Shown piece after piece: positions 1 to 64,000 of a stretch of 64,000 bases of DNA (position 1 is the first letter of the stretch; each line of letters starts with the position of its first letter). The notes under the pieces were generated by a model, which was not told where the DNA came from, did no database searches, and worked only from the letters and a program-made list of their open reading frames with translations. Origin of the DNA: Clostridia bacterium (lineage in GTDB: Bacteria; Bacillota; Clostridia; Oscillospirales; Acutalibacteraceae); NCBI GenBank assembly GCA_017452785.1, contig JAFTLT010000013.1:22468-86467 (forward strand). The letters are read 5' to 3'. A program made the translations under genes and the position numbers.

Positions 1-2
1 CT

Positions 3-212
3 GCTGTTGTTGCGCTGATACTCAATGCGATGTGGAAAATAGCTAAAAAGTCACTTGTTGACATTTTTGCCGTTATAATTTTTCTGATTGTTGCGGCACT
101 GTCATTCCTGACAGATATATCACCTGTTATTTTTGTTTTAGCTGCAGGCGTTTGTGGCCTTATAATTAACCTCAGCGGTCTGAGAAAAGCCAAGGAGGAA
201 AAGCAGAAATGA
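3..212 (+). CDS. Chromate transporter, C-terminal end (partial)
   Basis: This is the 3' end of a gene cut by the left edge of the window. The reading frame is open from base 3 and gives AVVALILNAMWKIAKK followed by two hydrophobic membrane segments and a basic tail. Short ChrA-family proteins (about 180-200 residues) often come as two adjacent genes, each giving one half of the transporter, and the next gene is clearly the second half, overlapping by four bases (ATGA). Family knowledge: ChrA (CHR) proteins move chromate or related oxyanions across the membrane; in gut Clostridia the real substrate is unknown. The assignment rests mainly on the neighbour and the membrane profile, because only about 70 residues are visible. 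Confidence 0.75.
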   Translation, partial: AVVALILNAMWKIAKKSLVDIFAVIIFLIVAALSFLTDISPVIFVLAAGVCGLIINLSGLRKAKEEKQK

Positions 213-802
213 TGATTTTTCTTGAGCTTTATATAAGATTTTTCCTTGTTGGTCTGTTTTCAGTCGGTGGTGGACTTGCAACTCTGCCATTTCTGACAGA
301 AATGGGTGAGGCAACAGGCTGGTTCACGCCTATGGATATTTCAAATATGGTTGCAATATCTGAGTCAACTCCCGGCCCTATAGGCATTAATATGGCAACA
401 TATATCGGCTTTCAGGTGGGCAGCGGTTTCGGCGGCTTCGGCTATGGTGTGTTAGGCAGCATAATTGCCAGCATAGGTGAAGTAACACCTGCTGTTGTTG
501 TTATTATGATTGTTTCAAAAATGCTTATGAAGTTCCGTGACTCAAAATATGTGGAATACACATTCTACGGTCTAAGAGCTGCCAGTGTCGGACTTATTCT
601 GGCCGCTTGGCTCGGTGTTTTGAAAATTGCATTTTTCAGCAGTGAAGCCTTGGAAGAGGGCAGCAGCTTCTTTATGGCAATTGATTATAAAAGTATAATA
701 CTCAGTGCGGTTATATTTTTCCTTGTAACCAAATTCAAAAAAATTCATCCCATTGCTCTTATTGTTTTAGCTGCTGTGGTGGGAATAATATTCAAGATGT
801 AA
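209..802 (+). CDS. Chromate transporter, second half (ChrA/CHR family, short form)
   Basis: A 197-residue membrane protein with about five or six hydrophobic segments. It shows the two hallmarks of CHR half-proteins: an N-terminal FSVGGGLATLPF segment (residues 17-28) and the STPGPIGINMATYIGF motif (about 52-67). The start ATG overlaps the stop of the preceding half-gene, with AAGGAGG at 192-198 acting as a ribosome site inside that gene, so the two are translationally coupled and probably form a heterodimer. The ATG at 212 is an equally possible start. A terminator follows directly. The family is named for chromate efflux in Proteobacteria; transport of sulfate-like anions in this organism is inference. 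Confidence 0.88.
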   Translation: MMIFLELYIRFFLVGLFSVGGGLATLPFLTEMGEATGWFTPMDISNMVAISESTPGPIGINMATYIGFQVGSGFGGFGYGVLGSIIASIGEVTPAVVVIMIVSKMLMKFRDSKYVEYTFYGLRAASVGLILAAWLGVLKIAFFSSEALEEGSSFFMAIDYKSIILSAVIFFLVTKFKKIHPIALIVLAAVVGIIFKM

Positions 803-806
803 AGAG

Positions 807-842
807 AAAAAGTTACAGGATAAGGTTGTCTGTAACTTTTTT
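807..842 (+). terminator. Rho-independent terminator after chromate transporter
   Basis: An 11-base stem, AAAAGTTACAG (807-817) pairing with CTGTAACTTTT (830-840), is followed by T residues. It closes the chr operon and separates it from the sigma-factor cassette. Confidence 0.85.
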
Positions 843-912
843 GATTTTTTTTATTTTTTATGTCCGAAAAGGTGTTTTGACACTGTATATAATAATAGAA
901 AGGTGGAGGACA

Positions 913-1458
913 ATGACTGACAGAGAGCTTTTGCTTCTTATCAGTGAAGATAAAGTTAAGGGCTTTTCTTTGCTGGTGGATACATATTCTGCCCTTATAT
1001 ATAAGATAGTGTCCTCAGTTATTTTGCCTGTGGGCACAAGAGAGGATGCCGAGGAATGTGTGAGCGATGCCTTCCTTGCCTTTTATAATAATCTTGAGGC
1101 TGTTGACCTTGAAAAAGGCAGCATCAAGGGCTATCTTGCCGTTATTGCAAAAAGGCGTGCAATAAATCTTTATCACACTTTAAAAAGAGAAAAAAATGCA
1201 ACTGTGCCTTATGATGAGCAGAGTGATGCTTATGACAGTGACATTGCAGCCGACTATGACACGAGGGCAGCTCTTATAAATGCAATCAAGGCTCTGGGTG
1301 AGCCGGACAGTACCATAGTGAAAAGAAAATATATCTTAGGCGAAACAGCAAAGGAAATAGGCGAATATGTGAGCCTTTCTGCCGAAGCAGTGCAAAAAAG
1401 GCTGGAAAGAAGCATGGATAAACTTAAAGTGATGTTGGGAGGTGCTTTTTATGGCTGA
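913..1458 (+). CDS. ECF-type sigma-70 family RNA polymerase sigma factor
   Basis: A 181-residue sigma factor. Region 2 is visible at about residues 15-90 (LLVDTYSALIYKIV ... EDAEECVSDAFLAFYNNL ... IKGYLAVIAKRRAINLYH) and region 4 at about 120-178 with a helix-turn-helix (GETAKEIGEYVSLSAEAVQKRLERS). The frame is open 29 codons further upstream, but the ATG at 913 follows AGGTGGAGGA and the upstream extension is hydrophobic AT-rich junk, so 913 was chosen. The next gene begins inside its 3' end, and encodes a single-pass membrane protein, the usual arrangement of an ECF sigma factor and its membrane-bound inhibitor. No GGAAC/CGTC autoregulatory promoter was seen in front. Confidence 0.9.
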   Translation: MTDRELLLLISEDKVKGFSLLVDTYSALIYKIVSSVILPVGTREDAEECVSDAFLAFYNNLEAVDLEKGSIKGYLAVIAKRRAINLYHTLKREKNATVPYDEQSDAYDSDIAADYDTRAALINAIKALGEPDSTIVKRKYILGETAKEIGEYVSLSAEAVQKRLERSMDKLKVMLGGAFYG

Positions 1459-2224
1459 TATTGAAAAAATCTTGAATGACCTCAGCGCAGAAGAAATGAG
1501 TGAGCTTTTAGACGGCATTGATGCCGGTCATGATATGCTGCTCAGTGAAAGAATAAAGCAAAAGGCTCTGCCTCAGTTAACCAAAGAAGATAAAGCACCT
1601 GAAGTGCGTGAAAGAAGCATCCCAAGAATATTCAAGATAATTCCTCTTGCAGCAGCACTTATAATTTTTGTTGCAGGTGCGGTTGTGGCTGTCAGTGATT
1701 TGGCTGTACCCTCAAAGCAGCCTGAAACAACCACCGCTGAAGTAACAACACAAAACAGAGTGGGTCTGTTTGATAATCCGCTTATGCTTGCTATTTCGTC
1801 AGGCAATGAGAGCCTTATTGAAAAGCTGCTGACAAATTCGATACTCCTTAGTGAGGAAGTGCTCACCTTTGCTATTGACTGTGCCGATGTGCTCTCATAC
1901 ACTGTTATTCAGGAAATTGCCAAGGCTGTGGAGCAAAACCTCGGCTCAACAGGACTTGATGCACTGCTTGAAAGCACACTGTTAGGTGATTCCGAAAGAG
2001 CGCTTGAGGAGCTGAAGGAACGGGAAAATATGCTGATGACGCCTCTTGAAAAGCTGTCATTCTTTTTCTCGGCAGCCTTTTGTGACAGTGAAGTCATAAA
2101 CGAATTTTTGTCAAAAGGCTTTGATATCAGTCTTAAAGATGCAAGTGGCAAAGATATTTTTGACATAGCTGAAAAATACGGAAACGAAGAAAATGTAAAA
2201 ACAGCTGAGAATCTCAGCGAATAA
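1451..2224 (+). CDS. Single-pass membrane protein with ankyrin-like extracellular domain, putative anti-sigma factor
   Basis: A protein of 257 residues starting at the ATG at 1451, chosen because GGGAGGTG lies six bases in front (a GTG at 1442 is also in frame). It overlaps the sigma gene by eight bases. Seen: an acidic cytoplasmic N-terminus (about 1-55), one membrane segment (IIPLAAALIIFVAGAVVAV, about 60-78), a Thr-rich linker, then helical repeats resembling ankyrin units (NPLMLAISSGNESLIEKLL; SDVINEFLSKGF-like repeat near 210; KDASGKDIFDIAEKYGN). Inference: an anti-sigma factor whose outside domain senses a signal. It lacks an obvious zinc anti-sigma HxxxCxxC motif, so the anti-sigma role rests on position and topology. 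Confidence 0.65.
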   Translation: MADIEKILNDLSAEEMSELLDGIDAGHDMLLSERIKQKALPQLTKEDKAPEVRERSIPRIFKIIPLAAALIIFVAGAVVAVSDLAVPSKQPETTTAEVTTQNRVGLFDNPLMLAISSGNESLIEKLLTNSILLSEEVLTFAIDCADVLSYTVIQEIAKAVEQNLGSTGLDALLESTLLGDSERALEELKERENMLMTPLEKLSFFFSAAFCDSEVINEFLSKGFDISLKDASGKDIFDIAEKYGNEENVKTAENLSE

Positions 2225-2267
2225 ATTACAGTATTCTCATCATATTTTAATGAAAGAGGTGTACCTT

Positions 2268-2939
2268 ATGAAAAACAAGCTTTTTATTGTGATTTCTCTT
2301 ATTGTGGCAATCAGCTGCATCACGGGTATTGTGGTTTCAGCTTCAGCTGATAATGTGGCTGACAAAGAGATAACGACAGCCGCACCTGAAATTCAGCGAG
2401 TAGCCGTAAACAAGGATAAGACATATTACGCATATTATAACAGCAAAACACAAAAGGGGGCAGTGGCACTGTGTCTTGACAATCAGTTTACTGCTTACGG
2501 TGAAAGCACAAAGGATATTCAGCTTTGCACCAAAAACGAAGACGGCACATATACGGCACTTCACACTGTAGCAAAGGATAATATGACCACATGGTTTGCA
2601 GGCAAGCAGGAATATGCTGTCAGTCCAAGTGATAATCTCTCAGGTCTTCTTGGCGGACTTGGCAGCATAGGTGTGACGGTTGACTGTGAAAAGACAAATC
2701 TAGCTTTCGCATTGGTTTCACAGAGCATTGAAAGCGGCAAGACATATTATGTTTATATCCCTGAGGATTATTATGTTGATGCTGAAGGTGTGGGTAATCT
2801 TGGTGCCTATATTGAAATTGAAAGTGCAAATGTAAACACTTATACAGGAGATCTTTGTGCTGACCTTGAAACAATCACAAGCGGCATTTACGACATAGCA
2901 CTTTTTGGCATTGAAAGTCTTGCATCAGTGGCAAGATAA
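2268..2939 (+). CDS. Secreted protein of unknown function, third gene of the sigma cassette
   Basis: A 223-residue product starting at the ATG at 2268 behind AGAGGTG; an in-frame ATG at 2250 has no ribosome site. An N-terminal signal peptide is clear (MKNKLFIVISLIVAISCITG, then a VSASA cleavage region). The mature part is beta-rich and contains YYAYYNSKTQKGAVALCL and later TYYVYIPEDYYV segments, without a family I recognise. It follows the membrane protein by 43 bases and is followed by a strong terminator, so it belongs to the sigma/membrane-protein operon. It could be the sensed ligand, a periplasmic-side partner or a target of the sigma factor. Confidence 0.75.
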   Translation: MKNKLFIVISLIVAISCITGIVVSASADNVADKEITTAAPEIQRVAVNKDKTYYAYYNSKTQKGAVALCLDNQFTAYGESTKDIQLCTKNEDGTYTALHTVAKDNMTTWFAGKQEYAVSPSDNLSGLLGGLGSIGVTVDCEKTNLAFALVSQSIESGKTYYVYIPEDYYVDAEGVGNLGAYIEIESANVNTYTGDLCADLETITSGIYDIALFGIESLASVAR

Positions 2940-2978
2940 TTCATTCTGACGGTTTGAGGTATTTAGATATAGTAGGGT

Positions 2979-3021
2979 GTTACATCTCGGATAGAAATAT
3001 CCGGGGTGTAATGCTTTTTTT
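2979..3021 (+). terminator. Terminator closing the sigma cassette
   Basis: GTTACATCTCGGATA pairs with TATCCGGGGTGTAAT (several G-T pairs) around a GAAA loop and is followed by seven T residues (3015-3021). Confidence 0.85.
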
Positions 3022-3034
3022 ACACAATTTACAG

Positions 3035-3063
3035 TTGTTTTTTTCTTTTTTCTTTGTTATAAT
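3035..3063 (+). promoter_or_regulatory. Sigma-A promoter for isomerase-nrdR-cysK
   Basis: TTGTTT (3035-3040), 17-base spacer, TATAAT (3058-3063), 32 bases before the next start codon. Confidence 0.6.
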
Positions 3064-3094
3064 AACTATATATAGATTTTTGGAGGGTGAGAAA

Positions 3095-3898
3095 ATGGAA
3101 ATAGGTGCTTCGTCATCCTGCTTTTATCCTATGGAAACGGAAAAAGCCTTTTTGCATGTTGCAGGTCACGGCTTTAAAAATATTGAAATTTTCCTCAATT
3201 CCCCAAGTGAAACAAAAAAAGAATTCGTCAGAGAGCTCAGAAGCATCAAAGAAGCCTACGGCGTCAATGTCACATCAATTCACCCTTATGAGAGCTTTGG
3301 CGAAGGCTATAACTTCTTTTCAAATTACTATCGCCGTTATGTGGACGCGTGTGAGAATTACAAACGCTTTTTTTCTGTTGCCGCCGAATTGGGTGCAGAG
3401 TTTGTCATAATGCACGGAGCTAAATTCGGTGCAGATATATGCGATGAGGAATACGCTGAAAGATTCACAAGGCTCAACGAAATTGCAATGGACTTCGGCT
3501 GCTTTGTGGCACACGAAAATGTGGTGAATTTTTCAGGTGAAAAGCCTGAGTTTATGTCACTTCTTAAAAAGTACGGCAAAGATAATTTTAAAATGGTGCT
3601 TGATGTCAAGCAGGCAAGAAAAGCAGGCGTAGAGCCTATTGAGTACATCAAAGCAGCAGGGGACAGCATTGCTCATGTGCATCTGAGCGACAAAACAAAA
3701 GACAGCGACTGTGCACCGCCGAGTGAAAAAGGTATGTTCAATTTCCGAGAGCTGTTCACTCAACTCAGGGATGTGAACTACGCAGGTAAGTATATAATTG
3801 AGCTGTATTCAGACGGCTTTGAAAATATAGAGGATATTATTAAGTCAGCACATTATCTCGAAAGAGAGCTCAAAAAGGTGCAGACTGAAATGAAATAA
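3095..3898 (+). CDS. Sugar phosphate isomerase/epimerase (xylose isomerase-like TIM barrel)
   Basis: A 267-residue AP-endonuclease-2/xylose-isomerase-like TIM barrel. Visible marks are the start MEIGASSSCFYP, the metal-site strands VNVTSIHPYESFG, AELGAEFVIMHGAK, CFVAHENV, FKMVLDVKQARKAG, SIAHVHLSDK and YIIELYSDGF; the His, Glu and Asp residues in these strands are those that bind divalent metal in the superfamily. The frame is open to 2954, but only the ATG at 3095 has a ribosome site (GGAGGGTGA) and it lies after the promoter. The exact sugar substrate cannot be told from sequence. It is followed by nrdR at 15 bases. Confidence 0.85.
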   Translation: MEIGASSSCFYPMETEKAFLHVAGHGFKNIEIFLNSPSETKKEFVRELRSIKEAYGVNVTSIHPYESFGEGYNFFSNYYRRYVDACENYKRFFSVAAELGAEFVIMHGAKFGADICDEEYAERFTRLNEIAMDFGCFVAHENVVNFSGEKPEFMSLLKKYGKDNFKMVLDVKQARKAGVEPIEYIKAAGDSIAHVHLSDKTKDSDCAPPSEKGMFNFRELFTQLRDVNYAGKYIIELYSDGFENIEDIIKSAHYLERELKKVQTEMK

Positions 3899-3913
3899 AG
3901 TGAGGTAAAAGCT

Positions 3914-4369
3914 ATGAAGTGTCCATTTTGCGGTTATGAGGAAAGCAAAGTAATTGACTCAAGACCCACAGATGAAGGTGAGAAAATCCGCCGCCGCAGG
4001 GAATGTATTTCCTGTGGAAAGAGATTTACTACTTACGAAATAATCGAAAGTGTGCCTATTGTGGTTGTCAAAAAGGACAAATCAAGACAGGCTTTTGACA
4101 GAGTTAAGCTCTTTAACGGTATGCTTCGTGCATGCGAAAAGAGACCTGTTTCAATTGATCAGATTGAAAAAGTTGTAACCGAAATCGAAACTGATTTGCA
4201 GAATTCTCTTGACAGAGAGGTTACATCAGTACATATAGGTGAGCTCGTTATGGAAAAGCTCAAGGAGCTTGACGAGGTTGCTTATGTCCGCTTTGCAAGT
4301 GTTTACCGTCAGTTCAAGGATATCAATACCTTTATGGATGAGCTGACAAAGCTTCTTGCAAAAGATTGA
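3914..4369 (+). CDS. nrdR: Transcriptional repressor NrdR
   Basis: A 151-residue protein with full family length. The zinc ribbon is C3-x2-C6 ... C31-x2-C34 with the basic RRRREC stretch between, followed by an ATP-cone domain (about residues 49-139, [20 protein letters not shown]). NrdR binds ATP or dATP and represses ribonucleotide reductase genes by binding NrdR boxes. It sits between the isomerase and cysK in the same direction; no ribonucleotide reductase gene is in the window, so its targets lie elsewhere. A GTGAGG ribosome site precedes the ATG. Confidence 0.96.
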
Positions 4370-4386
4370 TTTTCAGAAGTGATAAT

Positions 4387-5304
4387 ATGATTTATAATAA
4401 TTTTTGCGAGCTCGTGGGCAAAACTCCTTTGATGAAGCTTTGCTCATTCAATAAGGATATGCCCTGTGAGCTTTATGCAAAGCTGGAATGCTTTAATCCT
4501 GCAGGCTCTGTTAAAGACAGAGTTGCTGTGAATATGCTAAAAAAAGCAAAGGAAAAAGGTCTTATCAGTGAGGGTGCCACTATAATTGAGCCCACAAGCG
4601 GCAACACGGGCATAGGCCTTGCTGCTGCGGCAGTGTCTCTTGGATATAAGGCTGTGCTTGTTATGCCTGACACAATGAGCGTTGAAAGGCAGAAGCTGCT
4701 GAAAGCCTATGGTGCTGAGATTGTTCTCACTGAGGGCGCAAAGGGTATGCTCGGCTCAATTGAAAAGGCTAAGGAGCTTTGTGAGCAGACGCCCAATTCC
4801 TTTATACCGTCACAGTTTGATAATCCTGATAATCCCGAAGCACATATGCTCACAACGGGTCCCGAAATATGGCAAGACACCGAAGGTGCAGTTGATATTT
4901 TTGTTGCTTGCATAGGCACAGGCGGCACTCTCAGTGGCACGGGTAAGTATCTGAAAGAGAAAAATCCCGATATAAAGGTTATAGGTGTGGAGCCCTATGA
5001 TTCACCGCTTATCACCAAGGGTACGGCAGGACCTCACGGAATTCAGGGAATAGGTGCGAATTTTATCCCAGACAATCTTGATATGAGCACAGTTGATGAG
5101 GTGCTTACAGTACGCACTGCCGATGCATTCAGAATGTGCAGAGCCTTTGCCGAAACCGAGGGACTGTTAGTAGGTATTTCTTCAGGTGCAGCGCTTAAGG
5201 CTGCTTGTGATTTAGCAGAAAGGCCCGAAAACAAGGGCAAGAAAATTGTTGCACTTTTGCCTGACAGCGGCGAAAGATACATGAGTGTAAATTTGTTCGG
5301 GTAA
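4387..5304 (+). CDS. cysK: Cysteine synthase A (O-acetylserine sulfhydrylase)
   Basis: A 305-residue fold-type II PLP enzyme that makes cysteine from O-acetylserine and sulfide. Seen: the PLP lysine in NPAGSVKDR (K43), the substrate loop TSGNTGIG (about 70-77), the phosphate-binding GTGGTLSGTG loop (about 180-189) and the C-terminal SSGAAL and LPDSGERY motifs, all as in CysK. The ATG at 4387 was chosen; a TTG at 4366, overlapping the nrdR stop, is in frame but lacks a clear ribosome site. Spacing of 17 bases from nrdR suggests cotranscription. Confidence 0.95.
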   Translation: MIYNNFCELVGKTPLMKLCSFNKDMPCELYAKLECFNPAGSVKDRVAVNMLKKAKEKGLISEGATIIEPTSGNTGIGLAAAAVSLGYKAVLVMPDTMSVERQKLLKAYGAEIVLTEGAKGMLGSIEKAKELCEQTPNSFIPSQFDNPDNPEAHMLTTGPEIWQDTEGAVDIFVACIGTGGTLSGTGKYLKEKNPDIKVIGVEPYDSPLITKGTAGPHGIQGIGANFIPDNLDMSTVDEVLTVRTADAFRMCRAFAETEGLLVGISSGAALKAACDLAERPENKGKKIVALLPDSGERYMSVNLFG

Positions 5305-5308
5305 AAAA

Positions 5309-5478
5309 TGAAAAAATTTGGTCAAGCTTTTAAAAAGCGTGTGGGCATCGTCGCCGAAATGCCGCCGGTAGCGGATGAAACGAGGTGAGGATGGTGCAGT
5401 GTCAAAATCCATAGGCGATGGAGCCGCAATGAATTTTGGAAACCAAAAGAGGGATGGGGCAGAGCCCTGCAATAATAA
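5309..5478. repeat. Intergenic repeat remnant (related to 62717-62775)
   Basis: The piece GTCAAGCTTTTAAAAAGC at the left and GGGCAGAGCCCTGC at the right also occur, close together, at about 62722-62773. Here they are separated by about 100 extra bases. No gene is supported; a 26-codon open stretch from 5307 looks accidental. Confidence 0.5.
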
Positions 5479-5519
5479 AAAAGATAACCGCTCGAAGTTT
5501 ATAACTTTCGGGCGGTTTG
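5479..5519 (-). terminator. Terminator of the ABC exporter operon
   Basis: Stem AACCGCTCGAAGTT / AACTTTCGGGCGGTT (5486-5518). Read on the minus strand the hairpin runs into TTATCTTTTTTATT, placing it 20 bases after the stop of the second ABC gene. Confidence 0.8.
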
Positions 5520-5538
5520 ATCATTAAAAGATTTTGAG

Positions 5539-7359
5539 TTATTTATAATACTGAGCCTGAGCGTTCCACAGTTCGCTGTATTTATTGCCTGCCTTCAGCA
5601 ACTGCTCGTGAGTACCTTCTTCAACAAGTCTTGCTTTATCAAACACAGCAATTCTGTCACAGAAAATGCAGCTTGAAAGTCTGTGGGAAATGTAAATTGC
5701 TGTCTTGTTTTCTGTGAATGAGTTGAAACGGCTGTAAATCTCATTTTCCGCTACGGGGTCAAGAGCTGCAGTTGGCTCATCAAGAATAACAAGTGGACTG
5801 TCCTTGTAAAGAGCTCTTGCAAGGACAAGCTTCTGTGCCACACCGCCTGAAATGTCAACACCATTTTTGTCTAGGTTTTTGTAAAGATAGGTGTTCTCTT
5901 TTTCGCTCATTCTCTCAACTCTGTCCTTGATGTTTGCTTGCTCAAGTGTGCGGTAAAGATTATCCTTGTCATATTCCTTATCAGCGGCAATGTTGTCGCA
6001 AAGAGGTACGGCAAAGAGCTTGAAATCCTGAAATACAACGGAATAAAGCTTCATCAGACTCTCTTTCGAATACTCTTTTATGTTGATGCCGTTTATGAGT
6101 ATTTCACCGCTATCCACATCATAAAGCCTGCACATAAGCTTGATGAAAGTGGTTTTGCCACTGCCGTTTCTGCCTACAACCGCAAGATGCTCACCGTTAT
6201 GAATAGTCAGATTGATGTTCTCCAAAGCATAGTTTTCACTACCCGGGTACTTAAAGGAAACATCTTTGAATTCAATCTCAAACTCTGAGGTCAGATCTAT
6301 TTCCTTTTCACCGTAAGCCATATCATCCTCGGTGTGCATTATCTCGTGGTAATAGTTTACAAGAGGTACCATTTCCTCGGTTTTACCGAAGGTTACAGCC
6401 ATTTTCATAACGCCGCTGATTATCTGCATAAAGGAGCCGCAATAAAGCACAAGTGAACCGATACCGAAAAGACCGTAAAGGCCTTTAACTCCGATAAACA
6501 GATAAATACCGAAGCCTACAACCGAGCCGAGAATTGCAATAAATGAGCTTGATTTTGCCGAGTTCATTGAGGCTTTTTTCAGTACCTGCTCACCCTCGGT
6601 TAAAATCTTGTGCGTGGCAGTTTTTTCGATAATATCCTGCTCCTTGTAAAGACGGATTTCCTTGCCTGATTTGTAGTCGGAGAACATATCAATAAAGTAG
6701 TAGAAAATCTTATCAAGACGGGAATATTCATCGGAAGCCACAAACCACTGCTTGTTCATCCTTGTGGCTACGATAAGCATAATGACAACCATTACCGCAA
6801 TAGCACCGAAAATGCTGAGCAAGAATGCAGGTCTTTCAAAGAAGGTATCACCTGTTTTCTGAAATCCGATTTTGAAAAGAGGAAAAATTAATACGACTGA
6901 AACTATAACCGTCAGCGCACCCGAAACAAAATCCCTGAACATCCACGAAAACTGAACAAAGGCTGAAAAGACTCTGTCCTGAGCTTCTGAGTGTTTGTGG
7001 ATAAGCTCTTTGAAGTTGCTGTCCTCAAGCTTTTTGAATTCAACTGAGAAAAGCTTTGAAGCAATACTTTTAAGCTCTCTGTTGTAAAGCATTGAGCGAA
7101 GCATATAGTAAATGTCGTTAAGATATCTGTTAAGGAAAAATAGAACAAAGTTAATGCCAACTGCAAGGCAGATATAGCCTATGAGCTTTTTGGCATCAGC
7201 ACCCATATCAAGCAAGTCAATAATTTTTGCTGAAAACCAAATGTTGATAAAAGGCATCACACCGGTGACAACAGCCGCAGTAACAGTTGTGGGCATAAGC
7301 TTACTTTCAAGGCGGTGCATTTCTTTGAATGCATAGGTAATAGACTTAAGCTTTTTCAT
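5539..7359 (-). CDS. ABC exporter half-transporter, subunit 2 (membrane and ATPase domains fused)
   Basis: A 606-residue type IV ABC exporter half. The N-terminal ~320 residues carry the six-helix membrane domain; the ATPase domain follows with Walker A GRNGSGKTT (about 392-400), Q-loop VVFQD, signature ISGGV, Walker B LVILDEPTAALDP and switch SHRLSS. The signature lacks the usual Gln of LSGGQ, and the partner subunit has SGGEK, which suggests an asymmetric heterodimer. Its start overlaps the end of the upstream ABC gene by 14 bases. Substrate unknown: peptide, lipid or drug export are all possible. Confidence 0.92.
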   Translation of the reverse strand: MKKLKSITYAFKEMHRLESKLMPTTVTAAVVTGVMPFINIWFSAKIIDLLDMGADAKKLIGYICLAVGINFVLFFLNRYLNDIYYMLRSMLYNRELKSIASKLFSVEFKKLEDSNFKELIHKHSEAQDRVFSAFVQFSWMFRDFVSGALTVIVSVVLIFPLFKIGFQKTGDTFFERPAFLLSIFGAIAVMVVIMLIVATRMNKQWFVASDEYSRLDKIFYYFIDMFSDYKSGKEIRLYKEQDIIEKTATHKILTEGEQVLKKASMNSAKSSSFIAILGSVVGFGIYLFIGVKGLYGLFGIGSLVLYCGSFMQIISGVMKMAVTFGKTEEMVPLVNYYHEIMHTEDDMAYGEKEIDLTSEFEIEFKDVSFKYPGSENYALENINLTIHNGEHLAVVGRNGSGKTTFIKLMCRLYDVDSGEILINGINIKEYSKESLMKLYSVVFQDFKLFAVPLCDNIAADKEYDKDNLYRTLEQANIKDRVERMSEKENTYLYKNLDKNGVDISGGVAQKLVLARALYKDSPLVILDEPTAALDPVAENEIYSRFNSFTENKTAIYISHRLSSCIFCDRIAVFDKARLVEEGTHEQLLKAGNKYSELWNAQAQYYK

Positions 7360-9133
7360 GACTTAACACCTGCCCTTCCTTGTAATAGTAGCTCTGAAGC
7401 TGATACATTCTGTAATATCCTCCCTTGAGTTCCATCAGCTCCTCGTGTGTACCGCTTTCTGTAATTCTGCCGTCAGATACAAAGAGGATGCGGTCACAGA
7501 AAAGAGTTGAGGAAAGTCTGTGAGAGATGAAAAAGGATATTTTATTCTTTGTCAGCTCATTGTATTTGAGGTACAGTTCATTTTCTGCTATCGGGTCAAG
7601 AGCAGCTGTAGGCTCATCGAGAATAAGTACGGGAGCATTTTTATAAACGGCTTTTGCAAGAAGTAGCTTTTGCTTTTCACCACCTGAAAAATCAGCCGCA
7701 TCCTTGTAAACATCTTTAACCATAAAGGTGTTTTCTTTTTTGTCAAGACTTTCAATTTTCTCTCTGATACCTGCCTTTTCAAATGCAGAGTACAGCTTTT
7801 CCTTATCATAATCGGAAGTGAAACAGATGTTTTCCGCAATAGTCATAGGCATAAATGTGTAATCCTGAAAAACGGGAGAAAAAAGGTCAAAGAAATCACT
7901 CTTTGAAATATCCTTACTGCTTACGCCGTTAACAAGTATTTCACCCTCGCTCGGGTAGTACAGACCGCAAAGAAGCTTCACCGCTGTAGTTTTGCCTGCA
8001 CCGTTTTCACCAACGATTGCAATATTTTCACCTGCGTTGACCTTAAAGGACATATTTTTTATTGTACTTTCCTCTGCGGCAGGGTACCTGAAAGAAACAT
8101 CTTTAAACTCGATTGACGTTACATCACCGAGCTTATGTGATATCTTGTCAGCATTATTTTCATTCTCAGCCTCGGTAAAGTCACGGAAGGCATGACAGTC
8201 ATTACAGCAACGTTCTAAATCTGACACGCAGATAACAAGATTCATAATCCAGTTGGAAAAGCCTGTAATGATACCGAAATAGAAAATGAAATCAGAAACG
8301 CTGAGCTCGTTTTTGTAAACCAGATAAACAAGATAGGCATAGGCAACAAGCTCTCTTATCATATTGAGAAAAGCTCTTGTTCCGCTGACATTGAAGCTCT
8401 GACGCATATACTTGCCCGTTATCTTCTGAAGCTCATAAACAAACTTGGCATAAGCAGAAATGAAATAGTCGGAAAAACCGTAAAGTCTGATATCCTTTGC
8501 GGCAGAGTTATCCTTACTCAGCTCGTAATAGTAGTCAAGTTTTACAAAGATACTGCCTCTTGCCTTTTTAACATTCTTCTCTTTTTCGTTGAGATAACGA
8601 AGAAGGAAAAACTCGCCCACACAGGTAAGAAGTATAAGCAGAATCATCATAATGTTGATTTTATAAATGAGTGTAAGGGAAGTTATTACGCCGAGTACAC
8701 AAACCAGAAACTGATTGCAAAGGGTGATAAAGTACGAAGACGAAGACCAGTAGCTACGGTAAAATTCCATAGCTATTTTATTCTTTTCTCTGCCCTCAAG
8801 GCTTTCGATGTTTATGTAGTCTGTGTGTATGTTTTTCTTAAAAGCCATAACCGCATAACGCATACGGATTACTCTCGCACTTCCCTGCAGAAGCTCATTG
8901 AGAAATGGGTCAAGCCAGGTTGTAACGGTAACAAGTACACTTAAAAGTGCCACTATTAAGGTAAGTTTACCAACAGTAACGCCCTCATTTATGCAGTCAA
9001 TCATTGCTTTGGGGATAAAGGCTGTTATGATAGGAAGAAAAACCATTGCGGGAACTCTGATAGAAAAGTAGATAAGACTTTTCTTGTCCCACTCTATCCA
9101 GTTTTTAATCATATACTTTAAGTTGTCTTTCAT
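7346..9133 (-). CDS. ABC exporter half-transporter, subunit 1 (membrane and ATPase domains fused)
   Basis: A 595-residue half-exporter with membrane helices in the first ~330 residues and an ATPase domain with Walker A GENGAGKTT, Q-loop PVFQD, signature FSGGEK, Walker B LILDEPTAALDP and switch SHRLSS. The frame is open up to 9376 because it runs through a repeat element; the real start is the ATG at 9133, preceded by AAGGAG at an eight-base distance. It is first in the two-gene operon, and the 580 bases upstream hold a promoter, an RNA with its own terminator and an inverted-repeat element, so expression is probably controlled in the leader. Confidence 0.92.
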   Translation of the reverse strand: MKDNLKYMIKNWIEWDKKSLIYFSIRVPAMVFLPIITAFIPKAMIDCINEGVTVGKLTLIVALLSVLVTVTTWLDPFLNELLQGSARVIRMRYAVMAFKKNIHTDYINIESLEGREKNKIAMEFYRSYWSSSSYFITLCNQFLVCVLGVITSLTLIYKINIMMILLILLTCVGEFFLLRYLNEKEKNVKKARGSIFVKLDYYYELSKDNSAAKDIRLYGFSDYFISAYAKFVYELQKITGKYMRQSFNVSGTRAFLNMIRELVAYAYLVYLVYKNELSVSDFIFYFGIITGFSNWIMNLVICVSDLERCCNDCHAFRDFTEAENENNADKISHKLGDVTSIEFKDVSFRYPAAEESTIKNMSFKVNAGENIAIVGENGAGKTTAVKLLCGLYYPSEGEILVNGVSSKDISKSDFFDLFSPVFQDYTFMPMTIAENICFTSDYDKEKLYSAFEKAGIREKIESLDKKENTFMVKDVYKDAADFSGGEKQKLLLAKAVYKNAPVLILDEPTAALDPIAENELYLKYNELTKNKISFFISHRLSSTLFCDRILFVSDGRITESGTHEELMELKGGYYRMYQLQSYYYKEGQVLSHEKA

Positions 9134-9169
9134 TGAATCAACTCCTTGTATTAAACTTCCGTGTTGAAA

Positions 9170-9443
9170 AAGTTGACGAGCATAATCCGAAACAGTTTTT
9201 TGAATGCGGATTTCCGCCAATGTATTGTTAAAATACTCGTAAATCCGAAAGGATTTACTGCGTTTTGTGCCGCAGCTTGACAAAAATCCGCTATTCAAAA
9301 AATCTTCGACCTGAAAGTGAGGATTTTTTATTGGATCTTTGGCGGCTGAGCACGAAGAAAGGCTGACGCCTTTCAAGGACGAAACACCGAAAAGACTTAA
9401 AAAAGACCGCCTTCAGGATATTTCGGATTATACTCGTCAACTT
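9170..9443. mobile_element. MITE-like, hairpin-rich inverted-repeat element
   Basis: The 23-base ends AAGTTGACGAGCATAATCCG... (9170-9192) and their inverse (9421-9443) match with one mismatch. Inside lie a second inverted pair (TTTTTTGAATGCGGATTT, 9197-9214, with 9285-9303) and compact hairpins: TAAATCC-GAAA-GGATTTA (9240-9257), CTGCG/CGCAG (9258-9275) and GAAAGGC-TGAC-GCCTTTC (9357-9374). CCGCCAA (9215-9221) can pair with TTGGCGG (9338-9345). There is no transposase and no clear target duplication. It either is a miniature transposable element or encodes a structured RNA; it sits in the leader of the ABC operon. Confidence 0.6.
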
Positions 9444-9536
9444 GTAACGGCCACTTTCGTTTCACGGGTGCAATAATTTGACACGGCCAAGCAGAAGCAA
9501 GTGGGTTAAGTCTTTCTTCTGCCGGCACCCTGAAAC

Positions 9537-9709
9537 AAAAAAAGTGTGTGCAAACCGAAGTCCTGCACACACGAAAAATGCAAAGCCTCGTTTTGCTACC
9601 ACACAAACTTTCGGACAAATCTCACAGAGAACGCCAAAATAGAAGCCTGCATTTTTACCTAAATAAAAACACGACTCCGCAAAATCTGTCCATATTAAGT
9701 TTGTGTGGT
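9537..9709 (-). ncRNA. Structured RNA, copy 1 of a two-member family (about 173 nt, own promoter and terminator)
   Basis: The predicted transcript begins at ACCACACAAACTT (9709 downwards), seven bases after the -10 box. This 13-mer pairs perfectly with AAGTTTGTGTGGT (9610-9598), closing a 112-nt imperfect hairpin with further stems (GGACAGAT/ATTTGTCC; GGAGTC/GGCTTC; TTTTTA/TAAAAA). A linker AGCAAAACGAGG... leads to a terminator, GTGTGTGC/GCACACAC with seven T residues. A homologue with the same plan is at 24899-25060. It may be a small RNA (6S-like shape) or a leader attenuator for the ABC operon; I cannot assign an Rfam family. Confidence 0.7.
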
Positions 9710-9715
9710 GGGTTT

Positions 9716-9744
9716 ATTATACCAAATTGCACCATAGAGTGCAA
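9716..9744 (-). promoter_or_regulatory. Sigma-A promoter of RNA copy 1
   Basis: On the minus strand TTGCAC (9744-9739), 17 bases, TATAAT (9721-9716). The start point predicted seven bases later coincides with the 5' strand of the RNA's closing stem. Confidence 0.85.
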
Positions 9745-9758
9745 GTGGATTTGTAAAA

Positions 9759-9796
9759 TAAAAAATGCGCCTCTGATCGTGAAATCAGAAACGCAT
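9759..9796 (-). terminator. Terminator of the 18-codon mini-ORF transcript
   Basis: On the minus strand ATGCGTTTCTGAT pairs with ATCAGAGGCGCAT around a short loop and runs into TTTTTTATTTT. Confidence 0.85.
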
Positions 9797-9816
9797 AAAT
9801 CCGTATAAAAGAAGTA

Positions 9817-9873
9817 TTATTTGCAAACGGACAAAACGGTAGCTGATTTCATTAAGTAAATATTATGCATCAT
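9817..9873 (-). CDS. Putative 18-residue peptide (leader peptide or microprotein)
   Basis: The mini-ORF MMHNIYLMKSATVLSVCK has a proper ribosome site (AGGTGG, five to six bases before ATG), a near-consensus promoter 31 bases upstream (TTGACA-17-TATACT) and a terminator 20 bases after the stop. The whole transcript would be about 140 nt. Such a short unit in front of exporter genes resembles leader-peptide attenuators, but a second promoter follows, so a link to the ABC genes is not proven. It could also be a small RNA with an incidental ORF. Confidence 0.45.
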   Translation of the reverse strand: MMHNIYLMKSATVLSVCK

Positions 9874-9903
9874 TCTGTCCACCTGCCTTTCAATGTTTTT
9901 ATC

Positions 9904-9932
9904 AGTATAGCACCCACAGTTTGAAATGTCAA
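9904..9932 (-). promoter_or_regulatory. Strong sigma-A promoter of the mini-ORF
   Basis: On the minus strand TTGACA (9932-9927), 17-base spacer, TATACT (9909-9904). Confidence 0.85.
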
Positions 9933-9964
9933 TGGAATTTGCAGAAAAGCATATAACAATCCTC

Positions 9965-9993
9965 TTGTCATATATTCTTTTATCTGCTAAAAT
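9965..9993 (+). promoter_or_regulatory. Sigma-A promoter of the MFS gene
   Basis: TTGTCA (9965-9970), 17-base spacer, TAAAAT (9988-9993); divergent from the mini-ORF promoter 33 bases away. Confidence 0.65.
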
Positions 9994-10024
9994 AATACTA
10001 TCCTGCCAAAAAGGAGAAAGCATT

Positions 10025-11464
10025 ATGAAAACAAAAACATTGACCCCGGAAAAGATGGCTAAAATAGCCGCAAAGAGGGAAAAAGAAATTGCCCGTCTTG
10101 AAAAAGAAAAGCAAAAGCCAAAGGGTAAATTTTATCTGCCTTATCTTATTTTCATTATCAGCCTTATCTATCTCACCGATGAGGTGGCTTCGCAGATAGG
10201 GCCTCTTATGAAAACTGAAATTGCCAATGACCTTTTTGCACGCTTCGGTGACAGCTCAGTGGGTCTGCTTGATACTCTCAGTATGATAGCAATACCTTTT
10301 CAAGTGCTTGCGATTTTCTATAAGCCTCTGTCTGACAAGTACGGCAGAAAAAAGTTTTTATTTATTAACACCCTCGGTCTTGGCTTAGGTCTGTTTTGTG
10401 TGTTCCTCTCAAATAATATTCCTCTCTATGTTATCGGCACATGCATGATTCAGTTCTTTGTGCCCCACGATATGCAGGTTGTTTATATAATGGAATCTGT
10501 GCCTAGCAAGCACAGAGCAAGAATATATTTCACAATAAAGAGTTTTGCCACTATGGGCATTATGCTCGTACCCCTGCTTCGCAGAACTCTTATGGCAGAT
10601 ATGTCACAGTGGAGAATTGTCTTCCTTGTGCCTGCTGTTATAGGTCTTGCAACATCTCTCATTGCACTTTTCTTTGCAAGAGAAACCGACACATTTATCG
10701 ACACAAGACTCAAATATCTAAAAATGACTGATGAAGAAAGAGACGTCGCAAAGCAGGAAAAGGACGCAGCAAGCTCTCAGGGCGGTCTTATAAATTCGCT
10801 TAAGTTTGTCTTGAAGCATAAGCAGCTGAAATATCTCTATCTCTCAACAGGTCTTCTTAATATGGGGTACCTGATAACTATGTACTATCAGGTTATCATC
10901 TCCTACGGTTATGCAGGCAGATACGGTGAGGTTACAGATGAAATACTCAATCAGGTCAGCCTCAATGAGGTTACATCTGCGCTGATTTTCTTCCCTATAG
11001 GCAGTGCTGTGCTCCAGCTGCTTGTGGGAATTTTCGGTGATTGGCTCGGCAGAAAGAAGGCTGCAATTATCATGTCAGCTCTTTGCGTACTGAGCTTTTT
11101 AGGCTTCACCCTCGGCTCAATTTACGGTTGGCCGACAGTCATTGTGGGACTCTCAGCCGGTGCATGCATAGGCTCCTACTGGGGTGCAGGCGATCTTATC
11201 AATCTGATGATAAGCGAATCCGCACCTACCAATCTTCGTTCTTCGGTGCTCTCATCAGAGTTTATTGCTATGGGCATCGGTATTGGTCTTTGCTATGTTG
11301 TGGGCATACCGCTTATCACTTGGCTCGGAAATGCTGTTATCGGCACTATCTGCATTTGCTTTGCACTGCCCGGTTTTATTTCGGCGCTGATTGTGCTTAT
11401 GACAAAGACACACGACACCACAGGAGTTGACCTTGATAAGGTCACAGGCTGCGAATGGGACTAA
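10025..11464 (+). CDS. MFS transporter
   Basis: A 479-residue major facilitator protein with a Lys/Glu-rich cytoplasmic N-terminus (about 1-35) and about twelve membrane helices. The MFS loop motif appears as KPLSDKYGRKKFLF (about 99-112, between helices 2 and 3) and again in weaker form as GDWLGRKKAAI in the second half, so both halves are intact. The start at 10025 follows AAAAGGAGAAAGC; the open frame upstream to 9926 contains the promoter. It is monocistronic, closed by a weak hairpin at 11495. The substrate cannot be told; sugar or drug transport are both seen in related proteins. Confidence 0.88.
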   Translation: MKTKTLTPEKMAKIAAKREKEIARLEKEKQKPKGKFYLPYLIFIISLIYLTDEVASQIGPLMKTEIANDLFARFGDSSVGLLDTLSMIAIPFQVLAIFYKPLSDKYGRKKFLFINTLGLGLGLFCVFLSNNIPLYVIGTCMIQFFVPHDMQVVYIMESVPSKHRARIYFTIKSFATMGIMLVPLLRRTLMADMSQWRIVFLVPAVIGLATSLIALFFARETDTFIDTRLKYLKMTDEERDVAKQEKDAASSQGGLINSLKFVLKHKQLKYLYLSTGLLNMGYLITMYYQVIISYGYAGRYGEVTDEILNQVSLNEVTSALIFFPIGSAVLQLLVGIFGDWLGRKKAAIIMSALCVLSFLGFTLGSIYGWPTVIVGLSAGACIGSYWGAGDLINLMISESAPTNLRSSVLSSEFIAMGIGIGLCYVVGIPLITWLGNAVIGTICICFALPGFISALIVLMTKTHDTTGVDLDKVTGCEWD

Positions 11465-11494
11465 TCTGAATGTAAATATCTGAAATACAGTGAA

Positions 11495-11530
11495 AGCCGC
11501 CTGAATTTTGTCGGGCGGTTAACTGTTTGT
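11495..11530 (+). terminator. Possible terminator after MFS gene
   Basis: AGCCGCCTGA pairs with TCGGGCGGTT (11511-11520); the following T-tract is poor (AACTGTTTGT). Confidence 0.5.
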
Positions 11531-11541
11531 CATAAAATGCA

Positions 11542-11570
11542 TTGACAATATAGCTGTATTATAATATAAT
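11542..11570 (+). promoter_or_regulatory. Consensus sigma-A promoter of the toxin-antitoxin operon
   Basis: A perfect TTGACA (11542-11547), 17 bases, TATAAT (11565-11570). Such operons are usually autorepressed by the antitoxin; the alternating TATAATATAAT stretch overlapping the -10 box may contain the operator. Confidence 0.85.
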
Positions 11571-11603
11571 ATGGTTAGAATATTACTATAAGGCGGTGCT
11601 TTT

Positions 11604-11870
11604 ATGAATATAAGACCTTCAGCAGCAATAAGACAAAATTATAATGAAATAGCGGAGCTTTGCAGAAAAACGGGAGAGCCTGTTTATCTGACAAAAAATG
11701 GTGAGGGCGACCTTGTTGTTATGGATATCGAGTCCTTCACAAGACGTGAAAAAATGCTCAGACTCAGAGAGGAACTTTTGCAGGTTGAAGCCGACAGAAT
11801 GGCCGGTATAAAAGATGTTACCCTAGATGAACTGTCTGACTATCTCGATGATATAATAGGAGAAGAATGA
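11604..11870 (+). CDS. Type II antitoxin, Phd/YefM family
   Basis: An 88-residue protein with the Phd/YefM N-terminal DNA-binding fold: MNIRPSAAIRQNYNEIAEL, then TGEPVYLTKNGEGDLVVMDIESF, the standard pattern in which the antitoxin covers residues 1-55. The C-terminal part (about 56-88) is helical and acidic and would wrap the toxin. It binds its own promoter and neutralises the downstream RelE/ParE-like toxin. The ATG follows AAGGCGGTG. The toxin start codon overlaps the stop of this gene (ATGA), ensuring coupled synthesis. Confidence 0.92.
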   Translation: MNIRPSAAIRQNYNEIAELCRKTGEPVYLTKNGEGDLVVMDIESFTRREKMLRLREELLQVEADRMAGIKDVTLDELSDYLDDIIGEE

Positions 11871-12175
11871 TGAAATATACCGTTGTTATCTCCGAAAGAG
11901 CAAAACGACAGATTGCTCAGCACGTATCTTTTCTTGCTGATGTTAACAAAAACGCTGCAAGAAAACTGAAGAAAAATATTATTGAAGATTTAAACGCTCT
12001 TTCAGATATGCCTCGCAGATATTCTTATTTGAATGATGAGTTGATTGAAAAAAATTATTACAGAAAAATGCTGTTTGAAGGCAGATACCTTGCCGTTTAT
12101 CATATAAACGGCAACACGGTCTACATAGATTATGTGGTTGATTATCGTCAGGATTATCAGTGGTTGCTTAAATAA
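11867..12175 (+). CDS. Type II toxin, RelE/ParE family
   Basis: A 102-residue protein (or 101 from the second ATG at 11870). It shows the RelE/ParE superfamily pattern: TVVISERAKRQIAQHVSFLADVN, a middle MPRRYSYLNDELIEKNYYRKMLFEGRYLAVYHI strand set and a C-terminal VYIDYVVDYRQDYQWLL with the closing basic/aromatic residues. RelE members cleave mRNA on the ribosome; ParE members poison gyrase; the residues visible (R in YRKML, Y/R/Q near the end) fit the plasmid-stabilisation RelE-like group. Paired with the upstream YefM-like antitoxin by a four-base overlap. Confidence 0.9.
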   Translation: MMKYTVVISERAKRQIAQHVSFLADVNKNAARKLKKNIIEDLNALSDMPRRYSYLNDELIEKNYYRKMLFEGRYLAVYHINGNTVYIDYVVDYRQDYQWLLK

Positions 12176-12211
12176 AAATGATGTAACACTCAAAGAAAAG
12201 GAAAAAGGAAA

Positions 12212-12910
12212 ATGCAAAGTAAAACTAAAAGGACTTTTTATACTGAAGCCGCATATGCAGTCGGCATAATACTTCTCGCCTTAGGCACTGCTTTTATGGA
12301 GCGTGCCGATTTCGGCCTTTCGATGATAGTGGCACCTGCTTACATATTACATGTGAAGCTGTCGCAATATTTCAGCTTTTTCACCTTCGGAATGGCTAAA
12401 TATGTGTTTCAGGCTTTTCTGATACTTATTGTTGTTTTAATCCGTCGCAGATTTAAGCTCGGTTATCTGTTTTCTTTTGTTACGGCAGTGATTTACGGCT
12501 TTGTGTTAGACGGCGCAATATCTCTTGTGTCTCTTGTGCCCTTCGGCGGTACCATGCCGTGGAGGATAGTTTATTTCCTTTCAGGTATGCTTATGTGCTC
12601 TATGGGAGTATCGCTTTTCTTTCACACATATATTTCGCCTGAGGCTTATGAGCTGCTTGTTAAGGAAGTGGCAGAAAAATATAACTTCCCTATAAGTAAA
12701 ACCAAAACAGCTTATGACTGTTCAAGTCTGGTGCTGAGCATAGCTTTATCCTTTGCATTTTTCGGCTTCGGACATTTTGAAGCAATTAATGTGGGAACAT
12801 TCATATGTGCAGTTGCCAACGGATTTCTTATAGGCAGAGCTTCGATTGTGTTTGAGAAGTTTTTTGAGTTTAAAGACGCATTGCCGATGAGGAATTTTTT
12901 TGAAAAGTAA
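12212..12910 (+). CDS. YczE/YyaS/YitT-like integral membrane protein
   Basis: A 232-residue protein with about five or six membrane helices. The opening YAVGIILLALGTAFMERADFGLSMIVAPAYIL matches the YczE/YitT-like pattern in which an early helix is followed by a Gly/Ser-containing loop and a short second helix. The function of the family is not established. The ATG at 12212 follows two AAAGGAAA stretches. It lies 36 bases after the toxin gene and could be cotranscribed with it, and it ends with a clear terminator. Confidence 0.75.
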   Translation: MQSKTKRTFYTEAAYAVGIILLALGTAFMERADFGLSMIVAPAYILHVKLSQYFSFFTFGMAKYVFQAFLILIVVLIRRRFKLGYLFSFVTAVIYGFVLDGAISLVSLVPFGGTMPWRIVYFLSGMLMCSMGVSLFFHTYISPEAYELLVKEVAEKYNFPISKTKTAYDCSSLVLSIALSFAFFGFGHFEAINVGTFICAVANGFLIGRASIVFEKFFEFKDALPMRNFFEK

Positions 12911-12941
12911 AATCAGTGCTTTAGCGGCAAGTGTAAAAAAT

Positions 12942-12981
12942 CAGCAGATATGTACGATACATACCTGCTGTAAATTTTTTA
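12942..12981 (+). terminator. Terminator after the YczE-like gene
   Basis: CAGCAGATATGTA (12942-12954) pairs with TACATACCTGCTG (12958-12970), followed by TAAATTTTTTATT. Its T-tract abuts the stop codon of the convergent kinase gene. Confidence 0.9.
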
Positions 12982-13479
12982 TTAGGGACCGGTTAAGCTG
13001 TTAAGATATTTATCTGCCTCTTCTCTCGATTTAAAAATCACAACCTGTTTTTCGCTTTTGTATTTATCAATCAGTTCATAAATATACGGCAAAGTGTTTT
13101 CAGCGAATTCTTCAATAAACTGTCTGAATTCATCGTCTAATTCTGTTTCAATCCAAGGCAAGTCATAACGGCCTTTGCCTATTCGCTCTGTTGCACCTTG
13201 CAGACAAACCTCTGTTGGCAAATCAAAAAGGAAAACTGTGTCACATTGTTGAAGTCTTAGTTCAATTGTTCTTTTATAGTTGCCGTCAATTATCCATTGT
13301 GGCATTGCAAATATTTCGGTTATTCTTTCGTCAAACTCTTCTCTTGAAATATGGGTTTTGTCAGGCTTATGCCATATAGCATCAAGATAATAAAGAGGTA
13401 AACCGGTGCACTTATTCAGTTTTTCTGCAAATGTTGTTTTGCCCGATCCGGGGCAGCCTATTACCATTACTTTGTTCAT
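12982..13479 (-). CDS. P-loop nucleotide kinase-like protein (FlaR / 'DNA topology modulation' family)
   Basis: A 165-residue P-loop NTPase. Walker A is GCPGSGKTTFAEKL (residues 8-21), followed by YYLDAIWHKPD and a WIIDGNYKRTIELRL segment and the strand DTVFLFDLPTEVCLQGATERIGKGR. This combination (LDxxxWxP, DGNYxxT, R-rich lid) is typical of the AAA_17/adenylate-kinase-like family annotated as topology modulation protein FlaR. The actual substrate is unknown. It overlaps the preceding acetyltransferase by four bases, so they form a two-gene operon. Confidence 0.82.
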   Translation of the reverse strand: MNKVMVIGCPGSGKTTFAEKLNKCTGLPLYYLDAIWHKPDKTHISREEFDERITEIFAMPQWIIDGNYKRTIELRLQQCDTVFLFDLPTEVCLQGATERIGKGRYDLPWIETELDDEFRQFIEEFAENTLPYIYELIDKYKSEKQVVIFKSREEADKYLNSLTGP

Positions 13480-13937
13480 TTTATTTCCAAACCCATAAAA
13501 ACAAATTCTTCATCATTCCCGAATCTGTCTTTTATGATTTCCTTATATTCTTGTGCAAACCCACAGCTTTCATAGCACTTAATTGCTCTTACATTCCACG
13601 AGCGCACCTGTATCAATATTTTGCTGTTGGGGTAACGCTTTGAAACTGTTTCAAGTCCGCATTTTAAGTAGGTTTTCCCATAGCCTTTTCCACAAAAATC
13701 AGGTGAAAGACCAATACCAAGAAAAACCATTTCATTCTTTTTATAAATGTTGATATATGCTGTCAGTGTTCCGTCTTCCCAAAAACAAATATAGTTGTCT
13801 TTGTTTTCGCTTTTCAGCAAAGGTGAGTTGCTTTTTGCCGCTTCATCAAAAGACATATAATTATATACGTCATAGAGCGAAGGATATTGCCACGAGCATA
13901 TTTCTTTGACGGCGGCAGTATTCATCGAACTAATCAT
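13476..13937 (-). CDS. GNAT family N-acetyltransferase
   Basis: A 153-residue acetyltransferase. The acetyl-CoA pyrophosphate loop is GLSPDFCGKGYGKTYL (about residues 77-92; pattern Q/R-x-x-G-x-G/A given here as CGKGYGK), followed by the NVRAIKCYESCGFAQ C-terminal motif of the fold. The start is uncertain: ATG at 13937 lies next to the 24-base ATTCATAATTCCTC repeat, which supplies GAGGAATT as the only Shine-Dalgarno-like sequence; MNTAAV at 13925 is an alternative. Acceptor substrate unknown. Confidence 0.85.
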   Translation of the reverse strand: MISSMNTAAVKEICSWQYPSLYDVYNYMSFDEAAKSNSPLLKSENKDNYICFWEDGTLTAYINIYKKNEMVFLGIGLSPDFCGKGYGKTYLKCGLETVSKRYPNSKILIQVRSWNVRAIKCYESCGFAQEYKEIIKDRFGNDEEFVFMGLEIK

Positions 13938-13959
13938 TCATAATTCCTCATTCATAATT
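13936..13959. repeat. 24-base repeat, copy 1
   Basis: ATTCATAATTCCTC... is found with the same 24 bases at 22102-22125. It overlaps the first codon of the acetyltransferase and touches the stop of mltG. Similar ATTATGAAT-rich pieces occur at 19396-19423, 19659-19692, 40193-40215 and 63900. Confidence 0.7.
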
Positions 13960-14806
13960 ACCCAACAAGTCCCACTGCATTGCAGTTTTTCTTGTGCTCG
14001 GCATAAGTCTCAGCGTAATAATAATTCCAGTCACTGTCAGTTACAAAGTAAAAATAATCCGTTTCGGCAGGGTACAACGCAGCCTCAATAGCCGCAAGAC
14101 CGGGGTTGGTTATGGCGCCCACAGGCAGACCCTCACACTTATAGGTGTTATATTTTTCGGCATAGCTGTCGGCGGTGCTGATATACTTCGAGTCAGCAAC
14201 ATAATCATTGATATAGTGGATAGTCACATCACACTGCAGGCGTGGGAAAGACGGACTTTTAAGACGGTTATGAAGCACACTTGCCACATTTTTCACACTG
14301 TCTGCCGTATAAGATTCCTCCTGCACAATAGAGGCAAGGGTGATTATTCTGTCAAGAGTGTAACCAAGCTCATAGGCGCGTTGTCTGTACTCAGAAGTGA
14401 GCTTACGCTCAGTGTTGTCAAGAAAACGGGAGAGTGCCTTTTCCTCGCTTTCACCACGGTAAAACTCATAGGTGTCGGGAAAAATATATCCCTCAAGGAT
14501 AAATGCTCTGTCTTGCTTATTTTCAATTTCTTTTATAAAAGAATAGGGGAGTGACTGAATATATGCTATATCATTTGTCAATTCTAAAAAGCGTGAAGCA
14601 TTGCACACTTCGTTTTCTTCAAGTCTCTCGGCTATCTGAACGGCGGTGAAGCCCTCAGGGAAGGTTACTGTTACTGTGAGAGATTTTGTTGTTTCAGTGG
14701 TGTCGGGTGTAGTTGTTACATCCTCACCTTTATCAGCACAGGCATATAGTGTGAGAAGGCTGAACACGAGCAGTAAAATGCAAAAGAGCTTTTTTATTGT
14801 AATCAC
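13958..14806 (-). CDS. mltG: Endolytic transglycosylase MltG-like lipoprotein
   Basis: A YceG/MltG-type protein of about 282 residues. Seen: a LysM-like start of the domain (VTVTFPEGFTAVQIAERLEEN), the LEGYIFPDTYEF motif, and the catalytic region LASIVQEESY with the conserved Glu, followed by VLHNRL, LQCDVTIHY and PGLAAIEAAL. MltG cuts nascent glycan strands and sets their length. The hydrophobic start KKLFCILLLVFSLLTLYAC ends in a Cys that resembles a lipobox, unlike the usual membrane-anchored MltG. Start choice is hard: AAGGATGTG lies just before, allowing the GTG at 14806 or an ATA at 14797; the frame is open to 14908 through the promoter. Confidence 0.85.
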   Translation of the reverse strand: MITIKKLFCILLLVFSLLTLYACADKGEDVTTTPDTTETTKSLTVTVTFPEGFTAVQIAERLEENEVCNASRFLELTNDIAYIQSLPYSFIKEIENKQDRAFILEGYIFPDTYEFYRGESEEKALSRFLDNTERKLTSEYRQRAYELGYTLDRIITLASIVQEESYTADSVKNVASVLHNRLKSPSFPRLQCDVTIHYINDYVADSKYISTADSYAEKYNTYKCEGLPVGAITNPGLAAIEAALYPAETDYFYFVTDSDWNYYYAETYAEHKKNCNAVGLVG

Positions 14807-14947
14807 ATCCTTAAGTTTTAAGTTCTTTTTATATTGGAATTGTATCATAATACAGTCAAAAACAAAAGAGAAACAGAAATAATTTATGAAAATTGTAAGA
14901 ATTTGCATTATTAATTGCAGTAAATTCTCTGTATTTTCAAAAAAGAC

Positions 14948-14976
14948 TTGAAAAATATTGCGATATGTTATAAAAT
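14948..14976 (+). promoter_or_regulatory. Sigma-A promoter of efp
   Basis: TTGAAA (14948-14953), 17-base spacer, TAAAAT (14971-14976). Confidence 0.7.
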
Positions 14977-15012
14977 AACTAAGTAAAATTAAAATTTCGG
15001 AGGAATACTAAT

Positions 15013-15570
15013 ATGGTATCAGCAGGCGATTTCAGAAATGGCGTCACATTTGAAATGGACGGCAATGTTCTTCAGATCATTGAGTTCCAGCACGTTAAGC
15101 CCGGTAAGGGTGCAGCCTTTGTTCGTGCAAAGGTAAGAAATGTTATCACTGGTTCAGTTATTGAGCGTACTTTTAACCCCAGTGAAAAGTTCCCCACAGC
15201 TTTCGTTGAAAGAAAGGAAATGGAATATTCCTACAATGACGGCGGTCTTTACTACTTCATGGATCCCGAAAGCTATGAGCTTGTTCCCATCAATGAGAGT
15301 GAGCTTTCAGACAACTTCAAGTTTGTTAAGGAAAATATGGTTTGCCGTATCCTTTCCTACAAGGGCAACGTTTTCGGCGTTGAGCCTCCCAACTTTGTTG
15401 AGCTTCAGGTTGCAAAGACAGACCCCGGCTTCAAGGGTGACACAGCTACAAACACAACTAAACCCGCTACACTTGAAACAGGTGCTGAAGTTAAGGTTCC
15501 CCTTTTCATTGACGAGGGCGAAATGATTCAGATCGACACAAGAACAGGCGAATATATGGGTCGTGCATAA
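15013..15570 (+). CDS. efp: Translation elongation factor P
   Basis: A full-length 185-residue EF-P with its three beta-barrel domains: KOW-like domain I (1-65) carrying the loop PGKGAAF with Lys32 at the position modified in other bacteria, OB domain II (66-128) and domain III ending in [27 protein letters not shown] relieves ribosome stalling at polyproline stretches. Pro residues at the loop (KPGKG) resemble Firmicutes EF-P, which may be unmodified or carry 5-aminopentanol. Strong ribosome site CGGAGGAA. It is followed at 49 bases by the CD1247-like gene. Confidence 0.97.
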
Positions 15571-15619
15571 GCGAACCGTAATAATAACCAACAACACTTT
15601 AGAAAAGGATGTGGACATA

Positions 15620-16063
15620 ATGTCAGTATCAGAAAAAGTTGCATATTTAAGAGGACTTATGGAAGGCCTTGACATCGATGACGATTCAAAGGAAGGCAAG
15701 CTCTTTGCTGCTATCGTTGACGCACTTGACGAAATGGCATCAGAGATCAGCGACCTTGAAGAAGATATCGAGGATATCGATGATGATCTTGACGAGCTCG
15801 AAGAGTATATCGAAGAAATCGACGAAGCTCTCGGCGAAGTTGAAGAATTCGTTTATGATTATGATGATTGTGACTGCGATTGCTGTGACGATGAATGTGA
15901 CTGCTGCGAAGATGATTGCATCGAAGCTGTTTGTCCTGCTTGCGGCGCAGAAATCTGCATCGATTTTGATGACATCGACGATGAGGGCAAAGTAGAATGT
16001 CCTGCTTGTGCAGAAATTCTTGAGTTCGAAATCGAAGAAGAAGAAATCGAAGACGAAGAATAA
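15620..16063 (+). CDS. CD1247-like acidic protein with cysteine-rich, zinc-ribbon C-terminus
   Basis: A 147-residue, extremely acidic protein. Residues 1-45 (SVSEKVAYLRGLMEGLDIDD then KEGKLFAAIVDALDEMA) match the CD1247 N-terminal domain found across Clostridia. A Glu/Asp coiled coil follows, then a stretch rich in CDCDCC-type cysteines (about 85-102) and a zinc ribbon CPACGAE ... CPACAE. The ATG at 15620 follows AAAGGATGTGG; an open frame extends to 15563 without a ribosome site. The biochemical role is unknown; the conserved position after efp suggests a translation-linked or cell-envelope-linked housekeeping job, which is inference. Confidence 0.85.
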   Translation: MSVSEKVAYLRGLMEGLDIDDDSKEGKLFAAIVDALDEMASEISDLEEDIEDIDDDLDELEEYIEEIDEALGEVEEFVYDYDDCDCDCCDDECDCCEDDCIEAVCPACGAEICIDFDDIDDEGKVECPACAEILEFEIEEEEIEDEE

Positions 16064-16066
16064 TGA

Positions 16067-16093
16067 AAAGCGACTCGTAGGAGTCGCTTTTTT
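16067..16093 (+). terminator. Terminator after efp / CD1247-like operon
   Basis: AAAGCGACTC pairs with GAGTCGCTTT, followed by TTT. Confidence 0.9.
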
Positions 16094-16117
16094 AATGCAG
16101 AATGCAGAGTGCAGAAT
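16094..16117. repeat. AATGCAGAATGCAGAGTGCAG repeat, copy 1
   Basis: A short tandem-like motif of GCAGARY units directly after a gene end. The same sequence begins at 20434, and a longer variant is at 39985-40017. The meaning is unknown; the copies mark gene ends in non-homologous places. Confidence 0.6.
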
Positions 16118-16207
16118 TGCGGTCGCAATTTTACCTCTCTCCAACCTAAATTCCTACCCGCAAAGCTAAAGCTCAGAAAAGGGTAATTTCATCAATCTTA
16201 ATTAAAG

Positions 16208-16248
16208 GCAGGTCACTATTATCATTTGTAGTGACCTGCTAAATTTTT
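16208..16248 (+). terminator. Orphan terminator-like hairpin
   Basis: GCAGGTCACTA (16208-16218) pairs perfectly with TAGTGACCTGC (16229-16239) and is followed by TAAATTTTT on the plus strand. The preceding gene already has its own terminator, and no ORF lies between them, so this hairpin may end an unrecognised small transcript. The rest of 16064-16363 shows nothing else. Confidence 0.65.
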
Positions 16249-16363
16249 ATAATTGAGTAAAGTTGTATCTAATCTTTACTGTCTTTGCGGGGGAATATTT
16301 ACTTATCAGAGAAATGTGAACCCACGACCACAATTCTGCATTCTTCAAGCTTTCGGCTTTAAT

Positions 16364-16861
16364 TCAGATTTTTTTCTCATCAAAGTCAATGAGTACTGAT
16401 GCTTTTTTAGGTTCAAGCTTTGTCATCTTAACACCTGCAGCGGTGAACATGCGCTTTGAAGCACGTGTACCCATTGTGTTGGCATATTTGTCAGAGAGAT
16501 AAACAACCTCCTTGATACCGCTCTGGATAATTGCCTTTGCACATTCGTTGCAGGGGAAAAGAGCAACATAAATTCTGCAGCCCTCAAGGTTAACGCCTCT
16601 GCAGTTGAGAATGGCATTAAGCTCTGCGTGGCACACATAGGGGTATTTTGTGTCGTATGCATCGCCGTCTCTTTCCCAAGGGAATTCATCGTCGTTGCAG
16701 CCTGTGGGGAAACCGTTGTAGCCCATTGACATAATGCGGTTATTGTCATTGACTATGCAGGCACCCACCTGTGTGTTAGGGTCTTTACTTCTGTAGGAGG
16801 AGAGCATTGCAACTCCCATAAAGTATTCGTCCCAAGATAAATAGTCCTGTCTTTTTGGCAT
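16364..16861 (-). CDS. Deoxycytidylate (dCMP) deaminase, ComEB-like
   Basis: A 165-residue zinc cytidine-deaminase fold protein. The active site HAE (H78-A-E80) and P103-C104-x-x-C107 supply the zinc ligands and proton shuttle. The insertion with [16 protein letters not shown] and a following Asp/Tyr-rich loop is that of dCMP deaminases, which make dUMP for thymidylate synthesis. Third gene of the zapA-U32 minus-strand operon, 26 bases after the U32 gene with GAGAGGAAG as ribosome site. Confidence 0.93.
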
Positions 16862-16887
16862 AATGTTTTCTTCCTCTCCGATGCAGA

Positions 16888-18957
16888 TTATTCTGCACCT
16901 CTATAGTATAATCCTCTTGTGTAAGCGGCGCCTTCTTTGAGGGGTGTACCTTTACGGTACGCCTGAAGAACGGCTTCGCATAGTTCCTGTTTTTCTTTTG
17001 TGAAATAGAAGGTAATAAAGTCCATATTTTCTATTTCACTCATTCGGTCAGCCATATAAATGGGCGCAGAGTTAAGAATTTCACTAAAGCCCATATTGCA
17101 TGTGACGGGGAATTTTTTGCCGAGTCTGTCAGTGAGATAGCTGCTGCTTTTACATTCACTGCAGGTCTTGCCGTTTTTTATGGGGCAGTTTCTCGTCAGC
17201 ATCAGTGGCAGTCTGCCAAAGCCGATTATGCCTCTTGGTACTCTGCCGCCGATTGCTGCCAGATTCTTTAAGGTTAGCTCAGCTGACAAGGTCAATGACT
17301 TTACACCTAAGCTCTCTAAAACTTCCGCTGAAAGGCTGTTTGCCACATTCATTGAGAAGCCTGTGTGAATGTCAAATCCCAGTTTTTTGGCAAGAGCAAG
17401 ACCGTCTAAAGTGGAGCAATAAGCAAGGTTTATTCCCATCTTTTTTGCTTTTATAAGCAGACTTTCCACAGCCTTTTCATTGCCGAAAATGCCTCTCGGC
17501 ACCTCAACACCTATGTTTACACCTGAGTTTTTAAGGCTTTCCACCGAGTTTTCATCAATATTCAGGGGTAAATACAAGTTTTCAACATTGCTGAGATTAT
17601 GGGGAATCTGCTCTTTTTTTGCCACTCTCACATGGAATTTAATATCTTTTCTTGCTTCATGGGGAGTGAATTTTATTTCTTTATATGTAAAGGGGTTTGA
17701 CTTTACATCAGTGAGCCTCTTTTCAAGCTCGCAGAGAGCCTGTCTTCTGAGGTTATTTATAACGCTTGCAGGCACAATCAACCCCTCATCAAGGTCAATT
17801 TCTATTTTTTCTGCATAGAACTGTGTACCGCCGCATTTACTTATTCTGTCAGCAAGGCTCTCTTTTGTCATAGGCTTATTGAGTGCCTTTTCAGGGATAG
17901 CTTCATCCTCGGTGAAAACAGTTTTGCCCATAGCCGAAGCTGAAAGCGAAACCCTTTCGCCCTCTATAACTGTGAGATAAAACTCCACGGGTATGAGCGG
18001 CACTTCCTTTTCATAAGCTCTCGACAAATCAGTGAGAACTTTATTTGTTGAAGCTGTTACATCTTCCTTTTGTCTTATGCCGAACATATCTCTGCCGAGC
18101 TTGCTTTCAAAATATCCCTTGGTGAAGCCTGAACGGGAGAAAACTGCTCTGAGTTTTTCTGTCAGTTCCCCGCTTAGTTCACCCTCAAGAGAAGCTTTCA
18201 CACTTCGCACGGCTGCACTGACATATTCGGGGCGCTTCATTCTGCCCTCAATTTTAAGCGAGTCAACGCCTAACTTCTGAATATCGTCTGCACACTCTGT
18301 CAGGGACAAATCCTTAAGACTCAGGTCATGGCCCGTTCCGCCTGCAACTGCAAAGGGGAGTCTGCAGGGCTGAGCGCAAAGACCTCTGTTGCCGCTTCTG
18401 CCGCCAAAAATGCTGCTCATATAGCACTGACCTGAAACGCACATACAGAGTGCACCGTGAACGAAAATCTCAATTTCGATATGTGATGAATCCTTGATTT
18501 CCTTTATCTCGCTTTTTGACAGCTCTCTTGGAAGCACAGCTCGTTTGTAGCCGAGACTTTCGAGCAGGGCAACACCTATAGAAGTACCCACAGACATCTG
18601 AGTTGAGGCGTGTCTCTCAAGCGAAGGAGCACACTCTTTAATGAGCGAAGCAAGACCTAAATCCTGCAGAATAACTGCATCTGCACCGAGTGAGACAATG
18701 TTTTTTACCACATCAAGAGCCTGAAAAAGCTCGCTGTCCTGCAAGAGCGTGTTCATGGTTATGTGAACCTTTACACCTCTTGCGTGGCAGTAGTCGATGG
18801 CCTTTTTCAGGTCTTCACCTGAGAAGTTGTCCGCACGCATTCTTGCATTGAAGCTGTCAGTGCCGAGATAAACTGCATTTGCCCCTGAGCGGACACCGGC
18901 AACTAAAGCGTCAAAGGTGCCTGCCGGGGCAAGAATTTCTGTCTTATGCATTGCCAT
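16888..18957 (-). CDS. U32 family protein (collagenase-like / RNA hydroxylase type) with DUF3656-like extension
   Basis: A 689-residue protein. The N-terminal TIM barrel ([25 protein letters not shown]) carries the U32 signature [20 protein letters not shown] (about 170-189) and the nearby Cys pair [12 protein letters not shown]. After about residue 320 there is a DUF3656-like middle domain, then a second barrel-like stretch (about 470-650) with further Cys ([16 protein letters not shown] ... VTC). Characterised relatives RlhA and TrhP hydroxylate rRNA or tRNA with prephenate and an iron-sulfur centre; the domain layout is closest to RlhA, but the exact RNA target is inference. The start overlaps the zapA end by 14 bases; an ATG at 18951 is possible. 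Confidence 0.88.
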
Positions 18958-19378
18958 CGGGCTTTTTCTTCATAGGCTTGATGTTGCTTGCAGGGGCGGC
19001 GCTTCCGAGTACTGCGCCAAGCTCTGCCTTAAGTCTGCCGTTTTCAATTATGAGATTTTCAAGCTGTCTTTTAGATTCTTCAAGCTCGTGTCTTGCCCAG
19101 TCAGCCTTGCTCTTTGCATTTGAAGCATCGTCAAGATAATCCTTGATCTGTTCACGCAGACGGTCTGCCGAATCAGAAGCCTTTTTGCATTCATCTGCAT
19201 AGTTGAGAGCTGAAAGCACAGCAGCCTGAGTTGTGGAAAGTCGAGGACTTTCCTTCATAATTTTGGTTATTGTTCTGTCAAGGTCTCTGCCGAGCTCCTG
19301 AACATATTTAACATCGTCTTCAGTGATAATGGAATATTCCACACCTGCGATATAGAGTTTAACTTTTGATGCTGCCAT
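18944..19378 (-). CDS. zapA: Cell division protein ZapA
   Basis: A 144-residue ZapA. The N-terminal globular part KVKLYIAGVEYSIITEDDVKYVQELGRDLDRTI is family-typical (Y/I-x-G-x-x-Y), followed by STTQAAVLSALNYADE and a long coiled coil (about 65-120). ZapA crosslinks FtsZ filaments at the division ring. The C-terminus (after residue 125) is longer and basic compared with short Bacillus ZapA. It heads the operon with the U32 gene, a common Firmicutes arrangement. Confidence 0.9.
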   Translation of the reverse strand: MAASKVKLYIAGVEYSIITEDDVKYVQELGRDLDRTITKIMKESPRLSTTQAAVLSALNYADECKKASDSADRLREQIKDYLDDASNAKSKADWARHELEESKRQLENLIIENGRLKAELGAVLGSAAPASNIKPMKKKPDGNA

Positions 19379-19532
19379 ATTATCATTCCCTTCGGTTAAT
19401 TATGAATCAGGAATTATGAATCAATTTAGGAAATCACAATTACACAGTTCCTGAATATACATTATATATTATACAACAGATATTCTTTATAATCAAGCAA
19501 AAATGATAAATGTAAGAAAGATAAAAATAAAT

Positions 19533-19561
19533 TTGCTTTTTTGCAAGAGAAGTGATATAAT
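19533..19561 (+). promoter_or_regulatory. Sigma-A promoter of the MgtC-like gene
   Basis: TTGCTT (19533-19538), 17-base spacer, TATAAT (19556-19561). It lies 150 bases before the start codon, leaving a long 5' untranslated region. Confidence 0.7.
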
Positions 19562-19654
19562 ATATTAGTTACACAAGTGAAGATGAATTTTTCTGTGCGG
19601 TATTTATATTAAAAACCTCAGAGATTTTTCACGCATACAATCGGAGCGTGGCTC

Positions 19655-19693
19655 CCCGTAATTATTCATCATTCATTATTCACTATTCATTAA
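19655..19693. repeat. ATTCATTATTCA tandem motif in the mgtC leader
   Basis: Irregular repeats of ATTATTCA/ATTCATT. A related inverted piece (TTAATTATGAATCAGGAATTATGAATCA) is at 19396-19423. The gap 19379-19712 holds these, the promoter and nothing else I can support. Confidence 0.55.
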
Positions 19694-19712
19694 ATTAAGA
19701 GGAGATGATGGC

Positions 19713-20435
19713 ATGGAAGCGATAAAAGATTTTTTAATCGGGATTTATTCCGTTGATTCCGTGCAGTATACCATTGATGCCGTGATAAAAATGGTGCTTG
19801 CCGTTATATTCAGCGGTGTTATCGGCTATGAGAGAGAACATTCACACAGACCTGCCGGCTTCAGAACACACATCCTTGTTGCTGTAGGTTCAACCCTTGT
19901 TATGATGACATCAAAATATGTTTTTTTAGAGTATCAGGGACTTGTAACCGTTGACCCCACAAGACTGGGTGCACAGGTTATCAGCGGCATCGGTTTTCTT
20001 GGTGCAGGCACAATTCTGCGTGAGGGCTTCAGTGTCAAGGGTCTGACAACAGCCGCATCACTATGGGCAGTATCCTGCATCGGTCTTGCCGTGGGTGCAG
20101 GTTATTATGTCGGTGCACTTGTTACCACACTTGTTATTTACATAACCCTCAATACTCTTAAGCGTGTGGTTGCCAAGGGCAACCCCTCAAGAAACATCTA
20201 TATTGAGGCTGACAACCTTAGCCGTCAGGCAGCTGAAATCGGTGCAATCATCAAGAGGTACGGCGGCAATCTGCACACTCTTGAGGTGCTCTATGCCGAC
20301 AGCGCATCAACCAAGCGCAAGAGCGACTCAATTGTTATGAAGGCTGTTGTTATGCCAAAGGACGAGGAAAGCCTGAGCATGACAATTTCAGCCATCAGGT
20401 CACTTGAGGGCATAAGAGACCTGTATATTGATTAA
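19713..20435 (+). CDS. MgtC/SapB family membrane protein
   Basis: A 240-residue protein. Residues 20-160 hold the four or five helices of the MgtC domain with GYEREHSHRPAGFRTHILVAVGSTLVMM, RLGAQVISGIGFLGAGTIL and GLTTAASLWAVSCIGLAVGAGYY, all classic. The C-terminal part (about 165-240) is a soluble ACT-like domain, as in longer MgtC proteins. In pathogens MgtC inhibits the F1Fo ATP synthase; in other Firmicutes the family is linked to magnesium. The ribosome site is AAGAGGAGATGATGGC. It is monocistronic, ended by a long hairpin. Confidence 0.92.
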   Translation: MEAIKDFLIGIYSVDSVQYTIDAVIKMVLAVIFSGVIGYEREHSHRPAGFRTHILVAVGSTLVMMTSKYVFLEYQGLVTVDPTRLGAQVISGIGFLGAGTILREGFSVKGLTTAASLWAVSCIGLAVGAGYYVGALVTTLVIYITLNTLKRVVAKGNPSRNIYIEADNLSRQAAEIGAIIKRYGGNLHTLEVLYADSASTKRKSDSIVMKAVVMPKDEESLSMTISAIRSLEGIRDLYID

Positions 20436-20457
20436 TGCAGAATGCAGAGTGCAGAAC
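20434..20457. repeat. AATGCAGAATGCAGAGTGCAG repeat, copy 2
   Basis: Same 22-24 bases as at 16094-16117, starting at the last base pair of the mgtC stop region. Confidence 0.6.
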
Positions 20458-20461
20458 GCAG

Positions 20462-20526
20462 AATGGCGACGGACTTTGGCGAGTGGAGGGTAACCTCTGC
20501 CCGCCATTTTAGTTTTTTTATTTTTC
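20462..20526 (+). terminator. Terminator after mgtC-like gene
   Basis: AATGGCG (20462-20468) pairs with CGCCATT (20502-20508), enclosing a small GAGG/CCTC hairpin; TTTTTTTATTTTT follows. Confidence 0.7.
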
Positions 20527-20527
20527 G

Positions 20528-20555
20528 TGGACAATGCTGTACTTTTCAGCGTCTT
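20528..20555 (+). promoter_or_regulatory. ECF-type promoter P1 (duplicated)
   Basis: TGGACA (20528-20533), 16 bases, CGTCTT (20550-20555). GGACA/CGTC with this spacing is the ECF sigma promoter pattern. It is repeated with identical spacing at 20677-20704 and lies in front of an operon that encodes an ECF sigma factor, so autoregulation is likely. Confidence 0.65.
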
Positions 20556-20600
20556 AATAAGTGAAACGGTTTCAAAATAAGATGCAAGGAAAGTTTTATT

Positions 20601-21428
20601 ATGTCAAAGAAATATGCAGGTCTGGCATTTATCAGAGACGGCAATATGGATTTTGAAGAAATTCTTTTATATTTCTCGGACAGTCCCTATATAAATTCCG
20701 TCTTAATAAGTGAAGCCGTTTTTAAAAACAGAATGAAAAGAGGAAAAGATATGTCGAAGATAACGAATAATGTTATGGTGGATTTAAGAAAATTTACACC
20801 CGAAGCTTTAAGTAAAATAGATGAAATTGATAATGTTGTAGATGTAATTCTGCCTAAAAATATGTCTTGTGAGTTTGCTCAGGCTTATGGAAATATCAAA
20901 AAGAGTAGAATTGTACAAGAATTATATCTTACAGATGATCAGAGATTTTGTACGTTCAACGGAAATGTAACAATAACAGAAAACGATGTCACTGAAAACA
21001 CTTTTCTTAAAACCAACGGTGTGCTTATTGTAAGGTGTATGCCCGAAGAAATGAATCTGAGCGTTATGGTTAACGGACTTCTGGTAAAAACAAGAAGTTC
21101 AAAAGTCAATATTGAAAAGCTCAACGGCTTAAAAATTGAAATCGATGATGATGCCTCAATAATATCTTCTGGGCAAAGAGTTGACATTGATAAATGCTTT
21201 ATAGAGAGTATCAATAATAAAACCGCAATTCTCGACATAGACAGAATTGAAGTTAAAGATGATGTTACTGTAGAAATGCTGAAAAGCAAGGAAGTCTTTT
21301 TCGGAGAAATAGATACCGTTTTAGCTCCGAAAACCCTTCACGGATATATTCAGGCAAACAGTGTCAATATCAACAGACTTTCAGAAGGTAAAAAGAAAAA
21401 AATTTCAAAAATTTTTTCTCGCAGGTGA
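20601..21428 (+). CDS. Protein of unknown function, cotranscribed with an ECF sigma factor
   Basis: Up to 275 residues, no family recognised. The first ~50 codons contain the second ECF promoter copy, so the ATG at 20751 (AGAGGAAAAGAT in front; MSKITNNVMVDLRKF) may be the main start, giving 225 residues. The ATG at 20601 also has a ribosome site (AAGGAAAG). The body is beta-rich with regular short strands (GNVTITENDVTENTFLKTNGVLIV; KVNIEKLNGLKIEIDDDASI; VFFGEIDTVLAP), suggesting a beta-helix or bactofilin-like fold, and ends in a basic tail. No membrane segment. It may modulate the sigma factor four bases downstream. Confidence 0.75.
   Translation: MSKKYAGLAFIRDGNMDFEEILLYFSDSPYINSVLISEAVFKNRMKRGKDMSKITNNVMVDLRKFTPEALSKIDEIDNVVDVILPKNMSCEFAQAYGNIKKSRIVQELYLTDDQRFCTFNGNVTITENDVTENTFLKTNGVLIVRCMPEEMNLSVMVNGLLVKTRSSKVNIEKLNGLKIEIDDDASIISSGQRVDIDKCFIESINNKTAILDIDRIEVKDDVTVEMLKSKEVFFGEIDTVLAPKTLHGYIQANSVNINRLSEGKKKKISKIFSRR
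20677..20704 (+). promoter_or_regulatory. ECF-type promoter P2 (duplicated)
   Basis: CGGACA (20677-20682), 16 bases, CGTCTT (20699-20704), followed by AATAAGTGAA exactly as after P1. The ATG at 20751 lies at about the same distance as the ATG at 20601 does from P1. Confidence 0.65.
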
Positions 21429-21432
21429 CGGT

Positions 21433-21933
21433 ATGAGCAATAATCCGTCAAGATTGTTTAAAGAACTGTGGAGTAAATATCAGAAAAGCATTTACAGATA
21501 TTTCCGTCGAGAGTTCAGTAGTGAAGTTGCAGAAGATTTGTGTCAGCAGACCTATCTGAAATTATGGGAATACATTGAAACTCTACATAATAAAAATATA
21601 TTTCAGCAAAGAGCATGGCTATTTACTGTTGCGAAAAATGTCAGAAATGACTATCTTCGATATAAGTCGAGCCATCAGCAGAACTTTATATGGCAGGAGC
21701 TTTCAGAGGGTGATAAATTAACCGAACTCGATCTGGAGAAAAGTCTACTTATACAAAAAGCAATGGAAGAGCTTAGTAAAGAGGATAGAGAATTGCTGGG
21801 TATGGCTCAGTATCTCACAAGTAATGAAATAGGCGAAGTGCTCGGAATATCTGCTTCGGCAGTGAGAAGCAGAATACAAAAAGCCAAACATCTACTTTCG
21901 GAAAATCTAAAAAAATACGATATTGTAATGTAA
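21433..21933 (+). CDS. ECF-type sigma-70 family RNA polymerase sigma factor
   Basis: A 166-residue sigma factor: region 2 (about 10-75; LFKELWSKYQKSIYRYFRREF ... AEDLCQQTYLKLWEYIETL ... RAWLFTVAKNVRNDYLRYK) and region 4 (about 105-160; LSKEDRELLGMAQYLTSNEIGEVLGISASAVRSRIQKAKHLL, given in parts). The ATG at 21433 follows GCAGGTGA; the frame is open to 21361 inside the preceding gene. It is the second gene of an operon whose two GGACA/CGTC promoters it probably recognises itself. No membrane anti-sigma gene follows; a terminator comes directly after. Confidence 0.9.
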   Translation: MSNNPSRLFKELWSKYQKSIYRYFRREFSSEVAEDLCQQTYLKLWEYIETLHNKNIFQQRAWLFTVAKNVRNDYLRYKSSHQQNFIWQELSEGDKLTELDLEKSLLIQKAMEELSKEDRELLGMAQYLTSNEIGEVLGISASAVRSRIQKAKHLLSENLKKYDIVM

Positions 21934-21976
21934 AACCCGACAGAGAGCGAAACTCTGTCGGGTTGATGTTTTTTTA
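21934..21976 (+). terminator. Terminator of the second ECF operon
   Basis: AACCCGACAGAG (21934-21945) pairs with CTCTGTCGGGTT (21953-21964); GATGTTTTTTT follows. Confidence 0.93.
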
Positions 21977-22101
21977 CGAATTGCACAAATGTATGAATTG
22001 GCTCTGAAAGACATCAGGGCGAACCGTCGGGGGACGCCGGTCCCTACACGCTTCATTATCTCTGCGGGTGAAAGCTCACCTCATCGGCAGGGTACGGCGC
22101 A

Positions 22102-22125
22102 ATTCATAATTCCTCATTCATAATT
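22102..22125. repeat. 24-base repeat, copy 2
   Basis: Same ATTCATAATTCCTC... sequence as 13936-13959, two bases before the stop codon of the TSCPD gene. The preceding 22010-22080 has a GC-rich piece (GGGGGACGCCGGTCCCTACA) that is echoed at 39942-39953. Confidence 0.7.
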
Positions 22126-22127
22126 GC

Positions 22128-22370
22128 TTACAACTTGCTCGCAACAGCTTTAGCAAGTTGGTCGGGGCAGGAAGTACCCTTAAAGCCGCATCGGATGCCT
22201 GATAGCTTAGCCACAAGTTCCTCAGCCTTCATGCCGTCAGCAAGCTTTGCCACGCCCTGAGTGTTGCCTGAGCAGCCACCGATAAAATTTATGTTTGAAA
22301 CAATGCCGTCTTCAAGCTCAAAGGTTATGAGCTTTGCACAGACACCGCTTGTTTTGCACGTATGCTTCAT
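22128..22370 (-). CDS. TSCPD domain protein (NrdJ-like C-terminal domain, TIGR03905 type)
   Basis: An 80-residue protein that is a stand-alone TSCPD domain: THTC-like start KHTCKTSGVCAKLI, ELEDGIVSNINFIGGCSGNTQGVAKLADG, and the name-giving GTSCPDQLAKAV. The domain is found at the end of class II ribonucleotide reductases and alone in Clostridia; Cys residues suggest metal or redox function. No ribosome reductase gene is near. Ribosome site GGAGGCAATATAA. Confidence 0.9.
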   Translation of the reverse strand: MKHTCKTSGVCAKLITFELEDGIVSNINFIGGCSGNTQGVAKLADGMKAEELVAKLSGIRCGFKGTSCPDQLAKAVASKL

Positions 22371-22425
22371 TTATATTGCCTCCAAAAATAAGATGCTAAT
22401 ATCATATTATTTTGAAAGACTTTTG

Positions 22426-22575
22426 TCAAGAGAGAATATAAAGAAGTGCGAAAATCAGCATAGGGTCGCAGTGCTCGCTTTTTAAAAGAAGCATAAGAGC
22501 AATTATAAGCGCAGTGTCTTCGCTTGTGCCTGAGGCAGCCCTTCTTTCGGGTACTCTGCCGTAAAAATCACGCAT
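22426..22575 (-). CDS. Small conserved-type hypothetical protein (49 residues)
   Basis: A 49-residue ORF starting MRDFYGRVPERRAASG and ending in a hydrophobic LIFALLYIL segment. It begins five bases after the stop of the next upstream gene in the same direction, within the frame GGGTGATGCT, and has similar codon use, so it is very probably the third gene of a three-gene operon (23167->22426). Function unknown; one weak membrane segment at the end. Confidence 0.6.
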   Translation of the reverse strand: MRDFYGRVPERRAASGTSEDTALIIALMLLLKSEHCDPMLIFALLYILS

Positions 22576-22579
22576 AGCA

Positions 22580-22942
22580 TCACCCTTTCAGTTCGTCAAT
22601 GAGAGGCAGCAAAGAAAAAATTCTCAGCATGTTTATGGCTTCGTCGGTTTTTCTTTGCTTTTCAGGTGAAAGCATGGGTCTTAGCGCTCTTAGCAAATCG
22701 CATCTTGGGTCATCCCTTTGCTTTGATAGCTTATTCATAATCTTCATTATTTTTGCAAGCATCTGCGGGTCAAAATCAAAACCTTGCTGCGGCTGACTTT
22801 TGTGTGATGAGCTTTCCTTTTTCTCCTCGCCTGAGGTACCCATAAAGGTCTCGGCAAGCTCTGATAGCTGGTCAATATCGCTTTGGCTCAGTGAGTTTAT
22901 TATATTTTCAAGGTTGTCAATATTCAGTGAGCCGAAATCCAT
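22580..22942 (-). CDS. Hypothetical protein, second of a small three-gene operon
   Basis: A 120-residue soluble protein. N-terminal part MDFGSLNIDNLENIINSLSQ is helical; the middle (45-65) is Ser/Gln/His-rich; the C-terminus KIMNKLSKQRDDPRCDLLRALRPMLSPEKQRKTDEAINML contains the RPxLSxEKxxKxDEAI pattern I associate with small Oscillospirales proteins of unknown role. Three bases separate it from the gene before. Confidence 0.7.
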   Translation of the reverse strand: MDFGSLNIDNLENIINSLSQSDIDQLSELAETFMGTSGEEKKESSSHKSQPQQGFDFDPQMLAKIMKIMNKLSKQRDDPRCDLLRALRPMLSPEKQRKTDEAINMLRIFSLLPLIDELKG

Positions 22943-22945
22943 AGT

Positions 22946-23167
22946 TTACTCCCTTTTGTTTCTGAGCATTTCGAGCAGTTTCTTTGCTTCGGGCGAAGTG
23001 AGCACTGCTCTTATCTTTTGCGGGTCGGACATAATATCCTGCAGCTTTTCACTTTGTTCTTTTGTAAGATTCCGTTTAAGCTCCTGCTGACTGCTGTTTT
23101 CATTCTTCAGCAGACTGTCTAAGAGTAAATTTATCTGCTGTTTGGAAAGATTTATTTCATTTTCCAT
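22946..23167 (-). CDS. Hypothetical protein, first of a small three-gene operon
   Basis: A 73-residue, highly charged helical protein (INLSKQQINLLLDSLLKNEN ... LTKEQSEKLQDIMSDPQKIRAVLTSPEAKKLLEML). The sequence SDPQKIRAVLTSPEAKKL resembles a small helical pair. No family recognised. Ribosome site CAGGTGGTT before ATG 23167. It is divergent from the phosphodiesterase gene at 23235. Confidence 0.7.
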   Translation of the reverse strand: MENEINLSKQQINLLLDSLLKNENSSQQELKRNLTKEQSEKLQDIMSDPQKIRAVLTSPEAKKLLEMLRNKRE

Positions 23168-23234
23168 TGAAAAACCACCTGACTTATGATAATATTAATC
23201 AGTAATTACTATGTTTTCGGGGAGTGAAATATGA

Positions 23235-23699
23235 ATGAGGGTTCTCGTCTTTTCTGATTCTCACGGTGCAATGAATGCTGCAATTGAGATGCTGACAAAA
23301 GAAAGCGAGTGCTCACTGGTCTTTTTTCTTGGCGACGGAGCAAGAGAGCTGCAGCGCCTTGTGGAAATATTCCCCGATAAAAAATTTGTTGCCGTTAAAG
23401 GAAATAACGATTTTCACTATTCACTTGAAACAGAAGCTTATAAGCACATTGACGGAGTGACAATTATGGCTTGTCACGGACATATTTTCGATGTGAGATA
23501 TACTCTGACTTCACTCCTGAAAAAAGCCGAAGGAGTCAGGGCAAATATTGCACTTTACGGTCACACCCATAAGGCGAATATGTATAATGACCCGGTTACA
23601 GGCGTCTGTGCAATTAATCCGGGAGCCTTATGTGAAAGAAAATACTGTGTTCTCACAATAGAAAAGGGTCAGTTTGACATAGAATTTAAGAGCATATAA
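23235..23699 (+). CDS. Metallophosphoesterase, YfcE/MJ0936 family phosphodiesterase
   Basis: A 154-residue calcineurin-like phosphoesterase. Metal ligands are visible in order: FSDSHGAM (D7, H9), FFLGDGAREL (D35), AVKGNNDFH (N58), ACHGHIFD (H79) and ALYGHTHKA (H-x-H near 112-114). The family hydrolyses cyclic nucleotides or other phosphodiesters with Mn/Ni. The start at 23235 uses GGGGAG; an out-of-frame ATG precedes it at 23231. Confidence 0.92.
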   Translation: MRVLVFSDSHGAMNAAIEMLTKESECSLVFFLGDGARELQRLVEIFPDKKFVAVKGNNDFHYSLETEAYKHIDGVTIMACHGHIFDVRYTLTSLLKKAEGVRANIALYGHTHKANMYNDPVTGVCAINPGALCERKYCVLTIEKGQFDIEFKSI

Positions 23700-23774
23700 A
23701 TATACTTAATACAGGTCATCGGTTACGCCAGTAACTTTTTGATACATAAAAAATGAAAGAAAGAAGGATTAAAA

Positions 23775-24506
23775 ATGGACTTTTTTGACGCATTTTTAAA
23801 TTTCGACCTCAGCGTTTTTGCGTGGGTTCAGAGCATTCAGAACTCAATCTTGACCGCTATCATGGTAACAATTACCACCCTTGGCGACGAAGGCATTATC
23901 TTTATTGCACTCGGCCTCATTCTCCTCTGCACCAAGAAGTACCGCAAGGCAGGCTTTGCAGTGCTCATCTCACTGCTTGTTATGACTCTGCTTAACAATG
24001 TGGTGCTCAAGGACCTCTTTGCAAGAGTAAGACCCTTCTACATTTTCGACCTTGAAGGTCTTATGGCTGATAAGGATGTTTTCCTTGAAGCAGGCAAGGG
24101 CGCAAGATTCGACTATTTCGTTGAGAAGGTTACAGCTCTCATTGAGAAGTACCCCGAATTTGCTGCAAAATGGATTGACACTTATGAGTTCCCCAATTTT
24201 GTTGACAAGCTCACAAGCTACTCATTCCCCTCAGGCCACACCTCATCAGCTTTCGCAGCAGCTATCGCAGTTCTGTGGTACGACAGAAAGATAGGCATTC
24301 CCACAACAATTCTTGCCGCACTTATGGGCTTCTCAAGAATTTATGTTGAGGTTCACTACTGCACAGACGTTATCGCAGGCACAGTTGTGGGCATCATCTA
24401 CGCTCTTATCGGTGTGCTTATTGTCAAGCTGGTTTATCCCTTTGTTGAAAAAGGTATCGAATGGGTTAAGGCTAAGCTCCCGAAGAAAGAGAAAAAAGCA
24501 GCTTAA
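23775..24506 (+). CDS. PAP2 superfamily membrane phosphatase
   Basis: A 243-residue protein with about six helices and the three PAP2 motifs: KDLFARVRPF (about 76-85), SFPSGHTSS (about 153-161) and GFSRIYVEVHYCTDVIAG (about 184-201, His and Asp of the charge relay). The family dephosphorylates lipid phosphates, including undecaprenyl pyrophosphate, on the outer membrane face. An insertion of about 50 residues between motifs 1 and 2 is longer than in small family members. The Lys-rich C-terminus is cytoplasmic. Confidence 0.92.
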   Translation: MDFFDAFLNFDLSVFAWVQSIQNSILTAIMVTITTLGDEGIIFIALGLILLCTKKYRKAGFAVLISLLVMTLLNNVVLKDLFARVRPFYIFDLEGLMADKDVFLEAGKGARFDYFVEKVTALIEKYPEFAAKWIDTYEFPNFVDKLTSYSFPSGHTSSAFAAAIAVLWYDRKIGIPTTILAALMGFSRIYVEVHYCTDVIAGTVVGIIYALIGVLIVKLVYPFVEKGIEWVKAKLPKKEKKAA

Positions 24507-24613
24507 GGCTGTTTTTGGTACACGGTTTGCCCTGCGGTGGTGGTGAGTTTTAACCCGCCAAAAGGAGATATATTTATGAGGACACGGTGAAAGCTGTGTC
24601 CTTTATGTGTTTT

Positions 24614-24847
24614 GACCCCTCTGTCAGCCTACAGGGCTGACATCTCCCCTTTCAGGGGCGACGAGCTGACGAAGCAGAAAGTCGGTACCGCAAAATCTCG
24701 TTGCCCCTGAAAGGGGAAATGTCTACAAAGCAGACAAAGGGGTGCCTGTTTCCTGAAGAAAAGATGTACGAAGGACAGAGGGGTTAGCCTCCCTCAGTAG
24801 CGAAGCTACGGCAGAGGGAGGTGGCATACGAAGTATGACGGAGGGAG
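24614..24847. repeat. Composite palindromic intergenic repeat
   Basis: The first half has GACCCCTCTGTCAGC... CTCCCCTTTCAGGGG and its near-inverse CCCCTGAAAGGGG... AGACAAAGGGG; the second half has CCTCCCTCAGTAGCG... GCAGAGGGAGGTGG and TACGAAGTA, GGAGGGAG. Pieces of the same family are at 30610, 40062, 50873 and 51010. No gene. Confidence 0.75.
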
Positions 24848-24863
24848 TATTTTTAATTTCATC

Positions 24864-24892
24864 TTGATTTTTAAGAAGAATGGTGGTAAACT
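24864..24892 (+). promoter_or_regulatory. Sigma-A promoter of RNA copy 2
   Basis: TTGATT (24864-24869), 17-base spacer, TAAACT (24887-24892). The predicted start, seven bases later at 24899, is again the first base of ACCACA. Confidence 0.7.
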
Positions 24893-24898
24893 AAAATC

Positions 24899-25060
24899 AC
24901 CACATAAATTACAGTTTAATATTACTTTAACCGGGAAAACTATCGGCATTGATGGATTTCTCTGATTAACTATATTTCGGTTGAAGTAAGCTGTTAAATT
25001 TGTGTGGTAGCAAATGAGAACCATTTTTGCAAGTGTGTCTCGTTTGCAGACACACTTTTT
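24899..25060 (+). ncRNA. Structured RNA, copy 2; 5' leader with terminator in front of a surface-protein gene
   Basis: ACCACATAAATTACAG at the 5' end pairs with CTGTTAAATTTGTGTGGT (24991-25008), and TTACTTTAACCG pairs with CGGTTGAAGTAA, forming a 110-nt long hairpin. It is followed by AGCAAATGAG...CATTTTTGCAA and a terminator GTGTGTCT/AGACACAC + TTTTT. This is the same order and partly the same sequence as 9709-9537 (minus). Since only 20 bases separate it from the next start codon, the downstream gene must be read through this terminator, which argues for an attenuator or riboswitch-like role. Confidence 0.7.
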
Positions 25061-25080
25061 ATATTTGGAGGTAAAAACAA

Positions 25081-27720
25081 ATGGGAAAGACAATGAAGAA
25101 AATTTTATGTACACTGCTTGTTGTGGTTATGTGTCTGACAAGTGCACCGCTTGGTGTTTTTTTGAGTTTAGATTTTAGAGCTGAAGCTACGGATTACAAG
25201 GTTGGTGATATTGTTCAGTTTGGCTCATATCCTCAGAGCAAGGTTAAAGACGAAGCCTTGGTTGCAGAACTAAATGCCCTTACACCTGAGTGGGAAGATT
25301 GGACAAGCTATGGTTATTATTCAGGTGAAGATGACTATGGCACAATGTTACAGGGCGACTGGATGAGATACACTGATATAGTTTACAACGGTAACAAATA
25401 CCGTGGTGTGAAGTTTACGCAGTACAGACATGCATTTCAAGATGTCAATGGTTACTATACCAACACAGTATATTGGTTTAAGTTTGAAAGTATTGATTGG
25501 CGTGTTCTTGACCCAAGCACTGGTCTTCTTATGTGTGAAACAATTATTGATTCTCAGCCATATAGCAATACAATCTATTACAACAGTAGCTATAGCTTTA
25601 TATATGCTTATTTCAACGATGCTTCATATAAAAACTATGCAAGTGATTACGAAACAAGCTCAATAAGAAAATGGCTAAATGATGATTTTTACAATACAGC
25701 CTTTACAGATAGAGAAAAGGAAGAGATAAGCACAACAACATTAAATAACGACGGTTATTATACATCAATTGGCACAACCGGCTACGAAGCACTTGACAGC
25801 AACGAAACAAGCGACAAAATCTTTCTCCTTTCATATAACGAAGCACGAAACAGCAATTATAGCTTTAGTTCAGATTGCAGCGATTGTGATACTGCTCGTC
25901 AAGCTGAGGGTAGTGACTACGCCAAGAGTCAGGGCCTTCATGTAAGTACGTTCGATTCCTCATACGGTTACTCAACTTGGTTGCTCCGTTCTTCGGAGTT
26001 CTGGTCGAGTGGTTGTTGCGTTGTCAGTGGATATGGCAACCTTGGTGGTGATAACGTCAATCAGACTTCTGTGGGTGTTCGACCTGCTTTGAGACTCAAT
26101 AGTATATCTGAAGAAATAATCGGACCTAATCAACCTAACAATCCAACCGAACCCGATAATCCCAATAATCCTGATAATCCCGATAACCCTGACACTCCAA
26201 ATAATCCTGATGATCCTAATAAACCTAACAATCCAACTGAACCCGATAATCCCAACAACCCTGATAATCCCAATGAACCTAACAAACCCAACGAAGAACC
26301 GGATGACCCTGAAGAAGACGATAATGATGAGTTTTATCATCCTGAAGTCTTAGAGCCGCGTATTGACTGTTATGATACATCAGTTGAATCTTATAAAAAT
26401 GCTTTTTTAGGTGGCGATTGGAATACCTTTAAAATAACAGGTGAAATCACAAATTATGATGAATATCATAACTTAGAAAATATATGGATAACTATAAAAT
26501 CGCCTGACGGAAATATCATAAAATTTGATAGTAACGAGAAAAATGAAGTAACTTTTCCTTTGGGTCGTTCAATAGGAACTCAAAAAAGTAGTGATTTTAA
26601 ATGTAAAGCTTATGTAAATAGGGATTATATGCCTGAAGGGGGTACCGATAATATTACACTTACATGTATACTAAATGGTGATATAAATGGTAAAAAAGTT
26701 GAAGGTATATATACAACTTTCAATGTTAAGGTTACGAACTTGAGTTATAAAGAAGATAAGCCAAAGAGAAACAAAACAGTACATGAACTGCTTGAGCAGA
26801 TGAGAGATTTAGTGCCTGCTTATGAATCCTATTATAGACAAAATATTGGTTACCTTGTTGCGGGTACCGGATTGACTTATGATATTTTAGCGGTTGAATC
26901 GGCGTATGGGTTAGGTGATATCGATAACGGCTTGAATTTAGCTAATATGGCTTATGATTTGAGCTTTTACCTCGCCGGAATCACTAATCCCACTCCGCAG
27001 GAATTTGGAGAACTGTTTCTTGACCAACTTTCTGCCAATACAGAAGGAGAGGTTGATAAGATAATAGACTATGTAACCAATAGACTAAGAAGTAACAGAT
27101 ATTTTAACGGATTTATAAAATGGTGTTGTGAAGAGTATGGTGTTGATGCAGGTGAATATGCAAAGTACAGCAACCATTGTCCCACAGATATTATAGTTAC
27201 CGACGAGTTCGGAGATGTTGTGTTAAAAATCATAAATGATAAAATTGTAATATGTGATGATTATGTTTCTGCATATGTATTTGAGGGTAATAAAACAATT
27301 TATTTGCCCACAAGCATTGAGCATGAAATTGAAATCATTGCAACCGATAACGGTAAAATGGATTACAGTGTAGAAACAGTTACTAAGCATGGTGAAAAAC
27401 GAGTTATAGAGTATAAAGATGTGTCTCTTATAAAGGATAAATCATATACTGCAACTGCACCGAGTGATAAATCAAGCAAAACAGATGTGTATAACCTTGT
27501 GACAGAAAACGGAACTGTGGTAAAAGCTGATAACGAACAAATTGTCCACACCTTCGACGGCTCAGAGTGCATCAATTGCGATTATGACAAAGCCGACGAA
27601 TGTGACTGTAAATGTCACACAGACCGTCCGTTTGCAAAATTCTTCTTTAAGATTAAGCTCTTCTTCTGGAAGCTCTTCAAGAAAAATCCTGTCTGCGATT
27701 GCGGCATGGAACATTATTAA
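25081..27720 (+). CDS. Secreted surface protein: DUF6273-like domain, Pro/Asn/Asp linker, C-terminal CxCxCH...CxCGxxHY module
   Basis: An 879-residue exported protein. Signal peptide about 1-36. Residues 38-345 resemble DUF6273 (KVGDIVQFGSYPQS; WRVLDPSTGLLMCE; SSIRKWLNDDFYNTAF; STWLLRSS; VGVRPALRLN), a domain of secreted gut Firmicutes proteins with lectin-like relatives. A linker of PDN/PNN repeats covers about 350-415. The rest (420-840) is not recognised and is more AT-rich at codon third positions. The end ECDCKCH, a short FF/K-rich hydrophobic stretch, and NPVCDCGMEHY is shared with three other proteins here. GGAGG ribosome site nine bases before the ATG; expressed through the RNA leader. 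Confidence 0.85.
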   Translation: MGKTMKKILCTLLVVVMCLTSAPLGVFLSLDFRAEATDYKVGDIVQFGSYPQSKVKDEALVAELNALTPEWEDWTSYGYYSGEDDYGTMLQGDWMRYTDIVYNGNKYRGVKFTQYRHAFQDVNGYYTNTVYWFKFESIDWRVLDPSTGLLMCETIIDSQPYSNTIYYNSSYSFIYAYFNDASYKNYASDYETSSIRKWLNDDFYNTAFTDREKEEISTTTLNNDGYYTSIGTTGYEALDSNETSDKIFLLSYNEARNSNYSFSSDCSDCDTARQAEGSDYAKSQGLHVSTFDSSYGYSTWLLRSSEFWSSGCCVVSGYGNLGGDNVNQTSVGVRPALRLNSISEEIIGPNQPNNPTEPDNPNNPDNPDNPDTPNNPDDPNKPNNPTEPDNPNNPDNPNEPNKPNEEPDDPEEDDNDEFYHPEVLEPRIDCYDTSVESYKNAFLGGDWNTFKITGEITNYDEYHNLENIWITIKSPDGNIIKFDSNEKNEVTFPLGRSIGTQKSSDFKCKAYVNRDYMPEGGTDNITLTCILNGDINGKKVEGIYTTFNVKVTNLSYKEDKPKRNKTVHELLEQMRDLVPAYESYYRQNIGYLVAGTGLTYDILAVESAYGLGDIDNGLNLANMAYDLSFYLAGITNPTPQEFGELFLDQLSANTEGEVDKIIDYVTNRLRSNRYFNGFIKWCCEEYGVDAGEYAKYSNHCPTDIIVTDEFGDVVLKIINDKIVICDDYVSAYVFEGNKTIYLPTSIEHEIEIIATDNGKMDYSVETVTKHGEKRVIEYKDVSLIKDKSYTATAPSDKSSKTDVYNLVTENGTVVKADNEQIVHTFDGSECINCDYDKADECDCKCHTDRPFAKFFFKIKLFFWKLFKKNPVCDCGMEHY

Positions 27721-27730
27721 AACAAATTTA

Positions 27731-27844
27731 GCCTTCCCCTACCGTAGGGGAAGGTGTCACGAAGTGACGGATGAGGTGAGAAAAGCGGTAATCCTCATCC
27801 GTCTGCCTGACGGCAGCCACCTTCCCCTTGCAAAAGGGGAAGGC
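27731..27844. repeat. Palindromic CCTTCCCCT repeat, copy 1
   Basis: GCCTTCCCCT...AGGGGAAGG, TGTCACGAAGTGACGGATGAGG, a variable centre, CCTCATCCGTCTGCCTGACGGCAGCC, then CCTTCCCCTTGCAAAAGGGGAAGGC. It can fold as a large hairpin with side stems. Two more copies are at 32597 and 32739. Confidence 0.9.
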
Positions 27845-27883
27845 ATAAAAACAGGGGGCAATTGACTGCTCCCTGTTTCGTTG

Positions 27884-28453
27884 TTATATCAGATTTTCCT
27901 CTTTTATCTTCTCCCTCAGTGCTTGAAAATCTTCAAGTGCAAGAGGTTTGTTGCTCTCATTTCTCAGCAGTGCCGAGGGGTGAAAGGTACCCATAAAGAG
28001 TATGCCGCCTTTTTCGGTGAACTGTCCGTGCTGTGCTGTCACACGAAAGTCCGGTGAAATGAGCTTCTGCGCCGCTATTCTGCCAAGACACACAATAATT
28101 CTCGGCTTAATGAGCCTGACTTGCTGACGGAGATATTCTATGCAGGTGTCCTGCTCCTCAGGCTTTGGGTCACGGTTCTGTGGCGGGCGACACTTTACAA
28201 TATTGGCGATATATATATTCGCGTCCCTTGAAAGGTCAATGAGTGAGAGATATTTGTCAAGAAGCTGTCCGCTTTTGCCCACAAATGGTTCACCCTGCAA
28301 ATCCTCCTGCTCACCGGGGCCTTCACCTACAAACATGATTTTTGCTTTCGGGTTTCCCACACCGAAAACCACATTGTGTCTGCCGGCGTGAAGCTCGCAT
28401 TTATTGCAGGTTAGACATTCGCTTTTAAGTTCATCAATTTCTTTTTGTGCCAT
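27884..28453 (-). CDS. Uracil-DNA glycosylase, family 4 (iron-sulfur type)
   Basis: A 189-residue protein. The N-terminal Cys residues (C13, C16, C19 in CLTCNKCELH) together with a later KCRPP Cys are ligands of the 4Fe-4S cluster. Motif A is FVGEGPGEQEDLQGEPFVG with the catalytic Glu, and the C-terminal motif is GTFHPSALLRN with the conserved His. It removes uracil from DNA in base excision repair. The ATG at 28453 (AAGGAG eight bases before) was preferred to the GTG at 28462. Divergent from pduL. Confidence 0.93.
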   Translation of the reverse strand: MAQKEIDELKSECLTCNKCELHAGRHNVVFGVGNPKAKIMFVGEGPGEQEDLQGEPFVGKSGQLLDKYLSLIDLSRDANIYIANIVKCRPPQNRDPKPEEQDTCIEYLRQQVRLIKPRIIVCLGRIAAQKLISPDFRVTAQHGQFTEKGGILFMGTFHPSALLRNESNKPLALEDFQALREKIKEENLI

Positions 28454-28521
28454 TTTATTCACTCCTTCACAGAGTCTTTTTATTTATTTTAACACAAAAA
28501 CAGAAAATTTCAATTTCTATG

Positions 28522-28550
28522 TTGAATTTAATTAAAATATGTTGTAAAAT
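28522..28550 (+). promoter_or_regulatory. Sigma-A promoter of pduL-like gene
   Basis: TTGAAT (28522-28527), 17-base spacer, TAAAAT (28545-28550). Confidence 0.7.
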
Positions 28551-28593
28551 ATCCCTTGTAGATTATTATATTATTTTTTTGGAGGACAATAAT

Positions 28594-29166
28594 ATGAACA
28601 GACCTGTTTTAGTTGAAACATCAGCAAGACATATCCATGTCAGCCGCAGAGTGCTTGATATCCTTTTCGGTGAAGGCTATGAGCTCACAAGAAAAAAGGA
28701 CCTTTCACAGCCCGGTCAGTACGCTTGTGAAGAAAGAGTGCAGGTAATCGGCCCCAAGGGCAGCTTCCCCGCAGTATCAATTCTCGGCCCCGTACGCCCC
28801 GAAACTCAGGTTGAGCTCAGCGCAGGCGATGCACGTTCAATCGGCGTTAAGGCTCCCATCCGTGAATCAGGCGACCTTAAAGGCAGCAACGGCTGTAAGC
28901 TCGTTGGCCCCAAGGGTGAGGTTGAACTCGAAGACGGCGTTATCATTGCAAAGCGTCACATCCACATGACACCTGCCGATGCTGAAAAGTATAATCTTGA
29001 AGATAAGCAGATCGTTTCCGTTAAGGTTGAAACTGACGGCAGAAGCCTCATCTTCGGTGATGTTGTTGTAAGAGTAAGCCCCTCATATGCTCTTGCTATG
29101 CATATCGACACAGATGAAAGCAACGCTGCTTCATGTGTACCCGGCATGGAAGGCGACATTATCTGA
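28594..29166 (+). CDS. pduL: PduL-type phosphate acyltransferase
   Basis: A 190-residue PduL. The zinc-binding His motifs ARHIHVSR (about 11-18) and AKRHIHMTP (about 124-132) and the GPVRPETQVELS strand are all present. PduL converts acetyl- or propanoyl-CoA and phosphate to acyl-phosphate and CoA, feeding acetate/propionate kinase. There is no microcompartment targeting extension at the N-terminus and no pdu/eut neighbour, so it is probably the general phosphotransacetylase. Strong codon bias and GGAGGA ribosome site suggest high expression. The frame is open upstream to 28447 but has no start signal there. Confidence 0.93.
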   Translation: MNRPVLVETSARHIHVSRRVLDILFGEGYELTRKKDLSQPGQYACEERVQVIGPKGSFPAVSILGPVRPETQVELSAGDARSIGVKAPIRESGDLKGSNGCKLVGPKGEVELEDGVIIAKRHIHMTPADAEKYNLEDKQIVSVKVETDGRSLIFGDVVVRVSPSYALAMHIDTDESNAASCVPGMEGDII

Positions 29167-29183
29167 TCTTGCTTTTATGAAAC

Positions 29184-29214
29184 ACGGTCGCAGTGGGTAA
29201 CTGTGACCGTTTTA
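29184..29214 (+). terminator. Terminator after pduL
   Basis: ACGGTCGCAGT pairs with ACTGTGACCGT, followed by TTTAAATT. Confidence 0.85.
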
Positions 29215-29240
29215 AATTATAAGTTTCGGAGTTTTTGTCA

Positions 29241-30608
29241 ATGAAAAGAATACTTCAGAATATTGCCCTTGGCTTTATATGCGTTTTGGCGTTGGTGTCA
29301 TTTTGCTATATAAGCCTTAGCATTTTCGGCGACGGGGGAGTGCTGTCGCCTTTTGTGGCGGCAACAACCGAGAAAACCACCGTCACAACCTCAGTGCGTA
29401 CCACGGCAAAAGTAACCACAACTAAGGTGACAACCACCAAGCTTACCACAGCTGCACCCACAACGACAGCGGCTCCGATTATTGAGTTTGAAGGCTTTTC
29501 CGTTATAGACTACTATCCTTTATCACTTGCCAGCGGTGGCTCATGGGATATCAAGCACTGTCAGGGCATGGCTATAGACAAGCAGGGCGGATATGCCTAT
29601 TATTCCTACACCAACACCTTTGTCAAGTGTGACCTTGAGGGCAACGCTGTCGGAACGCTGACGGGCTTTGAGGGGCATCTTGGCGATGTGTGCTATAACG
29701 AAAAAGACGGCAAGGTTTATGCTTCACTTAACCCTGTGGGCAAAAAGGCTCTTTATGTTGCAATAATTGATGTTGCAAAGCTGAATAAAATGGGTCTTGA
29801 CTGTGAAAAAAGCGGCCTTGTGCGTACTGTTCACCTGCCGGAAGTGTGGAAAGATTTTTCTGCCAAAGTCAAAAACGGAAACAAAACCTATTCAAGGCGT
29901 TACGGTGTTTCGGGTACCGATGCCATGTGCTTCGGCCCGTCATTTTCGTCGGGCAAAGGGCATTATCTCACAATTTCCTGCGGCACAACCCCTCAAACTG
30001 AGAGAACGGACAATGATTATCAGGTGCTTTTGCAATATGATGTTACAGGCTGGTGGGATGAATATGCACAGCCTCTCGATGAGAGTAAGGTGCACCATAA
30101 AGGCCCCGAAAAGCACAGCGGAAAATATTTTGTTTATACAGGTAACACAAATTACGGTGTGCAGACAATGACATATTTCCCTGAGCTTAATTTGTGGTTT
30201 CTCAATGTTTATGTCACGCTTAAAGAGGATTTCCCCGAATACAGCCTTTTCATAGTTGACGGTGATATAAAGCCAAAAAAGCAGTCTCTTAAAGGTCAGC
30301 AGGAAAAGGATGTGCAAAAGGTGCTTACTCTTTATCAGGACGGTGAATATGATGAGGGCACAGATATTTACGGCTGGTTTGCAGCAAACGGCGCCAAGGG
30401 TATGGAATATGTTGAAAAGGGTCTGTTTTTCATAATACATCCATATAAAACATGGTATGGTAAGCAGACGGGAGTGGCATATCTTTATGTGTGGGACGGC
30501 ACTGCACCTGATCCCTTCACCATTGCGGCAGGGGTAAGTGACGATTACACCATATCAAAAAAGATAGTTACAACCACAACAAAGTCTGTTGAAAAAAATA
30601 AGGAATGA
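29241..30608 (+). CDS. Membrane-anchored extracellular protein with Thr-rich linker (unknown function)
   Basis: A 455-residue protein. One N-terminal membrane segment or signal anchor (about 7-27), then a linker rich in Thr/Lys/Val (about 46-78, TTT-K-V-TTTK repeats), then an extracellular domain of about 340 residues with several repeats of beta-propeller style (GMAIDKQGGYAYYSYTN; VCYNEKDGKVYASL; LWFLNVYVTL). It is reminiscent of six-bladed propellers but no family is certain. The C-terminus is again Thr/Lys-rich. The ATG at 29241 is preferred over a TTG at 29235. The Thr linker resembles those of cell-wall or cellulosome-like gut surface proteins. Confidence 0.7.
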   Translation: MKRILQNIALGFICVLALVSFCYISLSIFGDGGVLSPFVAATTEKTTVTTSVRTTAKVTTTKVTTTKLTTAAPTTTAAPIIEFEGFSVIDYYPLSLASGGSWDIKHCQGMAIDKQGGYAYYSYTNTFVKCDLEGNAVGTLTGFEGHLGDVCYNEKDGKVYASLNPVGKKALYVAIIDVAKLNKMGLDCEKSGLVRTVHLPEVWKDFSAKVKNGNKTYSRRYGVSGTDAMCFGPSFSSGKGHYLTISCGTTPQTERTDNDYQVLLQYDVTGWWDEYAQPLDESKVHHKGPEKHSGKYFVYTGNTNYGVQTMTYFPELNLWFLNVYVTLKEDFPEYSLFIVDGDIKPKKQSLKGQQEKDVQKVLTLYQDGEYDEGTDIYGWFAANGAKGMEYVEKGLFFIIHPYKTWYGKQTGVAYLYVWDGTAPDPFTIAAGVSDDYTISKKIVTTTTKSVEKNKE

Positions 30609-30609
30609 A

Positions 30610-30668
30610 CCCCTCAGTCAAGAGCACAAATGTACTCTTGACAGCTCCCCTTTCAGGGGGAGCCGAGG
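30610..30668. repeat. Short palindromic repeat piece
   Basis: CCCCTCAGTCAAGAGCACAAATGTACTCTTGACAGCTCCCCTTTCAGGGGGAG (given as one unit of the 24614/40062 family): contains TCAAGAG/CTCTTGA and CCCCTTTCAGGGG. Confidence 0.6.
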
Positions 30669-30709
30669 ATAAGGTATTATATTAAATATTATAACAGGAG
30701 TAGAAAACT

Positions 30710-31294
30710 ATGGGTCATTTTTTTGCAATGCACTCCAGAATGAAATATATTAACCGCTGGGCACTTATGAGAAATGTCAGCGGTGAAAATATAAGCGAAC
30801 ACAGCAATGATGTGGCAGTTATTGCCCACGCACTTGCAGTGATAAAAAATATCCGCTTCGGTGGCAATCTCAATGCAGAAAGAGCTTCTTTCTTAGGGCT
30901 TTATCACGATATGACAGAGATAATCACGGGTGATATGCCGACTCCCGTGAAATATCACAGTGAGGATATGCGTGAGGCATTCCGACAGGTTGAGGATAAG
31001 GCAGGGCAGAAGCTGCTTTCAATGCTGCCTGAGGATATGAGGCAGTATTATGAAAGTGCATTTTTCCCTGAAAAAGAAGATGAATATCTTTGGAAAATTG
31101 TCAAGGCGGCAGATAAGATTTCTGCACTGATAAAGTGTATAGAAGAAAAGAACGCAGGCAACAATGAATTCGGCAAGGCACTGGAGAGTACAAAGAAAGC
31201 AATTGAAAAAATGGATATGCCTGAAGCAAAGGTATTTCTTGAGGAATTTATACCGAGCTTTTATCTCAGTCTCGACGAGCAAAGCGAGGCTTAG
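30710..31294 (+). CDS. HD-domain 5'-deoxynucleotidase, YfbR-like
   Basis: A 194-residue HD hydrolase. The metal site residues are visible: H31 (ISEHSNDVA), H66-D67 (LYHDMTEI) and a later Asp (VKAADKIS, about 141). The start FFAMHSRMKYINRWALMRN and the layout match E. coli YfbR, which dephosphorylates deoxynucleoside 5'-monophosphates and helps balance dUMP. AGGAG ribosome site. It stands alone between a repeat and the gap promoter. Confidence 0.9.
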   Translation: MGHFFAMHSRMKYINRWALMRNVSGENISEHSNDVAVIAHALAVIKNIRFGGNLNAERASFLGLYHDMTEIITGDMPTPVKYHSEDMREAFRQVEDKAGQKLLSMLPEDMRQYYESAFFPEKEDEYLWKIVKAADKISALIKCIEEKNAGNNEFGKALESTKKAIEKMDMPEAKVFLEEFIPSFYLSLDEQSEA

Positions 31295-31390
31295 TTTTAG
31301 TGAGTATTGCATAGTTTCTGCGATGAAAATTGGTGATTTTGTTTAGAATAACAAATTTTTCTTGCAGGCGAAAAAATCTTTTTAAAAAGG

Positions 31391-31419
31391 TTGAAAAATC
31401 AAAACAAATCGGCTATTAT
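31391..31419 (+). promoter_or_regulatory. Sigma-A promoter of gap
   Basis: TTGAAA (31391-31396), 17-base spacer, TATTAT (31414-31419). Confidence 0.75.
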
Positions 31420-31468
31420 ATTAGGGTAGAATTTTTTATAATTTCATGAAATATTGGAGGTAAAAATT

Positions 31469-32506
31469 ATGTCAGTAAAAGTTGCTATTAACGGTTTCGG
31501 TCGTATCGGCCGTCTTGCATTCCGTCAGATGTTCGGTGCAGAAGGTTATGATGTTGTTGCTATCAACGACCTCACAAAGCCCTCAATGCTTGCTAACCTT
31601 CTCAAGTACGACACAGCTCAGGGCGGTTACTGTGGTGTTCTCGGTGAGAACCTTCACACAGTTTCAGCAGATGACGAAGCCGGCACAATCACAGTTGACG
31701 GCAAGACTCTCAAGATCTATGCTATGGCTAACGCAGCAGAGCTTCCTTGGGGCGAAATCGGTGTTGACGTTGTTCTCGAATGCACAGGTTTCTATTGCTC
31801 AAAGGCTAAGGCTCAGGCTCACATCGATGCAGGTGCAAAGAAAGTTGTTATTTCAGCTCCCGCAGGTAACGACCTTCCCACAATCGTTTACAGCGTAAAC
31901 GAAGGCACTCTTACAGCTGAAGATACAATCATCTCTGCTGCATCATGCACAACAAACTGCCTTGCTCCCATGGCTAAGGCTCTCAACGACTACGCTCCCA
32001 TCCAGAGCGGTATCATGGCTACAATCCATGCATACACAGGTGATCAGATGATCCTTGACGGTCCTCACAGAAAGGGCGACATGAGAAGAGCTCGTGCTGG
32101 CGCAGCTAACATCGTTCCCAACTCAACAGGTGCTGCTAAGGCTATCGGTCTTGTTATCCCCGAACTCAACGGCAAACTCATCGGTGCTGCACAGCGTGTA
32201 CCCGTTCCCACAGGTTCAACAACAATCCTCACAGCTGTTGTTAAGGGTGACGACATCACAGTTGACGGCATCAACGCTGCTATGAAGGCTGCTTCATCAG
32301 AGAGCTTCGGTTACAACGAAGATCCCATCGTTTCCTCAGACGTTATCGGCATGAGATACGGTTCACTCTTCGATGCTACTCAGACAATGGTTGCACCTAT
32401 CGGTGACGATCTTTACGAGGTTCAGGTTGTTTCATGGTATGACAACGAGAACTCATACACAAGCCAGATGGTTCGTACAATCAAGTACTTCGCAGAGCTT
32501 GCATAA
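31469..32506 (+). CDS. gap: Glyceraldehyde-3-phosphate dehydrogenase, type I
   Basis: A 345-residue glycolytic enzyme. NAD-binding start [18 protein letters not shown], catalytic Cys160 in [12 protein letters not shown], phosphate-site [18 protein letters not shown] and the C-terminal [14 protein letters not shown] are all typical. It oxidises glyceraldehyde-3-phosphate to 1,3-bisphosphoglycerate. Codon use is very biased (AAG, GGC, ATC), as for a highly expressed gene. The ATG at 31469 follows TTGGAGGTAAAAATT. It is monocistronic with its own terminator. Confidence 0.97.
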
Positions 32507-32526
32507 GTTTAAACTCAAAAAAATTG

Positions 32527-32554
32527 GGACTGTCCTTGTGGCAGTCCTTTTTTT
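32527..32554 (+). terminator. Terminator after gap
   Basis: GGACTG / CAGTCC with a nine-base loop and TTTTTTT. Confidence 0.88.
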
Positions 32555-32596
32555 GTTTGAGCTGTGTGTACTCTGCCGAAACGGTGAGTTTAGCAT

Positions 32597-32715
32597 GCCT
32601 TCCCCTCTCAGGGGAAGGTGTCACGAAGTGACGGATGAGGTGAGATTGGATGAAACTTACAGTAACCTCATCCGACTGCCTAACGGCAGCCACCTTCCCC
32701 TTAAAAAGGGGAAGG
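32597..32715. repeat. Palindromic CCTTCCCCT repeat, copy 2
   Basis: Same layout as 27731-27844, in direct tandem with copy 3 (24 bases between them). Confidence 0.92.
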
Positions 32716-32738
32716 CATTTTCTGCAGCAACTACCTTA

Positions 32739-32859
32739 GCCTTCCCCTCTCAGGGGAAGGTGTCACGAAGTGACGGATGAGGTGAGTTTAGATGAAACTT
32801 GCAGCAACCTCATCCGACTGCCTGACGGCAGCCACCTTCCCCTTCAACAAGGGGAAGGC
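32739..32859. repeat. Palindromic CCTTCCCCT repeat, copy 3
   Basis: About 95 percent like copy 2 by eye in the outer arms and in the TGTCACGAAGTGACGGATGAGGTGAG part; the centre differs. Together copies 2 and 3 fill the 32507-33022 gap, apart from terminator and promoter. Confidence 0.92.
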
Positions 32860-32950
32860 TCTTTGGCTTCTTTTTTGGGGGAGTGACTCTTTTGTACACT
32901 TTCACCATTAAAGCACACATATTTTTGTATATTATATTGTTTTAAATCAA

Positions 32951-32979
32951 TTGACTTTAACGCAGTAAAATGGTAAAAT
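32951..32979 (+). promoter_or_regulatory. Sigma-A promoter of the LRR surface-protein gene
   Basis: TTGACT (32951-32956), 17-base spacer, TAAAAT (32974-32979). Confidence 0.75.
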
Positions 32980-33022
32980 TTTCTTTGCATTAAATTAAAA
33001 TAAACTATATGGAGGTATGTTT

Positions 33023-36000
33023 ATGAACAAAACAATCAAAAAAGCTCTCGCTCTTTGTCTTGCAGTCATAATGGTGCTCTCAGCAGCTCCTCTTGGCGGC
33101 TTTGTGGGCTTTGAGTGGGGCGTAACAGCAAGTGCTCTTGATGCAAGCGGCAACTGCGGTGAAAATGTAACCTACACCTTTGATAGCGAGACAGGTGAGC
33201 TTGTTATCAGTGGCGAGGGTGCGATTGAAGATTATGCATTTAATTACAATACTGAGATTAAGAGTGTTGTTATTAACGAGGGCGTGACAGCTATCGGTGA
33301 CTATGCATTTGCAAATTGCACACAGCTTGATAGCTTTGAAATCCCCAACGGCGTAATGTCAATTGGAAACAATATCCTTGCAAACACGGCTTGGCATTAC
33401 AATCAGTCCACAGGTCTGCTTGAGCTTGACAATTGGCTTTTAGGTTATAAAGGCACCATGCCTGACAATTATGTTCTTGAAATTGGTAAAGATATCAAGG
33501 GAATTGCAACAGAACTCATTTCAAGATGGGAAATTGTAAATTTCAATCTTGATGAAGATAATTCTTATTTTACATATGAAGATGGAGTGCTTTATAATAA
33601 GGACAAAACACTTCTTATAAGAAATTCTGTTCCGGATAGTTATTCTGAACTTATTATCCCTGAAACTGTAAAGATAATAGGAGAAAATGCTTTCCAAAGA
33701 AGTTACGGTAGAAGAGTTGTTTTGCCTGACAATCTTGAAATTATTGAAGAAAGTGCGTTCCAAAGTGCCGGTTTAACCAATCTTGATATTCCGATTTCGG
33801 TTAAAAGGCTCGGTGCAGGTTCTTTATATAATGTTTTAAATGTTTATTACCCGGGAACACTTGAACAGTGGCAGACTATCGAAGGTTCTGAAAGAGCAAT
33901 TGCAGATAACACCTCGCTTTTCCTTAATCATATTCATTCATATTCTGTGACAGTAAAAGAAGAAGCTACATGCACTTCAGATGGTTCAAAGCTTTACACA
34001 TGTAGCTATGGTGATAACTATACGGAAACAATTCCTTCAACAGGACATTTGTGGAGTGAATGGGAAACTAATATCTATGGTCAGCAAGTGAGAGCTTGTG
34101 CATCTTGTGGCGAAACAGAAACTCAAGGTGATATTGAAATTGGAAGTATAACAAATTTAACAGCCACCAACACAACTTGTAACACAATCACACTCGATTG
34201 GGATGATGTTGAGGGTGCAACAGGTTACGAAATCTATATAACATATGATGGGGAAAGTTCTTATTATCAAATAGCTACCACATATGAAAGTAATTTTGAG
34301 TTGACTGCTTTGACAAGTTATAATGTTGTTTCATTTAAAGTCAGAGCATATGCTGAAATAGGAATATATGGAGAAACTTATCGTGGTGAATTTACGGAAT
34401 TGGCAGATCATCAATACGGTCACACCTACACCACAGAGCTTATCCCTGCCACCACATCAAGTGACGGCTACGAAAGAGAATATTGCACCTCTTGCGGTGA
34501 TGAAAGAAACTATGATTTCATACCTTACATAATGAATGTTGAGCTTTCCTCTTCTACCGTTACCTATAATGGCGAAGTGAGAACACCAAGCATCAAGGCA
34601 AGAAACGCTCATTGGAATTATCTTACAGAAGGTGTTTCCTACGACTACGAATACCTTGACGGTGAAATGAAAGACCCCGGTGTTTACAGAGTAAAGGTTA
34701 CCTTCAAAGGCAGATATGCCGGTGAAGAAATACTTACCTTCACCATTCTTCCCGAAAGCACAGCTGATCTCACTGCTGAGGGCAGATATATAAGCGTTGA
34801 CCTTAACTGGTCAGATGTTGTGGGTGCTGATGTTTATAAGATTTATCAGTCTTTTAACGGCTCGCTTCATGAAATTGATACTGTTACCGACAGCAACTAC
34901 AGAGTCAAAGACCTTAACCCCGACAAGAGATACCGTTTTGCTGTTCAGGCAGGCACTAAAATTGGTGAAGATGAATATATATGGGGCAATAAAATTGCTG
35001 TATATGTCTACACTACTGATGTTCCGATGTGCGACCATGTTGACGAAAACGCTGACCGCATATGCGACATCTGCGAAGAAGAAACTCTCATTTTTGCAGG
35101 CAACCGCAACGGTACCGTTTATAAGCTCTATGATGACGGCACTCTTATCATCAGCGGTGAGGGCACAGCTTATTGCCGTTGGCAGAACTACAGAGAGAGT
35201 ATCAAGAGAGTTATTGTTGAAGAGGGCATAACAGCTCTCGGCACAGGCTGTCTTGCAATGTGTGTGAATATGGAAGAAGTTGAAATTCTTGAAGGTGCCT
35301 GTGTTATAGGCTGGTACGCATTTGACAACTGTCAGAAACTCTCAAAGGTTACCTTCAGTAACACGGTTGAAAAAATATATAGCTTTGCATTTGCAAATTG
35401 CTTCAGCCTTAACAATGTTGTCTTGCCTGAGTCACTCATTTCAATAGACGAATATGCATTCTACAGATGCCACGGTCTTACAAACATTGACCTTGGCGGT
35501 ACCGTCAGAATATCATATAACGCCTTTGAAGACTGTATAAGACTTGCCGAAATAACCCTCGGCGAAAATGTCAATTATATTGGAATAGATGCATTCAAAA
35601 ACTGCATAAGACTCAAGAAAGCTACAATAGAAAATCCAAATTGTGAAATTGAAAGCTATATCAATACTCTGCCGGAAAAAACAGTAATCTACGGTTATGA
35701 AGGTTCAACTGCAGAGAAATATGCAGATGATTGGCTTCGCAACTTTGTTTCACTCGGCGGAGCTCATAACCATAATTTTGATGAAACAATAACACTTGCT
35801 CCCACCTGCACAGATAAGGGTGTTATGACCTATTCATGTGCTTGCGGCAACAGCTACACAGAGGATATCGAAGCTCTCGGTCATAAAGAAGCTGCTCTCG
35901 AAGCAGTGGCTGCAACTTGCACCGTTGACGGCAAAACAGAAGGAAAAATTTGTGAGCGTTGCAAGACGATTCTTGTTGCACAGCAGACAATTCCTGCTAA

Positions 36001-36622
36001 TGGTCACAGCATGTCAGTTAGTGCTGAGCTTTCAATTGCAGCAACCTGCAAGCAGGCAGGCAAGAGTGTTTCAGTTTGTGCAAACTGTGACTACAAGACT
36101 GAAACAGAAATTCCCGCAGATGCAAATGCACATAAATTTGACTGGACAGAAGCTACTGCAACCTGCACAAACAAGGGCTCACGCACAGGCAAGTGCTCGG
36201 TTTGCGATAAAACAGAAACTCAGGAAATTGCTGCACTCGGTCACGACATTGCAGATGATGAATGGATTATTGTAAACGCTGCAACATGCAGCACACAGGG
36301 CGACAAGGTTGCTGTCTGCGGCCGCTGTGGCGGAACAATCAAAGAAAAGATTGCAACCACTGCCCACAAAGATGAAAACACCGATAATAAGTGTGATGTC
36401 TGCGGCGGTACTGTTAAGACTGAGACCCCCACAGAGCCCTCACAGCCAAGCGAACCTTCACAGCCCTCACAGCCTGATGTACCTGATACACCTGATGTGC
36501 AGGAATGTGATTGCAATTGCCACGCATCAGGCATAAAGAAGTTCTTCTTCAACTTTATTCTCTTCTTCCAGAAGCTCTTCGGAGCAAATGAAACCTGCGA
36601 ATGCGGAGAAGCTCATTATTAA
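33023..36622 (+). CDS. Secreted BspA-type leucine-rich repeat protein with FN3-like domains, Cys modules and C-terminal CxCxCH...CxCGxxHY
   Basis: A 1199-residue exported protein. Signal peptide about 1-37. BspA-like LRR_5 repeats lie at about 70-290 (VNEGVTAIGDYAFANCTQLDSF pattern) and 700-890 (TFSNTVEKIYSFAFANCFSL). Two fibronectin-III-like domains are near 370-455 and 575-665 (TITLDWDDVEGATGYEIYI; VDLNWSDVVGADVYKIY). Then come repeated Cys modules (PTCTDKGVMTYSCACGNSY; ATCTNKGSRTGKCSVCDK), a Ser/Pro/Gln linker, and the shared tail ECDCNCH ... NETCECGEAHY. The ATG at 33023 is seven bases after GGAGG; the ATG at 33017 is too close. Probable adhesin on the cell surface. AT-richer patches (33540-33960, 34130-34420) suggest domain shuffling. 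Confidence 0.88.
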   Translation: MNKTIKKALALCLAVIMVLSAAPLGGFVGFEWGVTASALDASGNCGENVTYTFDSETGELVISGEGAIEDYAFNYNTEIKSVVINEGVTAIGDYAFANCTQLDSFEIPNGVMSIGNNILANTAWHYNQSTGLLELDNWLLGYKGTMPDNYVLEIGKDIKGIATELISRWEIVNFNLDEDNSYFTYEDGVLYNKDKTLLIRNSVPDSYSELIIPETVKIIGENAFQRSYGRRVVLPDNLEIIEESAFQSAGLTNLDIPISVKRLGAGSLYNVLNVYYPGTLEQWQTIEGSERAIADNTSLFLNHIHSYSVTVKEEATCTSDGSKLYTCSYGDNYTETIPSTGHLWSEWETNIYGQQVRACASCGETETQGDIEIGSITNLTATNTTCNTITLDWDDVEGATGYEIYITYDGESSYYQIATTYESNFELTALTSYNVVSFKVRAYAEIGIYGETYRGEFTELADHQYGHTYTTELIPATTSSDGYEREYCTSCGDERNYDFIPYIMNVELSSSTVTYNGEVRTPSIKARNAHWNYLTEGVSYDYEYLDGEMKDPGVYRVKVTFKGRYAGEEILTFTILPESTADLTAEGRYISVDLNWSDVVGADVYKIYQSFNGSLHEIDTVTDSNYRVKDLNPDKRYRFAVQAGTKIGEDEYIWGNKIAVYVYTTDVPMCDHVDENADRICDICEEETLIFAGNRNGTVYKLYDDGTLIISGEGTAYCRWQNYRESIKRVIVEEGITALGTGCLAMCVNMEEVEILEGACVIGWYAFDNCQKLSKVTFSNTVEKIYSFAFANCFSLNNVVLPESLISIDEYAFYRCHGLTNIDLGGTVRISYNAFEDCIRLAEITLGENVNYIGIDAFKNCIRLKKATIENPNCEIESYINTLPEKTVIYGYEGSTAEKYADDWLRNFVSLGGAHNHNFDETITLAPTCTDKGVMTYSCACGNSYTEDIEALGHKEAALEAVAATCTVDGKTEGKICERCKTILVAQQTIPANGHSMSVSAELSIAATCKQAGKSVSVCANCDYKTETEIPADANAHKFDWTEATATCTNKGSRTGKCSVCDKTETQEIAALGHDIADDEWIIVNAATCSTQGDKVAVCGRCGGTIKEKIATTAHKDENTDNKCDVCGGTVKTETPTEPSQPSEPSQPSQPDVPDTPDVQECDCNCHASGIKKFFFNFILFFQKLFGANETCECGEAHY

Positions 36623-36632
36623 TTTAAAACTT

Positions 36633-36662
36633 AAAGCGGCGGGAAAAATCCTGCCGCTTTAT
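36633..36662 (+). terminator. Terminator after the LRR surface-protein gene
   Basis: AAAGCGGCGGG pairs with CCTGCCGCTTT; the T-tract is short. Confidence 0.75.
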
Positions 36663-36680
36663 CTATACTTCCCTGCGTAC

Positions 36681-36708
36681 AAAAAAGCGACCCAATACGG
36701 AGCCGCTT
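36681..36708 (-). terminator. Terminator of the QPPVYQQ membrane-protein gene
   Basis: On the minus strand AAGCGGCTC pairs with GGGTCGCTT and TTTTTT follows. Confidence 0.75.
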
Positions 36709-36723
36709 AAATTATTCACTTGT

Positions 36724-37362
36724 TTAAATGCCGAATGAGTCTGATTCGTAAATGTCATCAAGGTCGAGGCCGGGAATTGTCTGTGAAGGCTGTTGTTGGG
36801 GCTGAGTCTGCTGAGGTGCCTGATACTGCTGCTGATAAACAGGGGGTTGAGTGAATACAGGCGGCTGATAGACGGGAGTTTGATAAACAGGCTGCTGATA
36901 AACAGGGGGCTGATACATAACCGGCTGCTGAGGCTGCTGCTTATGCTTGAATTCATTGGGAACATCAATGGGCTTATCGTCAATGAGCTGCTGCAAGAGC
37001 TTTACTGCTTCGGCAAGACCGCCTAAAATTGTGGCAAAAATTATGCCACAGATAACTATGAGTACTGAATAGAAAAATCCGTTTTCGGCTGAGAGAACAT
37101 AAAAGAGAAATGCGCCTATGATGCTAAAAATAATAGTTACTATTGAAACTATGTTAAGCAGCACTGCAACACCGTTTCTGCTTGAAAGGCCGTTGCTTGC
37201 CTTAACAAGAGCATCATACTCCTCATCACTGACTATAATGGGTGGCTCGCCTTTTTTTGCCGTAAGTCCCCATATTTCAAGATCTGATTCTTTCTTTTTA
37301 TAATACTGCTCGGCTTTCTTTTTATTAAGCTCCTGCAGCTTGTTTTCAACCTGATTTAACAT
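36724..37362 (-). CDS. Membrane protein with Gln/Pro/Tyr-rich repeat tail
   Basis: A 212-residue protein. A charged N-terminal coiled region (about 1-55; LQELNKKKAEQYYKKKESD), two membrane helices (about 65-90 and 96-117), then a cytoplasmic tail (about 140-195) with repeats of QPPVYQ/TPVYQ, ending in an acidic DLDDIYESDSFGI. Low-complexity Q/P/Y tails like this act as interaction hubs in various bacterial membrane proteins; the function here is unknown. Ribosome site GAAAGGAAGAAAG. It is monocistronic. Confidence 0.72.
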   Translation of the reverse strand: MLNQVENKLQELNKKKAEQYYKKKESDLEIWGLTAKKGEPPIIVSDEEYDALVKASNGLSSRNGVAVLLNIVSIVTIIFSIIGAFLFYVLSAENGFFYSVLIVICGIIFATILGGLAEAVKLLQQLIDDKPIDVPNEFKHKQQPQQPVMYQPPVYQQPVYQTPVYQPPVFTQPPVYQQQYQAPQQTQPQQQPSQTIPGLDLDDIYESDSFGI

Positions 37363-37506
37363 AATCTTTCTTCCTTTCAGAGAAAATATATAAATAGCTT
37401 ATCATAATTCGCAAAATACTTCAATAGTTTATAAGAAAAAAAGATAGCTTGATATTATCATCAATATGTTGTATAATCAATTAAACAGTATAAAAGGAGA
37501 AATAAT

Positions 37507-38340
37507 ATGAAAAAGAAAAAACTCTTGAAAGCGATAGCGGTTTTGCTCGTCTTAGCACTTGCTGTTGTGGGCATTATGTTTGCAGGTGACCTTTTCAGTA
37601 CTCTGCCGAGTGCTCTTATGATATCCTCTCACACTGATTCTGCTCCCACACTCGTGGCTCACAGAGGCCTTTCCTCAATTTATCCTCAGAACACAATACC
37701 CGCTTTTGAGGGCGCAGCGCAGTACGGCTTCAGCTATTATGAGCTTGATGTACATACAACAAAAGACGGTGAGTGGGTTGTTATCCATGACGATACAGTT
37801 AACGCTATGACAAACGGCGAAGGCGAGGTTGAGTCCTTCACACTTGAGGAAATAAGAGGGCTCTCCATTGATGGCGGTAACGGCATAGAAAACCACGAGG
37901 GACTTATTGTACCCACTCTCAGTGAAAGCCTTGATGTCTGTGAAGAGACAGGCATACTCCCCGTAATTGAGCTGAAAAAGTGCGATGTGCAGTATCTGCC
38001 CGACTTAATTGAAATGCTTGAAGATTACGGTCTTAGCAAGACAGCAAAGATAATCTCCTTTGATAAGGGTTATCTCGAAGAGTACCGCAAGTTGGACAGC
38101 GAGATAGATATACTCTATCTTGCAAATGATCCGTCGGTTGAAGATATTGACTGGTGCATTGCAAATAATTTCGGAATTAACTTCAATCACGGCAACCTTT
38201 ATAAATGTCTCGATGCAATACGCTATGCAAAAAAGCAGGGCGTTACAATTGCGGCATGGACAGTTGACAACACAATTTTTGCCGATATAATGGTGCTTTT
38301 CGGTGCTGAATATATCACAACAAATAAGATTTTACCTTAA
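37507..38340 (+). CDS. Glycerophosphodiester phosphodiesterase, membrane-anchored
   Basis: A 277-residue GDPD. One N-terminal membrane anchor (about 5-27) precedes the catalytic TIM barrel: VAHRGLSSIYPQNTIPAFEGA (His-Arg pair and Glu metal ligand), YYELDVHTTKDGEWVVIHDDTV (Glu/Asp ligand and second His) and VIELKK. It hydrolyses deacylated phospholipids to glycerol-3-phosphate and an alcohol; here outside the membrane. It starts an operon with a sugar nucleotidyltransferase (20 bases apart) and an acetyltransferase, so a role in lipoteichoic acid or glycerol-containing polymers is possible (inference). Confidence 0.9.
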   Translation: MKKKKLLKAIAVLLVLALAVVGIMFAGDLFSTLPSALMISSHTDSAPTLVAHRGLSSIYPQNTIPAFEGAAQYGFSYYELDVHTTKDGEWVVIHDDTVNAMTNGEGEVESFTLEEIRGLSIDGGNGIENHEGLIVPTLSESLDVCEETGILPVIELKKCDVQYLPDLIEMLEDYGLSKTAKIISFDKGYLEEYRKLDSEIDILYLANDPSVEDIDWCIANNFGINFNHGNLYKCLDAIRYAKKQGVTIAAWTVDNTIFADIMVLFGAEYITTNKILP

Positions 38341-38360
38341 GAAATCAAGAGGTGAGAAAA

Positions 38361-39275
38361 ATGTATAAAGCTACACTCATTATCATGGCTGCAGGTATGG
38401 GCAGCAGATACGGCGGTTTGAAACAGATTGACCCTATAGGTGAAAACGGTGAAATAATTCTTCACTATTCAGTTTATGACGCAATAAAGGCAGGCTTTGA
38501 CAGGGTTATCTTTGTTATCAAGCACGAAATTGAAAGGGATTTCAAGGCTGTTATTGAAGGCAAGTTTGAGGATAAAATTAAAATCGAATATGCCTATCAG
38601 GATATAAACAACCTACCTGAGGGCTACAGTGTGCCTGAGGGAAGATTAAAGCCTTGGGGCACAGGTCATGCTGTGCTCTCTTGCAAGGATATGATTGACG
38701 GCCCCTTTGCCGTTATCAATGCAGACGATTATTACGGCAGAGAAACCTTCAGCCTTATTTATAACGAGATAACAAGAGAAAAGCCCGATGACGGCAAATA
38801 TAATTTCTGCATGGTGGGATTCAAGGTTGAAAACACACTGACAGAAAACGGCCATGTTGCAAGAGGCGTGTGCCGGACCGATTCGGCAGGGTACCTGACA
38901 GATATAGTTGAGAGAACAAAGATTGCTAAGCGTGACGGCAAGATTATGTTCACCGAAGACGAGGAAAACTGGATAGAAATTCCTGAGGGCAGCACTGTGT
39001 CAATGAACTGTTGGGGCTTCACAAAGGATATGATGAAGGAGCTTGAGGAGAGATTTGAAGGCTTCCTCGAAAAGAATAAGGATAATATGCTCAGATGCGA
39101 ATATTTCCTGCCCTTTGTGGTTGATGACCTTCTTAAAGTTGGCAAGGCTACTGTCAAGGTGCTCAGCACAACAGAAAAGTGGTATGGTGTAACATATAAG
39201 GCTGATAAGGAAATAGTGGTGTCAGCTCTCAGACAAAAGGTATCAGACGGAGTTTATCCCGAAAAGCTGTGGTGA
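38361..39275 (+). CDS. Sugar-phosphate nucleotidyltransferase (NTP transferase family)
   Basis: A 304-residue GT-A type nucleotidyltransferase. The nucleotide loop IIMAAGMGSRYGGLKQ (about 6-21) and the metal site FAVINADDYYG (about 115-125) are clear; KPWGTGHAVLSCKD is the sugar-side loop. Related clostridial proteins are annotated as nucleotidyltransferase or UTP-glucose-1-phosphate uridylyltransferase-like, but the substrate pair is not certain. The ATG at 38361 is used with GAGGTGAG eight bases before (a GTG at 38352 is in frame). Confidence 0.87.
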   Translation: MYKATLIIMAAGMGSRYGGLKQIDPIGENGEIILHYSVYDAIKAGFDRVIFVIKHEIERDFKAVIEGKFEDKIKIEYAYQDINNLPEGYSVPEGRLKPWGTGHAVLSCKDMIDGPFAVINADDYYGRETFSLIYNEITREKPDDGKYNFCMVGFKVENTLTENGHVARGVCRTDSAGYLTDIVERTKIAKRDGKIMFTEDEENWIEIPEGSTVSMNCWGFTKDMMKELEERFEGFLEKNKDNMLRCEYFLPFVVDDLLKVGKATVKVLSTTEKWYGVTYKADKEIVVSALRQKVSDGVYPEKLW

Positions 39276-39279
39276 AATT

Positions 39280-39900
39280 ATGGTAATAATGACAACTGAA
39301 GAATCAAAAAAGAGAATGCAGGAGGGCAGACTCTATCTGCCTGAGGATGAAGAGATAATGCATCAGCAGATGCTCTGCCTTGAAAAACTCTATGACTATA
39401 ACGCAACGAGACCCTCTGAATTTGAAAAGAGAGAGGCGCTTCTCAAAGAGATGTTTGGTGAGATAGGTGAGGGCTGTTATATAGAGCCGCCTTTTCACGC
39501 CAACTGGGCAGGCAAGCATGTCCATTTCGGAAACAATGTTTATGCCAACTTCAATCTCACTCTCGTTGATGACACTGACATTTATGTGGGCGACAAGGTT
39601 ATGTTTGGCCCCAATGTGACAGTTGCAACGGCAGGTCACCCCATTGACCCGCCGCTTCGCTATCAGGCAATGCAGTATAACGTCCCCGTTCACATTGGTG
39701 AAAACGTGTGGATAGGTGCAAATGCTGTTGTGCTCCCCGGTGTGACCATTGGTGACAATAGCGTTATCGGCGCAGGCAGTGTGGTGACAAAAGACATTCC
39801 TGCAAATGTGGTTGCTGTGGGCAACCCCTGCAGAGTCCTTCGTGAGATAGGCGAGCACGATAAGGAGTTTTACTACAAAGACAGAAAAATTGATGTGTAA
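39280..39900 (+). CDS. Maltose/galactoside O-acetyltransferase-like hexapeptide-repeat acetyltransferase
   Basis: A 206-residue (or 203, from ATG at 39289) LbH_MAT_GAT protein. The N-terminal Mac domain MQEGRLYLPEDEEIMHQQ precedes left-handed beta-helix turns with the catalytic His in VATAGHPIDPPLRYQAMQYNVPV and the WIGANAVVLPGVTIGDNSVIGAGSVVTKDIPANVVAVGNPCRVLR region (named in parts) that is invariant in this family. It acetylates sugars with acetyl-CoA. Four bases after the nucleotidyltransferase stop, so the same operon. Confidence 0.93.
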   Translation: MVIMTTEESKKRMQEGRLYLPEDEEIMHQQMLCLEKLYDYNATRPSEFEKREALLKEMFGEIGEGCYIEPPFHANWAGKHVHFGNNVYANFNLTLVDDTDIYVGDKVMFGPNVTVATAGHPIDPPLRYQAMQYNVPVHIGENVWIGANAVVLPGVTIGDNSVIGAGSVVTKDIPANVVAVGNPCRVLREIGEHDKEFYYKDRKIDV

Positions 39901-39906
39901 ATTAAG

Positions 39907-39933
39907 AAAGCGGCTCACTGAGCTGCTTTTTTT
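39907..39933 (+). terminator. Terminator of the GDPD-acetyltransferase operon
   Basis: AAAGCGGCTCA pairs with TGAGCTGCTTT, followed by further T residues. Confidence 0.85.
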
Positions 39934-39939
39934 GTACGC

Positions 39940-40215
39940 ACTGTAGGGACCGGCGGTGATGTGGTTTGTTGCCGCCGTTTTTTTGAGTGCAGAGTGCAGA
40001 GCGCAGAACGCAGAGTGGCGTTTCGGTTTCGGAGTAGAGGAAAGTTTCGTTCCGCCGAACAGACCCCTCTGTCAAGTCCACATGAATGTGTCCTTGACAT
40101 CTTTTGTTCCACAAACGGGAACCCTTTTGTCTGCTTCGCAGACATTTCCCCTGTTAGGGGAAGACTTTTATTATGCAATCGGAGCGAAGCGACACTCAAT
40201 CCATAATTCATAATT
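39940..40215. repeat. Cluster of short intergenic repeats
   Basis: In order: TGTAGGGACCGGCGG (echo of 22038-22052); GAGTGCAGAGTGCAGAGCGCAG (39985-40017; family of 16094/20434); CCCCTCTGTCAAG...CTTGACATC and CGCAGACATTTCCCCTGTTAGGGG (40062-40158; family of 24614); and CATAATTCATAAT (40202-40214). No gene is supported although open frames exist on both strands. Confidence 0.65.
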
Positions 40216-40220
40216 TTTCC

Positions 40221-40245
40221 CGGCGGGCTTCGGCTCGCCGTTTTA
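40221..40245 (+). terminator. Terminator-like hairpin before secA
   Basis: CGGCGGGC-TTCG-GCTCGCCG followed by TTTTAT. Confidence 0.65.
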
Positions 40246-40285
40246 TCTTATCTCCCCCCGCGTACACATTGTCGAAAACTAACTA

Positions 40286-40314
40286 TTGAAATATATCTCT
40301 TTTTATGTTAAAAT
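40286..40314 (+). promoter_or_regulatory. Sigma-A promoter of secA
   Basis: TTGAAA (40286-40291), 17-base spacer, TAAAAT (40309-40314). Confidence 0.75.
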
Positions 40315-40364
40315 AAAGTAATTGTGTTATACAGTTTATGAATTTACTTAATGAGGTGATATAA

Positions 40365-43121
40365 ATGGGCTTACTTAAAAAGCTCTTCGGTGATTACTCA
40401 AGCAAAGAAATCAAAAGAGTAAAACCGATTATGAATAGCGTTCTCGCTCTCGAAGAGGAATATGCGGCTCTTTCCGACAGCGAGCTTAAAGCTAAAACCA
40501 ATGAATTTAAAGAAAGACTTGCTCAGGGCGAAACTCTTGACGGCATCCTTCCCGAAGCATTTGCAGTTTGCCGTGAGGCTTCATGGCGTGTGCTCGGCAT
40601 GAAGCACTTCCCCGTGCAGATTATGGGCGGCATTATTCTTCATCAGGGCAGAATTGCCGAAATGAAAACCGGTGAAGGTAAAACCCTCGTGGCTACACTG
40701 CCTGCTTATCTCAATGCTCTTTCAGGCAAGGGCGTTCACATTGTTACTGTCAATGACTATCTTGCCCGCCGAGACAGTGAGTGGATGGGCAAGGTTTACC
40801 GCTTCCTCGGTCTTACAGTGGGTCTTATTGTCAACGGCCTTGAAAATGACGAAAGACGCAAGGCGTACTCTGCCGATATTACTTACGGTACTAACAACGA
40901 AATGGGCTTTGACTATCTTCGTGACAATATGGTGCAGTATTTTGAGCAGAAGGTTCAGCGTGGACATAACTTTGCCATTGTCGACGAGGTTGACTCAATT
41001 CTTATCGACGAGGCAAGAACCCCACTTATTATTTCAGGTATCGGTTCCCGTTCAAGTGAGCTTTACAGCATTGCAAACACCTTTGTGCGTGGTCTTAAGT
41101 GCCTTAAAATCGGTGAGGTTGATTCCAAGGCTGATTTTGAAGAGCTTGCCAAAGAGGCAGGTGCAGACTATGTGGTTGATGAAAAAGCAAAGAGTGCAAC
41201 CCTGACAAAAAGCGGTATCAAAAAGGCTGAGCGCTTCTTTAATGTTGAAAACCTCAGTGATCCCGAAAATATTACACTTTCTCACCACATCAACACAGCC
41301 GTTAAAGCCTACGGCATTATGACAAGAGATGTTGACTATGTTGTCAAAGACGGCGAAGTGCTTATCGTTGATGAATTTACAGGCCGTATTATGATAGGCA
41401 GACGCTACTCCAACGGTCTTCATCAGGCTATTGAAGCTAAGGAAGGCGTAAAAATTGCAAAGGAAAACAAGACCCTTGCAACTATTACCTTCCAGAACTA
41501 TTTCCGTCTTTACGCAAAGCTTTCAGGTATGACAGGTACTGCAATGACAGAGGAGCAGGAATTCCAGGAAATCTACTCCCTTGATGTTATTGAAATTCCC
41601 ACCAACAAGCCTCTTGCAAGAATTGACCAGCCTGATGTTATCTATAAAACAGAGCAGTTCAAGTTTAACGCTATCATTGATAAAATTATTGAGTGCAATG
41701 CAAAAGGTCAGCCCGTTCTTGTGGGCACTGTTTCAATTGACAAGAGTGAAAGACTTTCTGCTGCGCTTAAAAGACGTGGCGTAAAGCACAATGTTCTTAA
41801 CGCAAAGCATCACGAAAAGGAAGCTGAAATTGTTGCTCAGGCAGGTAAATTAGGTGCAGTTACAATTGCAACCAACATGGCAGGCCGTGGTACCGATATT
41901 ATGCTCGGCGGTAACGCAGAATTCCTTGCAAAGAGTGAAATGCGCCGTCTCGAATATCCCGAAGAATTAATTGCAGAAGCAACTGCCTTCGGTGACACTG
42001 ATAATGAAGATATTATCGAAGCAAGAGAAAAATTCAAGGAGCTTGAGGCAAAGCATAAGGCTGCAATAGCTGATGAAGCTGAAGCAGTACGCAAGGCAGG
42101 AGGTCTTTATATCATCGGCACAGAAAGACACGAGTCACGCCGTATCGATAATCAGCTCAGAGGCCGTTCAGGCAGACAGGGTGATCCGGGTGAAAGCTGC
42201 TTCTATCTTTCAATGCAGGATGATCTTCTTCGTCTTTTCGGCGGTGAGAGAATGGAAAGCATTATGAACACCCTGCCCGTTGATGCAGATATGCCTATTC
42301 AGGTGGGTATTGTTGCAAAGAGTGTTGAATCAGCTCAGAGAAAGGTTGAAGGTAACCACTTTGCATCAAGAAAGCATGTTCTCGCATTTGACGATGTTAT
42401 GAACCGTCAGAGAGAAATTATTTACACACAGCGTGATCAGGTGCTCAAGGGCGAGGATATGAAGCCTGTTATCACAAAGATGATAGACGAGTCAATCGGT
42501 GATGATGTTGAGTTCTCATGCCCCGCAGGTATGCCCAAGGACGAATGGCACCTTGCATCTCTTCGTGAAAAATATCTCGGCTGGCTCACAACTGAAAACG
42601 ACTTCAAGGATGACACTAAACTCAGCTCAGAGGCTATTTATGATATGCTCACACAGAGAGCTCACGAGCTCCATGACAGCAGAGAAGAGCTTTACGGCAC
42701 AGAGACTATGCGTGAAATTGAAAGAGCTATCCTTCTTAAGAATGTTGACCTTAAGTGGATGGACTATATTGACGCTATGGATGAGCTCAAGCAGAGTGTA
42801 GGTCTTCTTGCTTACGGTCAGAAAGACCCGGTTGTTGCCTTCCGTCAGATGAGCTATGATATGTTTGATGAAATGACAAGCGCAATCCGTGAGGACACAG
42901 TCAAGATTATCCTGTCAGCTCACTTCAAGAGCGAAGAAGAAATCAAGCGTGAGCAGGTTGCAAAGGTCACATCAGCCACGGCAGGCGGCGGTGACGGCAG
43001 CGAAAAGGGCAGAACAGTACGCAACGATAAGAAAAAGGTCGGCGTTAACGATCCCTGTCCCTGCGGCAGCGGCAAAAAGTATAAGAAGTGCTGCGGCAGA
43101 CCCGGCGCAGACAAAGCGTAA
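40365..43121 (+). CDS. secA: Preprotein translocase ATPase SecA
   Basis: A 918-residue full-length SecA that drives Sec-dependent export through SecYEG. Walker A MKTGEGKT is at about 100-107, DEAD motif as [17 protein letters not shown] near 206-222, NBD2 motifs [20 protein letters not shown] and [13 protein letters not shown] follow, and the C-terminus ends with the zinc-binding [14 protein letters not shown] SecB/lipid-binding motif. GAGGTGAT ribosome site. In this window it matters for export of the four large surface proteins. Monocistronic, with terminator at 43134. Confidence 0.98.
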
Positions 43122-43133
43122 GTGAATCAATTA

Positions 43134-43161
43134 AGAGCAGTTCCCATGAGCTGCTCTTTTT
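43134..43161 (+). terminator. Terminator after secA
   Basis: AGAGCAG / CTGCTCT stem with ten-base loop followed by TTTT. Confidence 0.82.
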
Positions 43162-43205
43162 GCGTCTTAAGGTGCAATAAAATGCAAGCGGCTTTACGCT
43201 TTTTC

Positions 43206-43234
43206 TTGATTTTTATGCATATAACTGCTATAAT
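43206..43234 (+). promoter_or_regulatory. Sigma-A promoter of rpe
   Basis: TTGATT (43206-43211), 17-base spacer, TATAAT (43229-43234). Confidence 0.75.
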
Positions 43235-43275
43235 ATTATGAATACATTTTTGCCAGATGGCGGAGGTAAAAAGCT

Positions 43276-43938
43276 ATGATTAAAATATCACCCTCTATTC
43301 TTTCCTGCGACTATTCAAAAATGGGAGAAGAATTTGAAAATATGAAAAAGTGCGGGGCTGACTGGCTTCATATTGATGTTATGGACGGTCACTTTGTGCC
43401 GAACATCACTCTTGGTGCACCCCTTGTCAAGTGCCTGAGAAAATGCTCTGACCTTGTGTTTGATGTGCATCTGATGATAAGCGACCCGAAAAAATATATT
43501 CCCGATTTTATAAAGGCAGGTGCCGATGTTATCTGCTTCCATGTTGAGGCTGACTCACCTGTAGATGAGACTATTGATCTTATCCGTGACAGCGGAAAAA
43601 TTGCCGCCCTTGCAGTTAAGCCCGGCACGTCAATTGAAACAGTTTATCCCTATCTTAATAAATTAGGCATGGTTCTTGTTATGACTGTTGAGCCCGGCTT
43701 TGGCGGTCAGAGCTTTATGAAGGATATGATGCCTAAAATTACTGCACTTCGTGAAGAATGTAAGAGAAGAAATCTCGATATTGATGTGCAGGTTGACGGC
43801 GGCATATCACTTAAAACTGTGGACACTGCCGCAAAGGCGGGTGCCAATGTACTCGTTGCAGGCTCTGCAATTTTTGGCAGTGATGACCCGAAAGAAACAA
43901 TATCACTGCTCAGAAGCAGTGCCGCTAAGTATTTCTAA
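43276..43938 (+). CDS. rpe: Ribulose-phosphate 3-epimerase
   Basis: A 220-residue TIM barrel that interconverts ribulose-5- and xylulose-5-phosphate. Signatures are SPSILSCDYSKM, the metal residues in LHIDVMDGHFVPN (His32, Asp34), DVHLMI (His65), VEPGFGGQSFM and VQVDGGIS. CGGAGG ribosome site. Its last 36 bases overlap the end of the convergent MecA-like gene, with no terminator between them. Confidence 0.97.
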   Translation: MIKISPSILSCDYSKMGEEFENMKKCGADWLHIDVMDGHFVPNITLGAPLVKCLRKCSDLVFDVHLMISDPKKYIPDFIKAGADVICFHVEADSPVDETIDLIRDSGKIAALAVKPGTSIETVYPYLNKLGMVLVMTVEPGFGGQSFMKDMMPKITALREECKRRNLDIDVQVDGGISLKTVDTAAKAGANVLVAGSAIFGSDDPKETISLLRSSAAKYF

Positions 43939-44460
43939 GGCATTTTCTTCAATAAGACACTGCCAGCATTCCTTTGTGCTCTCAAAGCAATAGGGTGCAG
44001 TTATGTCCGAAAGGCAGAACTCTTTTGCAAGAAAATAAAAAGCACTCTTTTTTGAGCGCACACAAAGACGGTATGTGCCGTTTTGCTGATAAAGGGATGA
44101 GGCTTCGGGCGAAAAAAGACCTGAAGCAGCTTTTGCAAAGTCAAGAATGCTGTTTATGTCACTGCTTTGAAATACACTTACGGCAGACAGCTTGTGAGCC
44201 TTTATGTTTTCTTCTTCACCTTCACATATAATCAGCAGTCCGCCGCCTTTTATATCGGGCAAAAAGTCTATTTCAAGTCCCTTTGACACCTCAACGGTTT
44301 TGCCCGTAATGCGTGCGGCATCGTCGATAATTGACCAGAGCACCCTTCTTGTGTGGGCAGAAGAATAATCGCTTTTATCAAAAGTAAAATCGTACTGAGT
44401 CATTTCCTCAGGTGAAAGCTCAATGACGGTTATTGTATCTGAAACAAGAGAAATTTTCAC
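43903..44460 (-). CDS. MecA-like adaptor protein
   Basis: A 185-residue protein starting at GTG 44460 (AAGGAG eight bases before); the open frame continues to 44520 without a start signal. The N-terminal VKISLVSDTITVIELSPEEMTQYDF resembles the substrate-binding domain of MecA, and the C-terminal part (SLYQQNGTYRLCV ... EFCLSDITAPYCFES ... LIEENALEIL) resembles its ClpC-binding domain, including the LY-x-x-x-G-x-Y pattern and a final EHG-like ENALEIL. MecA delivers proteins to ClpCP. Similarity is moderate, so adaptor function is inference. Confidence 0.72.
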   Translation of the reverse strand: MKISLVSDTITVIELSPEEMTQYDFTFDKSDYSSAHTRRVLWSIIDDAARITGKTVEVSKGLEIDFLPDIKGGGLLIICEGEEENIKAHKLSAVSVFQSSDINSILDFAKAASGLFSPEASSLYQQNGTYRLCVRSKKSAFYFLAKEFCLSDITAPYCFESTKECWQCLIEENALEILSGTASEQ

Positions 44461-44562
44461 ACTATTATACTCCTTAAACTTCTTTGGATATATAGTAATG
44501 ATACACCCTGACGGTGCCATAAATCAACGAACAAATTTTACCACGGATAAGGAATATTTCAT

Positions 44563-45750
44563 ATGCAACGAAAAAAGAAAGTTTTTTCAGGAAAAGATAA
44601 GCTGCGTGTGCGAAAAAGCTATTACACATTCACAAAAGAATATCCTCAGGGCTTTGTCAGAATTCAGCGCAGCAAAAGAAGAATAAATAAAAAGCAGATA
44701 AGAAAAGCTGTGCTTTATGTGTTTTGCTTTGTTTTGCTTGTTTGCCTTTCATATTTTGCAGTGAGCCTTGGCCTTGAAATATCCTATAAGCCTATAGATG
44801 ACACTGCACAAAATGAGTTGCAGAGCGATGCTGCCGCTTTGCTGTATGAGCAGGGCGTGAAGGCTCTTTATGTGCCATATAGCCGTTTAGGTGATGAAAG
44901 TTATCTCAGAAGCGCAGCAAAGCAGGTGCAAAAAAAGAACGGCAACAGTGTTGTTATTGATTTCAAAACCAAGGACGGCAAGCTGATTTATTCTTCCTTG
45001 CAGGAAAACGCAGTTATGGGCAAATGTGCCCTTTATGACAATGACAACCTCAGACGTGCATTGGATATTTTTGAAAATGCAGGAGTTGCCGTTATTGCAA
45101 GAATTTACTGCTTTGAAGACAGTGCCGTAGCAAATGCAAACAGTGCCCTTGCCGTTAAATACATGGATACCGATGTCAACTGGCTTGACGGCAGTGACGA
45201 AAACGGGGGCAGACCTTGGCTCAACCCCTATTCAAAGGATGTGCGAAACTATCTTGCAGAAATTGTCAGAGAAATAAGCAGCTTCGGTGTGGGCGCATTT
45301 ATGCTTGAGTCTTTGCAGTTCCCTGAGGGCGAAAACACAAACGGTGCAACCTATCCCGGTGAAAAGAATCAGGCAAAAAGAAACGCCGCACTGAAAAACA
45401 TCTTGAACCAGATTAAAAATGCTTTGCCTGAGAATGCATTGCTGATTTTTTCTCAGAGCGCAAGTGATGCACTAAATGGCAACGAAGGCATCTATTTTGG
45501 CTCTATGTCTGACATCCCTGTTTATGCCATAGCCGCCGACACAAGGGAAAGACCCTTCAGTGTTGCCGTTGATAAAAAGACAGATTTTGTCTCAATTCTT
45601 TCTATGTACTCTGCCGTGGCGGCGCAGTACCCCGACAAAAAAATCATTCCGGTTATAGATATTTCCGAATATTCCTATTCCTATTTCAGAAGCATGAAAA
45701 AAAGCGGCTTTGACTGCTTCATACTTTACAGCGAATCAGGGGAATACTAA
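44563..45750 (+). CDS. Putative glycoside hydrolase (DUF4015-like), membrane-anchored
   Basis: A 395-residue protein. A basic cytoplasmic N-terminus (about 1-45) is followed by one membrane helix (AVLYVFCFVLLVCLSYFAV, about 49-67) and an extracellular TIM barrel of DUF4015 type: GNSVVIDFKTKDGKL, AVIARIYCFED, WLNPYSKDVRNYLAEIVREI, GVGAFMLESLQFPEG. This family is predicted to cleave glycans, but no activity is proven. AAGGAA ribosome site. It lies 31 bases before era. Confidence 0.82.
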   Translation: MQRKKKVFSGKDKLRVRKSYYTFTKEYPQGFVRIQRSKRRINKKQIRKAVLYVFCFVLLVCLSYFAVSLGLEISYKPIDDTAQNELQSDAAALLYEQGVKALYVPYSRLGDESYLRSAAKQVQKKNGNSVVIDFKTKDGKLIYSSLQENAVMGKCALYDNDNLRRALDIFENAGVAVIARIYCFEDSAVANANSALAVKYMDTDVNWLDGSDENGGRPWLNPYSKDVRNYLAEIVREISSFGVGAFMLESLQFPEGENTNGATYPGEKNQAKRNAALKNILNQIKNALPENALLIFSQSASDALNGNEGIYFGSMSDIPVYAIAADTRERPFSVAVDKKTDFVSILSMYSAVAAQYPDKKIIPVIDISEYSYSYFRSMKKSGFDCFILYSESGEY

Positions 45751-45781
45751 ACCTATAAAAATATCAAAGAGGTAAAAATAT

Positions 45782-46675
45782 ATGACAGAAAATAAAACAG
45801 CCTTTATTGCCATTGTCGGCAAGCCCAATGTTGGCAAATCTTCAATACTTAACCGTCTGCTCGGTCAGAAAATTGCAATTGTTTCTGATAAGCCACAGAC
45901 CACAAGAACAAGAATTATGGGTGTGCTGACAGTTGATGAAACGCAGCTTGTTTTCACTGATACTCCCGGTTTTCACAAGCCTAAAACCAAGCTTGGTGAA
46001 AAAATGGTCAAAGCAGTTTCCGACAGCATATCAGGTGTGGATGCCTGCCTTTTTGTGGTGGAGCCTGAGGGTGAGTTGCGTGAAACAGAAAAGGAGCTGA
46101 TTGAAAAATTCAGACAGCAGAAAATGCCCACTGTGCTTGCAATAAACAAAATTGATACTGTCAGCGATAAGAGCGTTATTATGACAAGAATTCTTGAGCT
46201 GACAAAAGAATATAACTTCGAGGCAATTGTGCCTGTGTCTGCAGCAAAAAGTGACGGGCTTGATGCGCTGCAGCAGGAGCTTATCAATTTAGCAATTCCC
46301 TCAGAGCATTTCTTCCCCGACGACACTCTCACAGACCAGCCCGAAAGAGTTATTGCTTCTGAAATAATAAGAGAAAAAATGCTCAGACTTCTCGATAAGG
46401 AAATTCCTCACGGTATAGCTGTTGCAATTGAAAAAATGAGAGAACGCAGTGACACTGACCTTATGGATGTTGAGGCAACAATTTATTGTGAAAAAGAAAG
46501 CCATAAGGGAATTATCATCGGCAAAAAAGGTGCCACTCTCAAGAGAATATCCACTTATGCAAGACAAGATATGGAAAAGTTCTTCGGTTGCAGAATTAAT
46601 CTGCAGTGCTGGGTTAAGGTCAAGGATGACTGGCGTAACAGAGAAGGTCTTATCCATAATTTCGGACTTGACTGA
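45782..46675 (+). CDS. era: GTPase Era
   Basis: A 297-residue GTPase for 16S rRNA/30S maturation. G1 GKPNVGKSS (13-21), G2 TTRTRI, G3 DTPGFHKP, G4 NKID, G5 SAAK; C-terminal KH domain with GIIIGKKGATLKRIS. AAAGAGGT ribosome site. Confidence 0.98.
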   Translation: MTENKTAFIAIVGKPNVGKSSILNRLLGQKIAIVSDKPQTTRTRIMGVLTVDETQLVFTDTPGFHKPKTKLGEKMVKAVSDSISGVDACLFVVEPEGELRETEKELIEKFRQQKMPTVLAINKIDTVSDKSVIMTRILELTKEYNFEAIVPVSAAKSDGLDALQQELINLAIPSEHFFPDDTLTDQPERVIASEIIREKMLRLLDKEIPHGIAVAIEKMRERSDTDLMDVEATIYCEKESHKGIIIGKKGATLKRISTYARQDMEKFFGCRINLQCWVKVKDDWRNREGLIHNFGLD

Positions 46676-46690
46676 TTTATTCAATTAATA

Positions 46691-46722
46691 GTGTACAAAT
46701 TTAAGTGTAAAATTTTGTACAC
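46691..46722. repeat. AT-rich inverted repeat between era and yqzL
   Basis: GTGTACAAATTT pairs with AAATTTTGTACAC-type inverse at 46710-46722. It lacks a T-tract, so it may be an operator or mRNA stem rather than a terminator. Confidence 0.5.
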
Positions 46723-46805
46723 AAAATAGAACCTTCTTTTTCTCGTTTACTTTCCACATTTTCTGCAAAGGATATGAGTATAGTAATTTGCACTGAGGTG
46801 GTTAT

Positions 46806-46970
46806 ATGAATAAACGGGAACTGTGGGAAAACTTTATAAAAACAGGAAGAGTCAGTGATTATCTTAAATATAAAAAAGCTCAGGAAAAACCTGCTTTCGA
46901 TATTGAAGATGATAATATGACAGAATTTTCTCAGGAGCTTTTTGAAGAGCTTGAGCCGGAGGATGATTAA
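46806..46970 (+). CDS. yqzL: YqzL-like small protein
   Basis: A 54-residue ORF between era and recO, the same place as yqzL of Bacillus. The sequence ELWENFIKTGRVSDYLKYKK fits the YqzL pattern W-x-x-F-x-x-T-G-x-x-x-x-Y-L-x-Y-K. The rest is acidic. The ribosome site is GAGGTGG, seven bases before the ATG. Its role is unknown; the conserved place points to a link with Era or RecO. Confidence 0.75.
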   Translation: MNKRELWENFIKTGRVSDYLKYKKAQEKPAFDIEDDNMTEFSQELFEELEPEDD

Positions 46971-47011
46971 ATAACGTGTAACTGTGTTATGCGGGAAAGG
47001 AAAACCGAGTT

Positions 47012-47755
47012 ATGACCTTCAAAACTGACGGCATTATAATCAGAGAGGGCGCAACGGGGGAGCAGGACAGAATTGTAACTGTGCTGACCCGTGACAGAGG
47101 CGTAATCAAAGCCTTTGCCAACGGCGCAAGAAACCCGAAGAACAAAAATGTTTCTTCAACGGGACTCCTCTGCTATTCGGATTTCCTTATCAATAAAACC
47201 CAAAAGGGCATATATGTTATAAGAGAAGCGATTGCAAAAGAGGTTTTCTTTTCCCTCAGAAGTGACATAGTGCGCCTGAGTCTTGCTCAGTATTTTGCTG
47301 AGCTTACATATGAGCTCTCGCCACGAGAGGAAAACTCAGGGGAATATCTGTCACTGCTTCTCAACAGTATATATCTTCTCTCACAGGGCAAGAGAAATCT
47401 CAGGCAGATAAAGGCTGTGCTTGAAATGAGAATGCTCAGCATTGCAGGCTATATGCCGAGCATTGTTGCATGTGCAAGCTGTGGCAGCTTTGAAAGTGAA
47501 ACGATGTTTTTCAGCACTGTGACAGGTGAGCTTTTTTGTGAAGAATGCAAGCCTCTTGAAAAGACCGTGAAGCTTCCTTTGGGAGTTGTAACAGCAATAA
47601 GACACATCTGCTTTTCAGAATCCGGCAAAATTTTCAGCTTCTCACTGCCTGAGGAACGCATAACCTTGCTGTCGGATGTAACTGAAAAGTACCTGAGAAA
47701 TATAACTGCAAGAAGATATAAGACTTTAGACTTTTTTAATATGATGTCAGACTGA
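47012..47755 (+). CDS. recO: DNA repair protein RecO
   Basis: A 247-residue RecO that loads RecA with RecR. The N-terminal OB fold starts TDGIIIREGATGEQDRIVTVLT and the zinc finger CASCGS ... FCEEC (about 151-176) is present. GGAAAG ribosome site. Followed by mutS2 at 43 bases. Confidence 0.95.
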   Translation: MTFKTDGIIIREGATGEQDRIVTVLTRDRGVIKAFANGARNPKNKNVSSTGLLCYSDFLINKTQKGIYVIREAIAKEVFFSLRSDIVRLSLAQYFAELTYELSPREENSGEYLSLLLNSIYLLSQGKRNLRQIKAVLEMRMLSIAGYMPSIVACASCGSFESETMFFSTVTGELFCEECKPLEKTVKLPLGVVTAIRHICFSESGKIFSFSLPEERITLLSDVTEKYLRNITARRYKTLDFFNMMSD

Positions 47756-47798
47756 TATATATAATAGTATAGAATTTCCGGGTAAAGGAGATGATAAA

Positions 47799-50189
47799 AT
47801 GAATAAGCATTATAAGGCTCTTGAGCTTCATAAGGTGCTCTCACGTCTTGCGGACTTCACTTCCTGCGAGGATGCAAAATATGAGGCAGAGCATCTTGAG
47901 CCTGACAGTAACATACATACAGTTAACAATCTGATTTCGCAGACTGCCGATGCACACATGCTCATGGCTAAATTCGGTGCACCCTCTTTTGGCGGACTTA
48001 AGAATGTGAATAACTCTCTGTCAAGGGCAAATGCGGGCAGTACCCTTAATATGCGTGAGCTCCTTGATATTGCTGAGGTGCTTCGTGTTATACGCTCTCT
48101 TAGTGAATGGAAAGACAGAAACAGCGGAATAGTAACCTCCATTGATACTTTCTTTTACAGCCTTGCCCCCAATAAGTTTCTTGAGGACAGAATAACCTCT
48201 GCAATTATCAGTGAAGAGGAAATGAGCGACAACGCTTCGCCTGCTCTTTATGATATAAGACGCAAAATCAGAATAGCTTCATCAAAAATAAGAGACCACC
48301 TCGACAAAATGACAAAGTCGCCTCACTATCAGAAATATCTCAGAGAGTCAATTGTTACCATGCGTGGCGGCAGATATGTTGTGCCCGTTAAAATTGAGCA
48401 TAAAGGGGAAATAAGCGGTCTTGTTCATGACACCTCATCAAGCGGTGCCACAGTTTTTATTGAGCCTGCAGGTGTTGTTGAAGCCAATAATGAAATCAAG
48501 GTTTTGCAAAGCAAAGAACGCGATGAAATTGAGCGTATACTTTACGAGCTTTCCGCCGAGGCAGGCGGATTTTATGAGGGCATAAAGGCATCTTATGAAT
48601 GTGCAGTAGAGCTGAACCTCATCTTTGCTAAGGCAAAGCTTGCTTATGAGATGAAAGCAAGCGTACCTATAATAAATGACAAGGGTATTATCAATCTCAA
48701 AAAGGCGAGACATCCTCTTATCGACCCTAAAAAGGTTGTGGCAACGGATATAAGACTCGGCGGCGATTTTGACACTCTCATTATCACAGGCCCCAACACA
48801 GGCGGCAAAACAGTTTCAATTAAAACTCTCGGTCTTATGAGCCTTATGGCAATGTGCGGTCTTATGATTCCTGTCGCTGACCAGAGCGAGGTTTCTGTTT
48901 TTGATAATGTGCTCGCTGATATTGGTGATGAGCAAAGCATAGAGCAGAGTCTGTCAACCTTTTCATCACATATGGTGAATATTATTAATATAATAGAAAC
49001 GGCAGACGATAAAAGCCTTGTGCTCATAGATGAACTCGGTGCAGGCACAGACCCTATTGAGGGTGCTGCTCTTGCAATATCCATTCTTGAAAAAATAGGG
49101 GAGAAGGGTGCTAAAATTGCGGCAACCACTCACTATGCAGAGCTTAAAGCCTATGCCCTTGAAACTCCCGACATAGAAAACGGATCATGCGAATTTGATG
49201 TGTCATCACTGAAGCCTACCTACAGACTCCTTATCGGTACCCCCGGCAGGTCAAATGCCTTTGCAATATCTCTCAGGCTCGGAATGAGTGAGGCTATAAT
49301 AGAAAGAGCAAAGGGCCTTGTTTCAAGTGAAAGTGCACACTTTGAAAGAGTCATTGAGTCTCTTGAAAGCAGCCGTCAGCAGTTTGAGGAGCAAAAGGCT
49401 GAAGCGGAGGCTTTGACAGCACAGGCTGAAAAAGAAAAGAAAGAAGCTAAAGAATATAAAGACAGCATAGAAAAGCTCAGAGAAAAAGAGCTCGAAAAGG
49501 CACAGAGCCAAGCAATAAGAATTGTTGAGCAGGCAAAGCGCAGTGCAGCTGCATTTATGGCTGAGCTTGAAAAGCTGAGAAAAGAAAACGAAACTGCCGG
49601 AGACAAAAACGAAATGGCCAAGCGTGCAAAACAGCTTATGCGCAAGGGCTATGCTGAATTTGACGATATAACCAACCCCATTATGGCATCAGGTCTGCCT
49701 GATGAAAAATATGAGCTGCCAAGACCTCTTAAGGTTGGCGACGAGGTTTTGCTTTGCGATATAGGCAAGACAGCAACAGTCACTGCACTCAGAGATAAAA
49801 AGGGCAACTATGAGGTTCTTGCAGGTATTATGAAAATGCGTACCCCCGAAAAGAACCTACGCCTTGTGGAAAAGCAAAAGAAGCCTCAGGCAAAAAGCCG
49901 AAGCGTACCAAATAAAACGGAGCATGTTTTCTCGCCCGGCAGTGAGGCTCAGACCCGATGCGACCTGAGAGGCATGAATGTTGAGGAGGGCACATTGGAG
50001 CTTGACAGATATATTGACCAGTGCCTGAGACTCGGTCTCGGTGAGCTGACAGTCATTCACGGCAAAGGCACGGGCGTGCTCAGAAAGGGGATTCAGGAGC
50101 ACCTGAGAAAGAGCCCCTTTGTCAAGTCCTTCCGCCTTGGAGTTTACGGTGAGGGCGAAGCAGGTGTAACTATTGTAACGCTGAAATAA
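47799..50189 (+). CDS. mutS2: Endonuclease MutS2
   Basis: A 796-residue MutS2. Core and lever helices (about 1-300), ATPase with Walker A GPNTGGKTVSIK and Walker B SLVLIDELGAGTDP, long coiled coil (about 510-620), a KOW-like part near 645-690, and a C-terminal Smr nuclease domain with TRCDLRGMNVEE and HGKGTGVLRKG. It suppresses recombination and rescues collided ribosomes in Firmicutes. AAAGGAGATG ribosome site. Confidence 0.97.
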   Translation: MNKHYKALELHKVLSRLADFTSCEDAKYEAEHLEPDSNIHTVNNLISQTADAHMLMAKFGAPSFGGLKNVNNSLSRANAGSTLNMRELLDIAEVLRVIRSLSEWKDRNSGIVTSIDTFFYSLAPNKFLEDRITSAIISEEEMSDNASPALYDIRRKIRIASSKIRDHLDKMTKSPHYQKYLRESIVTMRGGRYVVPVKIEHKGEISGLVHDTSSSGATVFIEPAGVVEANNEIKVLQSKERDEIERILYELSAEAGGFYEGIKASYECAVELNLIFAKAKLAYEMKASVPIINDKGIINLKKARHPLIDPKKVVATDIRLGGDFDTLIITGPNTGGKTVSIKTLGLMSLMAMCGLMIPVADQSEVSVFDNVLADIGDEQSIEQSLSTFSSHMVNIINIIETADDKSLVLIDELGAGTDPIEGAALAISILEKIGEKGAKIAATTHYAELKAYALETPDIENGSCEFDVSSLKPTYRLLIGTPGRSNAFAISLRLGMSEAIIERAKGLVSSESAHFERVIESLESSRQQFEEQKAEAEALTAQAEKEKKEAKEYKDSIEKLREKELEKAQSQAIRIVEQAKRSAAAFMAELEKLRKENETAGDKNEMAKRAKQLMRKGYAEFDDITNPIMASGLPDEKYELPRPLKVGDEVLLCDIGKTATVTALRDKKGNYEVLAGIMKMRTPEKNLRLVEKQKKPQAKSRSVPNKTEHVFSPGSEAQTRCDLRGMNVEEGTLELDRYIDQCLRLGLGELTVIHGKGTGVLRKGIQEHLRKSPFVKSFRLGVYGEGEAGVTIVTLK

Positions 50190-50199
50190 ATGTGTAATA

Positions 50200-50272
50200 A
50201 CCAGAGGGGACGGAGGAAATCGTGTTCGTACACGATTTTCCCCGTCCCTCGGTCACTTCTGGTTTTTCAGAT
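50200..50272. terminator. Bidirectional terminator between mutS2 and spoIIID
   Basis: CCAGAGGGGACGG..AAATCGTG pairs with CACGATTTTCCCCGTCCC..TTCTGG, followed by TTTTT on the plus strand. Its right arm includes the spoIIID stop codon. Part of it (ACCAGAGGGGACG) recurs at 50572-50584. Confidence 0.8.
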
Positions 50273-50507
50273 ACTTTTCCCTTGTTGCCATGCCGCCTCT
50301 CAGGTGACGTTCTTCTTTGTTTTTGTCAAGTACACGCCGCACTTCCTTCAGCAGGTTTTTGTCTATTCCGCCAAGCCGCTTTGTTACGTCCGTGTGTACA
50401 GTTGACTTGCTCACTGCGTGAGCCTTGGCGCATTGCCTGACTGTTGAATTTGTGCTGATTATGTATTTTGCAAGCATAACTGCTCTCATTTCTGTAATGT
50501 TATCCAT
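50253..50507 (-). CDS. spoIIID: Sporulation transcriptional regulator SpoIIID
   Basis: An 84-residue DNA-binding protein of the mother cell during sporulation. The HTH region STVRQCAKAHAVSKSTVHTDVTKRL (residues about 22-46, named in parts) and the end EERHLRGGMATREKY are family hallmarks. Start ATG 50507 with AGGAGG in front; TTG at 50513 is in frame but weaker. It shows that the organism belongs to a spore-forming lineage. Confidence 0.95.
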   Translation of the reverse strand: MDNITEMRAVMLAKYIISTNSTVRQCAKAHAVSKSTVHTDVTKRLGGIDKNLLKEVRRVLDKNKEERHLRGGMATREKYLKNQK

Positions 50508-50667
50508 ATACAATCCTCCTCAAGGAATGTATATGATGTATATATAAGAAAAATGATAAAATAAGAGAGACTACCAGAGGGGACGCTACCGGAGGGGAAG
50601 GTTCAGTTTTGTCATTGTGCACAAAAAAGACTTATTAATTTTTACTTAAAAAATATTGCAAATGCTA

Positions 50668-50696
50668 TTGATTTTGTTTTCTTAATAATCTATAAT
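50668..50696 (+). promoter_or_regulatory. Sigma-A promoter before the 51086 gene
   Basis: TTGATT (50668-50673), 17-base spacer, TATAAT (50691-50696); about 390 bases before the start codon. Confidence 0.75.
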
Positions 50697-50702
50697 AAAT
50701 GT

Positions 50703-50840
50703 GTGTAATTATGAGGGTTACTATACCCTTTTGGCAAAACACGCGCTGTGAAGCGCAAAAATCAATGAAAGGAAACAATATGCTTATCGGTTAAGCACAG
50801 GGTGGTCAGATGTGTTCGATAAACATTTTATCTTTCAGAA
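50703..50840 (+). ncRNA. Structured leader or small RNA candidate
   Basis: Right after the promoter lie four compact hairpins: GGGT-TACTAT-ACCC (50714-50727), GCGCT-GTGA-AGCGC (50744-50757), TGCTTA-TCGGT-TAAGCA (50781-50797) and GATAAA-CAT-TTTATC (50818-50832), with purine-rich joints (AATGAAAGGAAACAATA; CACAGGGTGGTCAGATG). This looks like a folded RNA, not a gene. I could not match it to a known riboswitch with confidence. Confidence 0.5.
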
Positions 50841-50869
50841 TTAACTCCCTGCGACACAGCTTTATGCTG

Positions 50870-50947
50870 TGCACCTCGCTCATTGAGAGAGGTAAGAGTC
50901 TCGGCTCCCTCCGAGAGGGAGCTGTCACAAAGTGACTGAGGGAGCAA
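50870..50947. repeat. GAGGGAGCTGTCACNAAGTGAC repeat piece
   Basis: CTCCCTCCGAGAGGGAG followed by CTGTCACAAAGTGACTGAGGGAG; related to the TGTCACGAAGTGACGGATGAGG part of the 27731 family. Confidence 0.7.
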
Positions 50948-51009
50948 ACATAATAACAGCACTTCGGTGGAAGCCCGAAGAAATAAACAAAGACTTCTTT
51001 GAAATTTCT

Positions 51010-51052
51010 CGTCGTCCCTGAAAGGGGAGATGTCCGAAGGACAGAGGGGTCA
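51010..51052. repeat. Palindromic repeat piece in the 51086 leader
   Basis: TCGTCCCTGAAAGGGGAGATGTCCG... AGGACAGAGGGGTC; inverse of part of 24614-24770. Confidence 0.65.
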
Positions 51053-51085
51053 AAACCACTTTATTTAAGGGGGATATTAAAGAAA

Positions 51086-54000
51086 ATGAAAAAGACTAAT
51101 TTTAAAAAAGCTCTGTCATTATTTATGGCAGTCATGATGCTCTTGACCTGTTGGGTGTTTATTGCACCTGAAAAGGCAGAGGCGGCAGCAGGCGACTATA
51201 CTGTTAGAGTTCGTGTGCAAAACAAAAATGCAGCTGATGGTGGTCAAGCAAAACTTATTGTTAAATATAAACCGAAAAACGGTACCGGTACGGAAACATC
51301 TACTGAAGTTGATATTACATCAGAGATGTCAAGTAATGAGGGTAGCAACATAACCAAGGATTTCACTCTTTCGGGTTTTCCAACGTCTGTGCAGCTTGCA
51401 TGTATAGGTACGCAAGGTTTCACCTATGATAGTGTTGAAGGCGTTCTCAATGGTATCTTTGTCGGAAGTTCTTCATCTAACCTTACTCAGGTTTGGGGTG
51501 TAAATAGCGCGGATTCAAATACTTCGGGCAACTACTACTCTATCAAAGGCTCCGGTGGATGGGGTTCCGTTTCTTGGCAGTATTCAACAACTGCTTATAT
51601 GGGTGACGGACTTGCAGGCTCAAAGAATTGGACCGAGCCGGCTGTATATACTGTAGGTACCGCACTTTCTGATGCTTCACTTACAGTTCCAAAGGGCGGT
51701 AGCGCTGTTTCAAAAGCATATACTGTTGCTTTTAAAGATCAGTACGGTGTTGACTGGATTGCGGGTGGATATACTTGCTCTATCACTCCTTCCACAATCG
51801 GAACTGACTCTGCTGCAGGTTCGCTTACATATGACGGCAGTCAGAAGGTAACGGTCAGTTTTAAAGAAAAAGCCTTTTCTTACATAAATGGTTACGACTC
51901 AGGAACCGGAGAAGGTACTGTAACATTAAAGGTTACTTGCGGTAAAGGATCAACTGAAGCAACTATAACTTTGCAGTCATCAAAGTATTACGTATACTTC
52001 CAGGATGCAGTAGATAAACACGAAACATGGTGTTACTACAACGGTTCTGTAACTGCTCCTGATAAGGGCTGTGCAAAGCCTGCTGATGAAACCGCTCACT
52101 ATGCATTTGAAAAGTGGAATGACAACATTCTTTCAAACATTACTGCTGACAAGACAGTTACCAGCACATACACATCAATTGCTCATACCTTCACAGGAGA
52201 CATCCAGGATAACCCTGACCTTACACACTCACGTATGTGTACCGGTACAGGCGCTGATGAACCATGTACTTTCTACGGCCTGAACGGTGTTACATATGGT
52301 TCCGTTTCATGTCTTGACACTCCGACATGGACAGGCGGCGACGACAGTGCTCATAACGGTGTATGTAGTGAATGTGGCAACAACTTGACTCACTACCCTG
52401 ATACTAGCAATTTGTGGGTAGAGGTTGTTGATGAAAAGTACCTTGCGAGCGAACCCGACTGTACAAATCCTGCAGTTTATTATATGAGCTGTAAAACTTG
52501 CGGTCAGGCAAGCACAAAGCATACTTTCACATATGGCGATGAAATGGGTCACAGCTTTGTTGTTATCGATCACACAGATCCCACTTGTACAGAAAGAGGT
52601 TATGACACATACGGTTGTGAAGTTTGTCATGTTGAAAGCCTTAACTACAATGTATATGAAAACGATGCAGGCGAAGACCTTTATCCTGCAGCACACTCAT
52701 GGCACTATCTCACAGAAGATATCGGCAACGGTACACACGGTAAGAAGTGTACAGTCTGCGGTGAGTGGAACCCTGACACTATTGAAAAGCATAACTACAA
52801 TCAGGCAGGTATCGTTTCAAGAGCCGATTGTACAAATGATCAGGTTTACAACTTCCGTTGCGGCGGTTGCGGTATAACAACTTCAAGCAAATATGCATTC
52901 GATTCAGAAACAAGAGAATTCACAACAGAAATCATCACTCCTGCACTCGGTCACAGCTGGGTAAAGGTTGTTGACGATGCTCATCCCGAAGTAGCTCCCA
53001 GATGTAACGCTGCGGGTTCATATTGGGAACAGTGCTCACGCTGTAAGATTTATGAGCAGAGAACAGTTGCTGCTGATCCCGACGCTCATAAGTGGACAGC
53101 TGCAACACCGGTCGAAAACGATCAGCACTCCGCAACTTGTGAATATTGCGGCAAGACTGACATAACAGATTGCGTTGACGAAGATAAGAACTGCGTCTGC
53201 GATATCTGCGGCGATGCTATTGCACACAAGGTTGTTGAAGTAATCAATGAAAAATATCTCGTAACTCCTGCTGACTGTCTCAACTATGCAGTTTACTATA
53301 AGAGCTGTTCAGTTTGCGGCGTGGCACTCGATGATACATTTATTGACGACAGCGCATACGGTGCACACAGCTGGGTAAAAACAGAGACAGACGAATTCCT
53401 TAAGGATGCTGCAGCTTGCGAAAAGAATGCAGTTTACTACTATGAATGTTCACTCTGCGGCGCATCAAGCAAAGATGTTGACGGCTCAACATGGGAAAGC
53501 GAAGGCACAGCTCTCGTTCACAACTATGCTGCTAAGGATGATAACTCAAACATCGTAAACAACGGTGACGGCACTCACTCATACTACTGTCAGAACGGCT
53601 GCGGTACTACCGGCGGCACAACAGGCTGTAATTACGGTGCTTGGGATACAACCAACGCAAACGGTCACCAGAAGACCTGTCTTGATTGCGGTTACACAAC
53701 TGTTCTTGAAGCTCATAAGTGGGCTGAAGACGGCAGCGAAGGCTGGAAACCCGCAGAGGGCAACACAGGCTCAGCAGCAGGTCAGATGACAAGAACCTGT
53801 CTTATCTGTTCACGCGTTGAAACAACTGCTTGCGTATACGATAAGGAAGTAGTTGTTGATGCAACATGTCTTAACGATAAGTATACAGAATATACATGTA
53901 CAGCTTGCGGTCACGGTTACACAGTAATCGAAGCAAACACAAGACTCGACCACAGCTACACAGGCGAATATGATATCGACGCTGAAAACGATCAGCACAG

Positions 54001-57000
54001 ACAGCTTTGCGTAAACGGCTGTAAAGAATATGGCGAATGGGTTGGCTGCACTCTCGAATATACTCAGATTGCAGGCACAGAAACTCACACAGCAACTTGC
54101 CCCGATTGCGGCAATGTTGACGAAGGCGATTGCTCAGGCGGTAAGGCTACATGTATCCAGAAGGCAAAGTGCGATAAGTGCGGCGGCGACCACGGCGACT
54201 ACGCACCTCACGATTTCACAGGCACAGCAGTTAATGTTGTTGACGGCACAATGAATGCAGACGGCACATATGCAGTAGGCACACATTGGTACAACTGTTC
54301 AACAGACGGTTGCGGTGAATACGGTGTTGGCACAGAAATTGGTAAAACTGAAGAATGCACAGGCGGAACAGCATACTGCACAGAGCAGGCACTTTGTGAA
54401 GCTTGCGGCAATCCTCACGGTCCTCTCGATGCTAACAACCATAAGAATACAACAGCTCAGCCCGGTAAAGCTCCCACATGTATGGAAGCAGGTTACACAG
54501 AATATAAGACTTGTGATGCTTGTGGCACAGAGCTTGGCAAGGAAGTAATTCCCGCAGATCCCGATGCTCATAAGTGGAGCACAACAGCAACTTCAACAAA
54601 TGACGGCAAGCACTACTACGCTTGTGAATATAACGAAGACCATAAGGATGTATACGATTGCGTATGCACAGATCCCTCAATTCTTCCTCCCACATGTACC
54701 GAAGGCGGTTACACAGAGCACTATTGTGATGAATGTAACTACTACTGGACAACAGAGCCCACAGAACCTATAGGTCACGCTTGGGGCGAATGGCAGAAGG
54801 ATGACAAGGGCGGTCACTACAGAATCTGTTCAAACGATGTAAACCACATTGACACAGGCATCTGTGCTGAAGACGCTTCATCAGTTGTAACAGCTCCCAC
54901 ATGTACAGAACAGGGCTATACAACATACACATGTAACATTTGCGGTTATGTCTGGGTATCAGATTACACAGATCCCACAGGTCACCACTACACTCAGAAG
55001 ATCATTGATACAGATCATCTGTTTACTGACGCTGACTATGAAGCAACCGGCGTAACAACAAGTGCTTGTGAACGTGCTGACTATTATTGGTTCGATTGTA
55101 AGGATTGCGATAAGAACGGTAAGGATGAAACAGATACAGATAAGTATCCTCTTAACACACGTTATTATGAAAACGGTAAGGGTGAAGGACATGACTTCAC
55201 CGGTAAGGCTTACAGCGAAGGCGTTAAGGATAAGTTAGTTCTTGCTTCACCTGCAACCTGCACAGATAACGAAGTATACTACACATACTGTAAGGTTTGT
55301 CACCTTTCAACAAAGGGCACAGATGTTGAGGCTACCTTCACACGTTGGGGTACTGCGCTCGACCACTCATATGAAAACATCGTTGATGAAGACAATCTCG
55401 CCAAGAACCGTGTATCAGTTGCTACATGTACTGAAAAGGCAGTTTACTATAAGTCATGTAAGAACTGCGGCGAAGTAAGCGAAAACACATTCACATACGG
55501 TGAAATGACAGCTCACGTTTACTCAGAAAAGATTGCAGACTACGCTCACATTATCACTGAAGCTAATTGCGAAACAAAGGCAACTTATTGGTACGACTGT
55601 AAGAACTGTAACTCAAATGCTAAGCTTATTGAAAAGGATGGCATGACAGAGGCAGAAATTGAAGCTCTTCAGTATTCAGACGGTTCTCTTGACAGCAACA
55701 ACCACGTTTCACTTGAAAAGGTTCCCTATAAGGCTCCCTCATGTAGTGAAGACGGTCACAGCGAATATAAGAAGTGCGCTGCTTGTAAGGCTGAAATCGG
55801 CAAGGTAACTAAGGGTTACGAAAAGACCGGTCACTCATACACAGGCGAATACAGAATTGCAAATGTTGTTGACGCTGACGGTAATGTAACAACCTATAAG
55901 CATCAGAGAGCTTGTAAGTACGGTTGCGGCACATACAGTGATGCAGCAGAATGCGGATTCAGCGCATGGAAGCAGAACGCTGACGGCAAGACTCATACAA
56001 TGGCTTGTGTTTGCGGCAACAGCATCACAAAGAACTGTGTAGCAAACGACAATGCAAGCTGTGAAGATGCAGCAACCTGTAAGGATTGCGGCGGCGAAAT
56101 GGCTGACACAATTACAGGCCACGATTGGGGCGAGTGGAAGTCAGACGAAAACGGCAAGACTCACTCAAGAGTTTGTAAGACTAACTCAAAGCATGTTGAA
56201 ACAGAAAACTGTGCCGGTGGTGTAGCATCAGGCTGCGGCGCTATCTATTGCTCAGTTTGTTCACAGCAGTATGCAACAGGTGTTGGCCACAACTGGGGCA
56301 CATGGGTTGAAATTTCAGCTGCAACATGTGAAGAACCCGCTGTTCGCAAGAGAGCATGTCAGGCTTGCTCAGCAACAGAGGAAGAGTCATACGGCGAAGC
56401 ACTCGGTCACGATTATGACAAGGATAACGACGGCAAGGACGACGGCGTTGTAACTAAGGAAGCAACTTGCACAGAAGCAGGTATCATCACATACACATGT
56501 CTTAACAATTGCGGCTCAACATACACAGATGTTATCAAGTCACTCGGCCATGACCTTGCAGACGAATGGACAATTACTGTTGAACCCACATGTAAGGACG
56601 AAGGTATTCAGGTTAAGAAGTGCACACATTCATGGAAAGACGCTGACGGCAAAGAAGTTAAGTGTGACTACTATGAAGAAATGACTATCCCTGCTGACAA
56701 GTCAAAGCACGTTGCAGGCGAATGGGTAGCTGACGACAGCGCTTCAAACTGCGAGACAGGTCTCAAGTCATATAAGTACTGCACAGTCTGCGGACTTAAG
56801 GTTGACGAAAAGACTGAGCAGATCAGCCACGATTGGGTAGCAGATTCAATCGTTTACGGCACATGTACTGCTAACGGTTATATCAAGATGGTTTGTGCTA
56901 AGTGCGGCTCAGCAAAGGTATTTGATGAGAACACACCGGGCTTCCCCAACAAGATGGACGACACAGTTATCGATGGCGAAACAGCATCCAAGCTCCTCAG

Positions 57001-57505
57001 CAAGGGTGGCCATAAGTGGGAAACATCAACATCAAGCTCAAACGCTTATGTAATTCAGGATGGTTATGTTGTTTATGTTAAGGAAGCAGCAACCTGCTCA
57101 AAGACAGGTAAGGGTTATATGATTTGTACTGCAGCAGACTGCGGTGCTCAGAGCTCAGTAGTTGCAATTAACAAGACAGCTCATAACCTTAAGACAATGC
57201 CTGCTTCAGAGGCAACATGTCAGACTCCCGGTCATACATCATATTTAGCTTGCAGAAATTGCCCATATGCTGAAGAACCTACAAAGATTCCTAAGCTCGG
57301 CCATGCTGATACAAACGCAAACGGCAAGTGCGACAGATGCGGCTTTGAAATGTATGAACCCGATAACGGCGGCACAGCAGCATGCGGTTGTCTGTGTCAC
57401 GACACAAGCTTCTTCATGGCTAAGATCATTTATCCGATAGCACGCTTCTTCTGGAAGATATTCGGAATGAACAAGACATGTAGCTGCGGTAACAAGCACT
57501 ATTAA
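51086..57505 (+). CDS. Giant secreted Cys-rich repeat protein with C-terminal CxCxCH...CxCGxxHY module
   Basis: A 2139-residue exported protein, the largest here. Signal peptide about 1-34 (ends AEAAAGDY). N-terminal beta domains (about 35-300), an InlB-repeat-like strand set (YAFEKWNDNILSNITADKTVT, near 340), then about 1700 residues of irregular modules, each with one or two CxxC or CxxxC pairs, the phrase PTCTExGYTxYxCxxCG and a GH/AH dipeptide. More than 30 Cys pairs can be counted by eye. It ends ACGCLCH ... NKTCSCGNKHY. The frame opens at 50999 but only the ATG at 51086 (AAGGGGGAT) starts a signal peptide. Highly biased codons suggest strong expression. Function unknown; metal binding or adhesion are possible. 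Confidence 0.85.
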   Translation: MKKTNFKKALSLFMAVMMLLTCWVFIAPEKAEAAAGDYTVRVRVQNKNAADGGQAKLIVKYKPKNGTGTETSTEVDITSEMSSNEGSNITKDFTLSGFPTSVQLACIGTQGFTYDSVEGVLNGIFVGSSSSNLTQVWGVNSADSNTSGNYYSIKGSGGWGSVSWQYSTTAYMGDGLAGSKNWTEPAVYTVGTALSDASLTVPKGGSAVSKAYTVAFKDQYGVDWIAGGYTCSITPSTIGTDSAAGSLTYDGSQKVTVSFKEKAFSYINGYDSGTGEGTVTLKVTCGKGSTEATITLQSSKYYVYFQDAVDKHETWCYYNGSVTAPDKGCAKPADETAHYAFEKWNDNILSNITADKTVTSTYTSIAHTFTGDIQDNPDLTHSRMCTGTGADEPCTFYGLNGVTYGSVSCLDTPTWTGGDDSAHNGVCSECGNNLTHYPDTSNLWVEVVDEKYLASEPDCTNPAVYYMSCKTCGQASTKHTFTYGDEMGHSFVVIDHTDPTCTERGYDTYGCEVCHVESLNYNVYENDAGEDLYPAAHSWHYLTEDIGNGTHGKKCTVCGEWNPDTIEKHNYNQAGIVSRADCTNDQVYNFRCGGCGITTSSKYAFDSETREFTTEIITPALGHSWVKVVDDAHPEVAPRCNAAGSYWEQCSRCKIYEQRTVAADPDAHKWTAATPVENDQHSATCEYCGKTDITDCVDEDKNCVCDICGDAIAHKVVEVINEKYLVTPADCLNYAVYYKSCSVCGVALDDTFIDDSAYGAHSWVKTETDEFLKDAAACEKNAVYYYECSLCGASSKDVDGSTWESEGTALVHNYAAKDDNSNIVNNGDGTHSYYCQNGCGTTGGTTGCNYGAWDTTNANGHQKTCLDCGYTTVLEAHKWAEDGSEGWKPAEGNTGSAAGQMTRTCLICSRVETTACVYDKEVVVDATCLNDKYTEYTCTACGHGYTVIEANTRLDHSYTGEYDIDAENDQHRQLCVNGCKEYGEWVGCTLEYTQIAGTETHTATCPDCGNVDEGDCSGGKATCIQKAKCDKCGGDHGDYAPHDFTGTAVNVVDGTMNADGTYAVGTHWYNCSTDGCGEYGVGTEIGKTEECTGGTAYCTEQALCEACGNPHGPLDANNHKNTTAQPGKAPTCMEAGYTEYKTCDACGTELGKEVIPADPDAHKWSTTATSTNDGKHYYACEYNEDHKDVYDCVCTDPSILPPTCTEGGYTEHYCDECNYYWTTEPTEPIGHAWGEWQKDDKGGHYRICSNDVNHIDTGICAEDASSVVTAPTCTEQGYTTYTCNICGYVWVSDYTDPTGHHYTQKIIDTDHLFTDADYEATGVTTSACERADYYWFDCKDCDKNGKDETDTDKYPLNTRYYENGKGEGHDFTGKAYSEGVKDKLVLASPATCTDNEVYYTYCKVCHLSTKGTDVEATFTRWGTALDHSYENIVDEDNLAKNRVSVATCTEKAVYYKSCKNCGEVSENTFTYGEMTAHVYSEKIADYAHIITEANCETKATYWYDCKNCNSNAKLIEKDGMTEAEIEALQYSDGSLDSNNHVSLEKVPYKAPSCSEDGHSEYKKCAACKAEIGKVTKGYEKTGHSYTGEYRIANVVDADGNVTTYKHQRACKYGCGTYSDAAECGFSAWKQNADGKTHTMACVCGNSITKNCVANDNASCEDAATCKDCGGEMADTITGHDWGEWKSDENGKTHSRVCKTNSKHVETENCAGGVASGCGAIYCSVCSQQYATGVGHNWGTWVEISAATCEEPAVRKRACQACSATEEESYGEALGHDYDKDNDGKDDGVVTKEATCTEAGIITYTCLNNCGSTYTDVIKSLGHDLADEWTITVEPTCKDEGIQVKKCTHSWKDADGKEVKCDYYEEMTIPADKSKHVAGEWVADDSASNCETGLKSYKYCTVCGLKVDEKTEQISHDWVADSIVYGTCTANGYIKMVCAKCGSAKVFDENTPGFPNKMDDTVIDGETASKLLSKGGHKWETSTSSSNAYVIQDGYVVYVKEAATCSKTGKGYMICTAADCGAQSSVVAINKTAHNLKTMPASEATCQTPGHTSYLACRNCPYAEEPTKIPKLGHADTNANGKCDRCGFEMYEPDNGGTAACGCLCHDTSFFMAKIIYPIARFFWKIFGMNKTCSCGNKHY

Positions 57506-57533
57506 TCTAAAAGTTTTAACTGAATAGATTATC

Positions 57534-57571
57534 CCTTCCCTTCACTTTAAAAGTGGAGGGAAGGTTTTTTA
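57534..57571 (+). terminator. Terminator after the giant Cys-rich gene
   Basis: CCTTCCCTTCACTTT pairs with AAAGTGGAGGGAAGG, followed by TTTTTT. Confidence 0.95.
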
Positions 57572-57601
57572 TTAAAAAGTTATATTTTTTAATAGTAAAT
57601 G

Positions 57602-57630
57602 TTGACGATTTAAAAAAATAATGGTATTAT
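57602..57630 (+). promoter_or_regulatory. Sigma-A promoter of the 57684 gene
   Basis: TTGACG (57602-57607), 17-base spacer, TATTAT (57625-57630). Confidence 0.78.
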
Positions 57631-57683
57631 TATGATGTATATTTGTGTAATAATCGGAATTTTGATTTCGGAGGTAAGATACC

Positions 57684-60620
57684 ATGAAAATGAACAGAAA
57701 ACTTAAAAAGACATTATCATTGCTTCTCTGTGTTCTCATGGCTTTTTCAACTGTCAGCTTCGCTGTGGGTGCTTCTCCCGCTGTTGAGAGAGTGTCAAAC
57801 ATTGAGATGTATGATGAGGCTGACGGACATGCCCATGTTTACGGTGAATGGGTTGTAACCAAAGCTGCAACTTGTTCTCAGCAGGGCGAAAAGGTCAGAT
57901 ACTGTGCTGTTGATGGCTGTGATGCACACTACACAAGAACCATTGCAATTGTTGAAAATGCTCATACCTATGACAGTTGGAAAACAACAATTGAAGCTAC
58001 TTGTGAAACTGTTGGCAGCATGACCGCTGTTTGTACTCAGTCAGGCTGTGGCCATAAAGAGACAAGAGCAATCAAAAAGCTTGAGCACACAATTCCCGAA
58101 ATGTACTTAGCTGACGGTACCCTTAACCCTGAGTGGAAGATAAGCGTTGAGCCCGTTCACGGTGAAGGCTTTGTTACTCAGATAGGTTATGTCAGAGCAA
58201 GCTGCGCTATCTGCGGCACAACTATAACCAACGAATACTATGGCAATAAGGACGCTGCCGGTAACTATATCGGTTGGCACGAAATGTCAGGTACCGTATC
58301 AACAATCAGACCTGCTACTTGCACAACTCCCGGTGTAGGTATGGATAAGTGCGTCATCTGTGGTGACACTGTAAGTGTTGAACTCAAAACACAGGCAGAT
58401 GCTCATGTTTATTCAGGTCTTCCCATTGTTACAACACCTGCAACATGTGTTGCTGAGGGTAAAGGTCGTAACCAGTGTACAGAGTGCAACAAGGTATTTG
58501 ACGTTGTAATCGAAAAAGATCCTGACACTCATGTTGATGCAAGCGGCAAGGCTCTTGATTGGGTTGTAACTAAAGATGCATTCTATCATATGGACGGTGT
58601 GGAGTCAGTTAACTGCGCTGAGCACGGAACACAGTCAAGAACAATATACGGTGATCACGGTCTCACTGATGAAGACTTTAAGGTTATTGCTAACCCCACT
58701 TGCGTTAAGCCCGGTCTTATGATTGCTGAGTGTGATAACTGCAACAAAACAATCGAAAAAGAAATTCCTGTTGATAATGCTCATTCATGGGGTGAAGCTG
58801 AAATTCTTTGTCTTCCCACCTGCGCTCAGGAAGGAATTCAAGTAAGACATTGCGGTCGTCACTATGGACATGTTCTTTATGAAACCACCGAAAAGACTGA
58901 CCACGTTTTCTCAAAGCCTTGGGTTACAGAGGTTGAAGCTGACTGTAATAATGCAGGTAGAGAGTCAAATGAATGCGTTGAATGTACTCAGATTGTTAAG
59001 AGAGTAATTCCTATAATTGAAGATGCACACGATTTTGTTGATGACAACGGTGTTAAGCATGACTGGACAGTAGTGACTGAACCCACCTGCACATCTACCG
59101 GTACAAAAACAAACTATTGCTATGAGTGTAATAAGACAATCACAAAGGAAATTCCCTTGCATGCAAACACTCTCATAGAAGTCAGCCGTAAAGAGGCTTC
59201 ATGCACATTTGAAGGCGAAATCTTCTATGAATGTAAGCTTTGTGCTGCAGACGTTTATGAGGCAATTCCCATTGATGAGGATGCACATAAGTATATCGGC
59301 GAGCCCGCAGTTTACATAGCTCCCACATGTCAGGAACCCGGTGTAGGTCTTACTGTATGTGCATATTGTAATAAGGAATGCAATACAATTCTTCCCGTTG
59401 ACCCTGAAGCACATGTTGATGCCGACAGAAACATTCTTGAGTGGAGTGTTCTTAAGGCAGCATCCGGTTGCACAAACGGCATTGAAAAGGTTGATTGCTA
59501 CTATTGCGGCACAAAGACAAAAACACTTTATTCAACTCACGGTATGAGTGACGGTATGTTTAATGTGTCTGTTGTTGCTTCATGTGATAAAGAAGGCCTT
59601 AAGAAGTCAAAGTATAAGTGTCCTGATTGTAACAGCTATGTATATATACCCATTCCTGCAGCTCACAGCGGTATTCTTTCAAAAGTAGTTATAGAAGCAA
59701 CTTGCACAGAAGACGGACTTGCACTTTATAACTGCGGCAAGGGTGACCATCTTTACTATGAAATTATCCCTGCAAAGGGCCACGTAGCAGCTGATGAATA
59801 TGTTATTCTTTCAGAACCTACTTGCACAACTGAGGGTGAAAAGCAGCTCAAGTGTAAGGTTTGTAATGTAGATATTCAGCCTCCCGAAAAGATTCCTCAG
59901 TCACACGTTTACACAGCATGGGTTGTTGAGCCCGGTAAGGAAGCAACCTGTAAGGCTCCCGGTGAGCGCTACAGAGGTTGTCAGGATTGCGACTATTATG
60001 AAAAGACACCTTACGGTGTTGAGCATACTCCCGGTGAATGGACATATGCTAAGGGTTATGACTGCACAACCGGCGGTACTCTTTATAAATTCTGCACAAC
60101 CTGTAATTTACAGCTTGCAACAAAGCAGGTTGCAGCCGGCACACACGGTTCAACAAGAACAGAAACTGTAAAGGCAACAAACGAATATTGCATCAGCACA
60201 AAGGTTGTCTGTAACGTTTGTGAAAATACAGTTTCAGAGACAAAGAATAGCCATAAGAGCTATGTCATAAAAGGCATGGAGGGCTGGGCAGCTACTTGTG
60301 AAGACTTTGGTATGACAGACGGTGTTCTTTGCATGGTATGCGGCTATCAGACAAAGCAGGAGGTTATCCCCGCATTCGGACATAAATGGGGTTGGGATGA
60401 CAACGGCAACAGAGTTTGTATCACCTGCGGCGACTATAAGGTTGCTCCCGATGAAGGCGGCACTTTAGAGCCTGATTATGACGGCGGTTGCAAGTGTTTC
60501 TGCCATGATAAGGGCATGATTGCAAAGATACTTTACAAGGTTTGCGTTTTCTTCTGGAAGCTTCTTAAGATAAATCAGAAGTGCGATTGCGGCACAGTTC
60601 ACTGGACTGCAGAAGAATAA
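57684..60620 (+). CDS. Secreted Cys-rich repeat protein with C-terminal CxCxCH...CxCGxxHW module
   Basis: A 978-residue exported protein and paralogue in style of the preceding gene. Signal peptide about 1-30 (KKTLSLLLCVLMAFSTVSFA). No separate N-terminal domain: the Cys modules start near residue 50 (VTKAATCSQQGEKVRYCAVDGCD) and continue to about 900, around 20 Cys pairs in all (PTCTSTGTKTNYCYECNKTI; ATCKAPGERYRGCQDCDYY). The tail is GCKCFCH ... NQKCDCGTVHWTAEE, with four residues after the usual final aromatic. CGGAGGTAAG ribosome site and its own promoter and terminator. Confidence 0.87.
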   Translation: MKMNRKLKKTLSLLLCVLMAFSTVSFAVGASPAVERVSNIEMYDEADGHAHVYGEWVVTKAATCSQQGEKVRYCAVDGCDAHYTRTIAIVENAHTYDSWKTTIEATCETVGSMTAVCTQSGCGHKETRAIKKLEHTIPEMYLADGTLNPEWKISVEPVHGEGFVTQIGYVRASCAICGTTITNEYYGNKDAAGNYIGWHEMSGTVSTIRPATCTTPGVGMDKCVICGDTVSVELKTQADAHVYSGLPIVTTPATCVAEGKGRNQCTECNKVFDVVIEKDPDTHVDASGKALDWVVTKDAFYHMDGVESVNCAEHGTQSRTIYGDHGLTDEDFKVIANPTCVKPGLMIAECDNCNKTIEKEIPVDNAHSWGEAEILCLPTCAQEGIQVRHCGRHYGHVLYETTEKTDHVFSKPWVTEVEADCNNAGRESNECVECTQIVKRVIPIIEDAHDFVDDNGVKHDWTVVTEPTCTSTGTKTNYCYECNKTITKEIPLHANTLIEVSRKEASCTFEGEIFYECKLCAADVYEAIPIDEDAHKYIGEPAVYIAPTCQEPGVGLTVCAYCNKECNTILPVDPEAHVDADRNILEWSVLKAASGCTNGIEKVDCYYCGTKTKTLYSTHGMSDGMFNVSVVASCDKEGLKKSKYKCPDCNSYVYIPIPAAHSGILSKVVIEATCTEDGLALYNCGKGDHLYYEIIPAKGHVAADEYVILSEPTCTTEGEKQLKCKVCNVDIQPPEKIPQSHVYTAWVVEPGKEATCKAPGERYRGCQDCDYYEKTPYGVEHTPGEWTYAKGYDCTTGGTLYKFCTTCNLQLATKQVAAGTHGSTRTETVKATNEYCISTKVVCNVCENTVSETKNSHKSYVIKGMEGWAATCEDFGMTDGVLCMVCGYQTKQEVIPAFGHKWGWDDNGNRVCITCGDYKVAPDEGGTLEPDYDGGCKCFCHDKGMIAKILYKVCVFFWKLLKINQKCDCGTVHWTAEE

Positions 60621-60631
60621 AAAATCAAATT

Positions 60632-60663
60632 CAGCCTCACTCTTGTCAGTGAGGCTGTTTTAA
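60632..60663 (+). terminator. Terminator after the 57684 gene
   Basis: CAGCCTCACT pairs with AGTGAGGCTG, followed by TTTTAAT. Confidence 0.92.
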
Positions 60664-60720
60664 TGTGTAAAATATATAAAAAAACTCTATAAAAATAGTC
60701 TATATTTTATTGTCTATCTC

Positions 60721-60749
60721 TTGCAAAAAGAGGCAAAAATAAGTATAAT
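60721..60749 (+). promoter_or_regulatory. Sigma-A promoter of pckG
   Basis: TTGCAA (60721-60726), 17-base spacer, TATAAT (60744-60749). Confidence 0.8.
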
Positions 60750-60831
60750 ACTAGAGAATAGAGTAGTATGGAGTACAAGGAGTAATTTTAGGCTACTTTC
60801 TAAAAATCAAATTCGAAAGGAAGATTTTACA

Positions 60832-62622
60832 ATGCTTCAAAACGCACCTACAAAGAACCCCAGCGTTCTCGCTTGGCTTGAAGACAAGCTCAATCTCGTA
60901 AACCCCGATAAGGTTGTTTGGATTGACGGCTCAGACGAACAGATCGAAGCTCTCAGAGCAGAGGCTTGCTCAACAGGCGAAATGATAAAACTCAATCAGG
61001 AACTTCTTCCCGATTGCTATCTTCACAGAACTGCCGTTAACGACGTTGCTCGTGTTGAAGGCAGAACCTTCATCTGCGCTCCCACAAAGGAAGAGGCAGG
61101 CCCCACAAACAACTGGATGGATCCCACAGAAGCTTATGAAATGCTTTACGGCATTGCTAAGGACAGCTACAAGGGCAGAACAGCTTACATCATTCCCTAT
61201 TCAATGGGCCCTGTAGGTTCAAAGTTCTCAAAGGCCGGTATCGAGCTCACAGACTCAATCTATGTTGTACTCAACATGTGCATAATGACAAGAGTCGGCT
61301 TCAATGTGCTCGAAGCTCTCGGTGACAGCGATGACTGGGTACGTGGTCTTCACTGCCGTTGTGACATCGACGAGGAAAAGAGATATATCTGCCAGTTCCC
61401 CCAGGATAACACAATTATCTCAGTTAACTCAGGTTACGGTGGAAACGTTCTTCTCGGTAAGAAGTGCTTTGCTCTTCGTATTGCATCAAATCAGGGTAGA
61501 AAAGAAGGCTGGATGGCTGAGCATATGCTTATTCTCGGCATTGAAAAGCCCGACGGCGAAGTTAAGTATATCTGCGCTGCATTCCCCTCAGCTTGCGGCA
61601 AGACAAACCTTGCAATGCTTATTCCTCCCGAAGGATATAAGAATAAGGGCTACAAAGTATGGTGTGTAGGTGACGATATTTCATGGATTCGTAAGGGTGA
61701 AGACGGCAGACTTTATGCTATTAACCCTGAAAACGGTTTCTTCGGCGTTGCACCCGGTACCAACATGAAGTCAAATCCCAACGCTCTTCTTTCAACAATG
61801 AAGGGTACAATCTTCACAAACGTTGCTCATAATCTTGACAATAACACAGTTTGGTGGGAAGGCCTTGATAAGAATCCTCCCGAAAATGCTATGGAATGGA
61901 CAGGCAAGCCTTGGAACGGTAAGGTTGACGAGTGCAAGGGTGCTCATCCCAACAGCCGATTCACAGCTCCCGCAAAGAACTGCCCCTGCATCAGCAGCGA
62001 GTTCGAAAATCCCAACGGTGTGCCCGTTTCAGCTATCGTATTCGGCGGCCGTCGTGCAAAGCTTGCTCCCCTTGTATATCAGTCACGTGACTGGAACCAC
62101 GGTGTATTCGTAGGCTCAATCATGGCTTCAGAAACAACAGCAGCAGCTTCAGGTGCAGTTGGTGTTGTTCGCCGTGACCCCATGGCTATGCTTCCCTTCT
62201 GCGGTTATGATATGGCTGACTACTGGCAGCATTGGATTGACATCGGTAAGACTCTCGATGCAGACAAGGCTCCCAAAATCTTCAATGTTAACTGGTTCCG
62301 TAAGGATGACGAGGGCAACTTCATGTGGCCCGGTTTTGGTGACAACCTTCGTGTACTCGACTGGATCATCGACAGATGTGAAGGCAAGGTTGGCGCTCAG
62401 GAAACAGCTATCGGTTATCTTCCCAACGCAGAAGACATCAACCTTGAAGGTCTTGAGGATGAAATCACTCTTGACGGCCTCAAGTCAATCCTTGATGTTG
62501 ACAAAGCTCTTTGGGCTGAAGATGCTAAGGGTATTGAAGAGTTCTATGCTAAGTTTGGCGACAAGCTTCCCAAGGAGCTCAGAGCTGAGCTTGAAACACT
62601 CAAGAATAACACAGCTGAATAA
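60832..62622 (+). CDS. pckG: Phosphoenolpyruvate carboxykinase (GTP)
   Basis: A 596-residue enzyme interconverting oxaloacetate and PEP with GTP/GDP. The GTP-type kinase loop FPSACGKTNLAMLIPP (with the mobile active-site Cys), the start segment VVWIDGSDEQ, GRTFICAPTKEEAGPTNNW-type substrate loop, GYGGNVLLGKKCFALRIAS and RRDPMAMLPFCGYDMADYWQHW are typical of GTP PEPCK, not the ATP form. The ATG at 60832 follows AAAGGAAG; the frame is open upstream through the promoter. In gut anaerobes it often runs toward oxaloacetate. Highly biased codons. Confidence 0.97.
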   Translation: MLQNAPTKNPSVLAWLEDKLNLVNPDKVVWIDGSDEQIEALRAEACSTGEMIKLNQELLPDCYLHRTAVNDVARVEGRTFICAPTKEEAGPTNNWMDPTEAYEMLYGIAKDSYKGRTAYIIPYSMGPVGSKFSKAGIELTDSIYVVLNMCIMTRVGFNVLEALGDSDDWVRGLHCRCDIDEEKRYICQFPQDNTIISVNSGYGGNVLLGKKCFALRIASNQGRKEGWMAEHMLILGIEKPDGEVKYICAAFPSACGKTNLAMLIPPEGYKNKGYKVWCVGDDISWIRKGEDGRLYAINPENGFFGVAPGTNMKSNPNALLSTMKGTIFTNVAHNLDNNTVWWEGLDKNPPENAMEWTGKPWNGKVDECKGAHPNSRFTAPAKNCPCISSEFENPNGVPVSAIVFGGRRAKLAPLVYQSRDWNHGVFVGSIMASETTAAASGAVGVVRRDPMAMLPFCGYDMADYWQHWIDIGKTLDADKAPKIFNVNWFRKDDEGNFMWPGFGDNLRVLDWIIDRCEGKVGAQETAIGYLPNAEDINLEGLEDEITLDGLKSILDVDKALWAEDAKGIEEFYAKFGDKLPKELRAELETLKNNTAE

Positions 62623-62635
62623 TTTAATTTTATGG

Positions 62636-62664
62636 AAAGAGACTGCTTCGGCGGTCTCTTTTTT
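62636..62664 (+). terminator. Terminator after pckG
   Basis: AAAGAGACTGC-TTCG-GCGGTCTCTTT followed by T residues. Confidence 0.95.
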
Positions 62665-62714
62665 GTACGCAGGGGGGATGTGGAGACAAAAGGGCACAAA
62701 GGCGCCGCCAAAGG

Positions 62715-62775
62715 GGTAAAGTTTTGATCAAGCTTTTACAAAAGCTTGCGGGTTGCAGGGCAGAGCCCTGGCATA
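62715..62775. repeat. Intergenic repeat (related to 5309-5478)
   Basis: GATCAAGCTTTTACAAAAGCTTG and GGGTTGCAGGGCAGAGCCCTGGC; both halves are echoed at 5319-5337 and 5455-5470. Confidence 0.6.
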
Positions 62776-62829
62776 ACAAAAATAATTAGTTTTGACTCAT
62801 AATTTAATTTCGTACTTGCTCACACTGTC

Positions 62830-63260
62830 GTGTTTTGAATGAAGGGAGGTTTCATCAGTTAAGGTTCCTTGTTTATGAGCGTGATAGTATCGTGCCTGCT
62901 CAAGCCGCAGGGGCTCATACTTTTGTCCCGGTCGACAAAAGTATGCAAAAGCGCCCTGTTGCTGTACACTACTCTCTGCCTTTCAGATATATTCTCAGTC
63001 CGCCTGCAACTGCAAACTTACCGAAGCGCTATAGTTGGCAGGCTTTACCGAATATACATCAATGTCTGCCTTTTGTCGCCTTTTATGAAATCTCTACCCG
63101 CCTGCGTTTGCAGTTTCCGAAGCGGGTGAGTCTGCTGCTGACGAAAAGGGGAGTCTGTGCCTGTGGGCGGCGGCTCCACTGCCGAATTTCATTCGGCAAG
63201 CAACTGCGTCGCTCGAAACCCTTGACGGTTTTCGGCGGAGCCGCCTTTGAAAATGCAAAA
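62830..63260. other. Gene-free, GC-richer, hairpin-containing stretch (possible element remnant)
   Basis: No credible gene. It holds a perfect stem CATACTTTTGTC-N6-GACAAAAGTATG (62909-62945 area), GCCGAAT-TTC-ATTCGGC (63181-63197), GGCGGAGCCGCC (63234-63245) and an imperfect direct repeat CCGCCTGCAACTGCAAAC / CCGCCTGCGTTTGCAGTT (about 63000 and 63100). Base composition is richer in G+C than its neighbours. It may be a degenerate mobile element or a structured RNA. Confidence 0.45.
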
Positions 63261-63279
63261 TTCAAAAATCAAAGTGCAA

Positions 63280-63304
63280 AATTAAAACCGCCTTAAGGGC
63301 GGTT
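63280..63304 (-). terminator. Terminator of the XRE regulator gene
   Basis: AACCGCC-TTAA-GGGCGGTT; on the minus strand it runs into TTTAATTTTG, three bases after the xre stop. It can also work on the plus strand. Confidence 0.75.
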
Positions 63305-63306
63305 AG

Positions 63307-63516
63307 TTATTTTCTGTCGGGACAATCGCTGACACCGAGGAGATAGTCGATGCTGACATTATAAAAGTCGGCAAGCTTTATGAGCGCATCTGTAGGAATA
63401 TCACGCTGACCGTTTTCGTAGTGTGAGTAACAACTCTGGGTACATTTAAGATAATCTGCAATGTCATTCTGTGATAAATCACGGTCTTCCCTTAGGTCGC
63501 GAATACGCTTATACAT
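63307..63516 (-). CDS. XRE family transcriptional regulator
   Basis: A 69-residue helix-turn-helix protein: YKRIRDLREDRDLSQNDIADYLKCTQSCYSHYENGQRDIPTDALIKLADFYNVSIDYLLGVSD (named in parts) is a complete HTH_3 domain with nothing else. GGGAGG ribosome site. It is divergent from a small zinc-ribbon protein; a palindrome in the shared promoter region is its likely operator. Confidence 0.92.
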   Translation of the reverse strand: MYKRIRDLREDRDLSQNDIADYLKCTQSCYSHYENGQRDIPTDALIKLADFYNVSIDYLLGVSDCPDRK

Positions 63517-63558
63517 ACTTACCTCCCGATGAGATTTATATGTATTAGTATAAATAAC

Positions 63559-63600
63559 ACAAAATGTTATATTGACAAAAATGACATTTTGTCATAGAAT
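63559..63600 (+). promoter_or_regulatory. Promoter with embedded palindromic operator
   Basis: TTGACA (63572-63577), 17-base spacer, TAGAAT (63595-63600). The spacer holds ATGACATTTTGTCAT (63581-63595), and ACAAAATGTTAT (63559-63570) is an inverse of ATGACATTTTGT (63581-63592) with one mismatch. A repressor bound here would cover -35 and -10; the divergent XRE protein is the likely candidate. Confidence 0.7.
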
Positions 63601-63651
63601 TATTGTATGCTTCTATGAAAACATAATACAATATAAAAGAAGGTAATAAAA

Positions 63652-63849
63652 ATGCGAATATGCTACATATGCACAAAAGAGATACAGGGAAAAGCAATAG
63701 TATTAGAAATAAGTAAAGAGACAGAGCTTGACATATGCGAAGACTGTATGGCGGAAATATTGCTAATGAGAATAGCAAAAGGTAAAAGATATGATTACGA
63801 TTTAGAAGGATTGGTCAGAGAGCTGAAAGAAATGAAGAGTATAATATAG
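63652..63849 (+). CDS. Small zinc-ribbon protein
   Basis: A 65-residue protein with C4-x2-C7 (CYICTKEI) and C29-x2-C32 (DICEDCMAE), a four-Cys zinc ribbon, followed by a charged helical tail. Ribosome site AAGAAGG. Divergent from the XRE regulator and under the palindromic operator, so the two probably form a regulatory pair. Function unknown. Confidence 0.75.
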   Translation: MRICYICTKEIQGKAIVLEISKETELDICEDCMAEILLMRIAKGKRYDYDLEGLVRELKEMKSII

Positions 63850-63973
63850 GTAACAGGCAGTTACAACCGAAAGGGAGTAGCTGCTTTTTCATTCAAACAA
63901 TTCATAATTCAACTTAACGCCCGACAGCGTGTAGAAAAGGGAATAACTTTTCCACAAAAATGTTGAAAAGTGG

Positions 63974-64000
63974 TTGACAAAGGGGAAGGGAAGTGATAAT
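63974..64000 (+). promoter_or_regulatory. Promoter cut by the window end
   Basis: TTGACA (63974-63979), 17 bases, then TAAT at 63997-64000 where the window stops. The next gene lies outside. Confidence 0.6.

Follow-up and report, generated by a model that had tools for sequence, protein, structure and literature searches.

A two-knuckle C-terminal module on dissimilar exported proteins of Acutalibacteraceae is a candidate surface anchor

We asked why four large proteins with unlike bodies, encoded close together in one Clostridia genome, should end in almost the same way. The genes lie in a 64,000-nucleotide stretch of a contig from a member of the family Acutalibacteraceae (hereafter the window), and a note made earlier from its sequence had claimed that the four tails are alike. 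Translations, alignment and profile searches bear this out: all four proteins end in a common module of about 41 residues, consisting of a first knuckle (C-x-[C/H]-x-C-H), a cationic amphipathic helix and a second knuckle (C-x-C-G-x-x-H-[Y/W]), with 13 of 43 columns invariant when the four tails are aligned. In protein 1 (ORF 25081-27720, 879 aa, on the plus strand, as are the other three) the module occupies 27592..27717 and matches the own-genome profile (G000:C11:50059-50184) at E 1e-23. Within it lie the first knuckle, CDCKCH (27601..27618), the helix (27628..27675, tail residues 13-28), placed by AlphaFold2 and by hydrophobic moment, and the second knuckle (27694..27714). Protein 1 begins MGKTMKKILCTLLVVVMCLTSAPLG, a signal peptide by our heuristic (25081..25190, end approximate), and has a DUF6273 domain at 25633..26100 (PF19789, E 7.7e-22, residues 185-340). 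The module lies at 36497..36619 in protein 2 (ORF 33017-36622, 1201 aa, LRR_5 and fn3 body; E 1.5e-21), at 57374..57502 in protein 3 (ORF 50999-57505; E 2.2e-23) and, followed by TAEE, at 60480..60617 in protein 4 (ORF 57684-60620, 978 aa; E 2.0e-23); the bodies of proteins 3 and 4 are Cys-rich repeats in which no significant Pfam domain was detected. The first knuckles read ECDCKCH, ECDCNCH, ACGCLCH and GCKCFCH. As had also been claimed, the module stands at or near the protein end in all four, TAEE being four extra residues in the fourth. Of the start positions given earlier, 33023 is the second ATG of protein 2, the first being at 33017, whereas the ATG at 51086 remains the likelier start of protein 3, whose frame opens at 50999 with TTG.

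We found no model in Pfam or NCBIfam covering the tail region of the four proteins, no Pfam or NCBIfam family match covering the module in a set of 86 non-redundant tails, and no PDB sequence that matches it; a known Pfam or TIGRFAM domain, an outcome that would have counted against the earlier note, was thus not encountered. Models for LPXTG, SLH and dockerin likewise had no match in the four proteins (Pfam and NCBIfam, E up to 1), in agreement with what had been said of them.

To count copies in the same genome (2.44 Mb), we searched it with a profile of the four window tails, which gave 19 full-length matches at E <=1.2e-10 and two contig-end fragments. One full-length match, on a 5.7-kb contig (G000:C68) that reflects assembly redundancy, is a 99.98% duplicate of window 33298-38958, and the fragments, on C42 and C50, are contig-end copies of the C27 tail; hence the genome has 18 distinct full modules, and the open frames that carry them are 443 to 3835 residues long. 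A profile of these 18 tails found the module in other genomes of the family at E values down to 8.5e-23. Together, the matches within and outside the genome place the similarity far beyond chance. We then compared five of the tailed genes (that of the window LRR protein, those on C46 and C4, and two on C22) at the DNA level. Their likeness does not extend beyond the final ~120 bases ahead of the stop codon, where identity is 35-100% per 20-base bin, mostly at least 55%; on either side it declines towards background. We conclude that the module is a discrete cassette on different proteins. Three weaker variants in the same genome (C26, C56 and C38) end in related but altered knuckles. The C38 variant (L243), a DUF6273 protein, ends in CCCDDCGRPVH and then, up to the stop, a hydrophobic and probably helical segment, as if the knuckles had been rearranged and the second one lost.

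We collected further tails from genomes of the family and from a second scan that gave 55 loci, all from metagenome-assembled genomes; record titles of these 55, for which family membership is not established, name a ruminant wherever an animal is named. From both sources we read 106 distinct full tails, none in a frame that runs off its locus. All 106 end 0-10 residues after the last His (1 residue in 88, none in 7, 3-10 in 11), with a single full copy in each frame that was read and no copy in mid-protein, as the earlier note required of a C-terminal module. Six partial or altered copies (L085, L100, L101, L110, L134 and L135) were left out of this count, and all of them lie <=19 residues from the frame end. 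A group of IQQYCDCG-type tails from several genomes (L078, L105, L108, L111, L130, L131 and L167, with IHQ in L108 and VQQ in L131) continues for a few residues beyond the module, for example with DAPVFG or DAPFVDLGL, and L079, whose tail is of a different type, ends in a similar way.

Six Cys/His residues (C4, C8, H9, C35, C37 and H41) are invariant in the 86 non-redundant tails, and G38 is present in at least 90%. The third position of the first knuckle is Cys in 44 and His in 62 of the 106 tails, so the knuckle motif proposed earlier holds for the second knuckle and has to be widened for the first, where Cys alone had been given. Exchange of Cys for His at one position is typical of metal ligands, and the tails thus combine two marks of a zinc-knuckle-type site, invariant Cys/His ligands and Cys/His exchange. 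The two knuckles are mostly 24-25 residues apart.

The carriers appear to be exported. Using a simple heuristic, we detected a signal-peptide-like start from an ATG in 79 of 88 carriers whose 5' end is in view, compared with 179 of 824 neighbouring frames at equal settings (another count of neighbours, with a narrower start range, gave 170 of 896). Most carriers with a visible start thus have a predicted signal peptide, as the earlier note would expect. Among the remaining nine carriers, five have a signal-peptide-like start from GTG, one (L170) has such a stretch but no clear start codon, and three look cut at the start. Their bodies are diverse. When 64 of the 88 carriers were aligned (excluded were carriers of greater length, some near-duplicates, a carrier that lacks an ATG, and the window proteins), the only invariant columns were the six Cys/His of the tail, as expected if the tail alone is common to all. 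The bodies of these 64 include LRR_5 (22), Metallophos (4), 5'-nucleotidase C-terminal domain (3), CotH (2), DUF6273 (2) and C-type lectin (2), among others, and CHAP and GDSL lipase also occur among the surface-type bodies.

Between the knuckles, the earlier note had seen a hydrophobic stretch. Such a stretch is present, not as a typical membrane-spanning segment but as a predicted helix with a Lys/Arg stripe. Its 18-residue core has a mean net charge of +2.8 and a charge of at least +2 in 77 of 86 tails, and its mean hydrophobic moment is 2.6 standard deviations above that of shuffled sequences; in a profile averaged over 77 tails the moment peaks at 100 degrees (10-degree steps). On a helical wheel of the consensus, Lys, Arg and Gly fall in one narrow stripe along a broad face of aromatic and aliphatic residues. 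AlphaFold2, given the 86-tail alignment, predicted a helix at residues 13-28 (mean pLDDT 82.3) in a model of moderate confidence (pTM 0.49), with bridge residues at 34 and 40 that would fit a hairpin at the second knuckle. One tail (L103, in G905) has a charged, poorly hydrophobic helix while keeping its knuckles, and its protein has an apparent N-terminal membrane segment; hence not every copy can serve to bind the membrane.

We reasoned that these properties could belong to a surface-retention device standing in for other anchors, and a metal-clamped C-terminal membrane anchor lying in the plane of the membrane is the reading we favour, with about an even chance. A tailed protein would be exported via Sec, and its tail would fold into a cationic amphipathic helix and lie flat on the cytoplasmic membrane, in the plane of its outer face. 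With its broad Phe/Trp/Ile/Leu face the helix would sink into the lipid and with its narrow Lys/Arg stripe it would touch acidic headgroups, while the two Cys/His knuckles would bind metal, most likely zinc, and so hold both ends of the helix, and the exact C-terminus, in place. In this way adhesin-like and enzymatic bodies would be kept on the cell without sortase. The reading draws on the common sequence, the C-terminal position, the signal peptides, the helix periodicity, the Cys/His exchange and the presence of other anchors on several relatives. The metal-clamped surface anchor suggested in the earlier note fits all of these, including the sortase-type signals on tail-less relatives described below; from them we infer metal binding, membrane binding and retention. 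A bolder form of the proposal, which we regard as tentative and rather doubtful, is that the anchor is metal-gated and is encoded by a ~120-nucleotide cassette copied onto many exported proteins, standing in for sortase, a device that would be new for Gram-positives. Once the metal was lost, the ends of the helix would come loose and the protein would be set free, so that surface display would be zinc-responsive.

If the tail stands in for other anchors, relatives of a tailed protein that lack it might end in one of those. We searched 120 family genomes with the body of a tailed 5'-nucleotidase and obtained 19 loci in 18 genomes, one of which (L196) has the tail. Seven of the 19 end in a sortase-type signal, that is, a TG motif, a hydrophobic segment and a basic end (L197, L200, L205, L206, L207, L209 and L212), three in a hydrophobic segment and a basic end (L210, L211 and L213), and five, judged by eye, in neither type of anchor (L199 and L201-L204), a point against the proposal; three are unreadable at the C-terminus (L198, L208 and L214). 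L200 ends HKDDDNDGKCDTCG...SKTGD-hydrophobic-RKK, whereas its tailed relative L196 has a similar HIDDNSDEICDLCG and then the module. DUF6273 relatives, tried as a second comparison of this kind, were uninformative, as they mostly end near the domain or their loci are cut.

We also searched 48 tail-less genomes with a profile of the helix only. Weak matches (E 0.01 to 1) were found in 27 of them, but many of these matches lie in short frames and appear to be due to chance. Twenty matches were fetched (all 14 of G788, four of eight in G781 and both in G782), of which 17 lie <=34 residues from the stop codon, including 13 of the 14 in G788. Thus, in the tail-less genome G788 at least 13 proteins end in a similar amphipathic helix without knuckles, with ends like GFFDKLIAFFKGLFGLLP, and two other members of its genus (g489) have the full module. 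Judging from these sequences, the C-terminal amphipathic helix may have come first or be the more widespread element, to which the knuckles were added as an elaboration.

The best rival to the membrane anchor is a docking module, a possibility that we consider real though on the improbable side, in which the metal-knuckled helix binds a common surface receptor, or two copies pair, so that a shared structure is built at the surface; for example, two copies could form an antiparallel dimer in which each one's knuckles complete the metal site of the other. Lipid binding alone would not require the degree of conservation seen in both knuckles and the last residues, and the poorly hydrophobic L103 tail still has its knuckles. 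Moreover, the nearest neighbour of a tail in sequence is in the same genome for 28 of 106 tails, against a shuffled mean of 5.8 and a maximum of 16, as would be seen if tails co-evolved with a receptor, although cassette copying would simply give the same. However, no candidate receptor recurs beside the tails: when 896 neighbouring frames were clustered, the widest clusters, a secreted LRR-like protein (by eye) and ABC transporters, span only 8 and 7 of up to 39 genome labels, which argues against any specific neighbouring partner gene. The knuckle-less helices of G788, at the same C-terminal place, indicate that the helix seems to be the core of the element.

The earlier note had also offered a sorting signal with a partner enzyme. 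In the form considered here, a sortase- or exosortase-like enzyme would cleave the tail and attach the protein to the wall or a lipid. Like PEP-CTERM, the tail is short, C-terminal, present on many signal-peptide proteins of one genome and absent from some close relatives, yet we consider this reading unlikely. Sortase (PF04203) is found in all 41 family genomes compared, 11 tailed and 30 tail-less, unlike what would be expected of an LPXTG-type system, with sortase present where the signal is and absent where it is not. Neither sortase counts (p 0.21) nor LPXTG counts (p 0.17) differ significantly between tailed and tail-less genomes, so that a genome-wide replacement of sortase signals is without support; within the tailed genomes, tail count and sortase count give a rho of -0.58 (p 0.06). 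The window's own genome has one TIGR01167 (LPXTG) match, at E 0.006, compared with 18 distinct tails. A partner enzyme was found neither through sortase in the 41 family genomes nor among the 896 neighbouring frames. The tail lacks a long segment that could span the membrane, as well as a cluster of basic residues at its end, and conservation is strong past the hydrophobic stretch, the extreme C-terminus being among the most conserved parts; a cleaved signal is less likely because this is the part that would be discarded. That the cationic stripe and the aromatics bind a polymer of the wall, either peptidoglycan or a secondary polysaccharide, is very unlikely. The tail does have cationic and aromatic residues and sits at the C-terminus of surface-type bodies (LRR_5, C-type lectin, 5'-nucleotidase, CotH, CHAP and GDSL lipase), but wall-binding modules are generally larger, with beta or repeat folds, a helix whose broad face is hydrophobic would hardly be wall-exposed, and each protein read has a single full copy.

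The module is confined to part of one family as sampled. At E <=1e-6 we detected it in 37 of 398 family genomes, across 11 of 135 genera, and all seven own-genus genomes shown in the family survey carry it; 341 genomes of the family gave no match. In samples from the order (295 genomes), class (391) and phylum (398), which overlap with the family and in which the best 18-25 candidates per genome were scored, so that divergent copies could be missed, no convincing copy was found except in the window's own genome. Eight weak matches in the class and phylum samples (E 1.4e-4 to 0.007) were rejected as fragments of 17-27 model positions. Thus, the tail is a lineage-restricted and patchily kept trait in these samples.

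For mobile elements, we found no plasmid match for one typed tail and no relative in viral contigs with the window's fourth protein or six tails as queries. Among phage records, one tail matched one record and another tail matched none. The record (PV036458.1, an Oscillospirales phage, Ca. Heliusvirales, with source given as human feces; L305 is its segment 55172-75312) has two tail proteins at its very end (L305, 9081-20141). Its last 13,844 bases are 100% identical to the MAG contig of L078, and hence it is not an independent occurrence; the tail genes in it may be prophage cargo or a boundary overshoot. Several tail genes of different genomes (L305:15714-16504, L111, L180, L106 and L140) are preceded by a stretch of 700-800 bases, about 80% alike between them, that holds a frame for a TetR-family regulator (PF00440 in L111 and L305), which suggests a regulated cassette.

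Predictions of surface proteins in uncultured gut bacteria usually start from signals for sortase, lipoproteins, SLH or wall binding. By these, the tailed proteins of a genome with 18 distinct tails and one weak LPXTG match would pass as released into the medium. Should the tail act as an anchor, much of that genome's surface proteome has so far been missed. The tail would also be a compact, portable anchor candidate of about 41 residues, and its family model is one that Pfam and NCBIfam do not have. A literature search gave no text match for the motif or tail strings, none for combined anchor terms and no title on this tail, and the main text of a surface-display review, as far as available to us, does not contain 'amphipathic', 'amphiphilic' or 'zinc' (PMC5817068).

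Several known systems resemble the tail in part. The LPXTG signal (TIGR01167) is likewise C-terminal on different surface proteins; it consists of a TG motif, a hydrophobic segment of ~20 residues and a basic end, whereas the tail has none of these and carries metal-type knuckles. PEP-CTERM (PMC1569441) is a short C-terminal homology domain with many copies in some genomes and none in relatives, and both the PEP-CTERM/exosortase and GlyGly-CTERM/rhombosortase systems share with the tail its shortness, C-terminal position and high copy number in some genomes. In place of the PEP-CTERM motif, spanning helix and basic cluster, however, the tail has a helix with a Lys/Arg stripe and ends C-x-C-G-x-x-H-Y, and it differs from both systems in lacking a basic end and in having conserved residues at the extreme terminus.

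The knuckles and the helix each have a parallel of their own. The metal ligands of SEC-C are a C-terminal C-x-C plus an adjacent C-H or C-C, within a very short stretch as in the tail; ligand order and spacing differ, and none of 86 tails matched SEC-C (PF02810, Pfam), for which the SecA of the window served as a positive control. This SecA (40365-43121), which ends in the SEC-C zinc motif, lies between tailed genes. Phenol-soluble modulins are cationic amphipathic helices like that of the tail, but are free short peptides without knuckles; the weak match of a PSM epsilon model to 4 of 86 tails (best E 0.003) probably reflects helix composition only. A functional parallel may be the anchor of the E. 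coli D,D-carboxypeptidase PBP5, an amphipathic C-terminal helix of an exported protein, which the tail also has by computation and prediction. We propose that the tail would work like this helix, as described in part of PMC2909392, by analogy, homology between the two being without support: by database matches, as opposed to direct alignment, no tail has a Pfam, NCBIfam or PDB match to the PBP5 family. The passages of PMC2909392 available to us describe the PBP5 anchor from one enzyme family and do not mention Cys/His knuckles, whereas the tail has two knuckles and is carried by many different bodies.
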